Part shown: one piece after another, positions 1 to 49,399 of the stretch | How the letters are laid out: every line of letters begins with the position of its first letter | Position numbering within the stretch: the stretch's first letter is position 1 | Source of the DNA: a virus | DNA: 49,399 nucleotides | IMG/VR virus record: IMGVR_UViG_3300002514_000012 | Coordinates: 1 to 49,399 of that record | Reading direction: 5' to 3' (one strand) | Notes under the pieces: model-generated | Told to the model about the DNA's origin: nothing | The model's database searches: none | What the model saw: only the letters and a program-made list of their open reading frames with translations | Translations under genes and position numbers: made by a program

Positions 1-188
1 TCGCTCTTATTTCCAGGTCTGTAAGGATGTAGGAAACAGTCTGTACTCGTACACTTTCTTGCTTCTTGGGAGGAGCCGATACAGTTGATGCACATAAGGT
101 AAATAGCTTCCTTACGGCTTCCATTCGCTGCCTTTTGTGCCCTCTCAGGCCACTTTTCCCGAAGCATTTGCTCGTTTGTCTTGGTCAT
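1..188 (-). CDS. Small Cys-rich phage protein (3' end outside window)
   Basis: The first 62 codons are present; the C-terminus lies beyond the left edge. The protein is basic at its N-terminus and then has a C-x2-C ... C-x4-C pattern (CINC, then KCTSTDC) followed by FLHPYRPG. This CxxC...CxxxxCxLxPYR arrangement recurs in small phage proteins and probably forms a zinc-binding fold. The function is unknown. The ATG is chosen because the reading frame opens there, five bases after a TATAATA box. There is no clear Shine-Dalgarno sequence. Confidence 0.75.
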   Translation of the reverse strand, partial: MTKTNEQMLREKWPERAQKAANGSRKEAIYLMCINCIGSSQEARKCTSTDCFLHPYRPGNKS

Positions 189-193
189 GCGCC

Positions 194-200
194 TATTATA
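194..200 (-). promoter_or_regulatory. TATAATA -10-like box, 5 nt before a start codon
   Basis: On the minus strand TATAATA is followed by five bases (GGCGC) and the ATG of the Cys-rich gene. It is preceded by TGA, giving an extended -10 (TGnTATAAT). If transcription starts 6-7 bases after the hexamer, the mRNA would be leaderless. The same arrangement occurs at several other transcription-unit starts in this window. Confidence 0.55.
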
Positions 201-229
201 TCACACAATGCCCGTCAAACAAGCCCAAC

Positions 230-577
230 CTACGATAATTGTGATTCGCAGAAAGGGTCTAAGTCGCTGCCGTCCAAAGGCTTAGGATCCTCCTTATCAA
301 CTCCTAGATGCCTGTTCATTCCGAGGAGGGCGTATCCAACAATATCTCTATAGGGATTTTCAGCAAAAGCACTAGGATCGTTTGCCAACCTAAAAAGTTT
401 ATCAAGAATCCTAGCGATAGTGAGGAGATCGTCATACTGATTGGTGTTGATGCCTTCTGGGAACATCTGGCGTAGGCACTCACCACTCCTACCAAAAGAA
501 TCGCCATAAGCCCGTTGCTTATCGTGTACAAGATCTCCAACTGCATCTCCTAATTGTGAAAATATGTTATTCGTCAT
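230..577 (-). CDS. Nmad1-like (DUF1599) nucleotide-modification-associated protein
   Basis: 115 residues. It contains the family-like pattern YGDSFGRSGE, then MFPEGI, then YDDLLTIARILDKLFRLA, then ENPYRDIVGYALLG, as in the DUF1599 / Nucleotide modification associated domain 1 proteins of many tailed phages. The biochemical role of that family is not established; it is associated with phages that make or handle modified nucleotides. Its start lies 11 bp inside the end of the upstream small gene, so the two are probably co-transcribed. The family call rests on pattern recognition only. Confidence 0.7.
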   Translation of the reverse strand: MTNNIFSQLGDAVGDLVHDKQRAYGDSFGRSGECLRQMFPEGINTNQYDDLLTIARILDKLFRLANDPSAFAENPYRDIVGYALLGMNRHLGVDKEDPKPLDGSDLDPFCESQLS

Positions 578-797
578 AATGTAATCTCTCTTCTAATTCC
601 TCGATCTTATTTAAAAAGGCTTTGCGATCCATGTAATTCACTAAAGCCATAGCCACTATCTGTCTTGAAGAGATGGACCCATCAACTAGATTAGCGTACA
701 TCTCTATTTCGTCTAAGTAATTACGCAAGTCCAAAGGTAATTCTTTTACTTTCAGTATCTTGCAAGCGCAATCATGAATGAAACATTGGATTACCAT
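567..797 (-). CDS. Hypothetical small protein
   Basis: 76 residues, not recognised. It has a hydrophobic, Cys-containing N-terminus (MVIQCFIHDCACKIL) and an acidic, helical C-terminus that ends in Glu-rich coiled-coil-like sequence. It abuts its upstream neighbour (stop and start one base apart) and overlaps its downstream neighbour, so it sits in a compact operon of small accessory genes. Confidence 0.65.
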   Translation of the reverse strand: MVIQCFIHDCACKILKVKELPLDLRNYLDEIEMYANLVDGSISSRQIVAMALVNYMDRKAFLNKIEELEERLHYDE

Positions 798-998
798 TTA
801 CAACCACACAGGTACAGGTTCCCCTAGCTCATATGATACCTCAAAGAGTTCTTCATAAAGACTCCTCAACTTTCTAGCAGACTCCCTGTACTCATCTTCC
901 TTGGCAATATGCTTGTTATACTTAGCACAATGAGCGTCAAACATTCTCTTGAACTTCGCATCCAGTTCATCTCTCTTCTTTTTAAGCTCATCACTCAT
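798..998 (-). CDS. Hypothetical coiled-coil protein
   Basis: 66 residues, highly charged (many Lys and Glu) and predicted to be almost entirely helical with heptad-like spacing, ending in VPVWL. No family recognised. Its start overlaps the end of the upstream gene by 8 bp and a purine-rich GGAGAAG ribosome-binding site precedes the ATG, supporting a real gene in this operon. Confidence 0.65.
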   Translation of the reverse strand: MSDELKKKRDELDAKFKRMFDAHCAKYNKHIAKEDEYRESARKLRSLYEELFEVSYELGEPVPVWL

Positions 999-1182
999 TT
1001 AATAACTTCTCCTTTGATTTGTCTCCAATCAAGTACGAACGCACCTCAATCAAACACGCTAAAAACCCTAATTTATAATCCCTCATCCCTTTATCATCTT
1101 CTTTTCTATGATTGTTGAAATCAGATGTCACCCTACTAATCTCTTCATCTACATACTCGATAAGCTCTGTAATAGTGTTCAT
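991..1182 (-). CDS. Hypothetical small protein
   Basis: 63 residues, not recognised. Acidic N-terminal helix (MNTITELIEYVDEEISR), a basic centre and a hydrophobic segment (LGFLACLIEVRSYLIG) too short and charged to be a confident membrane span. It overlaps the upstream gene by 4 bp, as expected for translational coupling. Confidence 0.6.
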   Translation of the reverse strand: MNTITELIEYVDEEISRVTSDFNNHRKEDDKGMRDYKLGFLACLIEVRSYLIGDKSKEKLLNE

Positions 1183-1553
1183 TTGGCTAATGCCTCCATG
1201 CCCTTACGAATAGAACTCACAACATCCTTGTACGGTTGACGAATTAGGATGGGCTCTTGATGATAGTTGGTGAACACCATTGTAGAATAGTCTTTTCCTT
1301 TCGCATCCTCAAAGCGATATGCGCTGGTGATGTATGTTACATTCAAGAGGATATCGTATGGCTCACCTTTGAGCATTACTATACCTAACTCATCATACTC
1401 AATCTCTTGCACTCTAAACTCGGCAAATCCTGGAAAATGATCTCCTCTGTAAGTGCTTAATCTTTTAATGGTAGGCCCGTCCATGCTCATAGCTAGAAGC
1501 ATAATGCCCCCAAGCACAATCAAACCAATACAAGTTCTAATTACCTTTAACAT
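1179..1553 (-). CDS. Hypothetical membrane-anchored or secreted protein
   Basis: 124 residues. Residues 5-23 form a hydrophobic stretch (CIGLIVLGGIMLLAMSM) after a short basic N-terminus, which reads as a signal anchor or signal peptide. There is no lipobox Cys at the right place. The rest looks like a small beta-rich domain. The downstream start overlaps its stop by 4 bp. Function unknown. Confidence 0.65.
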   Translation of the reverse strand: MLKVIRTCIGLIVLGGIMLLAMSMDGPTIKRLSTYRGDHFPGFAEFRVQEIEYDELGIVMLKGEPYDILLNVTYITSAYRFEDAKGKDYSTMVFTNYHQEPILIRQPYKDVVSSIRKGMEALAK

Positions 1554-1555
1554 AT

Positions 1556-1903
1556 CTAAATCTCCTGTTGTCCATAGTTACCTGTGTCCAAATTAAATTG
1601 ACTTTCTACCTCTTCTTGTTCCTCAATAACATACATATTCAAATCTCTTGCAATCCGTAGCTCAAGTCTTGCGCCCTTAGAGTGCTCCCAACCCTCCAAC
1701 ATATAAATACCTTCGCACTCACATAATTGAGGGATTGCTTTCCTCATATAATAGTCCCATGAGTGATGCTCGGGTTTACCAAGCTCACTAGGATCAAGAG
1801 GATCATGCCCTTCTTCTTTCAAGTGTTTAACTGCATTTTTAAAATTCTTCCTGTACTGGTCATGCTTCAGCCCTGTAATCATTCCGCTAATATATACTTT
1901 CAT
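1556..1903 (-). CDS. DUF4406 / nucleoside deoxyribosyltransferase-like protein
   Basis: 115 residues. It starts with KVYISGMITG and continues with a D-x2-Y-x3-F-x2-A helix, a W-x2-YM-x2-A segment, and CEGIYMLEGWEHSKGARLE. This is the DUF4406 pattern, related in fold to nucleoside 2-deoxyribosyltransferases (Rossmann-like). Phage members may act in nucleotide metabolism but the reaction is not known. The 4-bp overlap with the dCMP deaminase gene upstream fits a shared pathway. The last ~20 residues are a family-poor acidic tail. Confidence 0.75.
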   Translation of the reverse strand: MKVYISGMITGLKHDQYRKNFKNAVKHLKEEGHDPLDPSELGKPEHHSWDYYMRKAIPQLCECEGIYMLEGWEHSKGARLELRIARDLNMYVIEEQEEVESQFNLDTGNYGQQEI

Positions 1904-2322
1904 AATTGGTTTACCTCAATGCTTGCTTGTTGGAGGAGGGTTAAACCCTCACCTTTTGTATAACTCTCTTTGTATATCACCCTTTCTATACCTGACTGGA
2001 TAATGAGCTTTGCACAATCAAAACAAGGGCAACAAGTAACATATAGTGTTGCGCCTTGGGATGAATTAGTAGAACGAGCAAGTTTAGTGAGGGCGTTTGA
2101 TTCTGCGTGGAGTACTTCTTTCTTGGTCCACAATTGATCGACGCAATCAAGATATTCACACTTATTATCAAAGCCCCTAGGAGTTCCATTATATCCTTCT
2201 GATATTATTTGTGTGTCCTTTACTACCAAACATCCCACTTTCCTCTTTTCAGCATAAGACAGTTGAGCTAACTCAGTTGCCATGTTCATGTAAGTGGAGT
2301 CTAACTGTTCTAGGCTTGCCAT
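1900..2322 (-). CDS. dCMP/cytidine deaminase family enzyme
   Basis: 140 residues from the chosen start MASLEQ. It carries the zinc-deaminase signature H72-A-E74 and P99-C100-x2-C103, preceded by GCLVVKD and SEGYNGTPRGF. The latter, with the Cys-containing insert after it, is typical of deoxycytidylate deaminases, which make dUMP for dTTP synthesis. An upstream ATG would extend it by 19 residues, but the internal ATG has a good AAGGAAAAAGG ribosome-binding site and gives only a 13-bp overlap with the gene before it. It is one of two deaminases in the window. Confidence 0.85.
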   Translation of the reverse strand: MASLEQLDSTYMNMATELAQLSYAEKRKVGCLVVKDTQIISEGYNGTPRGFDNKCEYLDCVDQLWTKKEVLHAESNALTKLARSTNSSQGATLYVTCCPCFDCAKLIIQSGIERVIYKESYTKGEGLTLLQQASIEVNQL

Positions 2323-3281
2323 CCTTTTTCCTTCCGAATAGTATCCAATAGGAATTGAACGCTCTCGCGCATAGTCCATTTAGGAGACCAGCCTGTTCGT
2401 TCAGAGAATTTACTAATGTCTGGTATTTGAAGTGTGACATCTTTAGGGCGAAGCAACGCAGGGTCTTGCTCACTCTTTATGTCCATGTGAGAAGTGTCTT
2501 TAAGTATCTCCAAGAAATCACCTACCGTCATAGTGGTGGTTCCTCCAATATTATACACCTCTCCATACTCGCACCGTTGAGAAGCTACCCAATAAGACTC
2601 CATAGCATCCCTCACATCAATTAAAGTACGAACTGAGTCTAAATTACCATGTACAATCTTCTCTTTCTTCCCCATTTCGATGTCTACAACTTGACGAGTG
2701 AATGCGGTAGAGAATATATCTGCTCGTCTAGGGTTAATGTAAGTAAACATCCTAGTAACAATCACCTTCATCCCATAACAATGATAGTAGGACATGGCGA
2801 TCTTCTCTTGCGTCAGTTTAGATACCGCATAAATATTAACTGGATCTAAAGCTTGATCCTCCGTAATAGGGACATCCTTTTCCGTAACTAATCCGTACAC
2901 CTCAGATGTGCCGCAGAACTGGATGATTGGGTCCAACTCCAAAAACTTAATAGCCTCAAAAAGATTAATAGTATTATTGATGTTGTTGTTTAGGACAGAT
3001 AAAGGGTTCTTAAAGCAAGCATGAACATTAGCATGAGCAGCAAGGTGGAACACATAGTCAGGTCTTACATCACGCAAAACGGATAGAATAGCACTAAAAT
3101 CAGTTAAATCACATTCATGAACAGTAACCTGATCTTTAATATCCTCAAGATTCTTATTAGTTGCGGTGCTGTGCCATCGTGCTACTCCATGCACATCAAG
3201 CTCTGGGTGGAACTTGACCAAATACTCAGCCAAATAACTAGCACCACTTCCCGTAATCCCTGTTATTAGGACTCTCTTCAA
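2310..3281 (-). CDS. GDP-mannose 4,6-dehydratase/reductase-like SDR
   Basis: 323 residues of extended short-chain dehydrogenase fold. GITGSGASYLAE is the glycine-rich NAD(P) loop, TSEVYG carries the catalytic Thr/Ser and IYAVSK the YxxxK pair. VHGVARWHS and the NPRRADIF region resemble GDP-mannose 4,6-dehydratase (GMD), while the GNLDSVRTLIDVRDAM stretch is shared with GDP-4-keto-6-deoxymannose reductases. GMD would supply GDP-4-keto-6-deoxymannose to the ColD- and Fcl-like enzymes further right. The start codon is TTG, forming a TTGA overlap with the upstream stop, and no nearby ATG is available. Confidence 0.8.
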   Translation of the reverse strand: MKRVLITGITGSGASYLAEYLVKFHPELDVHGVARWHSTATNKNLEDIKDQVTVHECDLTDFSAILSVLRDVRPDYVFHLAAHANVHACFKNPLSVLNNNINNTINLFEAIKFLELDPIIQFCGTSEVYGLVTEKDVPITEDQALDPVNIYAVSKLTQEKIAMSYYHCYGMKVIVTRMFTYINPRRADIFSTAFTRQVVDIEMGKKEKIVHGNLDSVRTLIDVRDAMESYWVASQRCEYGEVYNIGGTTTMTVGDFLEILKDTSHMDIKSEQDPALLRPKDVTLQIPDISKFSERTGWSPKWTMRESVQFLLDTIRKEKGWQA

Positions 3282-3637
3282 CGCTTTCCACCAAAATACT
3301 TTACTGCGTATCCTTCTTCAACTAGTAAATCATTAATGCTACCTGCTTGGTTAAGGCTAAACACTACACCTAAGTATCTTCCGTACTTACCCTTCTCTTT
3401 TGTATGAACGAAGAGCGAACCCTCTTCAAGCCATTTTGTAATCACCTCAGTAAAATACTTCTTACTTGCTAATCCTCTGGCCTTTTCCTCCAAGTCCCGT
3501 GTTCTACTCTCTGGTGTATTAATTCCATACATCCTCACCCTGATTTTGTGGGTAATGTTGAAGCCTAGGTCCACGGTGCAGTCGAAGGTATCACCATCTA
3601 CAATGTGGTCGATTGTTTTGATTTTATATTGGTACAT
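3278..3637 (-). CDS. Staphylococcal nuclease-like (SNase/TNase) protein
   Basis: 119 residues. The pattern VDGDTFDCTVDLGF, then RVRMYGINTPE, then a GRYLG motif and a final LLVEEGYAVKY is that of thermonuclease-family OB-fold nucleases. The Asp of DGDT, the Arg of RVRMYGI, the Asp/Glu near NTPE and the Arg of KYGRYLG correspond to calcium-binding and catalytic positions. No signal peptide is seen, so it probably acts in the cytoplasm. It is divergent from the small plus-strand gene, with a 23-bp gap. Confidence 0.85.
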   Translation of the reverse strand: MYQYKIKTIDHIVDGDTFDCTVDLGFNITHKIRVRMYGINTPESRTRDLEEKARGLASKKYFTEVITKWLEEGSLFVHTKEKGKYGRYLGVVFSLNQAGSINDLLVEEGYAVKYFGGKR

Positions 3638-3645
3638 GAGCTATA

Positions 3646-3652
3646 TATAATA
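3646..3652 (+). promoter_or_regulatory. TATAATA -10-like box before a plus-strand gene
   Basis: TATAATA lies eight bases before the ATG of the basic protein gene, which has AGGTGA as ribosome-binding site between box and start. No convincing -35 sequence is visible. The divergent gap is only 23 bp, so this short region must start transcription of the plus-strand gene. Confidence 0.5.
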
Positions 3653-3660
3653 GGTGAAAC

Positions 3661-3930
3661 ATGAGCAACTTTAAGAAGTTATTGAAAGTAATTGAGGAAA
3701 AAGCCTCCCATTCCAGCGCAGTCCTGCACTTCAGAGCAGCATCTAGGGTTGCAAGGGGGACAGCTAGTAATCCCTCCATCTTGCAACAGTTAGGTAGAGC
3801 TATGAGGACTCATTACCAAGGGATGAATAAGAAGGAGCTTGAGGCTGTTAAGAAAGGCGAAGAAGCTCGAAAGAATCCTACCGCTGCGAAACCTGCACCT
3901 AAAAAGAAAGAAAAAAAGAAACCAACCTAA
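3661..3930 (+). CDS. Small Lys-rich basic protein, possible internal head protein
   Basis: 89 residues, one of only three plus-strand genes. The N-terminus MSNFKKLLKVIEEKA resembles short T4-like head-targeting propeptides (M-x-x-F-x-x-LL..(I/L)xE), the centre has Arg/Ala-rich helices, and the C-terminus is a Lys/Pro/Ala tail ending KKKEKKKPT. The composition suggests nucleic-acid binding. A ribosome-binding site (AGGTGA) and a TATAATA box support expression. No family is recognised. Confidence 0.65.
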   Translation: MSNFKKLLKVIEEKASHSSAVLHFRAASRVARGTASNPSILQQLGRAMRTHYQGMNKKELEAVKKGEEARKNPTAAKPAPKKKEKKKPT

Positions 3931-3940
3931 TCCCCTGTAG

Positions 3941-4017
3941 TGGTACTCTCGTCAGGACTCGAACCTGAAATCTACGGATTAGAAGTCCGTTGCATTATCC
4001 AATTATGCTACGAGAGC
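3941..4017 (-). tRNA. tRNA-Arg (anticodon TCT)
   Basis: 77 nt cloverleaf. The acceptor stem GCTCTCG pairs with CGAGAGT, ending in A and an encoded CCA. The anticodon stem ACGGA/TCCGT encloses loop CTTCTAA with anticodon TCT, reading AGA. The T arm CAGG-TTCGAGT-CCTG is intact. It should support the AGA codons common in these AT-rich genes. Its first base is also the last base of the TAG stop of the lipoprotein gene upstream. Confidence 0.93.
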
Positions 4018-4325
4018 TATGGGCAGCAGGTTTTAATGTGTTCACCGTATGAAGGGTGAGTGAAATGAATACCACAGGTAAGACATTTAGTAGCTACAAG
4101 AGAAGGATCCTCTTTTAAGAAGAAATCATGGGCTCCAAACTTAGCCTCAACACCTTCAAAGTTAGTAGCACAATGGGCATCAAGATGCTCGTCACTAGCA
4201 TAACACTCACCACACACAGGACAAGCAGGATGATATTCAGCTTGAGACACACAACTAGACATCATTAGAATCGCTGCAAGAATTAGTACAGCACTTAGCA
4301 CGATTTTATTAAAGTTATCTTTCAT
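4017..4325 (-). CDS. Lipoprotein with two zinc-finger-like motifs
   Basis: 102 residues. A hydrophobic signal sequence (residues 8-22) ends in the lipobox-like MSSC with acceptor Cys25. The mature part contains C35-x2-C38-x8-H47-x3-H51 and C81-x2-C84-x11-H96-x3-C100, a C2H2-like and a C2HC-like finger. Zinc fingers on a membrane lipoprotein are unusual. The protein would face the periplasm or outer surface, where a role in host envelope interaction or superinfection exclusion is possible but unproven. It sits between tRNA genes. Confidence 0.75.
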   Translation of the reverse strand: MKDNFNKIVLSAVLILAAILMMSSCVSQAEYHPACPVCGECYASDEHLDAHCATNFEGVEAKFGAHDFFLKEDPSLVATKCLTCGIHFTHPSYGEHIKTCCP

Positions 4326-4329
4326 ATAT

Positions 4330-4689
4330 TTAATCTCCTTTCTCTATCCTATAACTATCATCCTCAAAGTGTTCAGTTGAGAACTCAAACAATTCACTAT
4401 CCTCTAGTGCAATCATCTGGTGTAGCAATCCTCTGTATACTTCAAATGTATCCCCTGGGGTTAATAGTATCTCTTCCATTTCCTCGTCCATATCTCCCCT
4501 TATATCCGTCTCTGCGTAGCGCACAAGCATCTTACCTGATTGTAAGTAAAATGTCTCACGCTTCTTCTCATGGTAGTGCAGGGAACATCTCTTGCCCTCT
4601 TTAAAGAACAAGAGCTTCCCACAATACTCAGGGGTGTTATGAATCCACAGTTCATATCCCCATCCTTTTTTGTGATATTTAGGTTTCAT
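4330..4689 (-). CDS. Cupin-fold protein, sugar isomerase/epimerase-like
   Basis: 119 residues from the chosen ATG. The cupin 1 motif is CSLHYHEKKRETFYLQSGK (His38, His40, and a Glu near 45 as metal ligands), and cupin 2 is TPGDTFEVYRGLLHQMIA. The ending FEFSTEHFEDDSYRI is typical of cupins related to mannose-6-phosphate isomerase and D-lyxose isomerase-type enzymes. A GDP-mannose supply role would fit the GDP-sugar genes in this window, but that is inference. A longer frame would run into the tRNA-Leu gene, so the shorter start is preferred. Confidence 0.75.
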   Translation of the reverse strand: MKPKYHKKGWGYELWIHNTPEYCGKLLFFKEGKRCSLHYHEKKRETFYLQSGKMLVRYAETDIRGDMDEEMEEILLTPGDTFEVYRGLLHQMIALEDSELFEFSTEHFEDDSYRIEKGD

Positions 4690-4701
4690 TTTAATGTGTA
4701 T

Positions 4702-4778
4702 TGGTAGGATGGGTGGGACTCGAACCCACACTTGATAGATTTTAAGTCTATTGCCTCTGCCGATTGGGCTACCATCCC
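4702..4778 (-). tRNA. tRNA-Leu (anticodon TAA) with short variable loop
   Basis: 77 nt. Acceptor GGGATGG/CCATCCT, discriminator A and encoded CCA. Anticodon stem ATAGA/TCTAT encloses CTTAAAA, anticodon TAA, reading TTA. T arm GTGGG-TTCGAGT-CCCAC. The variable loop is only five bases (CAAGT), whereas bacterial tRNA-Leu normally has a long variable arm. The D arm is one base longer than usual. Identity is assigned from the anticodon only. Confidence 0.88.
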
Positions 4779-4831
4779 GTATATTTTAGCCAACCGTATT
4801 CTATTTCTAAAAATGTAGCTATGCATTATAC

Positions 4832-4908
4832 TGGTAGGACAGGATGGACTTGAACCATCGACTACAGCCTTATAAGGACTGCGCTCTAACCGACTGAGCT
4901 ACTGTCCC
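4832..4908 (-). tRNA. tRNA-Ile (anticodon TAT)
   Basis: 77 nt cloverleaf. Acceptor GGGACAG/CTGTCCT, D arm GCTC...GAGC, anticodon stem CAGTC/GGCTG around CTTATAA with anticodon TAT, T arm GATGG-TTCAAGT-CCATC, encoded CCA. It would read ATA directly, without the lysidine modification that most bacteria need for their CAT-anticodon Ile tRNA. ATA is frequent in this AT-rich genome. Confidence 0.9.
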
Positions 4909-4910
4909 AA

Positions 4911-4963
4911 CAAAAAAGGAGAGAGAGGGATGCGTTTATGAAGATCGTAAATCCCTCTCTCTC
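4911..4963 (-). terminator. Rho-independent terminator
   Basis: A 13-bp perfect inverted repeat (4919-4931 with 4951-4963, arms GAGAGAGAGGGAT/ATCCCTCTCTCTC, 19-nt loop) is followed on the minus strand by CC and six T residues. It should end transcripts coming from the AAA+ ATPase and basic-protein genes to the right, separating them from the tRNA-Ile gene. Confidence 0.85.
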
Positions 4964-5009
4964 ATAGGAGTTTCTGTACAAAGAACAGATTGCTATCACC
5001 AACCGACAG
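4911..5009 (-). ncRNA. Candidate short RNA between TATAATA box and terminator
   Basis: On the minus strand a TATAATA box (5015-5021) lies about 6 bases before this stretch, which ends in the strong terminator after roughly 97 nt. No supported gene lies in it; the longest ATG frame is eight codons with no ribosome-binding site. It also contains a small TCTGT/ACAGA hairpin. It may be an independent small RNA, or simply the 3' untranslated end of the preceding gene. The only evidence is promoter-like and terminator sequence. Confidence 0.3.
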
Positions 5010-5014
5010 CGTAA

Positions 5015-5021
5015 TATTATA
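5015..5021 (-). promoter_or_regulatory. TATAATA -10-like box in gene-free gap
   Basis: TATAATA on the minus strand, about 30 bp after the stop of the upstream basic-protein gene. No start codon with a ribosome-binding site follows, unlike the other copies of the motif in this window. It is therefore either the promoter of a short terminated RNA or a chance occurrence. Confidence 0.35.
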
Positions 5022-5051
5022 GAGCTACTGTGGGCTTAAAAATAAACAAAG

Positions 5052-5267
5052 TTATTTTTTCTTTTCCCCTTCCATTTCCATATAACGAGACATTAGAGAT
5101 GAGGAAGTCTTGGTGCGTCCTTGTCTCTTGGCTTTAACGAAGGCTCTGGCAATCCGCTGCTTCTTGCTCATGCGACCCGACTTAACATCTGCTGCCTTTC
5201 TTCGACGGATTACCGCTCGTTCATCCTCACCCTCTAACAGCTTAAGCACTCTCTTGAAGGTGTTCAT
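5052..5267 (-). CDS. Small basic protein, possible internal head protein
   Basis: 71 residues, strongly basic (Arg and Lys throughout, ending GEKKK). The N-terminus MNTFKRVLKLLEGEDE again resembles T4-like head-targeting leaders with an LxE cleavage-like site (LLE|G). The centre is Arg-rich (RAVIRRRKAADVKSGRMSKK), consistent with nucleic-acid binding. No family is recognised. It overlaps the upstream basic protein gene by 4 bp and is followed by a strong terminator, so it ends an operon. Confidence 0.65.
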   Translation of the reverse strand: MNTFKRVLKLLEGEDERAVIRRRKAADVKSGRMSKKQRIARAFVKAKRQGRTKTSSSLMSRYMEMEGEKKK

Positions 5268-5476
5268 TTTTTAGTAGACTTTTTCTTTGTAGTTTTCTTT
5301 TTTGCTTTGGGTGCAGGAGCAGGAGCAGGAGCTACCTCCTCTAAACCAAGTAAGGAACCATTCCTCTCAGAGGGAGTCCTAATTTTAGCATCTCCACGGT
5401 TAGCTTTTCCTGCGGTTAATTTCTCTTTCTTCCCTAAACGGGCTAACACATGACGGTTAAGACGATTCATTCCCAT
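5264..5476 (-). CDS. Basic protein with Ala-Pro/Lys tail
   Basis: 70 residues. A basic first half (NRHVLARLGKKEKLTAGKANR) is followed by a short acidic LLGLEEV patch, then an Ala-Pro repeat and a C-terminal KKKTTKKKSTKK tail, like histone-tail or internal-protein sequences. Probably binds DNA or RNA. The chosen ATG has AAAGGA eight bases upstream. A second ATG two codons later has poorer spacing. It overlaps the end of the ATPase gene by 20 bp. Confidence 0.65.
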   Translation of the reverse strand: MGMNRLNRHVLARLGKKEKLTAGKANRGDAKIRTPSERNGSLLGLEEVAPAPAPAPKAKKKTTKKKSTKK

Positions 5477-6818
5477 GATTTAATTCCTTTTTCTTATTGG
5501 ATTCTATGATAAGCTTTCCTTTAACAAAGCGAGGGACATAGATTATCTTGCCATCCTCCCCCTTATCTGTTAAAATAGCGTCTGCTAACTCTAGAGAGAT
5601 ATCATTTTGGATGAACTTTGCAATCTTCCTTGCGCCGTACTCTCTGGAGTAAGCTTTCCTTATTATATAGCTTAGAAGAGCGGCAGTTCGTTTAATTGGT
5701 AAGCATTTTAACTCTAGGGAGGCAATCTTTTTTGCTGATGCCTCATCAATTTCATTAAAGAACACCTGATGGTCGATCCTATTTAAAAACTCAGGGTTAA
5801 ACTCACCTTTTAATGCTTTCACAACATCTTCCTTTGAATCAGAGTAGGTAATAACCTTCCTATCAAATCCTAACTTTTTTTCTCCTATTCGCAAGTCCTT
5901 GAGTCCTTGATTAGATGTGAAGATAAAGATAGACTCAGAGAAATCCAAAGAAGTTCCCATATTGTCAGTACAATACCCTTCATCCAACAATGAGAGAAGG
6001 AAATCATAAAACTTACTGTCAGCTTTCTCGATCTCATCAAACAAGAAGACCCACCGATTAGATTCCTCAGCTTTTTCAGCCAAGACGCTCTTATCCGTAT
6101 GCCCCACATACCCTGGAGGAGCCCCTATTAACTTAGAGTATTCATGCTTACCAATATACTCAGCGCAATTAATTTTAAAAAAATGGGGAGTATATCTTCC
6201 AGCTACCTCCTTCGCTAACTTGGTCTTGCCTACTCCTGTAGGACCTACAAAGAATAAGGAAGTAAAATTCTTTAAGCCAGCAGCAATTACCTTCAATGAA
6301 TTAACCACAGTAGACACAGCTTCCTCTTGCCCTATGACTACACGGTTGAGGTATCGTCTAGTATTCTCAATATCCCTAAGTGATTTTATCTTAGGAGTTT
6401 CTTTGTAATGACGAACCTCTTCTCTAACAGTCTGCTTTTGAAGCTCTTTCGCCATTTGCTCCATTACAAAATGAAAGTCCTCCCCTGTAAGGGTAGAATT
6501 TAAATCCGCGCAGATGGCTTCCAAGCAAAAGTGCGGATAAGCACTTAGAACACTCTCATAAAGAGTCTTAAGGGCATTCTCATACTCGGAAGTATCTAAA
6601 CCATCCTTAAGAGCTATAACTAAATCTTTCCCCTCCACAAGCACACACTTAAGAAGGTACTCTACATAATTCTTAACTAAGAATGTCTTTTCTGCGGATT
6701 CAATTTTCTTTTTAAGCTTATGGTATACACTAGATTCTTCTTCAGTTGTGAATTCATGCATAAGAGCGACAAAGTTTAGCTCTTTACAATAAACCTTTAA
6801 AGTACTCTTTTTAGTCAT
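5457..6818 (-). CDS. ClpA/ClpB-type AAA+ ATPase, single AAA domain
   Basis: 453 residues. Residues 1-150 show no recognised domain. From about 160 there is a ClpB/ClpA second-ATPase-like module: VIGQEEAV, Walker A GPTGVGKT (192-199), pore loop GAPPGYVG (about 233-240), Walker B FLFDEIEKAD (DE at 261-262), sensor-1 FIFTSNQG, and a ClpB D2-small C-terminal region with YGARKIAKFI. It would unfold or remodel proteins using ATP. There is no Clp N-repeat, first ATPase domain or obvious ClpP loop, so it is a shortened phage version. Partners are unknown; it follows a small unknown gene with an 8-bp overlap. Confidence 0.85.
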   Translation of the reverse strand: MTKKSTLKVYCKELNFVALMHEFTTEEESSVYHKLKKKIESAEKTFLVKNYVEYLLKCVLVEGKDLVIALKDGLDTSEYENALKTLYESVLSAYPHFCLEAICADLNSTLTGEDFHFVMEQMAKELQKQTVREEVRHYKETPKIKSLRDIENTRRYLNRVVIGQEEAVSTVVNSLKVIAAGLKNFTSLFFVGPTGVGKTKLAKEVAGRYTPHFFKINCAEYIGKHEYSKLIGAPPGYVGHTDKSVLAEKAEESNRWVFLFDEIEKADSKFYDFLLSLLDEGYCTDNMGTSLDFSESIFIFTSNQGLKDLRIGEKKLGFDRKVITYSDSKEDVVKALKGEFNPEFLNRIDHQVFFNEIDEASAKKIASLELKCLPIKRTAALLSYIIRKAYSREYGARKIAKFIQNDISLELADAILTDKGEDGKIIYVPRFVKGKLIIESNKKKELNHGNESS

Positions 6819-7137
6819 TGAGGTCCAACTGCTTAAAAACTGAAAAATCTTTACTGTCTTGCGCCTCGTCCTTCTCTTTAGACACTTCCATTTTTACCAT
6901 CATGTCTAAGATTTTAATAGTGTTACTCTTAGAATTTTGTGCAAGTTTTAAGCAATCTACCATTTGAGATTTAGAAACCCCGTCCGCATTATTCTCATCT
7001 ACCATATCTTTAAAATAACGATAGGCATCTAAGGCTAAATCTCTATCCTCAGACGCTTCCACAATAAGTTTTTTAGCGATTTTCTGGATTCTATTCCCAT
7101 CAATGATTGATCGCTTTAGAATGTATTCACTTGGCAT
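6811..7137 (-). CDS. Hypothetical helical protein upstream of AAA+ ATPase
   Basis: 108 residues, mostly helical and charged, with a KEKDEAQDSKD linker near the C-terminus and a final FKQLDLND. Not recognised. The direct overlap with the ATPase gene suggests it may be an adaptor or partner of it, but only gene order supports this. Its ATG lies inside the last codons of the tiny gene upstream. Confidence 0.65.
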   Translation of the reverse strand: MPSEYILKRSIIDGNRIQKIAKKLIVEASEDRDLALDAYRYFKDMVDENNADGVSKSQMVDCLKLAQNSKSNTIKILDMMVKMEVSKEKDEAQDSKDFSVFKQLDLND

Positions 7138-7282
7138 TTGTATGTCCTCTCCATTTATTTATATAATAAGTAAGTAATTCAGAGAAATCAGAAAAACTTA
7201 TCGCATCAGGGAAACACTTAAAATGAGTAATAAGTGGCTCCATATCTTCATCTTCTATCAAATTTTTCAAATTCATCGGCAT
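7127..7282 (-). CDS. Very short gene (51 residues)
   Basis: Begins MPMNLKNLIEDEDMEPL and ends NKWRGHTNAK. It fills a stretch otherwise empty of genes, overlaps the 55-residue gene upstream by 35 bp and the 108-residue gene downstream by 11 bp. A second ATG two codons in is an alternative start. The centre (FKCFPDAISFSDFSELLTYYINKW) is aromatic-rich with a composition like real proteins. Function unknown. Confidence 0.5.
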   Translation of the reverse strand: MPMNLKNLIEDEDMEPLITHFKCFPDAISFSDFSELLTYYINKWRGHTNAK

Positions 7283-7415
7283 CTTCCCACTCATAAAATT
7301 CTTCAGGATTTCTCTGAATATTTTTTAATTTCATTTTTTTCTCTGTTCTGCCCCGAGAAACGGGCTTAGACTTTGGGTGCTTCACAATAACCTTAGTAGG
7401 TTTCCCTTTTTTCAT
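7248..7415 (-). CDS. Very short basic/acidic gene (55 residues)
   Basis: Starts MKKGKPTKVIVKHPKSKPVSRGRTEKK, a Lys/Arg-rich half, followed by an acidic aromatic C-terminus (PEEFYEWEDADEFEKF). The ATG overlaps the upstream stop as ATGA, the sign of translational coupling, with GAAGGA upstream. No family recognised. The two-charge-domain layout could suit a small DNA- or protein-binding factor. Confidence 0.55.
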   Translation of the reverse strand: MKKGKPTKVIVKHPKSKPVSRGRTEKKMKLKNIQRNPEEFYEWEDADEFEKFDRR

Positions 7416-7645
7416 AAAATATCCTTCGCATCTGCAAATTTGGTATCCCCCTCCTCATGAAGTTTTCTTCTACGAGCTACTTGGTCATCGTTTTCTTGGG
7501 TGTACTGCTTAGAATACATCTTAGCTAAGTAATCTACCCCTAAATCCAACTTAGGGTAAACTCTAATTAAGGAACAGAGGAAGTTTATACCTCCTCCTAT
7601 CATTTCTAAGAAATAGAACACTAGAGATTCAAAGTAAGTTTTCAC
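7412..7645 (-). CDS. Hypothetical small protein with hydrophobic N-terminus
   Basis: 77 residues. Residues 6-27 (ESLVFYFLEMIGGGINFLCSLI) are hydrophobic and could be one membrane segment. The rest is charged. The start is GTG, overlapping the upstream stop as GTGA, with GGAG seven bases before it. Function unknown. Confidence 0.6.
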   Translation of the reverse strand: MKTYFESLVFYFLEMIGGGINFLCSLIRVYPKLDLGVDYLAKMYSKQYTQENDDQVARRRKLHEEGDTKFADAKDIL

Positions 7646-8001
7646 TCAGATTCTCCAAACAGTCCACCACCAAAATTGGACGGGTTACCTCTATCCTCTA
7701 AAATAGATAACCTTTCTGCTACAAGACCATCAGCAGGGAACATAACAATGATACACCCCTTCTTTTCATTCCAAGAAAGCTGTGCGCTTTCTGGCTCTTC
7801 TTCCATGCACTCGCTTATAATATTATACCTCTTACAAGTATTATAATATTTAAAGAAGGAGTCGGTGGAAATAATAGTAGAACCGTTATTAGGTCTTTGA
7901 CGGTTCATATAAAACTGCATTTGAGCGTATGTGATATAGCCCCCATCCGAATCATAATGCATAGGATGGGAGCCTTCACCTTCTTCAAAGAATTGGGTCA
8001 T
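7642..8001 (-). CDS. Hypothetical protein
   Basis: 119 residues, not recognised. Features: an acidic, Gly/His-containing N-terminus, an aromatic middle (GGYITYAQMQFYMNRQRP), and a Gly-rich C-terminus (SNFGGGLFGESE). The position right after the DUF932 gene, with a 2-bp gap, indicates co-transcription. Confidence 0.65.
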   Translation of the reverse strand: MTQFFEEGEGSHPMHYDSDGGYITYAQMQFYMNRQRPNNGSTIISTDSFFKYYNTCKRYNIISECMEEEPESAQLSWNEKKGCIIVMFPADGLVAERLSILEDRGNPSNFGGGLFGESE

Positions 8002-8003
8002 AA

Positions 8004-8786
8004 CTAGTTCAAAGAATACTCCTCACTATATTTACTAGCCAAATCCCAAAGTTGTGAATTATATTTTACATCTTTTTGAATATTCGTAATGGGTCGCACC
8101 TGCCTACGGGTAGAGGTGTTAAGGTAACCTCCCCGCAACAAGTTTTCCTGCGCCACATTAAAAGTTCTCCAAAGATCAAATCCTCGATCCTCTTCTCTCC
8201 TAACACGCTTCATGTTTTGTAGAATGTCCTCGTTAGGGGACTCAAAACGAATCTTTGCAGCATCAGCAAAGAAATCCTGCTGGGAACGAGGAGTAAGATT
8301 TACTTCTTTCCATGTGTTAACCTTATCAGAAAGCCTCGTAGCATTCATAACAAGCTCACGCGAAGCACTAATAACCTGTTGAGGCTCAAAACCAATGTGC
8401 CGAATGTGAATCTTACCGAAGTCCGACTCAGACACAACCATTCCGTTAGAGCAAATCATGCGGAAAATACCAGCCATCAGGTCATAACTGCCCAGACCAT
8501 TGTGAGCATTCATAAGAAGCATCTCAGGGAAGGAGTCACCAACACCAAAAGACTTAACATCCAGATCTTCATGGCGAAGTCGGATAATGTGTTTGGCATG
8601 GTCCTTAGACCATGTACGAGCCCTCACTTGTTGGGCTTTCCAAGCAGTCCAACCCTCATCCTGAAGGATCTCCAGAATATCAGTAGTAGGGAGGAAAGAG
8701 TATCGGTCAGATACTCTACCATCTTCGGGCTCCGTAGCAAACGCCGCAGGGGCATAAGTGCGAATCAATTCTTCATTTTTAATCAT
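8004..8786 (-). CDS. DUF932 phage/plasmid-like protein
   Basis: 260 residues. RVSDRYSFLPTTDILE near the N-terminus, then WTAWKAQQVRAR, HIIRLRH, the MLLMNAHNG core and GIFRMICSNGMVVS are the recurring pattern of DUF932 proteins, found in phages, plasmids and YfjQ/YeeP-type prophage genes. The molecular role is not established. Start ATG follows from an overlap of one base with the upstream gene stop region. Confidence 0.85.
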   Translation of the reverse strand: MIKNEELIRTYAPAAFATEPEDGRVSDRYSFLPTTDILEILQDEGWTAWKAQQVRARTWSKDHAKHIIRLRHEDLDVKSFGVGDSFPEMLLMNAHNGLGSYDLMAGIFRMICSNGMVVSESDFGKIHIRHIGFEPQQVISASRELVMNATRLSDKVNTWKEVNLTPRSQQDFFADAAKIRFESPNEDILQNMKRVRREEDRGFDLWRTFNVAQENLLRGGYLNTSTRRQVRPITNIQKDVKYNSQLWDLASKYSEEYSLN

Positions 8787-9019
8787 TAGTTTGAACCTCC
8801 ATAAAGTTCCTCAAAAGCTTCCTGTCTATTAAGTCCTCGGTCCTTCTGCTCCTTTAGCATCCGAAACCTTTTACCTGTTTTGTCTGTATACTCCTCAATA
8901 GAAGCGTATGATTCAGTAACCTTACGCTTCGGTTCAGAGGGGGTACGCACCTCAAATGCTTTAGCAAACGCTCGGTCCACCATCGCATCAAATTTCTCAA
9001 ATCGTTCGTCAGTATTCAT
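8786..9019 (-). CDS. Hypothetical small charged protein
   Basis: 77 residues, highly charged, ending RGLNRQEAFEELYGGSN. Not recognised. It is first in its operon: a strong GGAGG ribosome-binding site lies seven bases before the ATG, and a promoter with an extended -10 precedes that. The DUF932 gene follows directly. Confidence 0.7.
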   Translation of the reverse strand: MNTDERFEKFDAMVDRAFAKAFEVRTPSEPKRKVTESYASIEEYTDKTGKRFRMLKEQKDRGLNRQEAFEELYGGSN

Positions 9020-9040
9020 ATTTTCCTCCGTTGGTGCAAT

Positions 9041-9069
9041 ATTATAGCATAAGTATTTAGTGAATACAA
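9041..9069 (-). promoter_or_regulatory. Sigma-70-like promoter with extended -10
   Basis: On the minus strand TTGTAT (9064-9069), a 17-bp spacer, then TATAAT (9041-9046) preceded by TGC, giving the extended TGnTATAAT form. The start codon of the small charged protein gene follows after a leader with a GGAGG site. It lies in the 51-bp gap after recA, so it starts the operon containing the DUF932 and ATPase genes. Confidence 0.7.
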
Positions 9070-9070
9070 A

Positions 9071-10057
9071 CTAAACTTCTAAAAAATTTCTGAGGGGCTC
9101 GTACCCCTTCTCAGACCCTCCCTCTAGGATGCGCTTCAAATCCTTGGATTGGAATTTTTTACCAGTTCCTTCCACAGTATACCAAGCTCCAGCCCTATTA
9201 ATAAGACCGTCTCCTTCAAACTGCTTGAGAAGCCCAGCGTAAGGGTTCAAGCCTTCGTTAAACAATAGCTCAAACTCACACTCTTTAAAAGGAATGGAAC
9301 ACTTGTTCTTAGTGTTGCGTAATTTTCCTTGTATACCTATTACATTCTTTAGGTCATCTCTAATCAAGTCGCTAGTCTTATTGGAAATACATTTCAAATT
9401 TACACCCAAGTAGTACTCTAACGCTTTGCCTCCTGCTGCTGCGGTATCAGGACTACCATACATCACGCCAACTTTATTTCTAATTTGATTAATAATAACA
9501 AGAGCCACCTTCTTCATGCGAAGAATAGGATTAATCTTTCTTAGACACGCACCTGTGGATTTTGCTCTTACCGCTCCCTGCATATTGTTGCCATCGTAGT
9601 TTTCAGCTTCGTACTCTGCTTTTGAGGGGGACACAGCAATACTATCATACACCACTACAATAGGAGTATCCTTATCTTCTCGTCTGATCTCCATAATAGT
9701 ATCCTGTATAACTTGAAAACACTCTTCCAAGGTTTCTGGGGCTGCGTATATTAAATTAGCAGGGTCAATACCTAAATGAGTAGCAAACTCTGGGTTGTAA
9801 GCATTCTCACTATCAACCATCATAGAGTAATAACCTTCAGCTTGAGCTTCTTTAAGGATGTGAGTACCGAACACAGTCTTAGCTGTACTAGACTCCCCTA
9901 TGAACTGTGTAATCATCCCTATGGGAATGCCTTTAGTGTAATCGCCAGAAATAACCTTGTTGAGAGCATAGCTACCTGTGCCAACAAACCCCAAATCAGG
10001 GGACTGCTCCGACAACAAACCAGCAGTCTTAAGCCTCTTTAAAACCTCTTTATCCAT
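9071..10057 (-). CDS. recA: RecA/UvsX recombinase
   Basis: 328 residues. Walker A GESSTAKT (54-61), Walker B VVVYDSIA, the LIINQIRNKVGVMYG segment followed by TAAAGGKALEYY (loop L2 region), and the general RecA order are all present. It forms filaments on ssDNA for strand exchange in phage recombination and recombination-dependent replication. It is slightly shorter than bacterial RecA (~350) and has Ser-Thr-Ala where E. coli has Ser-Ser-Gly in the P-loop. A TATAATA box lies four bases before its ATG, with no ribosome-binding site. Confidence 0.93.
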   Translation of the reverse strand: MDKEVLKRLKTAGLLSEQSPDLGFVGTGSYALNKVISGDYTKGIPIGMITQFIGESSTAKTVFGTHILKEAQAEGYYSMMVDSENAYNPEFATHLGIDPANLIYAAPETLEECFQVIQDTIMEIRREDKDTPIVVVYDSIAVSPSKAEYEAENYDGNNMQGAVRAKSTGACLRKINPILRMKKVALVIINQIRNKVGVMYGSPDTAAAGGKALEYYLGVNLKCISNKTSDLIRDDLKNVIGIQGKLRNTKNKCSIPFKECEFELLFNEGLNPYAGLLKQFEGDGLINRAGAWYTVEGTGKKFQSKDLKRILEGGSEKGYEPLRNFLEV

Positions 10058-10061
10058 ACTT

Positions 10062-10068
10062 TATTATA
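10062..10068 (-). promoter_or_regulatory. TATAATA -10-like box, 4 nt before recA start
   Basis: Minus-strand TATAATA, four bases (AAGT), then the recA ATG. The 15-bp gap to the upstream gene has no Shine-Dalgarno sequence. The arrangement fits a leaderless or nearly leaderless transcript giving recA its own promoter apart from the sugar island. Confidence 0.6.
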
Positions 10069-10072
10069 GAAT

Positions 10073-10414
10073 TTACTGGCTATAAACTATGTTCTTTATG
10101 CCGTATTTATGTATTAAACCCATGCAGCAGGGGCAAGGTTTGGCTAAGTTATTGTTACGCCTATAGATATAAATTGTGGTTCCTCGTAAATCTATACCTC
10201 TCCTCACAGCTTTGTAAATAGCATGGCTCTCAGCGTGAAGGGTACTGTACTCTCCTGCACCGAATTTAGGGTGCGTCTTGCGTGTATTATATGCCTTAGA
10301 TAAAACCCTCTTACCCCTAGCTATAGCTGCTCCTATTTGGAACCTATGATTTGACTTATGTGATTCTTTAATTGCTATCCGCATAGGCGGGGGCGGGTCT
10401 TCAAGGTTCAGCAC
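10073..10414 (-). CDS. Cytidine/deoxycytidylate deaminase-like protein
   Basis: 113 residues. Zinc-deaminase motifs H60-A-E62 and P93-C94-x2-C97 are clear, within TLHAESHAI and KPCPCCMGLI. It lacks the extra Cys/His-containing loop of the other deaminase here, so its substrate may differ (free base, nucleoside or nucleotide). The start is GTG, with GAGGG seven bases upstream, overlapping the stop of the ColD-like gene by 7 bp. It ends the sugar-island transcript and could equally act on a sugar-linked or modified nucleotide. Confidence 0.8.
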   Translation of the reverse strand: MLNLEDPPPPMRIAIKESHKSNHRFQIGAAIARGKRVLSKAYNTRKTHPKFGAGEYSTLHAESHAIYKAVRRGIDLRGTTIYIYRRNNNLAKPCPCCMGLIHKYGIKNIVYSQ

Positions 10415-11583
10415 GGCAATCCCTCAAAGTATTCACTAAAAGCCTCAACCATTCTATCTAAATCCTCTTGCGAGAGGTATTGATGAACCCCCACATGTAT
10501 ACCATGCTCCCCTATATGCTCTGAATTAGGGAAATCCCCTGTCTTATGTCCCATAAATGCGTAAGCCTGATGCTGGGTAGGAGTGGATCCAAAGTTTCTC
10601 TTCCAATGAATGTTATATTTATCTAGAACCTTATGAAGCTCAGTTATATCATGAGACTTATCTCTAAGAACTACACTAAAAGCATGAGGACATACATCCA
10701 TATCCTCTGTATCGTAGTTAAAATAAGCTAAAGACTTATAATCACGCAACTTATTTTTTAAATAATACAAGTGTGTCTTCCTTACCCGATAAGTTTGCCA
10801 AAAGTCTTCAAGCTGACCCAAACCCACAGCAGCTTCAAGATCATTCATTTTAGAGTTATAACCAACACGCTCATGTCTAAAAAATGCATGACCTTTATGC
10901 CTACCGTGGGTCCTGGTAGATTCTACGGACTCTGCTACCTTCTTATTCTGTGTAGAAACCATGCCCCCTTCTCCGCAACAAATAAGATGTGCTGCAAAAT
11001 AGCTAAAGGCTGCTCCATCACTCATCTTGCCTACATAGGCGTGACCTAACTTAGCTCCATGTGCTTCACAGGCATCTTCAAACAATAGAAGCTTATGCTT
11101 GCTTGCGATTTCCTTAAGAGCGTTCATGTCGCACAGAACACCCATAGTGTGTACAGCTAAAATGGCTCTAGTCTTAGGAGTAATCGCCTCTTCTATCTTA
11201 GAGGGATCTATATTCATGCTTTCCAATTCTACATCTACAAAAACAGGAGTAAACCCTGCATGGAGAACCGCATTAGCGGTAGCTATGAAGGACAGCGCAG
11301 GGACGATAACCTCATCCCCTCTCTTGGCCCCAAAATCATAAAGAGAAGCTAGGAGATTAGTAACAGCATCCGTACCAGAACTCATAGCCATATTGTATGT
11401 GTACTTGAACAGCTTACCCCAATTTTTTTCAAACTTCTTCACTTGAGGACCATAGGAGATCCACTCATTGGTTAGACAAGTTTTAACCTCTTGGATGGAC
11501 CTTTGGTTTAGTTGGATCTCTCCAAACTCAATCCTCTTTAAAGGATTCTTTACTTCAAATTTCTTAGCGTATTCACTTTTCAT
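10408..11583 (-). CDS. ColD/RfbH-type PLP/PMP-dependent sugar 3-dehydratase
   Basis: 391 residues, DegT/DnrJ/EryC1/StrS aminotransferase fold. The PLP phosphate and ring contacts are visible (SSGTDAV at 68-74, FEDACEAHGA with Asp170). The position of the catalytic lysine is His199 (FSYFAAHLICCGEGG). That Lys-to-His change defines the dehydratases GDP-4-keto-6-deoxymannose 3-dehydratase (ColD) and CDP-4-keto-6-deoxyglucose 3-dehydrase (RfbH/E1), which remove the C3 hydroxyl. The length fits ColD (about 390) rather than RfbH (about 437, with 2Fe-2S). It lies directly after the thiamine-diphosphate enzyme pair. Confidence 0.85.
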   Translation of the reverse strand: MKSEYAKKFEVKNPLKRIEFGEIQLNQRSIQEVKTCLTNEWISYGPQVKKFEKNWGKLFKYTYNMAMSSGTDAVTNLLASLYDFGAKRGDEVIVPALSFIATANAVLHAGFTPVFVDVELESMNIDPSKIEEAITPKTRAILAVHTMGVLCDMNALKEIASKHKLLLFEDACEAHGAKLGHAYVGKMSDGAAFSYFAAHLICCGEGGMVSTQNKKVAESVESTRTHGRHKGHAFFRHERVGYNSKMNDLEAAVGLGQLEDFWQTYRVRKTHLYYLKNKLRDYKSLAYFNYDTEDMDVCPHAFSVVLRDKSHDITELHKVLDKYNIHWKRNFGSTPTQHQAYAFMGHKTGDFPNSEHIGEHGIHVGVHQYLSQEDLDRMVEAFSEYFEGLPC

Positions 11584-12109
11584 TATATAAATCTCCGTGT
11601 TCTATTAACATAGTGCTCTTTCCATCCTCTCGCTTTAAAGCCCTCTCATACGCACTAAATATATCCGAAGGGTCTTGCAAATCAATAACTTCTAAAGTGT
11701 CTGTCATACTCCTAAAGGCATCACTATAATTGCCTTTGTGTTGATACCCTGGATCGAGTGGACGCTCCGAACCCGCAGCCACTTTTATGATTACTTTGGG
11801 CAGAGATCTTCCTCCCGACATTAAAGGCCACTTGTCTATATGATTTATTATCTGATTACAGGCAAGAAGTGCAAAATTGAACCTGGGGTAGATGCAGACA
11901 GGGACGGTTCCTTCCAAAGCAAGACCTAAGCAAAAACCCGCTTGAAAGTCCTCCGCTACAGGCATCTCCAAAAGGCGAGAGGGCTCAAAATCTTTAAGCT
12001 GATGTGTTATAGCAGTCCCTCTATACTCAACTGCTTGTCCCACAAAAAGGGTGGAGGGATGAGAATGTAATAATCTCATCCCTTTGTTTATTTCCTCAAG
12101 GTACTTCAT
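11573..12109 (-). CDS. Thiamine-diphosphate enzyme, pyrimidine-binding subunit (E1-beta/transketolase-like)
   Basis: 178 residues, only the pyrimidine-binding domain of a transketolase/E1-beta protein. LEMPVAEDFQAGFCLGLALEG matches the conserved region carrying the catalytic Glu (Glu53), which activates the cofactor. The C-terminal transketolase domain is missing. It pairs with the gene directly upstream (6-bp gap), which supplies the diphosphate-binding domain. Together they would transfer a two-carbon unit from a keto donor. The likely acceptor, by context, is a nucleotide-linked keto sugar. Confidence 0.8.
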   Translation of the reverse strand: MKYLEEINKGMRLLHSHPSTLFVGQAVEYRGTAITHQLKDFEPSRLLEMPVAEDFQAGFCLGLALEGTVPVCIYPRFNFALLACNQIINHIDKWPLMSGGRSLPKVIIKVAAGSERPLDPGYQHKGNYSDAFRSMTDTLEVIDLQDPSDIFSAYERALKREDGKSTMLIEHGDLYNEK

Positions 12110-12115
12110 CTATGA

Positions 12116-12748
12116 TTAAAAGTGGACAAACTTACCCACACCAGCATGAGGGTAAGTAAGCTCGTACTTATAATAGATGATATCGGCTTGAGATTGCCGT
12201 TCATTTATTAATTTCTTGTACTCCGAAACTACCTCAGCGATATCAAGCTTCCATACTTCCTGGGTGACGGTCCCCACACTCTTCCCGTTATCTTCTATGA
12301 CCCAGACTATAGGTAAATCATGGGCTATAGAGTATCTAATAGATTCTGTAGCTACCCCTGTTAAGGAGGTCATATCTCCAATGAAACAATGCACTCTTTT
12401 AAAGCTTTTTTTCCTTTTGAGAGCCCATGCCGCGCCAACCGCAATTGGGCAGATTCCTCCGACGATAGCGGAACTGTAAAAATTATAACTAGGAAAATGT
12501 AAGGTTATTGATCTTCCTTTTAAGATCTCCTCCTTCACCAGATCAGCAGGAACACCGTGTAGCAAAGCATGAAGATGACTAGCCCATGAACTAAACACAT
12601 AATCACCCTCCAGTACATCTCTAAAGATGTCTACTAGGGCCGATTCATTGCCATCTCTTAAATGAATGGGTCCATGGATCTTCCCATCTTCATATATGGA
12701 TGCTATATCCTTCTCAAAAGAAATAAGAGTTTCTTTGCTATTTTTCAT
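12116..12748 (-). CDS. Thiamine-diphosphate enzyme, diphosphate-binding subunit (E1-alpha/transketolase-like)
   Basis: 210 residues. The ThDP signature runs from G124-D125 to N154 (FIGDMTSLTG ... EDNGKSV), with SWASHLHALLHGV and VGGICPIAVGAAWA as in E1-alpha proteins. It is far shorter than dehydrogenase E1-alpha (about 330), so just the catalytic domain is kept. Similar split pairs occur in bacterial surface-polysaccharide clusters. No lipoyl E2 or E3 gene is nearby, arguing against an oxidative dehydrogenase complex. The start overlaps the upstream SDR gene by 11 bp. Confidence 0.8.
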   Translation of the reverse strand: MKNSKETLISFEKDIASIYEDGKIHGPIHLRDGNESALVDIFRDVLEGDYVFSSWASHLHALLHGVPADLVKEEILKGRSITLHFPSYNFYSSAIVGGICPIAVGAAWALKRKKSFKRVHCFIGDMTSLTGVATESIRYSIAHDLPIVWVIEDNGKSVGTVTQEVWKLDIAEVVSEYKKLINERQSQADIIYYKYELTYPHAGVGKFVHF

Positions 12749-13679
12749 ACCAATCTAGGGTCTGTTGTATTCCTGTCTTTAGGTTAGTTGAAGGGGTCCA
12801 CCCCAAAAGTTTTTTGGCGCGAGAACAGTCCAACACCACAGTTGTAGGTATATCAGGCTTGGTAGTGTCATAAGTTACCACTAGAGTCTTATCCTTAAGG
12901 CGCATAACCTCTTTAGCAATATTAAGAATAGGGGTAGCTTTTCCGCTGCCGCAATTAAGCAACTCGAACGGAGCCTCTTGTTTCGTTATACATAACTCTA
13001 TAAAGTCTACTAAATCATCAATATAGAGTAAATCCCGACACGCTTTCCCTGTCCCCCACACTTCCATCTGCGTATCTGCTTCTAACACCTTTCGCATCAT
13101 CGCAGCAAACACATGGCACTTATCAAGATCAAACTTATCATGAGGCCCATAAATGTTAGAGTGTCGGATTGCTGTATATTTTGTTGAACCTAACTCAGCG
13201 TAAAATTTGCACATCTCCTCGCAATACACTTTCGTTTTTCCCACTCCGAAGTAAGTAGGGTATATCTCTTCCGATGCATCCCAATCACTCTCTTTTTGTT
13301 TTTTCTTATTCGGTTTATACATCACGGTGCAACTGGGGAAGATAAGATGCTCTACACCCTGTTCATAACTCTCCCTTAAAATGAGGGAATTCATCAAGGC
13401 ATTGTCTGTTACATGAATATGTGGTCTAGTCACTATATCCTTTGCTCCAGAAGTAGTTGCAGCCAACTGAATAACTATATCAACTCCTTCCATTACACGC
13501 TTAACATCCCTAAAATTTCTAAGATCAGCGTACACCCAGTCTACCCCCAGATAAACAGAAGGTGATTCTTTATGGTAAACCCCTCTTACCTCGTACTCAG
13601 GATTTAACCGAAACCTTTCTAAAACATTCTTTCCTATGAAGCCAGTAGCTCCACAAATAAGCACCTTTTTCTTACCCAT
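12738..13679 (-). CDS. NAD-dependent epimerase/dehydratase (Fcl-like, altered active site)
   Basis: 313 residues. Glycine motif GATGFIG (10-16), FPSCTVMY active-site Ser/Cys region, and the HSNIYGPHDKFD stretch typical of GDP-fucose synthase (Fcl) relatives. At the YxxxK site the lysine is Lys148, but the residue four before it is Phe144, with Tyr143 adjacent (TYFGVGK). Either the Tyr is shifted by one or the catalytic acid is lost. It would act on a nucleotide-linked keto sugar. It overlaps both neighbours by a few bases. Confidence 0.8.
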   Translation of the reverse strand: MGKKKVLICGATGFIGKNVLERFRLNPEYEVRGVYHKESPSVYLGVDWVYADLRNFRDVKRVMEGVDIVIQLAATTSGAKDIVTRPHIHVTDNALMNSLILRESYEQGVEHLIFPSCTVMYKPNKKKQKESDWDASEEIYPTYFGVGKTKVYCEEMCKFYAELGSTKYTAIRHSNIYGPHDKFDLDKCHVFAAMMRKVLEADTQMEVWGTGKACRDLLYIDDLVDFIELCITKQEAPFELLNCGSGKATPILNIAKEVMRLKDKTLVVTYDTTKPDIPTTVVLDCSRAKKLLGWTPSTNLKTGIQQTLDWYEK

Positions 13680-14358
13680 CTAAATACTCTCTAATGACCT
13701 CTTCTGAAGTTTTATTAATACACCCTTTTTGCTTAGAAACCTTATACACATACTTCCCATAAGAGGGAGTTACTCCCGCTAAATGCGCTACATCCTCTAA
13801 GCTCATGCTGCTACTGGCGCAGCAATCTATTATACCTTGAGCCGTGGAGTTTATCAAAGAAATAATAACATCAAACACATCCTGCTGCCTTACATAATTA
13901 AACTCCGAGTCGCTACTGAGAGACAGTTTAGGCGATTCCTCACCCAACAATTTAGTGAAGTTATTGGAACGCATGGTAGGACCTAACAAGGAAGAGCAGC
14001 GCAAAATAATAGGGTTACTGGCTTTTTTAGTAACAATAGATTCCGCAAGAACCTTAGAGAGCTTATAAAAGGAATTTTCCTCCTGATATACATCCACAGA
14101 AGATATGTACACAAATTTGTTGTGAGGTATTCGGGTTAAGTCCTGAGTTAGCAGTATGTTATCGTCTACATATTGGTAGTAGTCTGCGATTTCGTTAGAA
14201 CTGTTAAAAGCGCAATGTATGATAATATCAAATTCATCCCGCAGAACGCTCTCCCTGTTTAACCTAGTAAGCGCAACGCTATCCTCTATTCGTTCATAGA
14301 GGAACTGACCTAGACCGCTACCAGCCCCTGTAATTAAAACTCTTTTACCTAAATGCAT
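13672..14358 (-). CDS. Short NAD-dependent epimerase/reductase (SDR)
   Basis: 228 residues, shorter than the usual 300-330 for this family. GAGSGLGQ nucleotide-binding loop, ISSVDVY active-site Ser, and intact FYKLSK (YxxxK). The C-terminal substrate-binding part is reduced, resembling small sugar reductases such as RmlD-like proteins. It probably reduces or epimerises a nucleotide-sugar intermediate. Substrate unknown. It overlaps flanking genes by 8 and 14 bp. Confidence 0.75.
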   Translation of the reverse strand: MHLGKRVLITGAGSGLGQFLYERIEDSVALTRLNRESVLRDEFDIIIHCAFNSSNEIADYYQYVDDNILLTQDLTRIPHNKFVYISSVDVYQEENSFYKLSKVLAESIVTKKASNPIILRCSSLLGPTMRSNNFTKLLGEESPKLSLSSDSEFNYVRQQDVFDVIISLINSTAQGIIDCCASSSMSLEDVAHLAGVTPSYGKYVYKVSKQKGCINKTSEEVIREYLDG

Positions 14359-15301
14359 TGTGGCGTTTATCTATGTTTGCGTAATTTTCGAGGAACCACT
14401 CGATAGTTTCATCAATACCATCCTCAAGAGATACTTCGCCCTTAAACCCGTGCGTATTCATGCGGTCCATAGACAGGATTCTTCTAGAGTCACCTTGGGG
14501 CTTGGAGGCATCCCATGAAATTTGTTTAGAGAATCTATTTGCTATAATCTCAGCTATTTCCTTAATACTGTACCCCTCCCCGCTTCCTAAGTTAACTGGC
14601 TCTGTAATACCATACTGAACCGCATACATCATTCCTCTGGCTACATCTCTCGCATGAATGAAATCTCTAATAGGAGATCCATCTCCCCACACACTAATCA
14701 CATCGTTTTCATAAGCCTTTCGGATTAAGGAAGGGATGACCATAGCGTTTTCTGGATCAAAGTTATCAAAAGGACCGTACACATTGGCTGGTCTGACTAT
14801 AGAAACTCTATCCCAACCATATTGAATTGAATACGCCTCTGCCTGTAGTTCCCCTACCCTTTTAGCCCAACCTGCAAATCTATCGTGAGGGGAGGGGAAG
14901 GTTTTCCATACATCGTCTTCTCGTAAAATCTCGGCAGGTTCGTACACCCCAACCGTACTAGTATAAAGATACCAGGAAACCTCACACCTCCTCGCTGCCT
15001 CCATCATATTAGTATTAAACATAAGCATAGGAACCATAAAGCTGGCTGGTTTCTCTTGGCACATTTTAGGAGAGCCCTTAACCCCTACCAAATTAAACAC
15101 ATAATCCATGCCTTTACAAACATCCAAACAATTGGATAACTCTGTTAGGTCTAACTTTTTAAACTCAACTTCATCAGGAAGATTTATATTTTCATCCAAG
15201 GAGACAACTGTTACACTTGCTCCTTGAGATAGAAGTAGGTGTACAAGTTGGCGACCAATCATTCCCGTGCCACCAGTAACTAAAACTTTTTTATTCAACA
15301 T
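14345..15301 (-). CDS. NAD-dependent epimerase/dehydratase with FAGWAK site
   Basis: 318 residues. GGTGMIG loop, YTSTVGVY active-site region, RPANVYGPFDNFDPENAMVIPSL typical of Fcl/GMD relatives. Where YxxxK is expected the sequence is F142-A-G-W-A-K147, so the position four before the lysine is Ala143 and the canonical Tyr is absent. The surrounding segment (DRFAGWAKRVGELQAEAY) is well formed and looks like a natural subfamily rather than decay. The substrate is unknown; by context a nucleotide sugar. Confidence 0.8.
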   Translation of the reverse strand: MLNKKVLVTGGTGMIGRQLVHLLLSQGASVTVVSLDENINLPDEVEFKKLDLTELSNCLDVCKGMDYVFNLVGVKGSPKMCQEKPASFMVPMLMFNTNMMEAARRCEVSWYLYTSTVGVYEPAEILREDDVWKTFPSPHDRFAGWAKRVGELQAEAYSIQYGWDRVSIVRPANVYGPFDNFDPENAMVIPSLIRKAYENDVISVWGDGSPIRDFIHARDVARGMMYAVQYGITEPVNLGSGEGYSIKEIAEIIANRFSKQISWDASKPQGDSRRILSMDRMNTHGFKGEVSLEDGIDETIEWFLENYANIDKRHNAFR

Positions 15302-16298
15302 TATCTAAGCTCCAACTTATTAAAGACTCATCATTAGTCTTGATGTATTCGTAAATTTTCTGAACAGAATACATTTGACTTTTATCAAACCCGTTCTGTG
15401 CCACATCTCTATACAAGTCAGCATCATTTTCCATGTCAGAGAGTATATCATTTAATTCCTCAAAATTGGAAAAGGGTATAAAGTCCTCTCCAGGGGTATA
15501 GAAGTCCTCTATTAGATTCCACGGGTCTTTATAAGCTAGAATAAGGGACTTACAACTAGCTATCTCATGATTCCTTACCTTAAATTGAGGCATAATCTGC
15601 TCATCAAAATTACTAAAAGCTTTGTTTCGTAAATTACCTTCAAGAAAGTTCCCGTCATTACGGGAGTGAGAAATTGTGTCCCATGCATCCCTTAAATACA
15701 ATTTATTAAAAGAGAGTGATGCCCTGCATCTACTAATTTCAACTAACTTGTCTTCCGTGGAGAGGTCTACATGGGTAGGGTAATCCCTCTCTCGCCTATC
15801 CATACCTCTAGGTCCAACATTTCTCCGTGTCGTAATATACTTATGCTTAAACTTGCGAAGAGTGTCGATTGCAGATGCGTGATCTTGAGAATGACAACCC
15901 CCAAACCAAGAAACTAATGCGTCATGGTCGTTATAGCGAGTGACGCTGTGATTTGTGTAGGGGTAAGGAATATACTTGAACTTTTCCTCCCCGAAAAATT
16001 GATTCATAAAATGGCAAGTGAAAGGGCAACAACAATATACTTCAGTAAAAAATACATAATCATCAAAATGGTACACGCTTGGCCCCTCAATTAATTCACA
16101 AGGGCTCCATAATGCTAATAAGCACCTTCTTCGGTAATCCCTATAAGTATCCCTGAAATCAGAGTCATATAAACCTGCCGCTCCGTTAAAAAGCACACAA
16201 TCAGATTCCTCGTCATTGTGAAGAAGAAGATCCTGATTCACATAAGGGACAACCCCCCACTCACACTCAAATCTAGAGAAATCGGAAACTATTTTCAT
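15291..16298 (-). CDS. Glycosyltransferase, CgeB/GT1-like
   Basis: 335 residues. Aromatic/Cys-rich N-terminal half without a clear motif. The C-terminal third (PQFKVRNHEIASCKSLILA, then a PGEDFIPFSNFEELNDIL segment and a final YSVQKIYEYI helix) fits the donor-binding half of CgeB/YkvP-like glycosyltransferases. Substrates cannot be inferred. It overlaps neighbours by 4 and 11 bp inside the island. Confidence 0.65.
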   Translation of the reverse strand: MKIVSDFSRFECEWGVVPYVNQDLLLHNDEESDCVLFNGAAGLYDSDFRDTYRDYRRRCLLALWSPCELIEGPSVYHFDDYVFFTEVYCCCPFTCHFMNQFFGEEKFKYIPYPYTNHSVTRYNDHDALVSWFGGCHSQDHASAIDTLRKFKHKYITTRRNVGPRGMDRRERDYPTHVDLSTEDKLVEISRCRASLSFNKLYLRDAWDTISHSRNDGNFLEGNLRNKAFSNFDEQIMPQFKVRNHEIASCKSLILAYKDPWNLIEDFYTPGEDFIPFSNFEELNDILSDMENDADLYRDVAQNGFDKSQMYSVQKIYEYIKTNDESLISWSLDNVE

Positions 16299-17425
16299 AG
16301 ATTAGTATATTGATTTAAAGATGGGGCTAATATATCAAAAGCTTTCTGAAGTTCTTGGATTCCCCTATCCAGGGTGTAGTGAGGTTTAAACCCTGTTTTT
16401 TCTATCCGTGCATTTGAAACAATGTAATCCCGTTTATCTGGGTCCTTGGCAATATCATCAAACTGTATAGAAAATTTAGGGTAATGCTCTTTAATTTTCT
16501 TAGCTAATTCTAATTTAGTTAGGTTAGCATCCGACATCCCAATATTATACACACCCATCATCATCTTTTGGGGATGTGTATAATAGTGAATAGCTCGTAA
16601 GAATGCCAAAGCAACATCTTGAACATGGATATAATTTCTCACGAAATCCCATTCAAATAACACTATGTAACCATCTTTATGAGCCTTATATGTAAAATCG
16701 TTAACCAGAAGATCTAGCCGCATCCTGGGAGAAACGCCGAACACAGTGGCTAGTCTAAAAACAATGCCCCCACGGTCTAAAACTACTCTCTCAGACAGAC
16801 ACTTAGTTTTACCGTAGTGGCTGATGGGCTTAAGGTCTGTATCCTCTGTACATTCTACCCCTTTCTCTCCTACACCATAACCGCTGTTAGTGTTAGGGTA
16901 AATAATCTTACAATGAGGCTGCGCGTTCTCACAGCAGAATTTAACATGCCTATAATTCACATCCATAGCTAACTGCTTATCTCGCTCACACGCTGGGGCT
17001 CCCACGATAGCTGCTAGAGGGATAATTACATCAGCTTCTTTAATGTAAGGGAGTAGTTTCTCTTGATCTCTCACATCACCCCTTACAAATTGAAACTCAT
17101 CTCCCCTATAACAATACTGAGTTAAGGGAGTTTGCTTGTACATTAAGTTATCATATACCGTAATCTTCTTAAAAGTTCTAATATTAGGAGTAGTCTCTTT
17201 CCACCATTTACCCTCCTTATTCTTTCGATTAACGGTCTTCATATTGTACATCTTCTTAGCTTCCATAAACTTTTGCACTAAAACGCTGCCAATATAACCC
17301 GCTCCTCCCGTAATAAGAATATTAGGGTGAGAACAGGTATCCCAATTCTCTACACTATGATCAATATACCCTGGTTTTGTATCCGCGTCCTGGGAGTAGG
17401 TTGGGGCGTCTGTAAGGTTCTCCAT
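16295..17425 (-). CDS. NAD-dependent nucleotide-sugar epimerase
   Basis: 376 residues. After a ~30-residue N-terminal extension comes ILITGGAGYIGS, then RGDVRDQEKL, PNTNSGYG and HYGKTK (intact YxxxK), the order of UDP/GDP-sugar epimerases. The catalytic set is complete. The ATG chosen forms a TAATG overlap with the upstream stop and has GGAGG ten bases before it. A TTG two codons earlier is less likely. Confidence 0.85.
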   Translation of the reverse strand: MENLTDAPTYSQDADTKPGYIDHSVENWDTCSHPNILITGGAGYIGSVLVQKFMEAKKMYNMKTVNRKNKEGKWWKETTPNIRTFKKITVYDNLMYKQTPLTQYCYRGDEFQFVRGDVRDQEKLLPYIKEADVIIPLAAIVGAPACERDKQLAMDVNYRHVKFCCENAQPHCKIIYPNTNSGYGVGEKGVECTEDTDLKPISHYGKTKCLSERVVLDRGGIVFRLATVFGVSPRMRLDLLVNDFTYKAHKDGYIVLFEWDFVRNYIHVQDVALAFLRAIHYYTHPQKMMMGVYNIGMSDANLTKLELAKKIKEHYPKFSIQFDDIAKDPDKRDYIVSNARIEKTGFKPHYTLDRGIQELQKAFDILAPSLNQYTNL

Positions 17426-17817
17426 TACCAACTAACCTCCCAATCTTTAAATTTAGAACCAAGACAATCAATCTTGTAATCCTTTCTGCCCCCGTTCTTC
17501 TCTTGAATTTTGTTTTTAGCAGTATTACGAATACCATTTAAACCATGCGTCAACTCTAGATCATTACCTTCATCAATGCCTTGTCTAAAGTTAGCTTCGT
17601 TGTGCCAAATGTGCAGATTCATCTGGGCTAAAACTATAACGGAACGGAGAAGCTCACCGTCCATACCTAATAAGCTTATATCATGTACGATATCACTTAT
17701 CTCCTCTTTATATTCCTCCTTATGTTGGGGAATAAACACTTCTTTAAGCTGAACGATTGAAAGCCTATCAATAAGTTCAGATGCCGTAGGCAAATACTTG
17801 CGCGATTCATTTTTCAT
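17425..17817 (-). CDS. Unknown protein, DUF4254-like pattern
   Basis: 130 residues, helical. LPTASELIDRLSIVQLKEVFI and the later NLHIWHNEANFR resemble the conserved segments of DUF4254-type proteins found in glycan clusters, but the match is from memory and partial. It sits between two nucleotide-sugar SDR genes with one-base overlaps on both sides, so a role in the same pathway is likely. No catalytic residues can be assigned. Confidence 0.55.
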   Translation of the reverse strand: MKNESRKYLPTASELIDRLSIVQLKEVFIPQHKEEYKEEISDIVHDISLLGMDGELLRSVIVLAQMNLHIWHNEANFRQGIDEGNDLELTHGLNGIRNTAKNKIQEKNGGRKDYKIDCLGSKFKDWEVSW

Positions 17818-18788
17818 TAAGAATACATCTCCATTCGTTTGTGAGGCTCTTCCTCATAGTGGTTTTTATACCAGTCTACTGTCCAATTTACACCCACTCT
17901 GACAGGGGTAGAGGGGATATATCCTAACGCTTTTTGGAACTTAGACATATCGTAGAACCTTCTAAGCTGACCATCAGGCTTAGTCCCGTCCCACTTCACC
18001 TTCCCCTTATACCCTGTAATGTCTAAGAGGATTTCGATTAACTTTTCAATAGTAGTCTCTTCACCAGTTCCCAAATTAAATGGGCCAGTTTCATTACACC
18101 TTTCAGCCATATCAAGGATAGCGGTAACCGCATCCTCTACATACAGGAATTCTCTTGAAGCTTTTCCAGAGCCCCATACCATAACATGATCATGGTCCCA
18201 TCTCTTGGCTTCTACAAATTTTCTCACCAAGGCAGGTACAACATGGCTTGTCTCTGGATCGAAATTATCATAAGGACCATAAAGGTTAGCAGGGAGGAGG
18301 ATGGTAGAATTAAACCCGTACTGCTCTCTATACGCCAGAGATTGAATAACCAATCCCTTCTTTGCCATAGAATAACCAAAAGAGTTAGCGTCTGGGAATC
18401 CTGAGAAAAAATCAGATTCCTTATAGGGAGCCTTTAGATTTTCGGGGTAGCCACATCCTGCTGCTAGAGCCACAACCTTTTCCGCAGAATACTTTCTAGC
18501 GTACTCCATTACTAAAGTACTCATCATAGCGGTACTATAATAAAAGCTTCCAGGGTATGCCTTGTTAACCCCGATACCCCCTACCTTACCTGCTAAATGT
18601 ATTACTATCTCAGGCCGATGCTTTGAAAATAGCCTATCAACATCCTCTTCTTTTGTTAGATCATATTCTGCTCTAGTAGGGGACATAACGCAACCGCAAC
18701 CTCGATGCCTTAACTCTTTTGTTACATTTCTCCCAACAAAGCCGTGCGCTCCTGTAACTAATACTTTCTTGTGAGCCCAAAAACTCAT
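17817..18788 (-). CDS. fcl: GDP-L-fucose synthase-like SDR
   Basis: 323 residues. VTGAHGFVGR loop, HLAGKVGGIGVN, AAGCGYPENLKAPYKE with Cys112 at the epimerase position, FGYSMAKK with Tyr139 and Lys143, and LPANLYGPYDNFDPETSHVVPAL. This is the full pattern of GDP-4-keto-6-deoxymannose 3,5-epimerase/4-reductase (WcaG/Fcl) and of the related ColC. It would make GDP-L-fucose or GDP-L-colitose in the cytoplasm. The presence of a GT11 fucosyltransferase and a ColD-like gene nearby supports either product. Confidence 0.88.
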   Translation of the reverse strand: MSFWAHKKVLVTGAHGFVGRNVTKELRHRGCGCVMSPTRAEYDLTKEEDVDRLFSKHRPEIVIHLAGKVGGIGVNKAYPGSFYYSTAMMSTLVMEYARKYSAEKVVALAAGCGYPENLKAPYKESDFFSGFPDANSFGYSMAKKGLVIQSLAYREQYGFNSTILLPANLYGPYDNFDPETSHVVPALVRKFVEAKRWDHDHVMVWGSGKASREFLYVEDAVTAILDMAERCNETGPFNLGTGEETTIEKLIEILLDITGYKGKVKWDGTKPDGQLRRFYDMSKFQKALGYIPSTPVRVGVNWTVDWYKNHYEEEPHKRMEMYS

Positions 18789-19504
18789 GCCTGAAGTACA
18801 AACACAGGTTGATGGTCTGCTTGGATCCCCGTATCCACATCTACATCGTCAGAAGAGGCTCCAACAGAAAGAACTGGTGTCCAACCTCGCATAAGGAGAG
18901 GGAGACGGATACTCCCGTATATCCTGTGTGCGTTCCACACTAGCTTATCTTTCCCCAGAGGTACAGCTAAAAATAAATTACCTCCAGTTTTAAGCATCGT
19001 CCGAACATCAGCCATTGCAGCGAAATCCCCATCAGGATTTAGTGGGTCCCCGTATCTACCTAACCCATCATGTTCAAAAGAAGAAATAGAAATAGCGGCA
19101 TCGAATTGTTCTCCCTGTACTTCGTCCATTTTCTTATACTCAACCAGAGAATGTAGTTCTGGGCGATCACTATACTCTACAACTGTTATTTTTTTAGCTC
19201 CGTACTCAACGCATACTGCCTCGTACCATGGGTTAGCGGAGCCCATAATTAAAACATGTTTATCTTTGATAGGGAACTTATCTAAGGCTAGGTATAAGAA
19301 AATGTCCGTAGAACCGTAGTAATTAGCCTTACGGTCCTTTGCCATTTGTAAGTACTCCTCAAACTTCTCGGAGGTGAAATTAGCGTTAAACTCTGCCTGT
19401 ATCTCCTCATTTGCGTTGTCTAGGTACTTACTCTCCACTTCAATCTGACCATCTAATGTGTACTGGTTTAATAATTCTTCAGGTATTTCTTCAGGAGGTT
19501 TCAT
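18785..19504 (-). CDS. DUF268 / methyltransferase-like protein
   Basis: 239 residues from MKPPEE. HVLIMGSANPWYEAV resembles a degenerate SAM-binding motif I, and ISISSFEHDGLGRYGDP with DGDFAAMADVRTML, LFLAVPLG, WNAHRIYG and RLPLLMRGW is the characteristic DUF268 pattern. The family is SAM-methyltransferase-like and occurs in surface-sugar loci. The chosen start has AAGGA ten bases upstream and overlaps the previous gene by 14 bp. A start 16 codons earlier is possible but buried in the neighbour. Confidence 0.8.
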   Translation of the reverse strand: MKPPEEIPEELLNQYTLDGQIEVESKYLDNANEEIQAEFNANFTSEKFEEYLQMAKDRKANYYGSTDIFLYLALDKFPIKDKHVLIMGSANPWYEAVCVEYGAKKITVVEYSDRPELHSLVEYKKMDEVQGEQFDAAISISSFEHDGLGRYGDPLNPDGDFAAMADVRTMLKTGGNLFLAVPLGKDKLVWNAHRIYGSIRLPLLMRGWTPVLSVGASSDDVDVDTGIQADHQPVFVLQA

Positions 19505-20483
19505 ATAATCTATCCTTAATGTCGTTATAAATAACGGAGAGCCCTTCATCAAGGGAGGTGGTAGCCTTCCAATTTAGCTCACGGTTTGCGCGAGTTAAAC
19601 TACATAATTGGCCCCTAATGTTGGCTTGCTCTGTTATATTATAGATGATGGAGATATCCTTTTCAGACAGCCCCACAATTTTCTCGGCTATATCTCCAAT
19701 AGAATAAACCTCTTCGGAGCCTATGTTCATTGGACCCACCAATGCTTGGTTATCCAATTTAGTAATCATCAATTTAATAGCCTCTAATGCATCGTCCATA
19801 TAACAATAAGTTCTCGTTTCCTTACCGTTTCCTCGAACAATGAATGGCACTTCTTCTGACTGAATTGCTCTTCTGCAAAATACAGGAATCACTGAACCGT
19901 TGTCTAGATCAAAGCTCTGGTTCTTACCGTAGATACCTACTAGACGGGCAATAGCTCCTCTTATCCTGCCTTCGTTGACAGCATACTTTAACTGCCTCTC
20001 CCCTATTAGCTTCGACCAGCCGTAGGAAATTCCTGGGTTAGAGGGATAAGCTTGCTCTTCTTGTAGCGGGATCGGGTTAATAGTTTGCTGTAAACTACTT
20101 GGATATACATGTGCAGTACTTGCATAAAAGTACTTACTTACCTTATTTTCTATAGCGCAGTTTAAAGTATTGGAATCAATCAAAAGACTTTCATTTAATA
20201 CATTATACGCCTCTCTCAAATAGTACCCCATACCCCCTACTTTAGAGGCTAAATGTATGACGGCATCGTGCCCATGAAAAAGACCAGACTTGGGATACAT
20301 TATACGAAGGTCAACCTTTTGGAATCTTATCTCAGGGTTTAAATACTCTCTATTACCCCTTTCTAAATTATCAATAGCAAATACTTCATACCCCTCTTCA
20401 TGAAGTTGATTACATAGATTAGACCCAATAAGCCCTGCGGCTCCTGTTACAGCAACCTTCTTATTTTGCAAAGAACATACCAT
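19491..20483 (-). CDS. NAD-dependent nucleotide-sugar epimerase
   Basis: 330 residues. VTGAAGLIGSNLC, HLASKVGGMGYYL, YASTAHVYP and ISYGWSK (intact YxxxK), then GSVIPVFCRRAI and a GNGKETRTYCYMDDA stretch. It resembles GDP-mannose 3,5-epimerase and UDP-glucose 4-epimerase relatives. Probably isomerises a nucleotide sugar. The start overlaps the FkbM-type gene's end by 23 bp. Confidence 0.82.
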   Translation of the reverse strand: MVCSLQNKKVAVTGAAGLIGSNLCNQLHEEGYEVFAIDNLERGNREYLNPEIRFQKVDLRIMYPKSGLFHGHDAVIHLASKVGGMGYYLREAYNVLNESLLIDSNTLNCAIENKVSKYFYASTAHVYPSSLQQTINPIPLQEEQAYPSNPGISYGWSKLIGERQLKYAVNEGRIRGAIARLVGIYGKNQSFDLDNGSVIPVFCRRAIQSEEVPFIVRGNGKETRTYCYMDDALEAIKLMITKLDNQALVGPMNIGSEEVYSIGDIAEKIVGLSEKDISIIYNITEQANIRGQLCSLTRANRELNWKATTSLDEGLSVIYNDIKDRLYETS

Positions 20484-21153
20484 AATTAATTCGTCTCATA
20501 GGTTTTACAGCTTCTTTGAGGAGAGGTTCAAGATCCCCCCAATGCATATACACTTTTGGTTCTAGACCGTAAGTGTCTCCAGCAGCGTCATAAGTAAGCC
20601 CTTCAAAGATATCTCCCTCCTCAAAAAATCCTGCTACTCCAAACTTAGTATAGCCAGCATTAATAAGGCACAAAACAGATGTTTCGAGGACATCCCAACT
20701 CTCTTCCGTCCATTCAAAAGAAACTAAACCACAGTGTAGCGTTAGCCCAGCTAAAACAAAAGCTTCATAGCCTTCTACATCAATTTTAATTCGAGAGGGA
20801 AATCCGTACTCTTTAGTTAAGCTGTCAAGCGTTCTAGTCGGTACTTTTATAGGGGGGCTCCAATTTATAGAACCTTCTGGTATATACTTATTTCCTAAAG
20901 CGAATCTAGATTTCGTTGCCCAATGCTCTGAAGCAGTTGCTACTCCTCTATTCATATGATCAATATAGAAGGGCTTCTCTTCATCATCCTTATCCGACAT
21001 TAAACAATTAACAAAGGTTACCTGCGGAGGGTGAACTCTTTTACCAAAAAAATCATTAGCATCTACACCAATAACTTTTCCTGTAGGATTATCATCCAAC
21101 CATTGTTTGGAAAACCTCCCACCATTATAACCGATATCAAATAATAAACTCAT
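20461..21153 (-). CDS. FkbM-family SAM-dependent methyltransferase
   Basis: 230 residues. LFDIGYNGGRFS is the glycine-rich motif I, GKVIGVDAND the second strand, and the FkbM signature IKIDVEGYEAFVLAGL appears near residue 120. FkbM proteins O-methylate sugars or small molecules, so this could cap or decorate a glycan residue. It lies between an epimerase and the fucosyltransferase. Confidence 0.82.
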   Translation of the reverse strand: MSLLFDIGYNGGRFSKQWLDDNPTGKVIGVDANDFFGKRVHPPQVTFVNCLMSDKDDEEKPFYIDHMNRGVATASEHWATKSRFALGNKYIPEGSINWSPPIKVPTRTLDSLTKEYGFPSRIKIDVEGYEAFVLAGLTLHCGLVSFEWTEESWDVLETSVLCLINAGYTKFGVAGFFEEGDIFEGLTYDAAGDTYGLEPKVYMHWGDLEPLLKEAVKPMRRINYGMFFAK

Positions 21154-22031
21154 ACTAATATAAAATCCTTAGGATAAAATCCCTCTCTATATGTAAATTC
21201 AGGGATGTCTGGGTGATAGTGTAAAGGGGCGACTACTTTTTTATTAGAAGAACCGCTTAAATATGCAGCCCACCATCCGAAGCTACTTACATGAGACATA
21301 ATGCTGTGATCACACATCATTATAGATCCGAAGTCTTCCATAGTTGTGCCACCTTCTGAGAAAATAAAACTGTCTCCTACTAGGTTCTCTTTACACCATT
21401 GGATGTCCTCTGCGTTATCGTCAGGTGTCCACCTCTTGCCACCTGTAAACACTAAAAATTTTACTCTTTCTCCTTCAAATTGCTTTAACGCTGCGACAAG
21501 ATATTTCCCATAAAAACTCTCTTCAAATGGAATATCAGGACTCCCGTACATACTATCCAATTCTGTGGATGGGTTGGTATGATTAGTGTTATCCCCCCTA
21601 CGAAGGTGAAGACTCACTATAGGGCAATCATGCTTCTTTCTTAAAGCATCAACTGTATCTTTTTGAGCATTTAAATTTCTAGGAGTAAGCTCTTTTTTTA
21701 TTACAGCAGAAAACTCCCCAAAGTAGAAAGTGCTTTGGAAGAATCCTTCAATACTAGCGTTGTCTCCTGTGAGGAAGAAGTGCTCGTCTACCTCCATATG
21801 ATTAGGCTCGTAGTACCTCCCACGGATACTTTCTAAATCGGTGGGTTGCAGAGTCTTAACGGGTATACTAAATTCTCCTAGCAAGCATTCTTGTCCGTGC
21901 CAGGACATATCTGAAAACTTAGGGACTTTAACTTCATAGTTATTTTTTAAACCTAGAGATCTTAAAGCAGCGTACTGAAATAATTGATTCCCTAGTCTTC
22001 CAGTTTCCCCTAATCCAAGAAAGGTAATCAC
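21150..22031 (-). CDS. GT11 alpha-1,2-fucosyltransferase-like
   Basis: 293 residues. GRLGNQLFQYAALRSLG at the N-terminus and VSLHLRRGDN (HxRRxD) in the middle are the two defining motifs of GT11, which transfers L-fucose from GDP-fucose in alpha-1,2 linkage. The C-terminal HSIMSHVSSFGWWAAYL segment is the third conserved block. With the Fcl-like gene in the same operon this supports a fucose- or related 6-deoxysugar-containing product. Confidence 0.88.
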   Translation of the reverse strand: MITFLGLGETGRLGNQLFQYAALRSLGLKNNYEVKVPKFSDMSWHGQECLLGEFSIPVKTLQPTDLESIRGRYYEPNHMEVDEHFFLTGDNASIEGFFQSTFYFGEFSAVIKKELTPRNLNAQKDTVDALRKKHDCPIVSLHLRRGDNTNHTNPSTELDSMYGSPDIPFEESFYGKYLVAALKQFEGERVKFLVFTGGKRWTPDDNAEDIQWCKENLVGDSFIFSEGGTTMEDFGSIMMCDHSIMSHVSSFGWWAAYLSGSSNKKVVAPLHYHPDIPEFTYREGFYPKDFILV

Positions 22032-22969
22032 TGCATATACTCCTTAAACTTATTCTCAGGGTCATACCACCAGGAAGATGAGGTGCAATGCTCCCTGTCT
22101 AAATCTACATCTAAATCGTCCCACGCATAATCCCTCAAATCGCAAGTGGCAATCTCAGTTGGGATATCTCTAGTATCATACTTCTTATGGAGATTCTCCA
22201 ACTTCTCTTTATCAAACACGGAAGTTTTAATTATCTCTATTTTTGCATCCAAGTCTAAATCCATTCCTTCAAAAGAAGCCCCTCCATAAAATCCTATGTG
22301 CGCTGACCTAGCCTGATCAGGCTTCAAAGCAAAAAGACCGTTCTTTTCAATCAATCTTTCTATCTGACCATCATGATCATAATGTTCATGAGGAGAAATA
22401 CGAGAATCGGCATAATGAAAACTATTAAATAATATAGGGTTAGTAAAGTAATGAGGCATGTCATATAATGGTGTCATGTATTTTTTAATATCTTCAACAC
22501 TTACTACCATTGGTGAAGTACATTGAACATCTCCCATTAACAAATTTTCTACACCCTCCTGAGGGTCCTGTCTCCGTTTATGCGCTACACAAAACAATCG
22601 GTCATAGGGTTTTAAATACTTATGATACACTCTGTCACAAAAGCGTAAATAGTCTACGGAAGGGACAATATCCTCTTCCCCTAATACCACATATTCGGAT
22701 GCGTACTCTGCCGCTATCCTATAAGAATCCATAATGTTATAAGCAGCAGGACATGCGCTCATCCTTACCGTGCGGTAAGTTACTTTTACCTTTTCTTCGC
22801 CATGCGTCTCCTTAAATCGAGATATAACTGTATCAACATCAGGATCAGGATCCACCTCTACAAAAAAGTGAACTATGTAATTAGGAAGTTCTTTATTCTT
22901 CTGTAATTGATCTAAGTAAACCGCTAAAAACTCAGGTCTTTTCCACGCTGTAACTGCTATAACATTCAT
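22028..22969 (-). CDS. Glycosyltransferase, GT-A-like
   Basis: 313 residues. The N-terminus NVIAVTAWKRPEFLAVYLDQL begins a GT-A Rossmann domain and VVLGEEDIVPSVDYLRF provides a DxD-like acidic motif (EED). HFFVEVDPDPDV is another acidic cluster. A later ISPHEHYDHDGQ region is His/Asp rich. It resembles GNT-I/GT2-type enzymes but neither family nor substrate is secure. Confidence 0.7.
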   Translation of the reverse strand: MNVIAVTAWKRPEFLAVYLDQLQKNKELPNYIVHFFVEVDPDPDVDTVISRFKETHGEEKVKVTYRTVRMSACPAAYNIMDSYRIAAEYASEYVVLGEEDIVPSVDYLRFCDRVYHKYLKPYDRLFCVAHKRRQDPQEGVENLLMGDVQCTSPMVVSVEDIKKYMTPLYDMPHYFTNPILFNSFHYADSRISPHEHYDHDGQIERLIEKNGLFALKPDQARSAHIGFYGGASFEGMDLDLDAKIEIIKTSVFDKEKLENLHKKYDTRDIPTEIATCDLRDYAWDDLDVDLDREHCTSSSWWYDPENKFKEYMQ

Positions 22970-23910
22970 TAGAAGCTCTCCAGGTTACCTAACACATTAT
23001 AACTCATTAATTCGGCATATTCTTCCAAGTGGGTTAAGGCAATCTCAGGGGAGGTAGAGTATAGGGAAGCCTTTTCAGACTTGGAGCAGTCTAATAAATA
23101 CCCGTCTTGGTTTAAAATACGAGGAGTTACATACTCCACTTGTAGATCAGATTTGTACTTCTTAATAACTTCTGTAATCTCTAACGGATTCCAATGCTCA
23201 CTTACTGCGTTATACACACCCGACTTAGGCTTCTTTTCCATAATATTAAAGATGGCATCCTTGGCATGGTGCAAGGATAGGTAGGGACGCTTACCTGTTC
23301 CTGGCTTCCAAATAGTTACAGGGTTTCCTATGATGGCATTCCACAAGAACTTATTTGTAACAGTGTGGAATCTCATCCCTGGGCTGTACCCAAATATCGT
23401 TCCAAATCTAAAAACATAAACCTTCGGAATCCCACAAGAAAGAACGGGGTCCTCAGCTTGGTACTTATACTTTGCATACGGACTTTGGGGGTGAATATGC
23501 TCTGTATCCTCAGCACGAACTGCGTCCGAATCTATAGGACCATAAACACTAGCACTAGAAAGAAACACAAAACACTTTGCCCCTGCTTTGGCTGCTGCTT
23601 CAGATACCTTTATGGCTCCTACATAATTAACTTCCCTGGTTAAGCCATCCTTATCAATAGTCTCTCCCGCATTTACAGTTCCAGCCAAGTGAATAACGGT
23701 ATCCACTCCCTCCATTACATCATCCAAAGAATCAGATATATCTCGTTTAACGAGTTTAATTTTATTTGGAAGGTTAAACAGGCTGGCGTATCTACTGGTA
23801 ACAAAACTATCTACAACTACGATTTCATCAAAGGCTTTTAATCTACTATCATTCAATAAAGATGATCCGATATGGCCCACACCACCTGTAATTACAATTT
23901 TCTTACTCAT
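22969..23910 (-). CDS. NAD-dependent nucleotide-sugar epimerase
   Basis: 313 residues. ITGGVGHIGSSL loop, RDISDSLDDVMEGVDTVIHLAG, FLSSASVYGP and SPYAKYK (intact YxxxK). A complete extended SDR, closest in feel to UDP-glucose/galactose epimerases. Its ATG follows an 8-bp overlap with the aminotransferase-like gene, and its stop forms TAATG with the next gene. Confidence 0.84.
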   Translation of the reverse strand: MSKKIVITGGVGHIGSSLLNDSRLKAFDEIVVVDSFVTSRYASLFNLPNKIKLVKRDISDSLDDVMEGVDTVIHLAGTVNAGETIDKDGLTREVNYVGAIKVSEAAAKAGAKCFVFLSSASVYGPIDSDAVRAEDTEHIHPQSPYAKYKYQAEDPVLSCGIPKVYVFRFGTIFGYSPGMRFHTVTNKFLWNAIIGNPVTIWKPGTGKRPYLSLHHAKDAIFNIMEKKPKSGVYNAVSEHWNPLEITEVIKKYKSDLQVEYVTPRILNQDGYLLDCSKSEKASLYSTSPEIALTHLEEYAELMSYNVLGNLESF

Positions 23911-24508
23911 AATAATACTCCTTAAATATGGAGTGCTTCCTTAGATCCCCATAATCCTCCTCAGGCATATCTTCGTTGTGCTTAGGAAGAAAAAGAAGTC
24001 GTGATAAACCAGCGGTCGCTTGCTCAGGGGTCATGTAAACATGATGACCTAAAACATTTATATCATCCTCATCAATGGGAACCCCCTCTTTTCTCCCATC
24101 AAAACGGGCTCTTTTAAACCACTCTACGGCTTCCACATCATCCGTTAAAATCATACCTCCTCGACCAGCGTTTAGAATCTTACGACCATGAAAAGAAACA
24201 CACATATGCGTATCAGGCTCGTACATTCCAGAGGTGAATCTTTTAGCTGCATCTACAATGGGATACGGGTCTAAGGTGTAAGATCCCTTCCACCATTTGT
24301 CTACAAACTTAATCTTACCACCTGCTCTAATAACAGCGTTAGGTACAGACACATAGGTATTAGCAGGAAGCTCAACCTTCTTCACTTTTAAATACTCACA
24401 ACAGAGAAGTAGCGCATTGCTACAACTCTCTACAGCTACAGCATATGGAGCCCCTGTGTACTTGGCGACTTCACTCTCAAAAATTCTTACTACATCATAA
24501 GCGTTCAT
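23903..24508 (-). CDS. Half-length DegT/DnrJ/EryC1/StrS aminotransferase
   Basis: 201 residues, about half the normal 370-400. It has VAVESCSNALLLC (cofactor phosphate loop), VDAAKRF (Asp86 for the pyridine ring) and SFHGRKILNAGRGGMI with Lys110 at the Schiff-base position. The whole C-terminal small domain of the usual fold is missing or replaced by about 60 residues. The frame is intact and overlapped on both sides, so it is not an obvious decayed fragment. It may be a compact aminotransferase or need a partner. Confidence 0.7.
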   Translation of the reverse strand: MNAYDVVRIFESEVAKYTGAPYAVAVESCSNALLLCCEYLKVKKVELPANTYVSVPNAVIRAGGKIKFVDKWWKGSYTLDPYPIVDAAKRFTSGMYEPDTHMCVSFHGRKILNAGRGGMILTDDVEAVEWFKRARFDGRKEGVPIDEDDINVLGHHVYMTPEQATAGLSRLLFLPKHNEDMPEEDYGDLRKHSIFKEYYYE

Positions 24509-24888
24509 ACTAATTCAAAATTAAACTTACTCTTTTCGAATAACGCGATACTTGCCTTATTTTCTTTTTTTATTTTAGCTCTTGCGTTGGGGTATAACTT
24601 TTTAAGCTCCTCAAGCATAAACTTTCCTATGCCTTTCTTCTGATAAGAGGGATCGGTACATACTCTAACATCATCATCCACCACTCCCACAAATCCACAG
24701 GTGAACCCATTATAGAGGCAGACATAGTAATTCTCTTCATGTTTTTCCATAAACTTATAATGATCTTCTATAGAAATTTTATCTTGGCTCATGAAGCCGT
24801 CTTTGGTTGCGGGGTGAATGCGAAGGTAATAAATATACCTGTAGTAAAGTTCCTCGTTTTGAACCAATCGCAAATTTACCATATGCAT
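24505..24888 (-). CDS. GNAT-family acetyltransferase
   Basis: 127 residues. CGFVGVVDDDVRVCTDPSYQKKGIGKFMLEEL contains the acetyl-CoA loop (QKKGIGK). The last strand-helix (KENKASIALFEKSKF) is the normal GNAT ending. It probably N-acetylates an amino sugar made by the aminotransferase next to it. Two starts are possible, two codons apart. The inner one has GGGA six bases upstream. Confidence 0.82.
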   Translation of the reverse strand: MHMVNLRLVQNEELYYRYIYYLRIHPATKDGFMSQDKISIEDHYKFMEKHEENYYVCLYNGFTCGFVGVVDDDVRVCTDPSYQKKGIGKFMLEELKKLYPNARAKIKKENKASIALFEKSKFNFELV

Positions 24889-25679
24889 TCCCTATCCCCA
24901 AATTCAGTTTCTTCATTTAACCAGTACTCCCGAAGATAAGCCCTTTGTAACTCAAAACCAAAATAAGGATGCATAGAGGTTCCTATATCAATGTAAGTAT
25001 TTTTATTAGAATGCTCGAATAATTGATGGCATAATATATTACTTAAAGACGCAGCGGAAAAAAGAAACACACAATCCTCTAAAGAATTATCATCAATATA
25101 TGCTTTTATATCTTCCACTAAGTTATAATTATTAACTAAGCAGTTTCTACCTACAACAAAGTGCTTAAGAATATTAAAAGGAAGATCTCTTAATTGAGCG
25201 TCTTCATTGCACACGAACACTAGCTTCCTCTGGGCAAACACGGGAACCAATTCCTCCACAAAATGTTTATAATTAGCATTTAACCACAAATTCGCCCAAG
25301 TAAGATTGTGGTCACCTTCACCCATGAACTCAATCTGCCAATCAAACTGCTCGTCTGTGCCGCAGCATCTACAGGTTAAACCTTTATAATAATTCGGAGC
25401 ATTATACTTAAATGCGTCTACCAAACGATCCCTATAAAAAGAATCTTTATCAGGATTGAATTCCTTGAGATCTCTATCGGGATAGATAATATTGTAGTCT
25501 TTGTCATTACAGAAAGTACCTTCCTCACTTAAGGTCAACTTCTGATTTTTTAAGATATACAGTTCACCATCCGAAAATCTACTAAAGGAAAAGTTTTCGC
25601 CTTCTTTAAGTTTGGTAAGGAGAAGGTCGAAGTCTCCTTTAAAGCTCTTGGATGATTTTTGTAATTTTTTCTGCTGCAT
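24876..25679 (-). CDS. Putative GT-D-fold glycosyltransferase (DUF1792-like)
   Basis: 267 residues from the ATG with GGAG six bases upstream; two earlier in-frame codons (TTG, ATG) are less well placed. FSFSRFSDGELYIL near residue 33 matches the FSRFGDGE motif of GT-D/DUF1792 glycosyltransferases. The rest (CRCCGTDEQ, later VFLFSAASLSNIL) is family-poor. It overlaps the WecB-like gene by 41 bp, an unusually long overlap. Family assignment is tentative. Confidence 0.6.
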   Translation of the reverse strand: MQQKKLQKSSKSFKGDFDLLLTKLKEGENFSFSRFSDGELYILKNQKLTLSEEGTFCNDKDYNIIYPDRDLKEFNPDKDSFYRDRLVDAFKYNAPNYYKGLTCRCCGTDEQFDWQIEFMGEGDHNLTWANLWLNANYKHFVEELVPVFAQRKLVFVCNEDAQLRDLPFNILKHFVVGRNCLVNNYNLVEDIKAYIDDNSLEDCVFLFSAASLSNILCHQLFEHSNKNTYIDIGTSMHPYFGFELQRAYLREYWLNEETEFGDRECIW

Positions 25680-26634
25680 TTCCATCTCCAAATTCGCAGG
25701 GTTCCGTTATATTACAAGATTTAGCGGGATCAAACCTCTTCACCAGTTCGGCAGGGGAAGAGCACATTACATTTGTTAAACATGACCTCTCCGTAGAGGT
25801 TCTACAAACATAACACCTCTTTTTGAAATAATTACATTCTTCCTGAATTCCTCCACTGTCAGAAATTACACAGGAACAAGCAGCTAACCTTACTTTCATT
25901 TCAGTATAATCAAAAGGCTCACACACTTTTACCCCCTTAAGAAGATTCCTGTACGCCTGAACATTTGGATTGGGGTGCATGGGGAAAACGAAATCATAGG
26001 CTTTATGTTTCCTGGCTAACTTAGATATGGCAGAAAACCACTCTTTCATATCTTTGTGATTCTCCCTCCTGTGCATAGTAATTAAAACTTCGTTATTGGA
26101 TTTAGGTATAGATGGCATATCCTTTATATTATCAATAACCGTGTTTCCTGTTATGTATATTTTATCACCGATATATCCCTCCTTTACTAGATTCATTTTA
26201 TCTTGAGCCCTAGGACAAAAATGGATCGACGCTAAAGAAGAAATCATCCGTCTATTAACTTCCTCAGGGAAAGGGGAAGCTTTATCGTTAGTCCGTAAAC
26301 CTGCTTCTAAATGCATCACGGGAACACCTTTATGAAAAGAAGCCAGAGCCATCCCAAAAGCGGCTGTAGTGTCTCCTTGCACTAAAACATGTGTAATATC
26401 ATCAAATACATGAAAAGAAGAAAGAATGGAACGAACTATTGTATCCAAGCGGTTCAGGGGGTAGATCTTATCCTCAAAGACTTCAATGGTCTGATCGCTA
26501 TCTACAGGAAGGAGATCAGTGTGTTGCCTTATCCTTACACTTTTATAAGAGACTCTATTCCTTCTAAACTGCTTCAGAAGGGGCTGAATTTTAATATATT
26601 CAGGTCGCGTTCCGTATGCTACTAATATTCTCAT
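25639..26634 (-). CDS. wecB: UDP-N-acetylglucosamine 2-epimerase-like (WecB)
   Basis: 331 residues. YGTRPEYIKIQPLL, VQGDTTAAFGMALASF, HLEAGLRT, PFPEEVNRRMI, GNTVIDNI, TMHRRENH, VFPMHPNP and VISDSGGIQEE are the successive conserved blocks of the WecB family. These enzymes convert UDP-GlcNAc to UDP-ManNAc, often toward ManNAc-containing glycans. It is slightly short (usual about 370) but all catalytic blocks are present. No ManNAc dehydrogenase (WecC) is next to it. Confidence 0.9.
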   Translation of the reverse strand: MRILVAYGTRPEYIKIQPLLKQFRRNRVSYKSVRIRQHTDLLPVDSDQTIEVFEDKIYPLNRLDTIVRSILSSFHVFDDITHVLVQGDTTAAFGMALASFHKGVPVMHLEAGLRTNDKASPFPEEVNRRMISSLASIHFCPRAQDKMNLVKEGYIGDKIYITGNTVIDNIKDMPSIPKSNNEVLITMHRRENHKDMKEWFSAISKLARKHKAYDFVFPMHPNPNVQAYRNLLKGVKVCEPFDYTEMKVRLAACSCVISDSGGIQEECNYFKKRCYVCRTSTERSCLTNVMCSSPAELVKRFDPAKSCNITEPCEFGDGNAAEKITKIIQEL

Positions 26635-27392
26635 TTCACCTCTTTAACGGTCTGCCAACCATTCTCTATAGCATAAGACACAAAGCTATTTCTGAGTTTA
26701 CAAAAATAAGCGTAGTCTTTCCCTCCAGCATTTGAAGAGGCTACCTCGTCATCACCTAATTCAAACGGTCGGAGAGAACTCCACTTGCTTTTATCACTCT
26801 GAGGGTGAGGAGGGCAGTAAGTTTTTAACCCACCGTGTCGTTGAGCCATGTATGATAGCTGCATATCTTCACAATTTTCTAAAGTAAAAGGTATCTCTCG
26901 CCACAAATGGTTCAGATGATCTCTTTTTAAAAACCAAGCATGACCTACCAAATCCGCTTCTTCAACCTCTTCATTAGCACTCGGCCATCCAACTCTAGTA
27001 TGTGGACAGGCATACCCTGGGATATCATAAACTCGGCTATGCATAATGACCCCCGCTCCCCCCAAAATGCCCTCATGCGTATCCATAGTTTCTAAGCAAT
27101 TATCGAACCATTTCTCTCCAGGGATGGTATCGTCATCAAAAAAAGCTAAGTATTTCGACGCTGTGAGAAGACCTAATGCAAACCTCCCATGGTACTTAAA
27201 GTTATGAGAAGAACCAATACATGCGGTAATTCCTTCGATTTTAGAGGGATCAAACCCCTCATTTTCTGCATGAGCGTTCTTCCAGACCCAAATATCCTTA
27301 GGGGGGCAACTTTGCGCTAAAATAGCCTTCACCTGTTTCTCTAGGTTTTGGGGGCGACGATAGCAGGTTAGTATAGCAGTAATATCACTCAT
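26631..27392 (-). CDS. GT2-family glycosyltransferase
   Basis: 253 residues. ITAILTCYRRPQNLEKQVKAIL at the N-terminus and LAFFDDDTIPGEKWF (DDD, metal and nucleotide binding) are typical of GT2. ENCEDMQLSYMAQRHG is the usual ED acid-base motif region. No membrane segments, so it is a soluble enzyme. It overlaps neighbours by 4 and 8 bp. Confidence 0.85.
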   Translation of the reverse strand: MSDITAILTCYRRPQNLEKQVKAILAQSCPPKDIWVWKNAHAENEGFDPSKIEGITACIGSSHNFKYHGRFALGLLTASKYLAFFDDDTIPGEKWFDNCLETMDTHEGILGGAGVIMHSRVYDIPGYACPHTRVGWPSANEEVEEADLVGHAWFLKRDHLNHLWREIPFTLENCEDMQLSYMAQRHGGLKTYCPPHPQSDKSKWSSLRPFELGDDEVASSNAGGKDYAYFCKLRNSFVSYAIENGWQTVKEVK

Positions 27393-28239
27393 TAGGCAAG
27401 TAGCTCTTGATCGCTGGGATACTCTCCTCTAAGGTAAGTCTCTCTAACTCATCTACTAACTCCTCTCCTGCGAGAGTAAACCAAGACTCAGTACAAGCCC
27501 CATAAGTTTGAGTAGTAAGAACATTCAAACCTAAAATCCGTGCCTCAGTAGCTAAACGACTACATGACTCAGGGGTAAGAGGTAGAAAAACCAAAGCTGA
27601 ATATTCGGAAAGTTTTTTGAGGAACTGCTCTCGGCCCATCGGGCGAAGGAGGTCGAAATCGTAAAAGTGATTGGTACACAGGGTTACTGCGCCTCGCGTG
27701 TTCTTGATTTCCTTGGGGCTATCAACGACAGCGAACTTTCGAGTCTTAGGGGGTAGCTCTTCAGAAAGTAGTTCTCTAAAGAAGGAGAACTCTTCTTTAG
27801 AGTAGGGCGTTGTAGACATACTAATGAAATTGCCTTTTACCTCATTTATATCAAACAGCTTTTTCTGAAAATCCGTCTGAAAGAAAACCGCTTTAGCGTT
27901 TTCATAGAACTCCAACTGCCCCATGTACTCTTCGGGGACCTTAGCTTGTTGGAAGACATAAGGATTCCTTCCATTTCCTGGTCCCGTAATAAATTGGTAG
28001 TCATGCTCAATAATAATATAATTCTGATATTTGGCTAAAGCATCTAAGTGCTTAGATTCTACCAAACTTCTATTCCCGACAATATAAAAGGAGTCTTCCT
28101 CGATCTCCTCTATATCGTAATAAGATAAAAGCTCTAAATCAATATCGAGGTACTCTCGAATAGCCGCATCAGAATACTCGGCTCCACCCGCAAGCTTATC
28201 CCCATCAAAAAAATCAGACAAATAGTATATTTTAGACAT
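27385..28239 (-). CDS. GT-B-like glycosyltransferase
   Basis: 284 residues. AGGAEYSDAAIREYL at the N-terminus looks like the start of a GT4-type acceptor domain, and the C-terminal part (ALVFLPLTPESCSRLATEARILGLNVLTT) matches the GT-B donor-binding motif in which a conserved Glu (here in TEAR) contacts the nucleotide sugar. The enzyme is short for GT4, and its middle carries no clear motif. Confidence 0.7.
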   Translation of the reverse strand: MSKIYYLSDFFDGDKLAGGAEYSDAAIREYLDIDLELLSYYDIEEIEEDSFYIVGNRSLVESKHLDALAKYQNYIIIEHDYQFITGPGNGRNPYVFQQAKVPEEYMGQLEFYENAKAVFFQTDFQKKLFDINEVKGNFISMSTTPYSKEEFSFFRELLSEELPPKTRKFAVVDSPKEIKNTRGAVTLCTNHFYDFDLLRPMGREQFLKKLSEYSALVFLPLTPESCSRLATEARILGLNVLTTQTYGACTESWFTLAGEELVDELERLTLEESIPAIKSYLPNE

Positions 28240-28945
28240 ATTGCGCTCCTTCTCTATTAAATACTGCTGCTGGATAAGGTCTAAAGACCTCGTTTACTAG
28301 TTTCTTTTTCATTGCTTCAGCAAGTGAATGAGGGAAGCCTTGATTTCCCATGTATAGCTCACACCCAGCGATTAATTGAGCTATCTCGTATCCATCCTCT
28401 ACCTCATAATAGTCCACTTTAAGGTGGGGGAAGGTGTAACAAAAATACTCGTACTCCTTCTTATAACCTATAAATACTGCTTTCTCTAGAACTGAGTTAG
28501 ACACCTGCTGTTCCCAGAAAGAGTAGTTTCCATGATACCTGCAACTGCGGCTAATGATAATCTTTTTACCGTCTAGCGTTTTCGGAGGAACAGTGATCCA
28601 AGGCTCGTCTCTAAGTTTAGGATCTAAGCCAAACGCTGCTAGATGGGAGTCACTAAGATTATTATACTTCACATGCTTTCTGAACTCGTCAAGGTTATGA
28701 GTGACAACCTCTCCTTGCCAGTATTTAACATCCTCTATGTAATCCTGCTCGTACAGGATTTTGGTAAGATGCGTAATACCTAAAGCGTTAAGCTTTGTGT
28801 GGCTGTGTTGAGACCAATTAACTAAAGGTTCATTCTCTCCTCCCTTCGGGTCGAGATAGAGCGTCCCTTTTCCAAGAGCTTTAATAACGGGCAAGGAAAA
28901 AATAATGTCCCCCATATCCCCAGAGTGTTTATAAGTTAGTGTCAT
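28232..28945 (-). CDS. GT9/heptosyltransferase-like protein
   Basis: 237 residues. KHSGDMGDIIFSLPVIKALG is the typical N-terminal block of ADP-heptose/GT9-like transferases, and YMGNQGFPHSLAEAM is the donor-site block near the end. The middle is short, so it may be a trimmed GT9-like or O-linked-type transferase. Soluble, no signal peptide. Substrate unknown. Confidence 0.68.
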   Translation of the reverse strand: MTLTYKHSGDMGDIIFSLPVIKALGKGTLYLDPKGGENEPLVNWSQHSHTKLNALGITHLTKILYEQDYIEDVKYWQGEVVTHNLDEFRKHVKYNNLSDSHLAAFGLDPKLRDEPWITVPPKTLDGKKIIISRSCRYHGNYSFWEQQVSNSVLEKAVFIGYKKEYEYFCYTFPHLKVDYYEVEDGYEIAQLIAGCELYMGNQGFPHSLAEAMKKKLVNEVFRPYPAAVFNREGAQYV

Positions 28946-30176
28946 TTTTATCAGATATCCTCTTAACTAAATCCCCAACTGCCTTCCCCTGAATCACCTC
29001 AGCCAAACCTGCCTTCAGGTTTACAGTTTGTAATCTAAAGCATTCCCTGTACAGATCTAACCTATGCTTTACAACCTTATTTAGATCAAAATACTCATCC
29101 GTAATGGCTTTAAGATTTCGTCCCATCTCCTCTCTATGCTTTTTGTTATTAATAACTTTTAACAGCACTCTCACCCACTCTTTCGGGGGGGCTTCAGGGT
29201 CAATGAGATACCCCGTCTGACCATTAACGATTGTTTCATCATAGCAACCCACATTAGATGCAATTAAGGGGATTTGGTACTTCCCGCACTCTGCTACCTT
29301 AATTTCCGATTTTGAATCATTAAAATCATTCATTTGGAGAGGAGCGATTGCTAACTCCATACGAGAGAACATTACACCATAATCCCTTGGCCCCAAAGCG
29401 TTAAAAATATTCCAATTATTAGTCCCCTTGAATCCCCGCAATAGAATCCGTTTATAGTTATCCCACACATCATGCTGCCAGTCTCTAGCTTGCCCTGGCT
29501 CTAAGGGAGGGGCTCCATAAAAATCCCAAGAGACCCTGTGAGCCCCTACTCTCTGATTTATAAAATGAGGAACCCCTGCGAACTCTTTAACATCCTCCTC
29601 ATGGTGGATACCCCCTGCCCACCCAATTCTAACAAGATTCTTATTAGGTATCTCTTCCTTAGGAACATTCCAACCAGGAAGAGTGTAATCAATAGCGTTC
29701 TTAACAATAGCTAAAACCCCACCACAATAAGGCTTAACTCTTTCAGCAAACTTTTTCTGAGTAACGGTTACTAGATCAGCATGGCTATAAATAAACTTTG
29801 TTATCTCGTAAAGGTTCTGCTCCTCATACACCTTCTTTAGTCTATGACCATCGTACAAATCAATCAACAGATCGTCTGTGTCATAGTGGAAGAACTTCCC
29901 GAATTTTTTAGAGATCCCACATAACCTAGCGGTGTAGGGACCACCGTAATTAGCAATATTCTGAGTTACCACAATATCACACCATTTGAGGTTATGGAGA
30001 TCTTCTTCCTCTCCCAGCTTACCGTTTTCCTCGTTGAGATTTAGTGGATTCTTATCAAAACGGATCTCAACCTGATCGGGGTAAAGTTGAGCAAGCTTTT
30101 GGTAAGGATCCCATGCCCTATAAAAAGAACAGCCACCATCGTTAGCAGGGCTCACAAGTATTTTTAATTTATCCAT
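28929..30176 (-). CDS. GT4-family glycosyltransferase
   Basis: 415 residues. An N-terminal acceptor domain (VSPANDGGCSFYRAWDPY) and a C-terminal GT-B donor domain with RIGWAGGIHHEEDVKE and KSEIKVAECGKYQIPLIASNVGCYDE (the E-x7-E-type region) fit GT4. It is the first gene of the sugar island in the direction of transcription. No Shine-Dalgarno sequence lies just before the ATG. Instead a hairpin ends four bases upstream. Confidence 0.82.
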   Translation of the reverse strand: MDKLKILVSPANDGGCSFYRAWDPYQKLAQLYPDQVEIRFDKNPLNLNEENGKLGEEEDLHNLKWCDIVVTQNIANYGGPYTARLCGISKKFGKFFHYDTDDLLIDLYDGHRLKKVYEEQNLYEITKFIYSHADLVTVTQKKFAERVKPYCGGVLAIVKNAIDYTLPGWNVPKEEIPNKNLVRIGWAGGIHHEEDVKEFAGVPHFINQRVGAHRVSWDFYGAPPLEPGQARDWQHDVWDNYKRILLRGFKGTNNWNIFNALGPRDYGVMFSRMELAIAPLQMNDFNDSKSEIKVAECGKYQIPLIASNVGCYDETIVNGQTGYLIDPEAPPKEWVRVLLKVINNKKHREEMGRNLKAITDEYFDLNKVVKHRLDLYRECFRLQTVNLKAGLAEVIQGKAVGDLVKRISDKNDTNL

Positions 30177-30180
30177 AAGA

Positions 30181-30213
30181 AATAAGGGGAGCCCTTAGAC
30201 TCCCCTTATTATA
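30181..30213 (-). promoter_or_regulatory. TATAATA box overlapping a hairpin before the sugar island
   Basis: On the minus strand TATAATA (30207-30213) runs straight into an 11-bp perfect inverted repeat (30181-30191 with 30200-30210, 8-nt loop), followed by TTATTTCTT and then the ATG of the GT4 gene. It could be the island promoter with a structured leader, the terminator of the lipoprotein gene, or both. The only Shine-Dalgarno-like sequence, AAGGG, lies inside the loop. Confidence 0.5.
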
Positions 30214-30232
30214 GGTATACCTGCTTTATAAA

Positions 30233-30799
30233 TTAAGCTTTTGTTTCACTTTTCGGAGGTACAGTCTTAGCGACTGCGTGTTCCTCGTCATGCACAGCTT
30301 TGGTAGCATCAGAGGAGTGAGCGATACCTAGGCCAGAGCCTAGAGCTTTCATCGCTCCACCAAAGTCCATATTCTTATCCGTAGGGACAAGAGCCTTGAC
30401 CATGTTACCGTAATGCTTGCGCTTACGCTTGCTGAACATAGTAACAATGCCCTCCCAAGCAGCGAGGCCAGGAATAAAGGTAGCGGCAATACCAAACCCA
30501 GCATCAATCATGCCCCCCATGGAGTCACCATCTAAGGCTCCCCCAGCAGGGATGAAAGCAGCACCATCTTTAAGTTGGTCTTTGTTTGCCATAACAACAG
30601 AGGTCCCTTCTGGGATCTTTGCTTTGACAGAATCAGGAAGTTGATCAAATGGGATTACGGCTCCCGTCTGACCTTCTTCAAGCTGATCTGCCGTAGTGAA
30701 TACTGTACCCTCTCCAAAGACTCCCTCTAGAGCGGCACAAGACATGAGCCCAGCACCTAGAAAGAAGGTGAGGGTTAAAGTAATAATAATATTTTTCAT
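30233..30799 (-). CDS. Lipoprotein with hydrophobic C-terminal segment
   Basis: 188 residues. Signal sequence (residues 4-18) followed by GLMSC, a lipobox with acceptor Cys21. Middle: EGQTGAVIPFDQLPDSVKAKIPEG and a Gly/Asp-rich GGALDGDSMGGM. Residues about 95-120 (IDAGFGIAATFIPGLAAWEGIVTMF) are hydrophobic and may be a second membrane-associated helix, with KRKRK after it. The role is unknown; lysis (spanin-like) or superinfection exclusion are possible phage lipoprotein roles. It lies between the ssDNA-binding protein gene and the sugar island. Confidence 0.72.
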   Translation of the reverse strand: MKNIIITLTLTFFLGAGLMSCAALEGVFGEGTVFTTADQLEEGQTGAVIPFDQLPDSVKAKIPEGTSVVMANKDQLKDGAAFIPAGGALDGDSMGGMIDAGFGIAATFIPGLAAWEGIVTMFSKRKRKHYGNMVKALVPTDKNMDFGGAMKALGSGLGIAHSSDATKAVHDEEHAVAKTVPPKSETKA

Positions 30800-30801
30800 A
30801 A

Positions 30802-31539
30802 TTAATTAGTTTTAAGTCGGGTCAGATAATCATCATCTGACACGGGGGAGGCCTCTTCTCTGGACACAGAGGAGATAGTGCCTTGAACCGCTAGAGATTC
30901 AGCAATAACCTTAAGCTCTTCGTAATCCTCCAGCTTAACCAACGAAGAAAGGTCATGAAGCTCATCCATCCAGGTAGCGATTTCTGCGCTTGATCCTGCG
31001 GGGGAAGGCTTGGGTCGAGGAGCAGACTGCTCATACTTGGGCCACTGCCCCTCTTTATACATAATAATCTTGAAGTCGTGACCCTTTTCAAGGTCAGTAA
31101 TATCTCCATAGTCAGCATCCATAATGGTAGCAACGATTTTCTTAAAGAGAATCACACCTACCGAAAGGATTTTAACCTTAGTGGTCTCTCTGTCTACAAT
31201 GTTCATGTAGTATCTATCCCGTGCCTTAATTTGACGGGCAAGGTCCTGATCCTCGGTTTTACCTGTCTTCCATAGACCGAAGTAAAGGTCGCAGAGGGGG
31301 CAGCTTTCGCCTTGGGTTCTCCTGCAATGGAAGCTCTTCATCCTACCCTCCGTATCACGGACACGATGAAGTTTTGTCATCGAGTAGAAGTCTTGACCTT
31401 CCTCTTTGGGGGGAAGGACACGAACTGTGTTAGTCCCCTCAACTACTTGGAAGAAATTATTAATGAAACTGCCGTCAGCAGATCCTTGGTTTTGTAGGGA
31501 ATTATGAATTTCCCTGATTTTATCTAGATCAATAGCCAT
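30802..31539 (-). CDS. gp32-like single-stranded DNA-binding protein
   Basis: 245 residues. Zinc site residues His58, Cys72, Cys80 and Cys83 (spacing 14, 8, 3) parallel T4 gp32's His64, Cys77, Cys87, Cys90 (13, 10, 3). FYSMTKLHRVRD and VGVILFKKIV fit the gp32 OB-fold core and the C-terminus ends in a Ser/Asp-rich tail. It should coat ssDNA in replication and recombination with RecA. A GGAGACAAC ribosome-binding site precedes the ATG. Confidence 0.82.
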   Translation of the reverse strand: MAIDLDKIREIHNSLQNQGSADGSFINNFFQVVEGTNTVRVLPPKEEGQDFYSMTKLHRVRDTEGRMKSFHCRRTQGESCPLCDLYFGLWKTGKTEDQDLARQIKARDRYYMNIVDRETTKVKILSVGVILFKKIVATIMDADYGDITDLEKGHDFKIIMYKEGQWPKYEQSAPRPKPSPAGSSAEIATWMDELHDLSSLVKLEDYEELKVIAESLAVQGTISSVSREEASPVSDDDYLTRLKTN

Positions 31540-31551
31540 GTTGTCTCCTTA

Positions 31552-31992
31552 TTAGTTATAAAGTTTTAGTTCGGCTCGTTCGTTAGAAGCTAAGTGTACA
31601 AGCATATCTTTTTTCGCATAAAGGGCTTGCACTAATCCTTTAAGCGAAAGGTAAAGTTGATTAAGAGTAATAAGCTTATTACTCTTTTCCTCATAGTCTT
31701 CACTACTATTTACATAGTTCTCCATGTCTTTAGCAGTGGCTTTTTTTCCCGTAGATTTATACATATCCTGGCATTCGATAGACTTCATAGCCTTATACCT
31801 TTCCGTGTCATAAGTTCCACGATCCAGTCTAGCTTTAGCCTGAGATAATACAGCGTTCCAGTACGCATATTGGGAAGGTAGGTTTGCCATCTCTTGATTG
31901 AGATTATTCCTGTCTACCGCTGTCAATTCTTTTATTAGTATTGAAAAGTCTTCCCACTTAAAAGTATTTAAAAATTGTTCAAATTCGTTCAT
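31552..31992 (-). CDS. Hypothetical helical protein, possibly UvsY-like
   Basis: 146 residues, almost entirely helical. A basic motif (SQAKARLDRGTYDTERYKAM) is followed by TAKDMENYVNSSEDY and a final LYAKKDMLVHLASNERAE. The size, helical content and position between the ssDNA-binding protein and helicase would suit a recombination mediator like T4 UvsY, but no clear sequence match is seen. It overlaps the metallopeptidase gene by 4 bp. Confidence 0.6.
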   Translation of the reverse strand: MNEFEQFLNTFKWEDFSILIKELTAVDRNNLNQEMANLPSQYAYWNAVLSQAKARLDRGTYDTERYKAMKSIECQDMYKSTGKKATAKDMENYVNSSEDYEEKSNKLITLNQLYLSLKGLVQALYAKKDMLVHLASNERAELKLYN

Positions 31993-32363
31993 AGTAGTAG
32001 TTCTTTAGCTAGTTCGGGGTTGAGTCGAGCGAACATCATCATCGCTCGGGACATTGTTATAGTGATTTTTTCATTGGAAGCGTAAATAAATTCCTCATTT
32101 TCTCCTTCACCTTCTCCCCCCATCCCACAGAGTTCTAACAAGACATGGCAGATCTCATGGAAAAGGGTCTCACGGGCTGGTCCATCCTCCATCTTTTCTT
32201 CCATATGAATCTCGTAAGTATCAAAATCACAAGTGCCCCAGCAGTTAGTCTTGGCTGATTTAAGACCTTTTACTATTTTGATAGTAAATACAGCCCATCC
32301 AGCATTGACAGTTTGAAGAGTCTCATTAGTAGAGATGAGTTCAAAAATGTGGGTGGATTTCAT
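31989..32363 (-). CDS. Small zinc metallopeptidase (HExxH)
   Basis: 124 residues. ETLFHEICHVLLELCG has the HExxH zinc site (His69, Glu70, His73), in the ImmA/IrrE or SprT-like arrangement of phage proteins. The third ligand may be in EEFIYASNE. Substrate unknown; known relatives cleave repressors or act on DNA-protein links. It overlaps the helicase gene by 4 bp. Confidence 0.78.
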   Translation of the reverse strand: MKSTHIFELISTNETLQTVNAGWAVFTIKIVKGLKSAKTNCWGTCDFDTYEIHMEEKMEDGPARETLFHEICHVLLELCGMGGEGEGENEEFIYASNEKITITMSRAMMMFARLNPELAKELLL

Positions 32364-33643
32364 ATCGCAACCTCCTGCATTCTAAGTACACCATAATCGA
32401 CCTCCATAGGTACAATAAACCTCTGCCTACTGTTCCTAGACTTCATAACATACACCCTCATGGAGCCTTCATCAAACTCTTCCTCGGTCTGGTTAAGAGA
32501 TACCGCAAAATCGCAAGTTCTAATTTTACCATAGGCATCAGCCAACTCCGCATCGGTAATGAGTTTAACGGATCTACCTTGGCGATTAGTTTGGGTCGCT
32601 GTCCACACTAAGAAATCATGCTGCACAGCTAACCCTCTTAGCTCTTCCGCAATCCTCTGTTGGGCATGGTACTCCGCTAACACCTCTCTAGTGGGACGAA
32701 GAAGCTCTAAGTAATCTACCACTAATACATCAGGTTCAAAGTCTTCATAGTTTTTAAGCTGCACAAGAAGGGATCTAATATTATTAACAGAAGCATTCCC
32801 TGTAGGGAACTCCTTAATGATTAACTTACTATTCGGAAAATTGTTAGAGAATATGTCTAGACGCTCCTGAACGGAGGTGGGGTCTGTTCCAAGCCTGGAC
32901 TGCGGGATAAGGGTCATAACAGAATCAAACCTCTGTGCGATTTTATCCTCCGACATCTCCAAAGAAACATAAAGAACTTTTCGCCCCTCCATCATAGAAT
33001 CAACTGCTTGGTTAACTAGGAACAAAGACTTTCCTACCCCAGGAGGCGCAACCACCATGGACAACTCCTTAGATCCTAAACCCCCTTCCAGAGCATTGTT
33101 AAGAGAAGGGAGGAAAGTTTTAAACTTAGTCTTGGAGCTAACATCTAGCATCCTCCTCCAGCGGTCACTAAAATCCGTGAAATAGTTTTGTCCTGTATCA
33201 ACATCTCTACTAACGGTTAAAGCTTTGCGAACAACCTCCTCCGTTTCTTCAATCCTATCCTCCTTAATGAAGGTAACGCACTGAAGGATGGCTTGCTTCA
33301 TGGCTTCCTTCTTAGCGAAATCCTCAATAAGATCAAGGAAATACTCAGGGTTATCTAGAGAAGAAGTGTCTAAATTATTAATGCGGAAGAGTTCATCCTC
33401 AAAATCAGAGAGGAGTTCGCCATCTCTTTTCTGCGCTCTTACATCCTGAATAATAAAATCATCATTAGGAAGAGAATGATACTTCTCGTAATGCTTCTTT
33501 ACTACTCCAAAAAGAGTAGAGTGTGTAGGGTATTCAAAATAATTCCCTTTAACTAGGTTAACGATCTGAGCGTAGAAGTCTTTATTAGACTTGAGAAGAT
33601 ATAAAATACCCCTCTGGATATTTTCCGAGAAATTGTAAGCCAT
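32360..33643 (-). CDS. DnaB/gp41-like replicative helicase
   Basis: 427 residues. An N-terminal DnaB-N-like region, then the RecA-type motor: Walker A APPGVGKS (199-206), VLYVSLEMSEDKIAQRFDSVM, Walker B VLVVDYLELLRP, and the LRGLAVQHDFLVWTATQTNRQG segment. It would unwind the replication fork as a hexamer, with the adjoining ssDNA-binding protein. No primase gene is seen in this window. Confidence 0.88.
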   Translation of the reverse strand: MAYNFSENIQRGILYLLKSNKDFYAQIVNLVKGNYFEYPTHSTLFGVVKKHYEKYHSLPNDDFIIQDVRAQKRDGELLSDFEDELFRINNLDTSSLDNPEYFLDLIEDFAKKEAMKQAILQCVTFIKEDRIEETEEVVRKALTVSRDVDTGQNYFTDFSDRWRRMLDVSSKTKFKTFLPSLNNALEGGLGSKELSMVVAPPGVGKSLFLVNQAVDSMMEGRKVLYVSLEMSEDKIAQRFDSVMTLIPQSRLGTDPTSVQERLDIFSNNFPNSKLIIKEFPTGNASVNNIRSLLVQLKNYEDFEPDVLVVDYLELLRPTREVLAEYHAQQRIAEELRGLAVQHDFLVWTATQTNRQGRSVKLITDAELADAYGKIRTCDFAVSLNQTEEEFDEGSMRVYVMKSRNSRQRFIVPMEVDYGVLRMQEVAI

Positions 33644-33655
33644 CGTTGTTTTTTG

Positions 33656-34144
33656 TTATCCCTGAGAACGATCCACATTGGTCGTTCCCTGGGTAATGTT
33701 AGGTTTGTTTAGTATAAGGTCCGAAGCCTTGAGGTTCGAGTTATCATAGTGATCGCGCATGATTTTTCTAGCACTTTCGTTCTTTTCTGAGTTTTCTTTG
33801 TCTCCCATGTATCGAGCTACACCCTTTTTGGCCCAATGCTCATGGTTAATCTTCATTTCTGAGTAATGTCTCCACCCTTCGTTCTGCCTGTCTTCGGATT
33901 TTCTAGCCTCAGTGTTCTGCCACTCCTTAAAGTCCTGAACGGGGGCTTTCCTCCTACTAGCCTTTACAGAATGGAAATCAGTATCATTCCTATCAAAGTG
34001 AATGGTAGGGATTTGATCTCCGTAATACCTAGGAGATGATGCATCACAGTTTGGACACGGAATAGTATTCTCTGCCTTAGCGAAAGGAAAGTCCTCCTCC
34101 CATACCATATCACATTCCCTGCATATATAATCGTACTTAGCCAT
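33656..34144 (-). CDS. FmdB-like zinc-ribbon protein
   Basis: 162 residues. The first 35 residues are an FmdB-type zinc ribbon: YDYICRECDMVWE with Cys8 and Cys11, then PCPNC with Cys30 and Cys33. The rest is highly charged and hydrophilic with no domain seen. FmdB-like ribbons are often nucleic-acid or regulatory proteins. Here it precedes the helicase gene and may affect transcription or replication, which is inference. Confidence 0.75.
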   Translation of the reverse strand: MAKYDYICRECDMVWEEDFPFAKAENTIPCPNCDASSPRYYGDQIPTIHFDRNDTDFHSVKASRRKAPVQDFKEWQNTEARKSEDRQNEGWRHYSEMKINHEHWAKKGVARYMGDKENSEKNESARKIMRDHYDNSNLKASDLILNKPNITQGTTNVDRSQG

Positions 34145-34306
34145 TTAACCCAACCAGTTTATTAATGCGTAGATACCTACGAAGCCTAGAGTAGCGTAGA
34201 GGATAGCAAGCGCAATAGTTTCCCTTGTTACTTGATCGTCCCTTCTTTTAAAAGGTTTTCTTTTTACAAGAGGAGGGGTGTTGAATTGGTTCTTCTTTGA
34301 TTTCAT
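34145..34306 (-). CDS. Small single-span membrane protein
   Basis: 53 residues from the chosen ATG. A Lys/Arg-rich N-terminus (SKKNQFNTPPLVKRKPFKRRDDQ) precedes one membrane segment (IALAILYATLGFVGIYALINWL). A GAGGAG ribosome-binding site five bases before this ATG decides the start; a longer frame begins without any such site. Positive-inside topology puts the N-terminus in the cytoplasm. Function unknown. Confidence 0.65.
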   Translation of the reverse strand: MKSKKNQFNTPPLVKRKPFKRRDDQVTRETIALAILYATLGFVGIYALINWLG

Positions 34307-34369
34307 AGATTTCTCCTCAATAATTAGCTTTATCCCCTCCCACTCTATAAACTGCTTCCCCACGGGCAT

Positions 34370-34519
34370 CTACAGCAGAGGTGCTAGGATGTAAGCTACA
34401 CCACCTAAAAGACCTAAGCTAAACAAAATCTCAGCTAGGCTCATCCGATGCCCCATAAAGGGGACATTAAACCTATCCTTAAATAGGATAGACGAAACAA
34501 AATTCATTTTTTTAAACAT
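34370..34519 (-). CDS. Very short membrane protein (49 residues)
   Basis: Starts MFKKMNFVSSILFK and ends with a hydrophobic segment, LAEILFSLGLLGGVAYILAPLL. GGAGA eight bases before the ATG and the position between the reductase and the other small membrane protein support a real gene. The two adjacent small membrane proteins might act together; nothing further can be assigned. Confidence 0.6.
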   Translation of the reverse strand: MFKKMNFVSSILFKDRFNVPFMGHRMSLAEILFSLGLLGGVAYILAPLL

Positions 34520-34537
34520 ATATAATCTCCATTCTAG

Positions 34538-36442
34538 TTAACACTGACCTTCAACCATTGAACAACTATCACCAGTTGCAGTTGCCTGTGGGTTGTCAGG
34601 TCCCATCATATATTTAGTAATGTTTTCCTCAGTTAAGGGTATTGCCTCTAAAGGCTCGTTCCCCTTTGAGCCAGCCCTGTATACTGTTAAGCCCTTCAGG
34701 TAAGGTGCGTAGTCCAAAGCCGCTTGTGAGAACTCCTCGGTTGAAGAGTCCGCAGGGAGGTTAATCGTCTTAGAGATACACGAATCAATAAACTTTTGCA
34801 CAGTAGCTTGAACTTTTATGTGGTCTTCAGGGGTTACATCATAAGCTCCCACAAAATTATCTAAGGGTAAGCCTAAATCGTAATACTCTTGAAACAAGGG
34901 GTCCACTACCAACTGCTCCTTCCATGTGTTAGCGTGTCGGTATCTTCTATTATACATAGCTGAGAAGATGGGCTCCAGACCGCTAGAAACCCCATGCAGC
35001 ATACTAATAGTACCACAAGGAGGTATAGTAAGCATGACAGCATTTCTAATACCGTGCCTCTTGATAAGCATTCTGATCCTAGCAGGGAGCGTTTTTGCGT
35101 AATCTTCATTTAAGTATTTCTTATAATCGAACTCGGCAAAAGGAGTCTTATCCCTAGCCAAGTAGATAGACATTTTATATGCCTCGTCACGGATAGTGCT
35201 GAAGAGCCTCTCAAGAAACTCCAAACATTTTTCATCACCATAGCGAATGCCTAATTTAATAAACATATAATGTAGACCAGTAACCCCCAACCCAATTCGC
35301 CTAGACTTTTGGGCAACCTTTTTGCACTCATCCGTAGGGAAAGTATTAACTGTCAATACATTATCTAGAAACCTAACCCCTGTCCTAACGGTACGGGCTA
35401 ACCTCTTCCAGTCTACATCACTTCCATCATCCAATACCATGTTGCTAAGATTAATATTCCCCAAGCAACAATTCCCATAAGATGGCAAAGAGATTTCCCC
35501 ACAGGGATTAGTTGAATCAAGTTTTTCAAAGTACGAAACATTTGTATATTTATTTGCTAGGTCTATGTTGTAGATCCCTGGGTCTCCTGTTTCAACAGAG
35601 TTCTTCCAGATAACTTCCCATAATTTACGAGCCTTAATATCTCGTTGGCAAATGATCTCGAATTCATCTTCCCAATGAACCTTATAAAAATTATTAGCTC
35701 TTTGCAGTACATCCTCTTCATCCAGTCCGATAACTTGAATGTGTTCCTTAAGCCCCTGCTTACCGTTAGTTACAGCTACATCAAACGCATGATACTCTTT
35801 GTTGTTAAAAGTAAAATACCAATCCTCATCTAACTCAATTGCTTCTAAGAACCTTTCAGTAATAGCTACGGAGATATTGAAATTGTTGAGTTCTCCTTTG
35901 TCAAGTTTAACATGGAGGAAATCAAGCAAGTCTGGATGAGTAACATTAAGGATACCCATAAGAGCAGTCCTCCTATTCTTTCCCGCTCGTACATGTTCAC
36001 CTACCTCATTAATCATTTTAAGAACCGAAACTGATCCAGGGGCTGAATTAGTTACGCTTCCAATGTCATCTCCCTTAGGTCGAATCTTTGAAACATTAAA
36101 CCCTACTCCTCCACCTGCACAGGAGATCTTGTACATATCCATGACAGTTTTTCCAATGGAATCAACACTATCCTCTGGAATAATAACATAGCAGTTAAGC
36201 AAATTATGATTCCCACGGTTGCGACCAGCACCAAAGATAATTCTACCCCCTGGAATAAGGTCCCCAGAACCGACCGCATCATAGATTGCTTTTTCAATTT
36301 TTTCTTTGTCCTCATCCTTCTCTGCTGAAGCGACGATGTGAGCAATCACTTTGGCTCTATCACTCCATTTGGTTTCGCCAGGATACGCATACCGTTCTTC
36401 AAAAATTTCCTGTCCTAGTTTATTTAATTGCGCCAATGCCAT
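34538..36442 (-). CDS. nrdJ: Class II (B12-dependent) ribonucleotide reductase
   Basis: 634 residues. Active-site N312-x-C314-x-E316 (NPCGEI), redox cysteines Cys84 and Cys325, PPCGTISMLHGVSSGLEP phosphate-binding loop and a C-terminal Cys627/Cys634 pair that would relay electrons. The segment LPADSSTEEFSQAALDYAPYLKGLTVYRAGSKGNEPLE is typical of NrdJ. It reduces ribonucleotides using adenosylcobalamin and needs no separate radical subunit, none being found here. It lies upstream of the FmdB/helicase group. Confidence 0.88.
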   Translation of the reverse strand: MALAQLNKLGQEIFEERYAYPGETKWSDRAKVIAHIVASAEKDEDKEKIEKAIYDAVGSGDLIPGGRIIFGAGRNRGNHNLLNCYVIIPEDSVDSIGKTVMDMYKISCAGGGVGFNVSKIRPKGDDIGSVTNSAPGSVSVLKMINEVGEHVRAGKNRRTALMGILNVTHPDLLDFLHVKLDKGELNNFNISVAITERFLEAIELDEDWYFTFNNKEYHAFDVAVTNGKQGLKEHIQVIGLDEEDVLQRANNFYKVHWEDEFEIICQRDIKARKLWEVIWKNSVETGDPGIYNIDLANKYTNVSYFEKLDSTNPCGEISLPSYGNCCLGNINLSNMVLDDGSDVDWKRLARTVRTGVRFLDNVLTVNTFPTDECKKVAQKSRRIGLGVTGLHYMFIKLGIRYGDEKCLEFLERLFSTIRDEAYKMSIYLARDKTPFAEFDYKKYLNEDYAKTLPARIRMLIKRHGIRNAVMLTIPPCGTISMLHGVSSGLEPIFSAMYNRRYRHANTWKEQLVVDPLFQEYYDLGLPLDNFVGAYDVTPEDHIKVQATVQKFIDSCISKTINLPADSSTEEFSQAALDYAPYLKGLTVYRAGSKGNEPLEAIPLTEENITKYMMGPDNPQATATGDSCSMVEGQC

Positions 36443-36444
36443 GT

Positions 36445-38016
36445 CTATTTCTCCAGTATGTTTGAGGTCCCTAGCTCTTTGATTATAGAGAGACGAGGGG
36501 AAGAATCCAAAAGGGTTTTAAGATATTTATTATGTGTAATAACAAAAACAGTTTTGTCCTTCTTAATTTCTTGTAATAAGTTATAAAGTCCTTGTACCCC
36601 TTCCTCATCCAGATTCTCAGCAACTTCATCAAAGAAGAGTAGGTTGCACTGGTGCTTATCAGTGAAGAGAAGGAGGTCTTTTAGTGCTAATAATACAGCA
36701 AGATTAATCTTCCGTTTCTCCCCGCCTGATAAAGATATGTAGGGGATGATAGAGCCATTAGTCTCTATTTTTTCAGACAGTTCCTCATCAAACTCCACAA
36801 AATATTTGTTTTCAGATAGATAGGAAAGGTAATAATTGCTCCTTTTATTAAAATAATCAAGTATATTTCGTATAATATATTTAACTATCCCATGTTCAGA
36901 GAAAGCTTTCTCCCAAAATCGCATAACTTCGTAGGAGGTTTTATTCTCAACTTTTACACCCTCTGCTTTATTGATTTTTTCTTTAAGAGTATCCTTAAGG
37001 GACAAATAATTAGAAGAATCCCTACAGAGATCTCGGTACTCTAAGAACGATGAGTACTCCGAAGAGCTAATTTTTACCTCAGGTATGGAAGCTTCTTGAT
37101 CCTTAACAGAATTTCTAGTCTCAGAAATAACTAAGCTTACTGCATCAATCTCTTTTTCTATCTTAGTATCCGTTCTGTTAGTTAAAACCTGCTCACAGTC
37201 GGGACACCTTCTGTCCTCTAAGGGTATATTTAGTTCTTCTTTAAGAAGGGACACTCTTTCTAACATCGAATCCACGCTCCTGTTTTGTTGAGAAATCTCA
37301 TACCGTATCTCAGAGCGAGAGCGTTCCTCTCTAATGATATCCTGAAGATTAAGATCTAAAGGGTAATCTTTATGTTGCTCTTTAGCTTTATTTATAAGAG
37401 CTACCTTGTTATTTATATCAGAAATAGTGCTTTGATGCTCTAGTATAATAGCATCTTGCTTCTTCATCTCCTGATAAAACTGAGACTTGTGAGACTTTAT
37501 TCGGTCGCGCATCTTAAACATCTCATCCAGATTCAGAAAATTTCTAATGATTACACGCTTATCGTCAGCAGAGCAATCTAAAAAACTTACAGTAGATGCT
37601 TGCCCAAAGAACATGGAAGCTAGTAAAACTTTGTGGTTAATATTTAGGGTCTCATTAATAAGCTCTTGCGTAGCGGTCACACTCTCTTGTGTGAGATCTT
37701 CTTTGCCTATAAAGAACTCTAACTTAGTTGGCTTTTTGTACCTCCTAATGCGGATATCATTATTTAACTCTATCTCCACCATGCATTTGCGTTTAGCTTT
37801 ATTATTTACTAGGGTGTCCTCAGTAGACTTGCGTATAGTTTTACCTGTTAAAGCAAAGAAGACAGCCTCTACAAGAACGCTCTTTCCAGCACCGTTAGAT
37901 CCCCCCGTGTCCTTATTCTTTCCTTTGATTACCGTAATACCTTCATAGGAAGAGAAATCTATAGTGGCATCCCGAAAAGAATAAAAATTCTCAATGCGTA
38001 ACTGCTTAATCTTCAT
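36445..38016 (-). CDS. Rad50/SbcC/gp46-like recombination ATPase
   Basis: 523 residues. Walker A GGSNGAGKS (Lys45) at the N-terminus, coiled coil around a zinc-hook C271-P-D-C274, ABC signature YISLSGGEKRK, Walker B LLFFDEVAENLDEEG. The coiled coils are short as in phage gp46. It pairs with the gp47-like nuclease overlapping upstream by 11 bp, to process DNA ends for recombination. Confidence 0.9.
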   Translation of the reverse strand: MKIKQLRIENFYSFRDATIDFSSYEGITVIKGKNKDTGGSNGAGKSVLVEAVFFALTGKTIRKSTEDTLVNNKAKRKCMVEIELNNDIRIRRYKKPTKLEFFIGKEDLTQESVTATQELINETLNINHKVLLASMFFGQASTVSFLDCSADDKRVIIRNFLNLDEMFKMRDRIKSHKSQFYQEMKKQDAIILEHQSTISDINNKVALINKAKEQHKDYPLDLNLQDIIREERSRSEIRYEISQQNRSVDSMLERVSLLKEELNIPLEDRRCPDCEQVLTNRTDTKIEKEIDAVSLVISETRNSVKDQEASIPEVKISSSEYSSFLEYRDLCRDSSNYLSLKDTLKEKINKAEGVKVENKTSYEVMRFWEKAFSEHGIVKYIIRNILDYFNKRSNYYLSYLSENKYFVEFDEELSEKIETNGSIIPYISLSGGEKRKINLAVLLALKDLLLFTDKHQCNLLFFDEVAENLDEEGVQGLYNLLQEIKKDKTVFVITHNKYLKTLLDSSPRLSIIKELGTSNILEK

Positions 38017-38977
38017 GCTTTAGTAGGCTGTACCCTTCCATAATATCCTCACGCTTCAGGTTTGTCTGAGCAGCATCAATATAATCTTCAACAATCATTT
38101 CATTTATAGAAAACAAATCCCGTTTCGGTTGATAAGAACTTAAATGATCTTCATCAAAGGAGGGCTTCCATTTTATATCCAAGAAGCCTACTTCCAATTC
38201 ATCATAAGGTATGGGGGAAGCATCACTATCAATAAGTATTCGGAGTAGAGTAAACCAGTTGGGATCGTTAATATATTCTAACTTGTCTGCAATCTGGCTG
38301 TGATCTACAACAAGATGCCTTGGCCCACTTTTTACTGGTTTAAACTCTACAGATCCATCTGAGTATAGGAGTCCGTAGAGGTTTTCTTTTCCACACTCTC
38401 CGAAGTTGGTAGTATAAGGGGTTCCGAGGATAGTAACATTATCTTTTTGAGAATACTTATGAATGTGTCCCAAATAAGTACATGTAGTAAAATTACCAAG
38501 CATGATATGAAAATCAGCGTCCCCCACGGAATTAAGGCAACCACTGTAACCAAAGTGGCCGAATACCGTATAGCCTGGAGTGATAGATTCCAAGTGTCTT
38601 TTAATTGTTTCTTCATTTTCATAATGAGGGATAAATGCCCTCTTTGTTTTGTAATCAAACCATGTTTGAGTAACCACCTTAGCGTGATAACTAAAGAGGC
38701 TTAAGGCTGTAACACCATCGTCAGCTTTGGTCTCACTATCATGATTTCCTCGTAAAATAATTAGAGGTATTCTTTTTTCGTAAAGAAAATCAACAACCTC
38801 TTTTAGAGCAAGGAGTACCGTAGGAGTAGGCTTCCTATGCATCATTAGGTCTCCCAAGATAATCACCTCTTCAGGTTCCTCCTCTATTATGATACTCAAT
38901 ACGCATCGAGTTTGAGCCTTTAAAATCCCCAACGGCTTAGTATTAAAATGAAGATCTGTTAATAATAAAGTTTTCAT
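38006..38977 (-). CDS. Mre11/SbcD/gp47-like nuclease
   Basis: 323 residues. The metallophosphoesterase motifs appear in order: LTDLHF (Asp8, His10), ILGDLMMH, LRGNHDSE, HFGYSG and LGHIHKY. It degrades DNA ends with its ATPase partner, whose gene overlaps it by 11 bp. The tail (from about 240) is the partner-binding region. Confidence 0.9.
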   Translation of the reverse strand: MKTLLLTDLHFNTKPLGILKAQTRCVLSIIIEEEPEEVIILGDLMMHRKPTPTVLLALKEVVDFLYEKRIPLIILRGNHDSETKADDGVTALSLFSYHAKVVTQTWFDYKTKRAFIPHYENEETIKRHLESITPGYTVFGHFGYSGCLNSVGDADFHIMLGNFTTCTYLGHIHKYSQKDNVTILGTPYTTNFGECGKENLYGLLYSDGSVEFKPVKSGPRHLVVDHSQIADKLEYINDPNWFTLLRILIDSDASPIPYDELEVGFLDIKWKPSFDEDHLSSYQPKRDLFSINEMIVEDYIDAAQTNLKREDIMEGYSLLKHED

Positions 38978-40059
38978 ACAATCTTTCCCTCTTTAAATTC
39001 AACAGGGGCTCCTTCACCAAATGATCCCCCTATCTCTAAATCAATACTAAAAGGTACATCAAAGTGTATATTAAAGTGCTTCTTGATATAAGGATAATTA
39101 ACTAACTCATCGTATACAATTTCGCATACTATAGACTCCTCCTCATGAGGACAAACTATCTCAATACTATCGTGTACAGTTGAGACTATTCGAGCAGAGA
39201 GGTTATCATTAAGAAAACGACGAGAGATACCCAATAAACCACACAACAGGATATCAGATGCGGTACTTTGAATGGTAAAATTGAGTCCTTGCCTGAACGC
39301 ACGGTTGATGACAGAAAAATCAGAAGACCCCACATCAGGCAGGTTCCTACGCCTCCCAAAAATAGTATACGCATATCCATTATCCTTTATAAAGTTATTA
39401 ACAAATTCCATGTACACAAAGACTCCTGGGTACACATCTTTGTAGCTATCAATAATATGTTCAGCCCTTTTCATAGGGATCCGCATGGTTTCAGCGAGAT
39501 TAAAGGGTCCTCCCCCATACACAATTAAGAACGAAACGGTCTTGGCGATTTGTCGTTCCTCTTTGGTAATCTTCTCCTTGTTAAATAGGAGCTTCGCAGT
39601 ATAGGTGTGGAGATCTTGCCCAGAGTTAAAAGCGTTTTGCATATTCCCCTCCTTGGCTACATGGGCTAAAACTCTAAGCTCCATGGCTGCGTAATCGACC
39701 GTGACGAAAGAATTTCCTGGAGGAGCTACGAAGATACTTCTGATGTTGGTGGAGGTCTCTCTTGGTAAGGTGTGGAAAGACACGCCCATAGGTTTAGCCG
39801 CATTATATGCAGCGCAACTTAAGCGACCAGTAGCTGTCCCGTCTAGTCTGTAATCTACATACACTTTATCAGAGCCATTGTACTCCAAAGCGTTCTGGGT
39901 TCCTTTGATGTAAGTTTTCTCTAGCTTCTGAGACTTGCGTAGCTCTAAGAAAGAACTTAGGAAATCCCTAGCAGCGTGTAGTTCTTTAGTAGACTTAGCC
40001 TCGATTACAGACTTGCTAATCCTCTTCCCCTCATCCCTGTGATTCCACTTTTTACCCAT
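38974..40059 (-). CDS. Family A DNA polymerase, polymerase domain (third piece)
   Basis: 361 residues. Palm motif A VTVDYAAMELRVLAH (Asp122), O-helix R169-x3-K173-x3-F177-x3-Y181 as in Klenow R754/K758/F762/Y766, and motif C TVHDSIE (His296, Asp297). No exonuclease domain is present; the two preceding genes supply it. Start ATG overlaps the previous stop by 8 bp (ATGGGTAA) with only a weak GAG-type ribosome-binding site. The polymerase core appears complete from thumb onward. Confidence 0.9.
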   Translation of the reverse strand: MGKKWNHRDEGKRISKSVIEAKSTKELHAARDFLSSFLELRKSQKLEKTYIKGTQNALEYNGSDKVYVDYRLDGTATGRLSCAAYNAAKPMGVSFHTLPRETSTNIRSIFVAPPGNSFVTVDYAAMELRVLAHVAKEGNMQNAFNSGQDLHTYTAKLLFNKEKITKEERQIAKTVSFLIVYGGGPFNLAETMRIPMKRAEHIIDSYKDVYPGVFVYMEFVNNFIKDNGYAYTIFGRRRNLPDVGSSDFSVINRAFRQGLNFTIQSTASDILLCGLLGISRRFLNDNLSARIVSTVHDSIEIVCPHEEESIVCEIVYDELVNYPYIKKHFNIHFDVPFSIDLEIGGSFGEGAPVEFKEGKIV

Positions 40060-40534
40060 TTCTTTTACTCAGTTCGGATTCAATTTGCTCTAGAAGAATT
40101 TTAAGTGTGGGTGCTGAGACGGAGGGGGAGCCCTTCGCAGTTTTGTCAGGGGGATACAAGCCAAAGCTATCCTCCCTGGTGTATAATATGTCAATCAGAT
40201 CGTTGTTTGAGGATAAATTGTCAGTATTTTTTACACCCTCAAAGGTATAAAGGGAGTCCTCTTTGTTCACATTAACCCCCTTAAGAACTCTGCCTAACTC
40301 CTCTAGCTTATCTGAACCGATATGGAGCCCCTCATACTCCATTTCCGTAAAGACGGGAGCGGCAGGAGACAACAGATTCTCATACATATAATGCATCTTC
40401 AACTCTTTAAGCTTCTCTTCAAAAAGATGGAACAATTTTAAAGTAAAGTAAGAGTCCTTAGCATTACCCTCACAACAGTCCTCATAGTTTATGTTCTCCC
40501 AATCAAATGAGTTAGGATTATTAACCGTAAGCAT
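40052..40534 (-). CDS. DNA polymerase middle piece: exonuclease motif III and thumb linker
   Basis: 160 residues. It opens with the end of the 3'-5' exonuclease domain: GNAKDSYFTLKLF contains motif III with Asp27, although the Tyr expected four residues earlier is Gly23. EMEYEGLHI and a SSNNDLIDILY...SPSVSAPTLKILLEQ stretch match the Pol I linker/thumb just before the palm. A strong GGAGG site 7 bases before the ATG lies inside the end of the preceding gene. The sequence continues directly into the next gene with no missing region. Confidence 0.82.
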   Translation of the reverse strand: MLTVNNPNSFDWENINYEDCCEGNAKDSYFTLKLFHLFEEKLKELKMHYMYENLLSPAAPVFTEMEYEGLHIGSDKLEELGRVLKGVNVNKEDSLYTFEGVKNTDNLSSNNDLIDILYTREDSFGLYPPDKTAKGSPSVSAPTLKILLEQIESELSKRNG

Positions 40535-41556
40535 TAGAAGTCCTCCAGTTCTCCAGGGAAGTAAAGTTTCACTAAGTCCATCAAACTCTTGGGGACATTT
40601 TCATTTATAAGGTGATGCATAATCTTAGTATCCCACACATTCTTAGTATAAATACCATGATTCACTAGGAATTTCAGATCAAACTTAGCGTTGTGAAATA
40701 CCTTGCGCGTCATAGGGTTCTCCAAAATCTTACGCAAAGCAACCCACATCTTAGCGTAATGAGGTTGCCCTTTTCTGAAGGGAGAGTCCTTATGGTCACA
40801 AGGTATAACCCAGTTGCTATCACCAGAAGAGATTGCTATGGTTTGGATCTTATCCGTGAGAAAGTTAAGCCCCGTAGTCTCAATGTCAACAGCCATAGTA
40901 ACCCCTTCTACCTGCAAGGTCTCGACTAGAGATTCTACATCTTTAATACTACTTAAGACTTTGTAGGTAAAATCACCGTCACTAGTCTTGCCTAGCACAT
41001 ATTTCTCGTACCCATTTTTAAGGTCTGCCTCAAACAAATACTCATGTCGAGGCTCCTTGGCTACGCTATACGGGTGAAAAATGGGGATAACTGTGCATGT
41101 ATGGCCCTCGCTGGTTTCATAGGGGAAAGCCTTGCCTCTTTTATCGGTAATGCCGCTCTTCTTAATGAGCATCTTCATTGCCAAGTTCCCACACACGAAA
41201 ACTAGTATAGGTTTAACGGCATCAATAGTAACCTCTAGGTGCTGCCTACATATTTTCATATTATCGGGAGACATGTCTACTTCCTTTACGGAAGGGCACT
41301 TGATCGCAGTAGAGAAGACGCACTTATAAGGGAAGTATCTCTTAATGGTCTCTTTCTCTCGGTCTGTAAAAGGGAATACTTTACCGAACCTAAATCTATA
41401 AGACTCAGACAAGAAGAGAACATCCCCTTTATCTATAGATTCATGATCAAAAACGGAGTGGCAGGGCTTGTTTTGCTGTAAAATACTACAGCCCTCACAT
41501 AAAGGATTACCATAAGAAGACTTATGATCACAATACAGTTTCTCTAAGCTAGTCAT
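40534..41556 (-). CDS. UDG-like iron-sulfur domain fused to DNA polymerase exonuclease (first piece)
   Basis: 340 residues. Residues 1-190 are a uracil-DNA glycosylase superfamily domain: Cys20, Cys23, Cys87, Cys103 have the spacing (3, 64, 16) of family 4 4Fe-4S UDGs, and FHPYSV (His161) is the HPxS-like motif. The first active-site motif (GExPG in family 4) is changed to SESYRFRFG, so glycosylase activity is doubtful. Residues 220-340 carry exonuclease motif I DIETTG (Asp224, Glu226) and motif II HNAKFD (Asp293). Phage SPO1-type polymerases also have an N-terminal UDG-like domain. Confidence 0.85.
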   Translation of the reverse strand: MTSLEKLYCDHKSSYGNPLCEGCSILQQNKPCHSVFDHESIDKGDVLFLSESYRFRFGKVFPFTDREKETIKRYFPYKCVFSTAIKCPSVKEVDMSPDNMKICRQHLEVTIDAVKPILVFVCGNLAMKMLIKKSGITDKRGKAFPYETSEGHTCTVIPIFHPYSVAKEPRHEYLFEADLKNGYEKYVLGKTSDGDFTYKVLSSIKDVESLVETLQVEGVTMAVDIETTGLNFLTDKIQTIAISSGDSNWVIPCDHKDSPFRKGQPHYAKMWVALRKILENPMTRKVFHNAKFDLKFLVNHGIYTKNVWDTKIMHHLINENVPKSLMDLVKLYFPGELEDF

Positions 41557-41572
41557 TCGTCTATAATAGGTT
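41557..41572. promoter_or_regulatory. 16-bp divergent promoter region
   Basis: Only 16 bp separate the polymerase gene (minus) from the sigma-like gene (plus). TATAATA on the plus strand (41562-41568) is followed by four bases and a GTG start. Read on the minus strand the same bases are TATTATA, five bases from the polymerase ATG. Both starts could be served by one symmetric AT-rich box. Confidence 0.5.
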
Positions 41573-41914
41573 GTGTCGAAGTCTCATTATATTAATAATA
41601 AAGAATTAGAAAATCTTATAAATTTATATAAGGAGGATCAGGATAAATACGGGGACGAGTTATTTGCGATGTTTGATATACTTATCACAAACATCATGGA
41701 TTCATTTGGGTTTGAAGTAGAGAAAGATGATGCCAAGCAGGACTGCTTCTTATTAATCCTCAAAACTCTACGAAATTTCGACACCAGCAAGGGGAGTGCC
41801 TTTAATTTCTTCACTACCATCATAGTGAACAACCTTAAACTGGTCTACTCAAAGAATAAAAAGTACACAGAAAAGTTAGACCAGTACAGGAAGCTCAAAC
41901 AAAGAGACCTATGA
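41573..41914 (+). CDS. Short sigma factor-like protein (gp55/sigma-70 region 2-like)
   Basis: 113 residues, GTG start. EVEKDDAKQDCFLLILKTLRNFDTSKGSAFNFFTTIIVNNLKLVY resembles sigma-70 region 2 (core binding and -10 recognition). Region 4 is absent, as in T4 gp55, which reads -10-only late promoters. It is preceded by TATAATA four bases from the start. It would direct host RNA polymerase to phage promoters; assignment rests on the region 2 pattern. Confidence 0.7.
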   Translation: MSKSHYINNKELENLINLYKEDQDKYGDELFAMFDILITNIMDSFGFEVEKDDAKQDCFLLILKTLRNFDTSKGSAFNFFTTIIVNNLKLVYSKNKKYTEKLDQYRKLKQRDL

Positions 41915-42271
41915 TCTTGCAGACTTTTTATTCGTAGGCCAAAACTCTTCGTGGATTGAAGGTAACCTGTCCACCGAAATAACTTTCTTATTAAGAATTT
42001 TAACTAAGGTGGGGGTGATCTTTGTGTTAAAGATCATAAAAGCGTGAGGCATATCAAAACTATTAATAATATAGACAGTTTTCTCCGCGTTTTCTGGGGT
42101 GTCTCCGTCCTTTAACTTTGCAAGGAGTTCTTTACACCACTTATCCCACAGCGAAACAAAAAGGAAAAGCTTATCGTTTTTATACTGTCTGGTCTCCTTC
42201 ATGTGGGTCACAAAGTTAAGAACCTTATTAATATCAGCTTCCTTCTTGAGGAAGACTAGTTTATATTTCAT
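41909..42271 (-). CDS. Thioredoxin-fold-like protein with one active-site Cys
   Basis: 120 residues. The VSLWDKWCKELLAKLK segment resembles the thioredoxin WCxxC site but has a single Cys, and NTKITPTLVKI matches the cis-Pro TP loop. It may be redox-inactive or use a one-cysteine mechanism, or act as a binding protein. The 3' end overlaps the sigma-like gene convergently by 6 bp. Confidence 0.6.
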   Translation of the reverse strand: MKYKLVFLKKEADINKVLNFVTHMKETRQYKNDKLFLFVSLWDKWCKELLAKLKDGDTPENAEKTVYIINSFDMPHAFMIFNTKITPTLVKILNKKVISVDRLPSIHEEFWPTNKKSARS

Positions 42272-42609
42272 TCTACAATTTCTAAATTATCAGAGGAGTC
42301 TTCAAACTCAGAAAGATCAATGCCTGAGGCTGTAAGCTCTTCCCTGTTCTCTGCCACATACTCTTTCGCTGCCTCTAGCAGCCTCTGCTCCATAGTTTCC
42401 ATGCCTATGGTAAAAAGAGCCTTAATAAATTGAGACTCGTCAACCTCTTGAGGCTTAACGGTCTGCATGAAATTTTTGAAGGCTTGAGCCTCCACTTTTG
42501 AGAGTTTTACTTGTAGTTTCATTCGGTCACGATTCCTATTTACGATTTTAACGGGGGCGTCTGCCCAGTTTACATTGATTCCACTGCTGTCTGCGCCAAA
42601 GATTTCCAT
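42268..42609 (-). CDS. Hypothetical protein, possible ribbon-helix-helix-like
   Basis: 113 residues. RMKLQVKLSKVEAQAFKNFMQT, then a long helix QFIKALFTIGMETMEQRLLEA resembles the strand-helix-helix of small DNA-binding proteins, and the C-terminus is acidic (DLSEFEDSSDNLEIVE). No secure family. It ends 4 bp inside the thioredoxin-like gene. Confidence 0.55.
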   Translation of the reverse strand: MEIFGADSSGINVNWADAPVKIVNRNRDRMKLQVKLSKVEAQAFKNFMQTVKPQEVDESQFIKALFTIGMETMEQRLLEAAKEYVAENREELTASGIDLSEFEDSSDNLEIVE

Positions 42610-42611
42610 AC

Positions 42612-42618
42612 TATAATA
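42612..42618 (+). promoter_or_regulatory. TATAATA -10-like box, 4 nt before resolvase-like start
   Basis: TATAATA, then TTAT, then ATG of the nuclease gene. The divergent gap to the neighbouring minus-strand gene is only 13 bp. No Shine-Dalgarno sequence exists between box and start, so the mRNA would be leaderless or nearly so. Confidence 0.58.
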
Positions 42619-42622
42619 TTAT

Positions 42623-43129
42623 ATGAAAGATGAATACGATTTATCAAAATTAAAAGAAAAAAAAAGAATTAATAGTAGAACTAAAGGAAGTTCATTTGAA
42701 AGAAAAATAGCAAAGCTACTTAATGAACAGTTTGATACTAAAGAATTTAGTAGATCACCTGGGTCAGGAGCATTTGCTACAACTCATAAACTACCTAAGC
42801 ACTTACATATATACGGAGATTTAATAACACCGCAAAGCTTTAAGTTCTGTATTGAATGTAAAAAAGGGTATAACAAAGAGAATATTTATAGCTTATTAGA
42901 TAATAGCTCTGCCTTGTGGGGTTTTATTAATCAATGTGAAAAAGATTCACAAAAATGCGACAAGCTACCTTTAGTACTGTTCCAGCAGGACCGTAGACCT
43001 ATCTTAGCTATTACTTGGGGAAATATTTTTGATGCATACATCCCCCACATAACAATTGGGTCTGGAATAGAGTACGCTATCTACAAATTAGATGATCTAC
43101 TAGCATCTAATCAAGCTAAGTGGTTTTAA
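42623..43129 (+). CDS. Resolvase-like PD-(D/E)xK nuclease
   Basis: 168 residues. GSSFERKIAKLLNEQF, then RSPGSGAFA, GDLITPQSFKFCIECKKG give the D...ExK catalytic core of Holliday junction resolvase-like phage endonucleases. It probably resolves branched DNA before packaging. Strand is plus, with the 3' end overlapping the 868-residue gene convergently by 14 bp. The N-terminus is Lys-rich (KEKKRINSRTK). Confidence 0.75.
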   Translation: MKDEYDLSKLKEKKRINSRTKGSSFERKIAKLLNEQFDTKEFSRSPGSGAFATTHKLPKHLHIYGDLITPQSFKFCIECKKGYNKENIYSLLDNSSALWGFINQCEKDSQKCDKLPLVLFQQDRRPILAITWGNIFDAYIPHITIGSGIEYAIYKLDDLLASNQAKWF

Positions 43130-45722
43130 TTAGTCCCACCAGTTGTTCAAGGAGTTTACCTTGATTATTAATATACTGGTATAAGATACTTGCATCCTCC
43201 CTAGATGCCTCCCCTACGACTTCGTTAATTTTAGCTCGTTTTTCAAAAGAATACTTAGGCTGCACCAGACTCCACCTTGTATTTGCCTTCCCACCTGCCC
43301 CCCATGTTCTACTTTGTCTAAAGCTTAATCTATCTGCTGCGTCTTCTCTGTTAGAAAGAAGTAACGCAGCCCCTGGATGACCATGTTCTCCTCTTGGGGA
43401 TGGCATTTCTACATCCCAAGTATCATTTAGGATCCCTTTTGTGGCATCATTAAGAGTTCCCATGTGTGGACCTGTCATTGTTCTCATAGAAGGAAGGTCT
43501 TGTACAGTTGAGGCTTCTTCATGATCCACACCCCCCACAAATTGAGCAGCATACATCACCCACAGTCTAGATTGAGCAGCTTTAGCTGTTAACTCACCCT
43601 TCTTATTTCTATCGTTTGAATCTTGTGTAACCCTTAAAGCAGTTAGGTATCTTTTCAAACCTTCATTAACTTTAGCCATGTTAACAGGATCAGAAAGATC
43701 TAGTTCCCTGCCTTTTTGATCCTTAAACAGTCGGAGAATAGGTCCGTGCTCTATGTCTTCGAAAGTAGAGCTTTTAGTTATAATATCTTTAATAATACCC
43801 ATCTGAGCCTTGCCGTCACTAGAGGTTATATTACCTTTTTCTGGATCGAATACTTCCAGCCCCCCTTGAGGGAATAGAGTATCTATGTCAGCTTTAATAT
43901 CTTTAAGCTCACTATTGTAATCTCTAACTCCCTGTTCCTCAGCTTCACTTATACCTAATCTCTTACGCACTGTAGCATCATAACCTTCCTTAACCTCCGT
44001 GTCAGCTATACCATCTACAACATCATCCAACCTATCACTTTCACCTAAGGTGCTCTCAGTATATGGGACAGCTTTAGTTTTTAATCCGTCTCCCAAAAAA
44101 TATACTTCTTGGTTTAGATCATCATCACTTAGACTATGAATATCCATCCACAGTTTCTTAGAGTCTGCATTCTTTAGTAGATCTCGTAAAGTAGCTTTGT
44201 TTTTTTTAGCGTTCCACTTCACTCCCGCATTAGCATGAGCTTGTTTAGCTCGCTCCTCCGCAGATTTACCTCCTTTAGAAGACATAAAAATAAAATTATT
44301 ATCCGCTGCGAATCCTTGGCCCTTCTCCTTGCCTACATTTACAACTATATCAGGGTCTAAAGCCTTAGTTAATGGCTCTTGCAAGCGACCTAACCTCGAA
44401 AAGAAACCCATAACTTCACTTGAATCAATACCAATATAATCACTTAGTTTATCAGCGACATAGGCTACCGCTGCGCCTTCCTCGTCAGTTGAACCCGTCT
44501 TTACAGAAGAGATCCACTTGCCGAAAGAAGCCCTAAACAAGTTAATATCTTTAATAACAGTCTTTCGAACATACTCTGATAGTTTATTGAGTGCGTCTTC
44601 ATTACCATCCATTAGCTCATGTATTACCCCTAGAGCTACTAAAGCAACTCCCGCAGACTCACTAGTTTTCCCTATATAATCATTAATACTATGTTGATCA
44701 ACCTTACCCCTAGGAGCATCGGCTATTGCTGTATCACAAATTTGCTCTGCCCTTTTCATGAACCACCTATCAGCAGGGCTAGGAGTGAAACGAATTCCTT
44801 CGGAATTATCTTCACCCGTTAAAGCTACTATTTTTCCCCCCACATCCCTCTTAATAGAGTTAGACAAAAGAGTACAAGCTTTATCTTTAGCAGCTTTGGA
44901 GTTAAAATTACTACCAAAACTGTACAAATTCTCCATGGATTGAAGAGCACTCTCTAATAGGTTAGCCTTAACTTGAGGGAGGACTTCAGCAACTTCTAAT
45001 CCCTCTGTTGCTGGGTTTATCTTTACAAACTGTAACCTACTTAGTTTTCTTTCTAAAGACTGTTGCCTGTTGCCTGTGATATAGGAAGCGGGACCTTGAA
45101 CACCAACCCCCTCCGTCCTAGCCCACCCCTCATCAGCAGCGTCAGGTTGATCCGCAGCATTCCGAATGAGACCTACTAGGTTTTGGAGGGACTGCTTGAC
45201 AAGAGAGGTGTTTTCTACTCCTAGCAAATTACCAGCATTCATAAGGGAAGTATCCACATCCCCATCAAGCATAGGGAGACCTTCTTCTACCTGAGCTAAA
45301 GCATTTTTGTATTGCCCGAATGCTTTAGGGTTTACATTCCCAGCAGCGGAAATAATCATTGTGTTGGTTGTCTGACCTGGGGCTCTAAAATAAACAGCCG
45401 CACCAACTTCGCCCCCTACTTCCTTGGGTTGAATGTTTACAACATAAGCCTGATTCTCAACAGGGAGTGCCATATTGGCTGCGTTCTGCCCTTCTGGAAC
45501 CTCAACCGCATTAAGAGACCCCGCCTTTATCTGCTCCCCAGACTTAACTACGCCACCACTATACCCCTCAAACTCTTGTTGAAGCTTTACCTCTATCTGT
45601 TGAGCCTTTTCTGGGTTCTGGCGTTGAAGTTCCTGAAATTCTCCCCTCTCATCTATTCGAATAACTAGCTTTCTTTTTTTTAATTGGGAGTAACTTTCCA
45701 GCAGTTCTTCAAAATAGTTCAT
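43116..45722 (-). CDS. Large protein of unknown function, possible virion protein
   Basis: 868 residues, no recognised enzymatic motif. It begins MNYFEELLESYSQLKKRK, a T4-like head-targeting style leader with LLE, and has long helical, Ala-rich middle parts. A Lys-rich stretch (KWNAKKNKATLRDLLKNADSKKLW) and an acidic region (EEQGVRDYNSELKDIKADID) are visible. The large size, position beside tail genes and the leader suggest an internal or structural head protein. TATAATA lies four bases before its ATG. Confidence 0.72.
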   Translation of the reverse strand: MNYFEELLESYSQLKKRKLVIRIDERGEFQELQRQNPEKAQQIEVKLQQEFEGYSGGVVKSGEQIKAGSLNAVEVPEGQNAANMALPVENQAYVVNIQPKEVGGEVGAAVYFRAPGQTTNTMIISAAGNVNPKAFGQYKNALAQVEEGLPMLDGDVDTSLMNAGNLLGVENTSLVKQSLQNLVGLIRNAADQPDAADEGWARTEGVGVQGPASYITGNRQQSLERKLSRLQFVKINPATEGLEVAEVLPQVKANLLESALQSMENLYSFGSNFNSKAAKDKACTLLSNSIKRDVGGKIVALTGEDNSEGIRFTPSPADRWFMKRAEQICDTAIADAPRGKVDQHSINDYIGKTSESAGVALVALGVIHELMDGNEDALNKLSEYVRKTVIKDINLFRASFGKWISSVKTGSTDEEGAAVAYVADKLSDYIGIDSSEVMGFFSRLGRLQEPLTKALDPDIVVNVGKEKGQGFAADNNFIFMSSKGGKSAEERAKQAHANAGVKWNAKKNKATLRDLLKNADSKKLWMDIHSLSDDDLNQEVYFLGDGLKTKAVPYTESTLGESDRLDDVVDGIADTEVKEGYDATVRKRLGISEAEEQGVRDYNSELKDIKADIDTLFPQGGLEVFDPEKGNITSSDGKAQMGIIKDIITKSSTFEDIEHGPILRLFKDQKGRELDLSDPVNMAKVNEGLKRYLTALRVTQDSNDRNKKGELTAKAAQSRLWVMYAAQFVGGVDHEEASTVQDLPSMRTMTGPHMGTLNDATKGILNDTWDVEMPSPRGEHGHPGAALLLSNREDAADRLSFRQSRTWGAGGKANTRWSLVQPKYSFEKRAKINEVVGEASREDASILYQYINNQGKLLEQLVGLIKTT

Positions 45723-45726
45723 AACT

Positions 45727-45733
45727 TATTATA
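45727..45733 (-). promoter_or_regulatory. TATAATA -10-like box, 4 nt before the 868-residue gene
   Basis: Minus-strand TATAATA, then AGTT, then the ATG of the large gene. A perfect dyad (45742-45770) lies just upstream of it, at the place where a -35 element would be. No Shine-Dalgarno sequence intervenes. Confidence 0.58.
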
Positions 45734-45741
45734 GATGGGAG

Positions 45742-45770
45742 AGTCCAGTCCACGGCAAATGGACTGGACT
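45742..45770. repeat. 11-bp perfect inverted repeat between tail tube and large gene
   Basis: Arms AGTCCAGTCCA and TGGACTGGACT, 7-nt loop. It follows the tail tube gene by 22 bp and precedes the TATAATA box. On the minus strand the hairpin lacks a T-run, so it may be an operator or a mRNA end stabiliser rather than a terminator. On the plus strand a weak T-rich stretch follows. Confidence 0.6.
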
Positions 45771-45792
45771 TTATGTAATACAAGCCACTATC

Positions 45793-46344
45793 TTATGAGA
45801 ACACACCTGTACTCGTATGATTAATGAAATCATAACGGAAGGTCATCTCTACAGTATGGAAATCATTAGTGGAGTAGTTATATTCAGCACAGGTCCACTT
45901 CTTAGGATAAGCCCCTACCAGACCTATCTGATTGAAGACTGTCATATCAGGCTTCAGTTGAGTTAGCTTAATAGCACTTTTAGTTGTAGCTGATTGCATG
46001 TTTGCAAAGTCCCCAGTAAGAGGATCATAAACTACTTTAAACACCTTAAAAAGCATCTCACTTATTTTCTTTTCTCGAATGTTATCAAAGGTTATTACGC
46101 ATTCATCCATGCTTGGTTTTCCTGGGTAGTAAACCTTATCATTCACTCTGTTAACTTCGATATCCTCTACTTGATAACCGATACCGTTAACTTGTTTAGC
46201 TGCTAGTGTTTCAAAATTCGCACCAGTCTCAAAACCAAAAGTTACTTCCCATTGGTATGCACGAACAGAATCTAACTCATTAGATATCAGAGGGGCATTT
46301 AACCCATCTATTGTTCGATTAGCGTCATAATATGCGTCTGCCAT
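45793..46344 (-). CDS. Tail tube protein (gp19-like)
   Basis: 183 residues. SVRAYQWEVTFGFE near the start, a QVEDIEVNRVNDKVYYPGKPSMDECVITFDNI core and the ending EYNYSTNDFHTVEMTFRYDFI are typical of T4 gp19-family tail tube proteins, which stack as hexameric rings inside the sheath. Length fits gp19 (about 165-180). GGAGAAAAAC ribosome-binding site; it follows the sheath gene by 10 bp. Confidence 0.9.
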   Translation of the reverse strand: MADAYYDANRTIDGLNAPLISNELDSVRAYQWEVTFGFETGANFETLAAKQVNGIGYQVEDIEVNRVNDKVYYPGKPSMDECVITFDNIREKKISEMLFKVFKVVYDPLTGDFANMQSATTKSAIKLTQLKPDMTVFNQIGLVGAYPKKWTCAEYNYSTNDFHTVEMTFRYDFINHTSTGVFS

Positions 46345-46354
46345 TGTTTTTCTC

Positions 46355-48625
46355 CTATCCTAAATCTGCTGATTGATTAGTTACATTTAGTTCGAAGACC
46401 ACCATCTCAGCAGTTTTGGTTGGCTTCACTAATACCTTACACCACATCTCGTTACGATCAATTCTAACAGGGGTGTTAACTGTTTCGTCGCAGACAACTC
46501 TGAACTCTGTTATACCTCGCCGCTGTTTGATGTCATTAAGGAAGGGGTTGATAACATTTGAAATTCTTTCCCATGTAAATCCATCATTAGGCTCAAAGAT
46601 AAACTGACGGGTAGTTTCTAAGATCACCTTTCTAATGTAAATCATAAGTCTTCTAACATTGATTCTATCTAATGCGGTAGGCTTGCGTTGAGCAGTGCGC
46701 TGACCGAATATCATTATCCCTTGAGGAACAAAGTTTACAATAGGATTCAAAGCGTTACCTGCGGAATACATAGTATTTCTATCCCCTTGGTTCAATTTGA
46801 CTTCTACATTCTCTGCTCCCATGTTACCAATGAGTGCTCTCGCTTGACCAGCAGGGGCAAACCAAGGGTCTGCTACATCATCTGTATTACACATGCTCAT
46901 TACACCGTAAATAGCTGGGTCAAACCACCTGTTCTTACCATCAGCTACGCTGAAAGTTTGGACCCAAGGCCAATACATAGCAGCGTAGGAACTGTTAATG
47001 GAAGCTGTACGAGAGGTGGTTTGACCGTTAGTCCACTCGATAGCATTTTGAACAGTGCCTATAGCATAAGGTGGTGACACCACAGCAATAAAGTTCTGAG
47101 TATTTTCAGCTAAGGTAATAAGATTATTCTGTACTGATTGAATGTGAACTCCAGGCACTGCGGCTATAGAGATGTTTAAAGAATCATCATCTAAAGCTTG
47201 CATGCCCGTCTTGGGGTCAACTGAATTACTTCCGATTAAGGCTGTAGCCAAGGTGTCAGTATCTTGTGTATCACCAACTCCGTAAGCCAAACTATAAGTT
47301 CCTTCCACGGCTTTAGGGAATCTAGGTGCTAACCCAACATCAACTTTAGAATCTCCCAACAGATCATATGCAGTACTGTCAGAGTTACGAGCAAAATTTC
47401 CACCTTCCCCTGAGAGGAACCTAGGTGCGATACCACCAAAAGCGGAGCCTTCTGTACCTAAGTCTGTAGCTTTACGGATAAAGTTATTAAGAGCCGACAC
47501 ACCAAAAGTAACATTCGATGAAACCATGTTACCTTTAATGTAATCAGATTTAAGGTCTGTAGAACCTGTGTTAATTACATCCTCCCAGAAGGATCCCCCA
47601 GAGGCCACCAGACTTACAAGAAAAGTTTCCTCAGCTTGCCCATCACTATAAACTATTAGGTTTCCTAGTCCTTCCCCTCCTAAGGCTTCGTATTTCACAG
47701 AAACACCGCTAGTCCCTCCCGTAGGAGTTGCCCCTTCGTTATATCCATCACCAGCGTACACACTTTCTACTAAATAGTTAAGACCCGAAAGGTTATTTGC
47801 TTGCCCTGTGAAGTTCTTAAGCCCTGAAAGTTGCGTACCCCAAATTTTAATTGAAGAAGCGAAGCCTGGACTATTAATTCCGTCAGCAGGTCCAGCGAAC
47901 TTGGAGTTTTCTCCATACCCAGATAGGTTTCCAGACCCATCCAAGGGTCTAAGGACGGAAGCTCCCTGCCCTAAACCCCCATTAGAATCTAACGAGCTAA
48001 AGGCTTCTACTGTCATCCAAGCTCCTGATCCTGCCCATTTAGATGCTATAACACCGCTTAGTTGAGATCCTGACCAATCATCCTCACTAAAGAAACACCC
48101 TACAGCATCACTTTCACCTCCACCATGTAAAATAGTTTTAAGGGCTTTTGCTTGGGTTGAACCTGCGTCCCCAGAGGGTATAGTGTTCGTAGGGATACTA
48201 AAGGTTTTGCCTAACGGGTGAGTTTCAAAAGCGGAAGTTCCCGTACCGTTAGAGGCTTGAACTCTAAGGTAAAGAGCATTATTTAAACCAAAACCATTTG
48301 AGCTAACTGCTACAGCAGGACACCCCCCGAAGGGCACTGCCGCAGAAGCAGCAGAGGTGTCATTGGTAGCCGCACGAACAAAGTACATGCTGTTAGTTTG
48401 GTCTAGAATTTTTAACGCACCCTCTAAGCCTTGCCCATAAATATTTTCATGAGGTTCTCCGAAAATGGTTGCTAGTTGGTTTTGGCTTGTTATTAAAGTA
48501 GCTTTATTGGTAGGTCCTCGACTCGCAAAACCTACGATACCTACTACAGATGGGTTAATAGATGGACTATACTCGCTAATATCTTTTTCAACTGTATAGA
48601 CTCCTGGGCTCACATAATTAGGCAT
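46355..48625 (-). CDS. Contractile tail sheath protein (gp18-like)
   Basis: 756 residues. YVSPGVYTVEKDISEY at the N-terminus, VGIVGFASRGPTNKATLIT, and the C-terminal domain with MIFGQRTAQRKPTALDRINVRRLMIYI and VRIDRNEMWCKVLVKPTKTAEMVVFEL are the T4 gp18 pattern. Sheath subunits polymerise around the tube and contract on infection. It is slightly longer than gp18 (659), through Gly/Ser-rich surface insertions in the first 450 residues. AGGAG site upstream. Confidence 0.93.
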   Translation of the reverse strand: MPNYVSPGVYTVEKDISEYSPSINPSVVGIVGFASRGPTNKATLITSQNQLATIFGEPHENIYGQGLEGALKILDQTNSMYFVRAATNDTSAASAAVPFGGCPAVAVSSNGFGLNNALYLRVQASNGTGTSAFETHPLGKTFSIPTNTIPSGDAGSTQAKALKTILHGGGESDAVGCFFSEDDWSGSQLSGVIASKWAGSGAWMTVEAFSSLDSNGGLGQGASVLRPLDGSGNLSGYGENSKFAGPADGINSPGFASSIKIWGTQLSGLKNFTGQANNLSGLNYLVESVYAGDGYNEGATPTGGTSGVSVKYEALGGEGLGNLIVYSDGQAEETFLVSLVASGGSFWEDVINTGSTDLKSDYIKGNMVSSNVTFGVSALNNFIRKATDLGTEGSAFGGIAPRFLSGEGGNFARNSDSTAYDLLGDSKVDVGLAPRFPKAVEGTYSLAYGVGDTQDTDTLATALIGSNSVDPKTGMQALDDDSLNISIAAVPGVHIQSVQNNLITLAENTQNFIAVVSPPYAIGTVQNAIEWTNGQTTSRTASINSSYAAMYWPWVQTFSVADGKNRWFDPAIYGVMSMCNTDDVADPWFAPAGQARALIGNMGAENVEVKLNQGDRNTMYSAGNALNPIVNFVPQGIMIFGQRTAQRKPTALDRINVRRLMIYIRKVILETTRQFIFEPNDGFTWERISNVINPFLNDIKQRRGITEFRVVCDETVNTPVRIDRNEMWCKVLVKPTKTAEMVVFELNVTNQSADLG

Positions 48626-48635
48626 TTAAATACTC

Positions 48636-48812
48636 CTATGCATTTCGAAGAGAGAGTAATCTTCTATTAATCATTGTCATTATCTGTTCGCTAATGTAGC
48701 CTCCTGGTACGACTATGGATTTCTTGGGTGCTAACCACACGGATTTTGCACCAGAAGGTGTTCTTAAAAATACCTCAAAAGATTGTAGACTATCATTAGT
48801 GATGAGTTTCAT
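48636..48812 (-). CDS. Small protein before tail sheath (58 residues)
   Basis: MKLITNDSLQSFEVFLRTP at the start, LAPKKSIVVPGGYISEQIM and an Arg-rich end (NRRLLSLRNA). A GAAGGAGAA site precedes the ATG. It sits 10 bp before the tail sheath gene and is in the same operon. A conserved VPGGYIS-type loop and the size suggest a tail accessory or assembly protein; no function can be shown. Confidence 0.7.
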   Translation of the reverse strand: MKLITNDSLQSFEVFLRTPSGAKSVWLAPKKSIVVPGGYISEQIMTMINRRLLSLRNA

Positions 48813-48875
48813 GATTACTGTTCTCCTTCTATATTTACTACCTTCCCGCCTTAGTTTAGATAAAAAAATTCATAA

Positions 48876-49399
48876 TCAGGTAATTATACCAGTATCACTA
48901 TTTAATACAGTGATTTTCCCTGTAGATGTGACAAGAAATCTAGGACTTTTGATATAAGTTTCGATACGAATGTTGAATGATTTTTTAATAATTCTATCCT
49001 CTCTGTCAGATAGAACTACTTTAGAATCATCAGACTCTCTCTCTAAAAATGCAGGTGTACCCGACTCTAGAGGAGTATTAATAGAAAGGGTAGGGTTAAA
49101 CATAAGACGAACCTGCTCCGATAACTGATCTATGTGGGAAATGTATTTCGCCCAAAAATTTAGAGAATAAGTTAGCGTAACTGGTCGATCAGCAAATCTT
49201 AGAATTCTCACAGCCCTCTGCTTTTTTTCATCCCATCCAGTCTCATGCATAAGCATTGAGTGTATGCGTCTTCTATTTTCAGCTTCCTGTATAGCTATTT
49301 GAGCTACGCTACATGTAGGAAGAATGATATTAGTAGTCTGTGTCATCTTAGCAATAGCTCTTTCTGGGCGAGCATGAATACACTTTACATTTATCAACT
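48876..49399 (-). CDS. Tail terminator/sheath stabiliser gp15-like (5' end outside window)
   Basis: At least 174 codons are present and the frame is still open at the right edge, so the Met near the edge is probably internal. An INVKCIHARPERAIAKM block, ILPTCSVAQIAIQEAENRRR and RPVTLTYSLNFWAKYISHIDQLSEQVRLMFNP parallel T4 gp15 (its RVPITYAS... ILP... and ELSIFTRYEDDMFQIVEQILPYFQP segments), the protein that caps the tail and joins head and tail. The similarity is partial, so the name is tentative. Confidence 0.7.
   Translation of the reverse strand, partial: LINVKCIHARPERAIAKMTQTTNIILPTCSVAQIAIQEAENRRRIHSMLMHETGWDEKKQRAVRILRFADRPVTLTYSLNFWAKYISHIDQLSEQVRLMFNPTLSINTPLESGTPAFLERESDDSKVVLSDREDRIIKKSFNIRIETYIKSPRFLVTSTGKITVLNSDTGIIT

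Follow-up and report, generated by a model that had tools for sequence, protein, structure and literature searches.

The glycosyltransferase gene i01 is the constant anchor of a 24-gene phage island whose remainder is variable among the relatives examined. The cassette genes behind i01 are exchanged between loci, and those tested are under constraint. The island lies in the 49,399 nucleotides of IMG/VR record IMGVR_UViG_3300002514_000012 analysed here (the window). With a probability of about 0.42, and thus tentatively, we read it as a glycan-type locus in which i01 would perform a constant transfer and the cassette would build a variable oligosaccharide on a phage protein, most likely of the virion, in the cytoplasm. 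Large sugar clusters are already known from marine T4-like phages (P-SSM2, S-SSM7, pelagimyophages); new is the anatomy of the locus.

The phage and its gene island

The window derives from a 110.9-kb record of a marine T4-superfamily phage (G000), possibly incomplete, in which a gp23-type MCP, a sheath protein and gp32 were found. The MCP shares about 31% identity with its nearest counterparts among phage records, which recalls the Far-T4 phages, uncultivated aquatic members of the T4 superfamily that are far from T4; the main text of that description, however, contains neither "glycosyl" nor "lipopolysaccharide" nor "sugar" (PMC4360716). A relative, G007, has matches for 74 of the 102 non-island proteins, mostly in the same order.

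The island consists of 24 minus-strand ORFs (10408-30176), and the original prediction of overlapping or abutting genes from recA/deaminase to the gene of the ssDNA-binding protein was borne out (Table 1). The 23 spacings comprise 22 overlaps of 1 to 62 nt, perhaps overstated because the earliest possible ORF starts were used, and one 6-nt gap. Pfam matches at E<=0.01 were obtained for 20 of the 24 proteins, and the 18 that pass the curated cut-off belong predominantly to sugar-nucleotide or glycosyltransferase families. The predicted epimerase/dehydratases (PF01370, seven), DegT enzymes (PF01041, two), WecB-type epimerase, GNAT enzyme and thiamine-diphosphate (E1/transketolase-type) pair were all recovered, together with one GT11 enzyme. 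At least five glycosyltransferases had been expected; three exceed the Pfam cut-off (genes at 28929, 21150 and 15291), and two matches are weak (26631, 24876). Where several methyltransferases had been proposed, one is firm (FkbM), the protein at 18785 matching DUF268 instead. Nothing in Pfam matched the genes at 27385, 28232, 22028 and 17425; the N-terminus of i02 may resemble GT9-type enzymes. The best PDB matches of i24 are aminotransferases. In its alignment to 7b0m, a His replaces the Lys of the sugar aminotransferase, and i24 is perhaps a sugar 3-dehydratase. Outside the island, the PDB matches of the protein at 2310 after 2pk3 are GDP-heptose and GDP-mannose 4,6-dehydratases, and the cupin-like protein has no NCBIfam match at E<=1e-10. 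Another glycosyltransferase-like gene (L005:2711-3403) also lies outside the island coordinates.

Table 1. Genes of the island, its anchors and two sugar-related or linked genes elsewhere in the window.
Feature	Position	Strand	Evidence
GMD/RMD-type GDP-sugar enzyme, outside island	2310-3281	-	best PDB 2pk3, E 1.7e-53; best NCBIfam gmd, under cut-off
Cupin-like (label by eye), outside island	4330-4731	-	71-72% homolog ends L097/L098 cassettes
RecA/UvsX-type recombinase, downstream anchor	9071-10057	-	PF00154 E 1.3e-43
Deaminase, downstream anchor	10073-10414	-	PF00383 E 1.4e-16
i24, DegT-family enzyme	10408-11583	-	PF01041 E 9.9e-97; best NCBIfam RfbH, under cut-off
i23, transketolase pyrimidine-domain half	11573-12109	-	PF02779 E 4.3e-10
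i22, E1 dehydrogenase-type thiamine-diphosphate half	12116-12748	-	PF00676 E 6.6e-12
i21, NAD epimerase/dehydratase	12738-13679	-	PF01370 E 7.8e-40
i20, short epimerase/dehydratase-like	13672-14358	-	PF01370 E 1.8e-6
i19, NAD epimerase/dehydratase	14345-15301	-	PF01370 E 1.1e-48; best NCBIfam GDPFucSynFcl, under cut-off
i18, glycosyltransferase-like	15291-16298	-	PF13524 E 1.3e-8
i17, NAD epimerase/dehydratase, travels with i16	16295-17431	-	PF01370 E 1.6e-24; 69-73% identical in L097, L098, L101
i16, travels with i17; neither Pfam nor PHROG match	17425-17817	-	69-73% identical in L097, L098, L101
i15, GDP-L-fucose synthase-like	17817-18788	-	best PDB 7ll6, E 8.1e-57; best NCBIfam GDPFucSynFcl, 257.3 bits, under cut-off 500
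i14, DUF268 protein	18785-19552	-	PF03269 E 6.4e-34
i13, NAD epimerase/dehydratase	19491-20483	-	PF01370 E 2.1e-41
i12, FkbM-type methyltransferase	20461-21153	-	PF05050 E 1.1e-8
i11, GT11, fucosyltransferase-type family	21150-22031	-	PF01531 E 2.4e-19
i10, neither Pfam (E<=0.01) nor PHROG match	22028-22969	-	
i09, NAD epimerase/dehydratase	22969-23910	-	PF01370 E 1.4e-27
i08, short DegT-type, SFHGRK motif (by eye)	23903-24508	-	PF01041 E 5.8e-21; family in 5/16 cassettes
i07, GNAT acetyltransferase	24505-24888	-	PF00583 E 2.6e-9
i06, weak GT-D-like match	24876-25691	-	PF22882 E 2.7e-4, under cut-off
i05, WecB-type UDP-GlcNAc 2-epimerase	25639-26634	-	PF02350 E 9.1e-64; TIGR00236 (NCBIfam wecB) 212.4 bits, cut-off 210.15
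i04, GT2-like, under cut-off	26631-27392	-	PF00535 E 2.6e-4; family in 5/16 cassettes
i03, no Pfam match; possible GT-B-like (by eye only)	27385-28239	-	
i02, no Pfam match	28232-28945	-	65% identical in L007 and L008
i01, constant GT4-type GT-B glycosyltransferase, island head	28929-30176	-	PF00534 above cut-off; phrog_7162 glycosyltransferase
Conserved small lipoprotein, between gp32 and i01	30233-30799	-	lipobox Cys
gp32-type single-stranded DNA-binding protein, upstream anchor	30802-31539	-	Pfam gp32 E 5.4e-16

A constant glycosyltransferase and an exchangeable cassette

With the best 80 matches kept in each survey, i01 lies downstream of gp32 in all 57 gp32 loci with at least 1.5 kb of downstream sequence, and gp32 lies upstream of i01 in all 76 i01 loci with at least 1.5 kb upstream; both sets contain best matches only, include records of the window's own virus and overlap in 23 of the 80 i01 contigs (counted by eye). 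Relatives of i01 are encoded in 541 IMG/VR stretches. In 84,980 genomes of bacteria and archaea, a pattern-based scan found five i01-like loci, two at 21-22% identity and three at 54-68%, one of the latter being G007's own sequence (100% over the compared stretch). The comparison with 50,697 phage records gave 10 weak matches, none of them to a named cyanophage.

The predicted model of i01 (pLDDT 87.5, pTM 0.84) aligns best with 6kih in VIA-align (Z 31.0, rmsd 3.2, 351 residues aligned). The first five rows range over Z 29.2-31.0, rmsd 2.9-3.2 and 331-351 aligned residues, and one of them is titled family GT4. Together with PF00534, this gives i01 the GT-B fold and group-1 C-terminal domain of GT4 enzymes. 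Among its fold neighbours are enzymes whose substrates are small molecules, lipids or LPS core, including WaaG, PimA and PglA, which use lipid-linked acceptors. As the Foldseek list also contains the protein-glycosylating SdgB and Gtf3, these neighbours cannot pick the acceptor.

Behind i01, the cassette extends to the deaminase/UvsX genes. The 16 complete cassettes (the window and 15 further loci) measure 1,778 to 18,518 bp, that of the window being the longest, and 208 of their 210 ORFs are on the same strand. At 40% identity, 208 cassette genes form 120 families, 68 of which are confined to one locus, and the window has between 0 and 7 families in common with any other cassette. The same enzyme classes recur in 12 other cassettes with 140 proteins (GT2 15, epimerase 11, DegT 7, GT11 3, GT10 3). 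Eight of the window's 23 cassette genes were tested; their pN is 0.16-0.32 against a saturated pS of 0.79-0.95, and i01 and the cupin-like gene are similar. Conserved synteny, which the original prediction had proposed to look for, thus applies to the gp32-i01 position, whereas the genes behind i01 differ. The constancy of i01 beside a variable remainder had been overlooked there.

Acceptor of the putative glycan

We infer the enzyme substrates, the order of the steps, the acceptor and the selective agent as follows. Fixed behind gp32, i01 would make one invariant transfer, either priming or linking, while the cassette would provide modified nucleotide sugars and further glycosyltransferases for a lineage-specific oligosaccharide. 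The sugars predicted for the window are a GDP-derived 6-deoxy-hexose (fucose-type), a ManNAc-type sugar and perhaps a dehydrated sugar, with acetyl and methyl caps. The cytoplasm of the infected cell would be the site of assembly, the acceptor being a protein that the phage encodes and that most likely belongs to the virion, and the variability of the glycan would result from selection by some glycan-reading agent. A phage protein is favoured over a host-surface glycan as acceptor: the strict retention of i01 amid differing cassettes suggests a conserved acceptor, which is most easily imagined as phage-encoded. Against this stands the location of the locus among replication genes, away from the capsid and tail genes, and the phage could use the flippase and polymerase of the host.

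The foremost alternative, which we regard as a serious possibility, is remodelling of a host surface glycan (LPS or capsule), with phage sugars placed on lipid-linked host intermediates, exported by the Wzx/Wzy of the host and blocking superinfection or grazers. Modification of host LPS is the customary, and in the publications the preferred, reading of similar cyanophage and pelagimyophage clusters (PMC2984593, PMC7029224, PMC9602691). The conserved lipoprotein gene ahead of i01 and the presence of WaaG, PimA and PglA among the fold neighbours also speak for it, as do the GT11, WecB-type and GDP-fucose-synthase-like enzymes, which are common in O-antigen loci. Peripheral glycosyltransferases can also use lipid-linked host intermediates, so that the earlier conclusion from missing membrane proteins to cytoplasmic attachment was too strong.

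The absence of such proteins itself was confirmed by a crude scan that undercounts hydrophobic segments (maximum 3 in the P-SSM2 stretch carrying psbA): at most one segment per protein was detected in the island and in all 16 cassettes, and more than two in none of the 128 ORFs of G000 or the 171 of G007. The search for export and priming genes covered four families. PF13440 was not found in the 110.9 kb of G000, nor were PF01943, PF04932 and PF02397 in G000, G006 and G007, with controls detected, and the proviso that wzx, wzy or ligase genes might lie just outside the window was therefore not realised for these families. These results argue against the host-glycan reading, as does the constant host acceptor that a constant i01 with varied cassettes would require. 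From what is generally known of bacterial O-antigen and capsule (Wzx/Wzy) loci, these share constant flanks, exchangeable sugar genes and the same enzyme families with the island, but differ in the four searched flippase, polymerase/ligase and initiating-transferase families, not found here. A serotype-converting gtr operon combines a membrane-spanning GtrA flippase with a Gtr-type transferase; in contrast, the crude scan, which counts hydrophobic segments, gave at most two for any ORF of G000.

The lipoprotein encoded between gp32 and i01 could itself be the acceptor, giving a phage-made glyco-lipoprotein on the surface of the infected cell, which we consider unlikely. Its lipobox Cys is invariant in 36 aligned rows, and it adjoins i01 in the window and precedes it in 64 of 76 i01 loci. 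In the other 12, however, no match was obtained at E<=1e-4, which in such a fast-evolving protein may not mean that the gene is missing. It has no known acceptor motif, its predicted model is unusably poor (pLDDT 69, pTM 0.37), and neither phage records (E<=0.01) nor PHROG gave a match.

Still less probable is glycan hypermodification of phage DNA, although its neighbours gp32, the deaminase and UvsX place the locus in the replication region, and some phage glycosyltransferases are known to act on DNA (Pyle 2024, cited in PMC12619734). The thymidylate-synthase/hydroxymethylase family PF00303 was found in none of six records, three of them short and G000 maybe incomplete, with 9 of 14 controls detected; DNA C5-methylase (PF00145) was absent from three of three. 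PF12851 (Tet_JBP) gave no match, and its controls equally none. T4-type DNA glucosylation uses a ThyA-family dCMP/dUMP hydroxymethylase, and methyl/TET-based DNA glycosylation a DNA C5-methylase and a TET/JBP oxygenase. The T4 style is less likely because the ThyA-family enzyme was not found.

Passive filler DNA for headful packaging, as proposed for cyanophage LPS clusters (PMC3037559), would fit the tenfold range of cassette size but is very improbable given the low pN against saturated pS in the 8 of 23 cassette genes tested, the 24 overlapping open frames and the recurrence of these functions in other cassettes. That the island is a piece of host DNA or an artefact of assembly, suggested by the bacterial-type enzyme families and named as a caveat in the original prediction, is hardly credible: a second record (G001, IMG/VR 3300025131_006363) contains the island together with its two junctions at 99.99-100% identity, another (L006, 3300025112) the gp32-side 6 kb at 100%, relatives carry cassettes at the same place, and the 24 island genes agree with the 32 other window genes in GC3 (0.374 and 0.391, p 0.10), RSCU (r 0.93; 0.82 to a P-SSM2 stretch) and Shine-Dalgarno frequency (48% and 40%; shuffled 11% and 13%). 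The phage-borne nucleotide-sugar and glycosyltransferase island is thus real.

Relation to known phage sugar clusters

Marine phage sugar clusters have long been described, and in the sources cited here their targets are proposed. Two clusters of P-SSM2 together hold 24 LPS-type genes (PMC2984593), the additional genome length of S-SSM7 and P-SSM2 consists to about 72-85% of LPS clusters (PMC3037559), S-SCSM1 encodes 13 cell-wall synthesis/modification proteins (PMC9602691), and pelagimyophages together have 162 LPS-related proteins, 63 within one hypervariable cluster (PMC7029224). The size and composition of the island are therefore not unusual for a phage, contrary to what had been supposed. 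In P-SSM2 (L086), 10 of 15 consecutive genes are annotated as sugar enzymes, and the island likewise groups genes for nucleotide sugars and glycosyltransferases side by side within the genome of a T4-superfamily phage. These marine T4-superfamily clusters (P-SSM2, S-SSM7, S-SCSM1) share runs of GDP-mannose dehydratase, epimerases, GT2, GT1 and GT11 with it but are described near hli03 or phoH (PMC3037559); the present locus lies between gp32 and UvsX, neither there nor in a tail-fibre region. Among named cyanophages, the closest counterpart of i15 is 38% identical. The host recognition cluster of pelagimyophages is also a hypervariable glycosyltransferase island at a fixed genome place, but it is flanked by VrlC and gp14 and includes tail fibres (PMC7029224), whereas no tail-fibre gene was recognised here. 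Virion glycosylation in mycobacteriophages, with glycans reported on capsid and tail-tube subunits (Freeman 2023, cited in PMC12619734), likewise involves phage-encoded glycosyltransferases, although Maravista has two of them (PMC11256854), far fewer genes than this locus with its putative glycan.

The exchange of cassettes at this locus resembles the swapping of surface-sugar types by bacteria. Possibly, though doubtfully, a widespread clade of such uncultivated marine phages has a serotype-like system in which i01 would add the first sugar to a constant phage protein and recombining cassettes would vary the outer glycan on virions or on the infected-cell lipoprotein; if so, the phage particles' own glycans would vary under frequency-dependent selection. 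With 541 stretches and the same locus wherever examined, i01 offers a single protein for the biochemistry of the acceptor, and the cassettes provide natural variants. Should the acceptor be one of the virion proteins, the particles themselves would come in exchangeable glycan types.

The island belongs to a T4-superfamily phage

The virus carrying the island is a T4-superfamily phage; its record of 110,937 bp, of which the remainder beyond position 49,399 was read in four stretches, contains the T4-superfamily markers gp32, tail sheath, RecA/UvsX and a gp23-type major capsid protein. The latter is approximately 31% identical to the closest phage records, and the Far-T4 phages may be candidate relatives (PMC4360716). 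A related phage record of 130,604 bp (G007) matches 74 of the 102 non-island ORF products with the order largely kept, the island being the large portion that the two do not have in common. The ribonucleotide reductase is closest, at 35-36%, to enzymes from phages of Rhodobacter, Sulfitobacter and Roseobacter, one of these enzymes being annotated as adenosylcobalamin-dependent; its G007 counterpart is 80% identical. Four very large structural-region ORFs (1051-1775 aa) are possible tail-fibre or baseplate parts; among the three compared with G007, one matched over its full length at 35% and two partially. The coordinates of the features are collected in the table.

Coordinates of the island, its flanking genes and other features of the record
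Feature	Position	Strand
Island, i01-i24	10408-30176	-
i01, GT4-type glycosyltransferase	28929-30176	-
i05	25639-26634	-
i11	21150-22031	-
i15	17817-18788	-
i16	17425-17817	-
i17	16295-17431	-
i24	10408-11583	-
gp32	30802-31539	
Lipoprotein	30233-30799	
Deaminase	10073-10414	
UvsX	9071-10057	
Cupin	4330-4731	
GDP-sugar enzyme outside the island	2310-3281	
Three tRNA genes (Arg-TCT, Leu-TAA, Ile-TAT)	3941-4908	
gp23-type major capsid protein	L002:1875-3482	
Tail-tube candidate, by position	45793-46344	
Ribonucleotide reductase	34538-36442	
GT2-type glycosyltransferase-like protein	L005:2711-3403	+
Very large structural-region ORF	L002:8727-12653	
Very large structural-region ORF	L002:13914-18491	
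Very large structural-region ORF	L003:2-5326	
Very large structural-region ORF	L003:5323-8478	
L002, L003 and L005 are further stretches of the same record.

The possibility that the island is a misassembled host fragment was ruled out by matches in other records, codon use, Shine-Dalgarno motifs and the gene order of G007. Another IMG/VR record, G001, contains the entire island with both junctions at 99.99-100% identity, and the stretch L006 contains the 6 kb on the gp32 side at 100%, although both assemblies are perhaps not independent of that of the window. GC3 does not differ clearly between the 24 island genes and the 32 other window genes (p 0.10), the RSCU values of the two sets correlate at 0.93, and a Shine-Dalgarno-like motif was found ahead of 48% of the 23 island genes tested and 40% of 30 genes elsewhere in the window, compared with 11% and 13% once the upstream sequence is shuffled. 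No match at the DNA level was found for the island among the phage collection records. Across 14 homolog pairs from other phages, which represent i01, the cupin gene and eight members of the 23-gene cassette, pN was 0.16-0.32 and pS, which is saturated, 0.79-0.95, so that the genes tested are under constraint.

A cyanobacterial host was considered, since G007 is the same sequence as QCKN01000003.1 (100% across the 17 kb compared), a contig of the single-cell genome AG-409-P03 of Prochlorococcus; this is weakened by the absence of the psbA family from six of six records, including G007, and by an Altibacter MAG that has i01 on two of its contigs. A Bacteroidota-type host, guessed from the lipobox, is unsupported, as Shine-Dalgarno motifs are present in 42% of the window genes and 46% of those in the rest of the record (shuffled 13% and 11%) and a promoter pattern of Bacteroidota type shows no clear enrichment (14 occurrences vs 12.3 expected in five stretches).

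Gene content

The original prediction of 24 overlapping or abutting genes was confirmed with small corrections; all 24 ORFs lie on the minus strand and 22 of 23 neighbouring pairs overlap. Eighteen of the proteins score above the Pfam curated cut-off, comprising seven NAD epimerase/dehydratases, two DegT-family proteins, one WecB-type epimerase, a GNAT protein, an FkbM methyltransferase, a split thiamine-diphosphate pair, a DUF268 protein and three glycosyltransferases, and four have no Pfam match. At least five glycosyltransferases had been expected; three pass the cut-off, but two further matches fall below it.

The substrates of these enzymes are predicted from sequence. The nearest relatives of i15 are GDP-L-fucose synthases, i11 is placed in GT11 by Pfam, and i05 is above the cut-off of the wecB model. 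In i24, a histidine is aligned where the sugar aminotransferase 7b0m has a lysine; this lysine is catalytic in sugar aminotransferases, and a histidine at its place marks sugar 3-dehydratases (ColD, DdhC/RfbH). The top NCBIfam model for i24 is RfbH, under its cut-off, and its top PDB matches are aminotransferases. Outside the island, one gene belongs to the GDP-mannose dehydratase / GDP-deoxyhexose reductase group, and the GT2-type glycosyltransferase-like protein (labelled by eye), which has a 45% identical homolog in G007, adjoins a terminase gene of opposite strand.

A constant glycosyltransferase behind gp32

The first gene of the island, i01, lies downstream of gp32 in all 57 gp32 loci with at least 1.5 kb of downstream sequence (best 80 of 115 IMG/VR loci; L006 and L010, the same virus as the window, included). 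Conversely, among the best 80 of the 541 IMG/VR stretches with i01 relatives, all 76 that reach 1.5 kb or more upstream of i01 have gp32 on that side; 23 of these 80 contigs, counted by eye, are also in the gp32 set. Since both lists contain the best matches, the constancy of i01 is established for closer relatives only. The usual order is gp32, a small lipoprotein and i01; 64 of the 76 loci gave a match to the lipoprotein. It is a fast-evolving protein with an invariant lipobox Cys and an RKR motif, without a match at E<=0.01 in 50,697 phage records, and its predicted fold model is poor.

In the phage collection, i01 was found neither in named cyanophages nor in any close cultured relative. 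A scan of bacterial and archaeal genomes with two short peptide patterns, which distant relatives can escape, gave five relatives: two are 21-22% identical, and the other three, G007 itself among them, 54-68%; the neighbours of two distant i01-like genes in Contendobacter were uninformative by eye.

Variable cassettes behind i01

The locus could be traced from i01 to the deaminase or UvsX in 16 cases including the window, not counting the stretches of the same virus (L001, L006, L009, L010) and contigs ending inside the cassette; UvsX was reached in 11 of 26 records tried. The set contains the near-duplicates L097/L098 and L064/L070 and the similar pair L095/L096, and UvsX serves as the right edge of L102 and L103, for which no deaminase match was found. 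The cassettes range from 1,778 to 18,518 bp, that of the window being the longest. Of their 210 ORFs, 208 share one orientation, and a crude scan that undercounts gave no more than a single hydrophobic segment for any protein.

At 40% identity, 208 cassette genes fall into 120 families, 68 of them confined to one locus. Only three occur in more than five loci: one is a protein of 253-280 residues directly behind i01, and the other two, close to the right anchor, are small proteins of 70-72 and 106-112 residues. The window cassette shares 0-7 families with any other; its functional classes recur among 140 proteins of 12 other cassettes (judged from the 25 families listed of 112 with matches; a single protein may match several families). 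In the loci examined, synteny is kept for i01 and the place between gp32 and deaminase/UvsX, but the cassette genes vary. Gene pairs, i16/i17 among them, are present in some relatives and missing in others, and such patchy recurrence suggests exchange between phages. The identity of i16/i17 (69-73%), exceeding that of gp32 (55-61%), was dropped as a sign of recent exchange, because UvsX of the same relatives reaches 76-78%; only patchy gene presence speaks for it.

Possible acceptors of the glycan

The fold of i01 does not tell its acceptor. The AlphaFold model from 32 sequences (pLDDT 87.5, pTM 0.84) indicates a GT-B fold of GT4 type, and i01 belongs to PHROG 7162, named glycosyltransferase. 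In the VIA-align comparison, sucrose-phosphate synthase (Z 31.0, rmsd 3.2, 351 aligned) and BshA (Z 30.0) score above PglA, PimA and WaaG. The substrates of these neighbours range from small molecules to lipids and LPS, and those found by Foldseek include the protein-glycosylating SdgB and Gtf3.

As a constant enzyme would want a constant acceptor, a phage protein is favoured and ranked first, with a probability of roughly 0.4. A host-surface glycan is ranked second and is only slightly less probable. The export and priming families searched (PF13440, PF01943, PF04932 and PF02397) are absent from the record, also beyond the window, the last three also from G006 (another record) and G007, and no ORF has more than two hydrophobic segments (0 of 128 in the record, 0 of 171 in G007; the crude scan undercounts). 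This counts against phage-encoded lipid-linked export, but a host export system would still be usable. The lipoprotein between gp32 and i01, ranked third, is an unlikely acceptor. Phage DNA comes fourth and is improbable, as the ThyA family is absent from six of six records, which argues against T4-type DNA glucosylation, and a DNA C5-methylase from three of three. A TET search gave no match either, but its controls were equally silent.

Relation to known clusters

The original interpretation is partly supported, in that the island is phage-owned, but large sugar clusters have already been described in marine T4-like phages. According to the parts of these publications consulted, P-SSM2 has 24 LPS genes (PMC2984593), LPS clusters account for ~72-85% of the additional genome length in S-SSM7 and P-SSM2 (PMC3037559), S-SCSM1 encodes 13 cell-wall synthesis/modification proteins, among them GDP-fucose enzymes and an alpha-1,2-fucosyltransferase (PMC9602691), and the host recognition cluster of pelagimyophages between VrlC and gp14 contains glycosyltransferases (PMC7029224). 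One cluster of P-SSM2 was compared; it has the same enzyme classes as the island but a different genome place. Titles and abstract beginnings in the open-licence literature gave no description of a gp32-glycosyltransferase-cassette-UvsX locus. What appears new is where the island lies, with gp32 on one side and UvsX on the other, and that its first glycosyltransferase is constant.

Follow-up and report, generated by a model that had tools for sequence, protein, structure and literature searches.

Three conserved phage genes, collinear with one family A DNA polymerase, divide its exonuclease site and its polymerase domain

Three adjacent genes in the DNA of an uncultured phage, here called A, B and C, very probably encode one replicative polymerase of family A (Pol I-type) as subunits that are translated separately and would assemble non-covalently, with B as the bridge. 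The window analysed is the opening 49,399 nt of an IMG/VR virus record that is 110,937 bp long and may be incomplete. Compared at the level of sequence, the genes are three independent open reading frames (ORFs) that are conserved, under purifying selection and collinear with a single polymerase; their physical assembly, its activity and the bridging role of B are what we infer. Pol I-type polymerases are textbook single-chain enzymes. In this phage lineage the sole recognised replicase is stably encoded by three genes, one cut falling within the exonuclease site and the other within the polymerase domain. The features discussed below are listed in Table 1.

Table 1. Positions of the polymerase genes and of other features in the window
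Feature	Position	Strand	Description
Gene A	41556-40534	minus	340 aa ORF; family-4 UDG-like domain, then 3'-5' exonuclease; ends short of motif III
UDG-like domain of A	41000-41515 (residues ~15-185)	minus	Cys20/23/87/103 invariant in the alignment of relatives
Gene B	40534-40052	minus	160 aa ORF; Exo III Asp27 and the ~100 residues that open the polymerase domain; proposed bridge between A and C
Gene C	40059-38974	minus	361 aa ORF; polymerase domain with motifs A, B and C; N-terminal extension of ~20 aa
A/B junction	40532-40546	minus	GGAGG 7 nt before the B ATG, inside the end of A; TAATG stop/start overlap
B/C junction	40052-40059	minus	ATGGGTAA, 8-nt start/stop overlap, without a good ribosome site
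CCTATTATAGACGA	41557-41570	minus	directly before the A ATG, facing a divergent plus-strand ORF at 41573; promoter-like
Glycan island	10408-30176	one strand	DegT aminotransferase, several NAD-dependent epimerases, UDP-GlcNAc 2-epimerase, glycosyltransferases, FkbM methyltransferase

The coordinates, lengths and frames given for the three pieces by the original prediction proved exact when the ORFs of the window were checked: A and C share one frame and B lies in another. Exonuclease motifs I and II (Exo I and II), motif III (Exo III) and the polymerase motifs, which it had placed on A, B and C, respectively, were likewise located in the translations. A single PHROG polymerase profile, phrog_17, was covered in order and without overlap by A (positions 537-785), B (797-927, E 9.5e-7) and C (930-1234). 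Gene order and the single strand were kept in relatives holding all three genes. Median dN/dS was 0.12 for A, 0.07 for B and 0.05 for C, and by this sequence measure purifying selection acts on all three. Two contigs from other metagenomes, L002 and L003, differed from the window by 2 mismatches each over 8,613 and 7,051 nt. One-base errors are possible in metagenomic contigs, but the chance that the split is a sequencing or assembly error is negligible, as L002 was identical to the window across A, B and C and the split was present in all relatives. One-base errors at both junctions, the finding that the original prediction had named as fatal to it, are excluded by the split being kept in all distinct relatives.

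Relatives were gathered from IMG/VR scans and are uncultured marine phages; further scans were seeded with divergent members, and duplicates were removed. Close relatives shared 67-75% identity in C. All 81 distinct A-B junctions and all 82 distinct B-C junctions were split and none was fused, so that the single full-length gene which the original prediction had advised seeking in related phages was looked for and did not appear. Scans with family-specific patterns, of which the best 80 matches each were taken, yielded no single-chain intermediate, only more split members and one unrelated single-chain PolA (L258). The A-B junctions were 1-nt overlaps in 43 of 81 cases and carried an insert of 151-2403 nt in 38. 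At the B-C junctions (n=82) the genes overlapped by 8 nt (55), 4 nt (18), 23 nt (5), 26 nt (2) or 1 nt (1), and one had an insert. In the relative L063 a 2OG-Fe(II) oxygenase gene parts A from B, and C is separated from B by a DUF6445 gene; further A-B inserts encode glycosyltransferases or unknown proteins, often in antisense orientation. When 69 concatenated A+B+C sets were placed on a tree, well-supported branches forced no fewer than 10 changes of the overlap state, which indicates that inserts come and go at a site that was already split. Judged from these sequences, the split is common to the whole phage family and is a fixed lineage trait.

The same junctions bear on whether the pieces are fused during translation. 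Programmed frameshifts at both junctions, yielding some or all of the protein as a single chain, would suit the window, where the genes share 1 nt at one junction and 8 nt at the other, and the retention of B-C overlaps in nearly all relatives. They are nonetheless very improbable, given A-B inserts of up to 2.4 kb, whole genes at both L063 junctions, a ribosome site for B in the window, and a frame of C relative to B that was +1 in 57 junctions, +2 in 19 and 0 in 2. Because all relatives are split, many of them with inserts, and differ in B-C frame, both a sequencing error and a conserved frameshift fusion are excluded. Of the two outcomes that the original prediction had offered, a fusion made by two opposite frameshifts is contradicted by the A-B inserts, the L063 genes and the differing frames, and a reassembly of three subunits is supported by the universal split, the inserts and the varying B-C frame, the complex itself being deduced from these.

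Introns or inteins could instead rejoin the pieces in insert-bearing relatives, with the window as an intron-less remnant. The inserts do occupy one site, and most of them finish with an ATATAG string ahead of B. We regard this explanation as extremely improbable, since no Rfam family, introns included, reached its gathering score in 13 insert-bearing loci, no homing endonuclease was found among 10 insert genes tested against Pfam, the inserts carry ordinary genes (2OG oxygenase, DUF6445, glycosyltransferase and unknowns), many of them antisense, and both the A stop and the B start are retained. No splicing element was seen at the junctions, and with the genes of the window overlapping at both of them (1 and 8 nt) the statement of the original prediction that no intein or intron lies between the pieces holds. 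An intron defined by ATATAG and an in-frame splice at the A stop was considered and dropped, as the in-frame look holds for any insert by construction. A homing endonuclease origin of the split was also rejected, none being present between the pieces in the tested inserts.

Gene A matched PF01612 (2.3e-18) and, weakly, the UDG family PF03167 (1e-5), with Exo I (DIETTGLN) at residue A224 and Exo II (HNAKFDLKFL) at A288. An AlphaFold2 model of A (pLDDT 80) matched Klenow, DnaQ-fold nucleases and the family-4 UDG structures 4zbx/4zby in Foldseek, the last with TM 0.54-0.60 normalised by target. The exonuclease motifs of A had thus been described correctly beforehand, but its N-terminal UDG-like domain had not been mentioned. 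Compared with family 4 UDGs, A has the four [4Fe-4S] cysteines and the UDG fold; it lacks the GEAPG motif, where the aligned strings read LS[DE]S, and the motif 2 Asn, with no Asn before KC. Since these two elements are not kept, an active glycosylase in A is doubtful. The cysteine pattern points to a [4Fe-4S] cluster, and such a cluster may be present in A, a phage polymerase subunit, even if it has no glycosylase activity.

The remaining part of the exonuclease site lies on B, whose Exo III aspartate is found in GNAKD (B23-27). The four acidic metal ligands that motifs I, II and III contribute to a DEDDy 3'-5' exonuclease are D224, E226 and D293 of A and D27 of B, and in alignments of relatives all were invariant though split over two genes. 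The tyrosine four residues before the motif III aspartate was glycine in every sequence examined. The original prediction thus rightly placed motif III on B, but did not mention that its usual tyrosine is missing. Given the change from tyrosine to glycine, proofreading may be weak or absent even in an assembled complex. A profile of 45 B proteins also matched residues 160-292 of Klenow chain 1kln (E 3.3e-7); the division of domains in the original prediction stands as located, except that the polymerase residues on B went unstated there. With Exo III and the opening part of the polymerase domain both on it, B is expected to link A to C. Modelled alone with AlphaFold2, B reached no confident fold (pLDDT 64, pTM 0.28), and this poor model gave weak Pol I matches in Foldseek (E ~0.5). 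The lack of a confident fold would be expected of an obligate partner and, with a poor single-chain model, argues weakly for one. In one relative (L027, 5584-6002) B itself is broken into ORFs of 92 and 57 aa in different frames, by assembly error, decay or a further split.

Gene C matched PF00476 (4.3e-75) beginning at model position 60, and Klenow chain 1kln at residues 303-575. Polymerase motifs A (DYAAMELR, C122), B (RQIAKTVSFLIVYG, C169) and C (VHDS, C295) of family A enzymes were all present, with the catalytic aspartates D122 and D297 at columns that do not vary; no one chain held the whole polymerase domain in any of the distinct relatives examined, where it starts on B and continues on C. 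When aligned with single-chain enzymes of named phages, the first cut fell in the variable loop that links Exo II to Exo III, and the second where the first segment of the polymerase domain gives way to the thumb. Around the B/C junction the split family had ~40 extra residues relative to the single-chain phage enzymes. The pieces are thus collinear with one Pol I-type protein, as had been predicted, but the alignment is not gap-free. The 110,937-bp record yielded no second PolA, PolB or PolC; as it may be incomplete, another polymerase could still lie elsewhere.

C might also be a stand-alone polymerase free of an exonuclease, with A and B serving as separate DNA-binding or nuclease accessories and the Pol I architecture not being rebuilt. 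The loss of the Exo III tyrosine, the confident fold of A alone and the ability of other genes to part A from B, which then has its own promoter-like element, are all compatible with this. We consider it unlikely, because the four metal ligands are invariant despite their division over A and B, B is under strong constraint, and the second half of B aligns with the very start of the polymerase domain that is missing from C (PF00476 from 60; Klenow 160-292). In the preferred arrangement of separately translated subunits, A would supply the UDG-like domain together with motifs I and II of the exonuclease; the motif III aspartate and the opening part of the polymerase domain would come from B, and the remaining palm, fingers and thumb from C. 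The three would bind without covalent linkage, B joining A to C, and the proofreading site would form only within the assembled A-B-C complex.

The junction signals of the original prediction, a strong GGAGG at A/B and a weak site at the B/C overlap, are both in the sequence. In the window A would be translated first, B through GGAGG/TAATG coupling and C through coupling across ATGGGTAA; the 8-nt B/C overlap suggests such translational coupling. A ribosome site preceded B in 32 of 40 overlapping A-B junctions, versus 1 of 35 insert-bearing ones. In most insert-bearing relatives CTATNATATATAG was found 2-3 nt ahead of the B ATG, between B and a divergent gene, and a similar element lies in the window ahead of A and of an SNase gene (3278-3637). 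These near-palindromic CTATNATATATAG-like elements stand 2-4 nt before starts that have no ribosome site (window 3640-3655 and 41557-41570; upstream of B in L004, L009 and L030). They often sit between divergent genes, and a PWM of the promoter-like element marked few genes in the window genome. Position and pattern would fit a promoter with a near-leaderless start. If this reading is true, B-C forms a transcription unit apart from A in insert-bearing phages. The ORF divergent from A (41573-41914, plus strand) had a sigma-70 region 2 match (5.5e-4) below the Pfam cut-off and is a possible phage sigma factor.

Phage replicases in separate cistrons are known from gp43A/gp43B of Aeromonas phages 25 and 44RR; the products of phage 25, a split T4-like polymerase, co-purify and have polymerase activity (PMC2988022), a precedent for the assembly proposed here. 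Those enzymes are of family B and in two pieces, between which lies either a seg homing endonuclease or an untranslated intercistronic stretch, and ours is of family A, in three pieces, with unrelated inserts. The OM43 phages MEP401 and MEP402 are also marine phages with a family A polymerase in separate ORFs: their PolA lies in two ORFs, an arrangement conserved in most group I relatives, and a small ORF divides the PF00476 domain, for which the authors suspected an intron (PMC10580990). They have two pieces, the first with the exonuclease and the N-terminal part of PolA, in contrast to three here. Other phage polymerases in pieces include the PolB of jumbo phage MIJ3, which carries an intein (PMC6892783), and the split minimal Pol III alpha of group 2.2 jumbo phages, of another polymerase family (PMC7824862). 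Rhodothermus phage RM378, a far-T4 phage whose terminase, portal, capsid and sheath resemble those of the window phage, also appears to have a polymerase in two pieces, but by motif it is of family B, and the pieces lie far apart in the genome. Its exonuclease-like p024 (FIDIET; L336 21996-22937) and polymerase p092 (DFTSLYPS; L337 29587-31155) are distant genes, and a suspected split PolA in RM378 was rejected, the split being of PolB type.

The same domain order as in A-B-C, with full-length alignment, was found in single-chain UDG-exonuclease-PolA enzymes of Lysinibacillus phage LysYB1, Bacillus phage phi18, Pseudomonas phages SM1 and PaBG (PMC7412058 for PaBG) and Rhizobium phage RHph_I4. 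These enzymes have ~800-970 aa, carry the Exo III tyrosine (YxxxD) in most of those aligned and lack the extension at the B/C site. Among the matches listed, the best identity of C to named phage records was ~32%. Searches of the open literature, which takes in few subscription journals, turned up no Pol I-type enzyme split three ways with cuts in both the exonuclease site and the polymerase domain. More tentatively, and with doubt prevailing, the enzyme might be a family A replicase that obligately consists of three chains, the first of its kind: B would complete both polymerase and exonuclease, recruitment of A would switch proofreading on or off, and the exonuclease would have moved off tyrosine-assisted (DEDDy) chemistry.

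The cuts mark natural split points for a split Pol I, of use in switchable or reassembling polymerases. They also mean that automatic annotation can miss a phage exonuclease or label the middle piece hypothetical, and they raise the question of why a fast-replicating virus retains a fragmented replicase.

The terminase, portal, capsid and sheath place the phage in the T4-like/far-T4 sphere, with 33% identity of the terminase to that of RM378. A 130,604-bp relative (L249, QCKN01000003.1, the same contig as L037) comes from the single-cell genome of Prochlorococcus sp. AG-409-P03, which suggests a cyanobacterial host for that relative. The window also holds ~20 kb of nucleotide-sugar/glycan genes, a large surface-glycan island for a 110-kb phage. 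Similar short leaders, MNSYDRIYSLLVE or MNYFEELLESYSQ, open several unrelated-looking proteins, in the inserts of L009, L030, L042 and L049 and at 43116-45722 in the window; they may resemble the capsid-targeting leaders of T4 internal head proteins.
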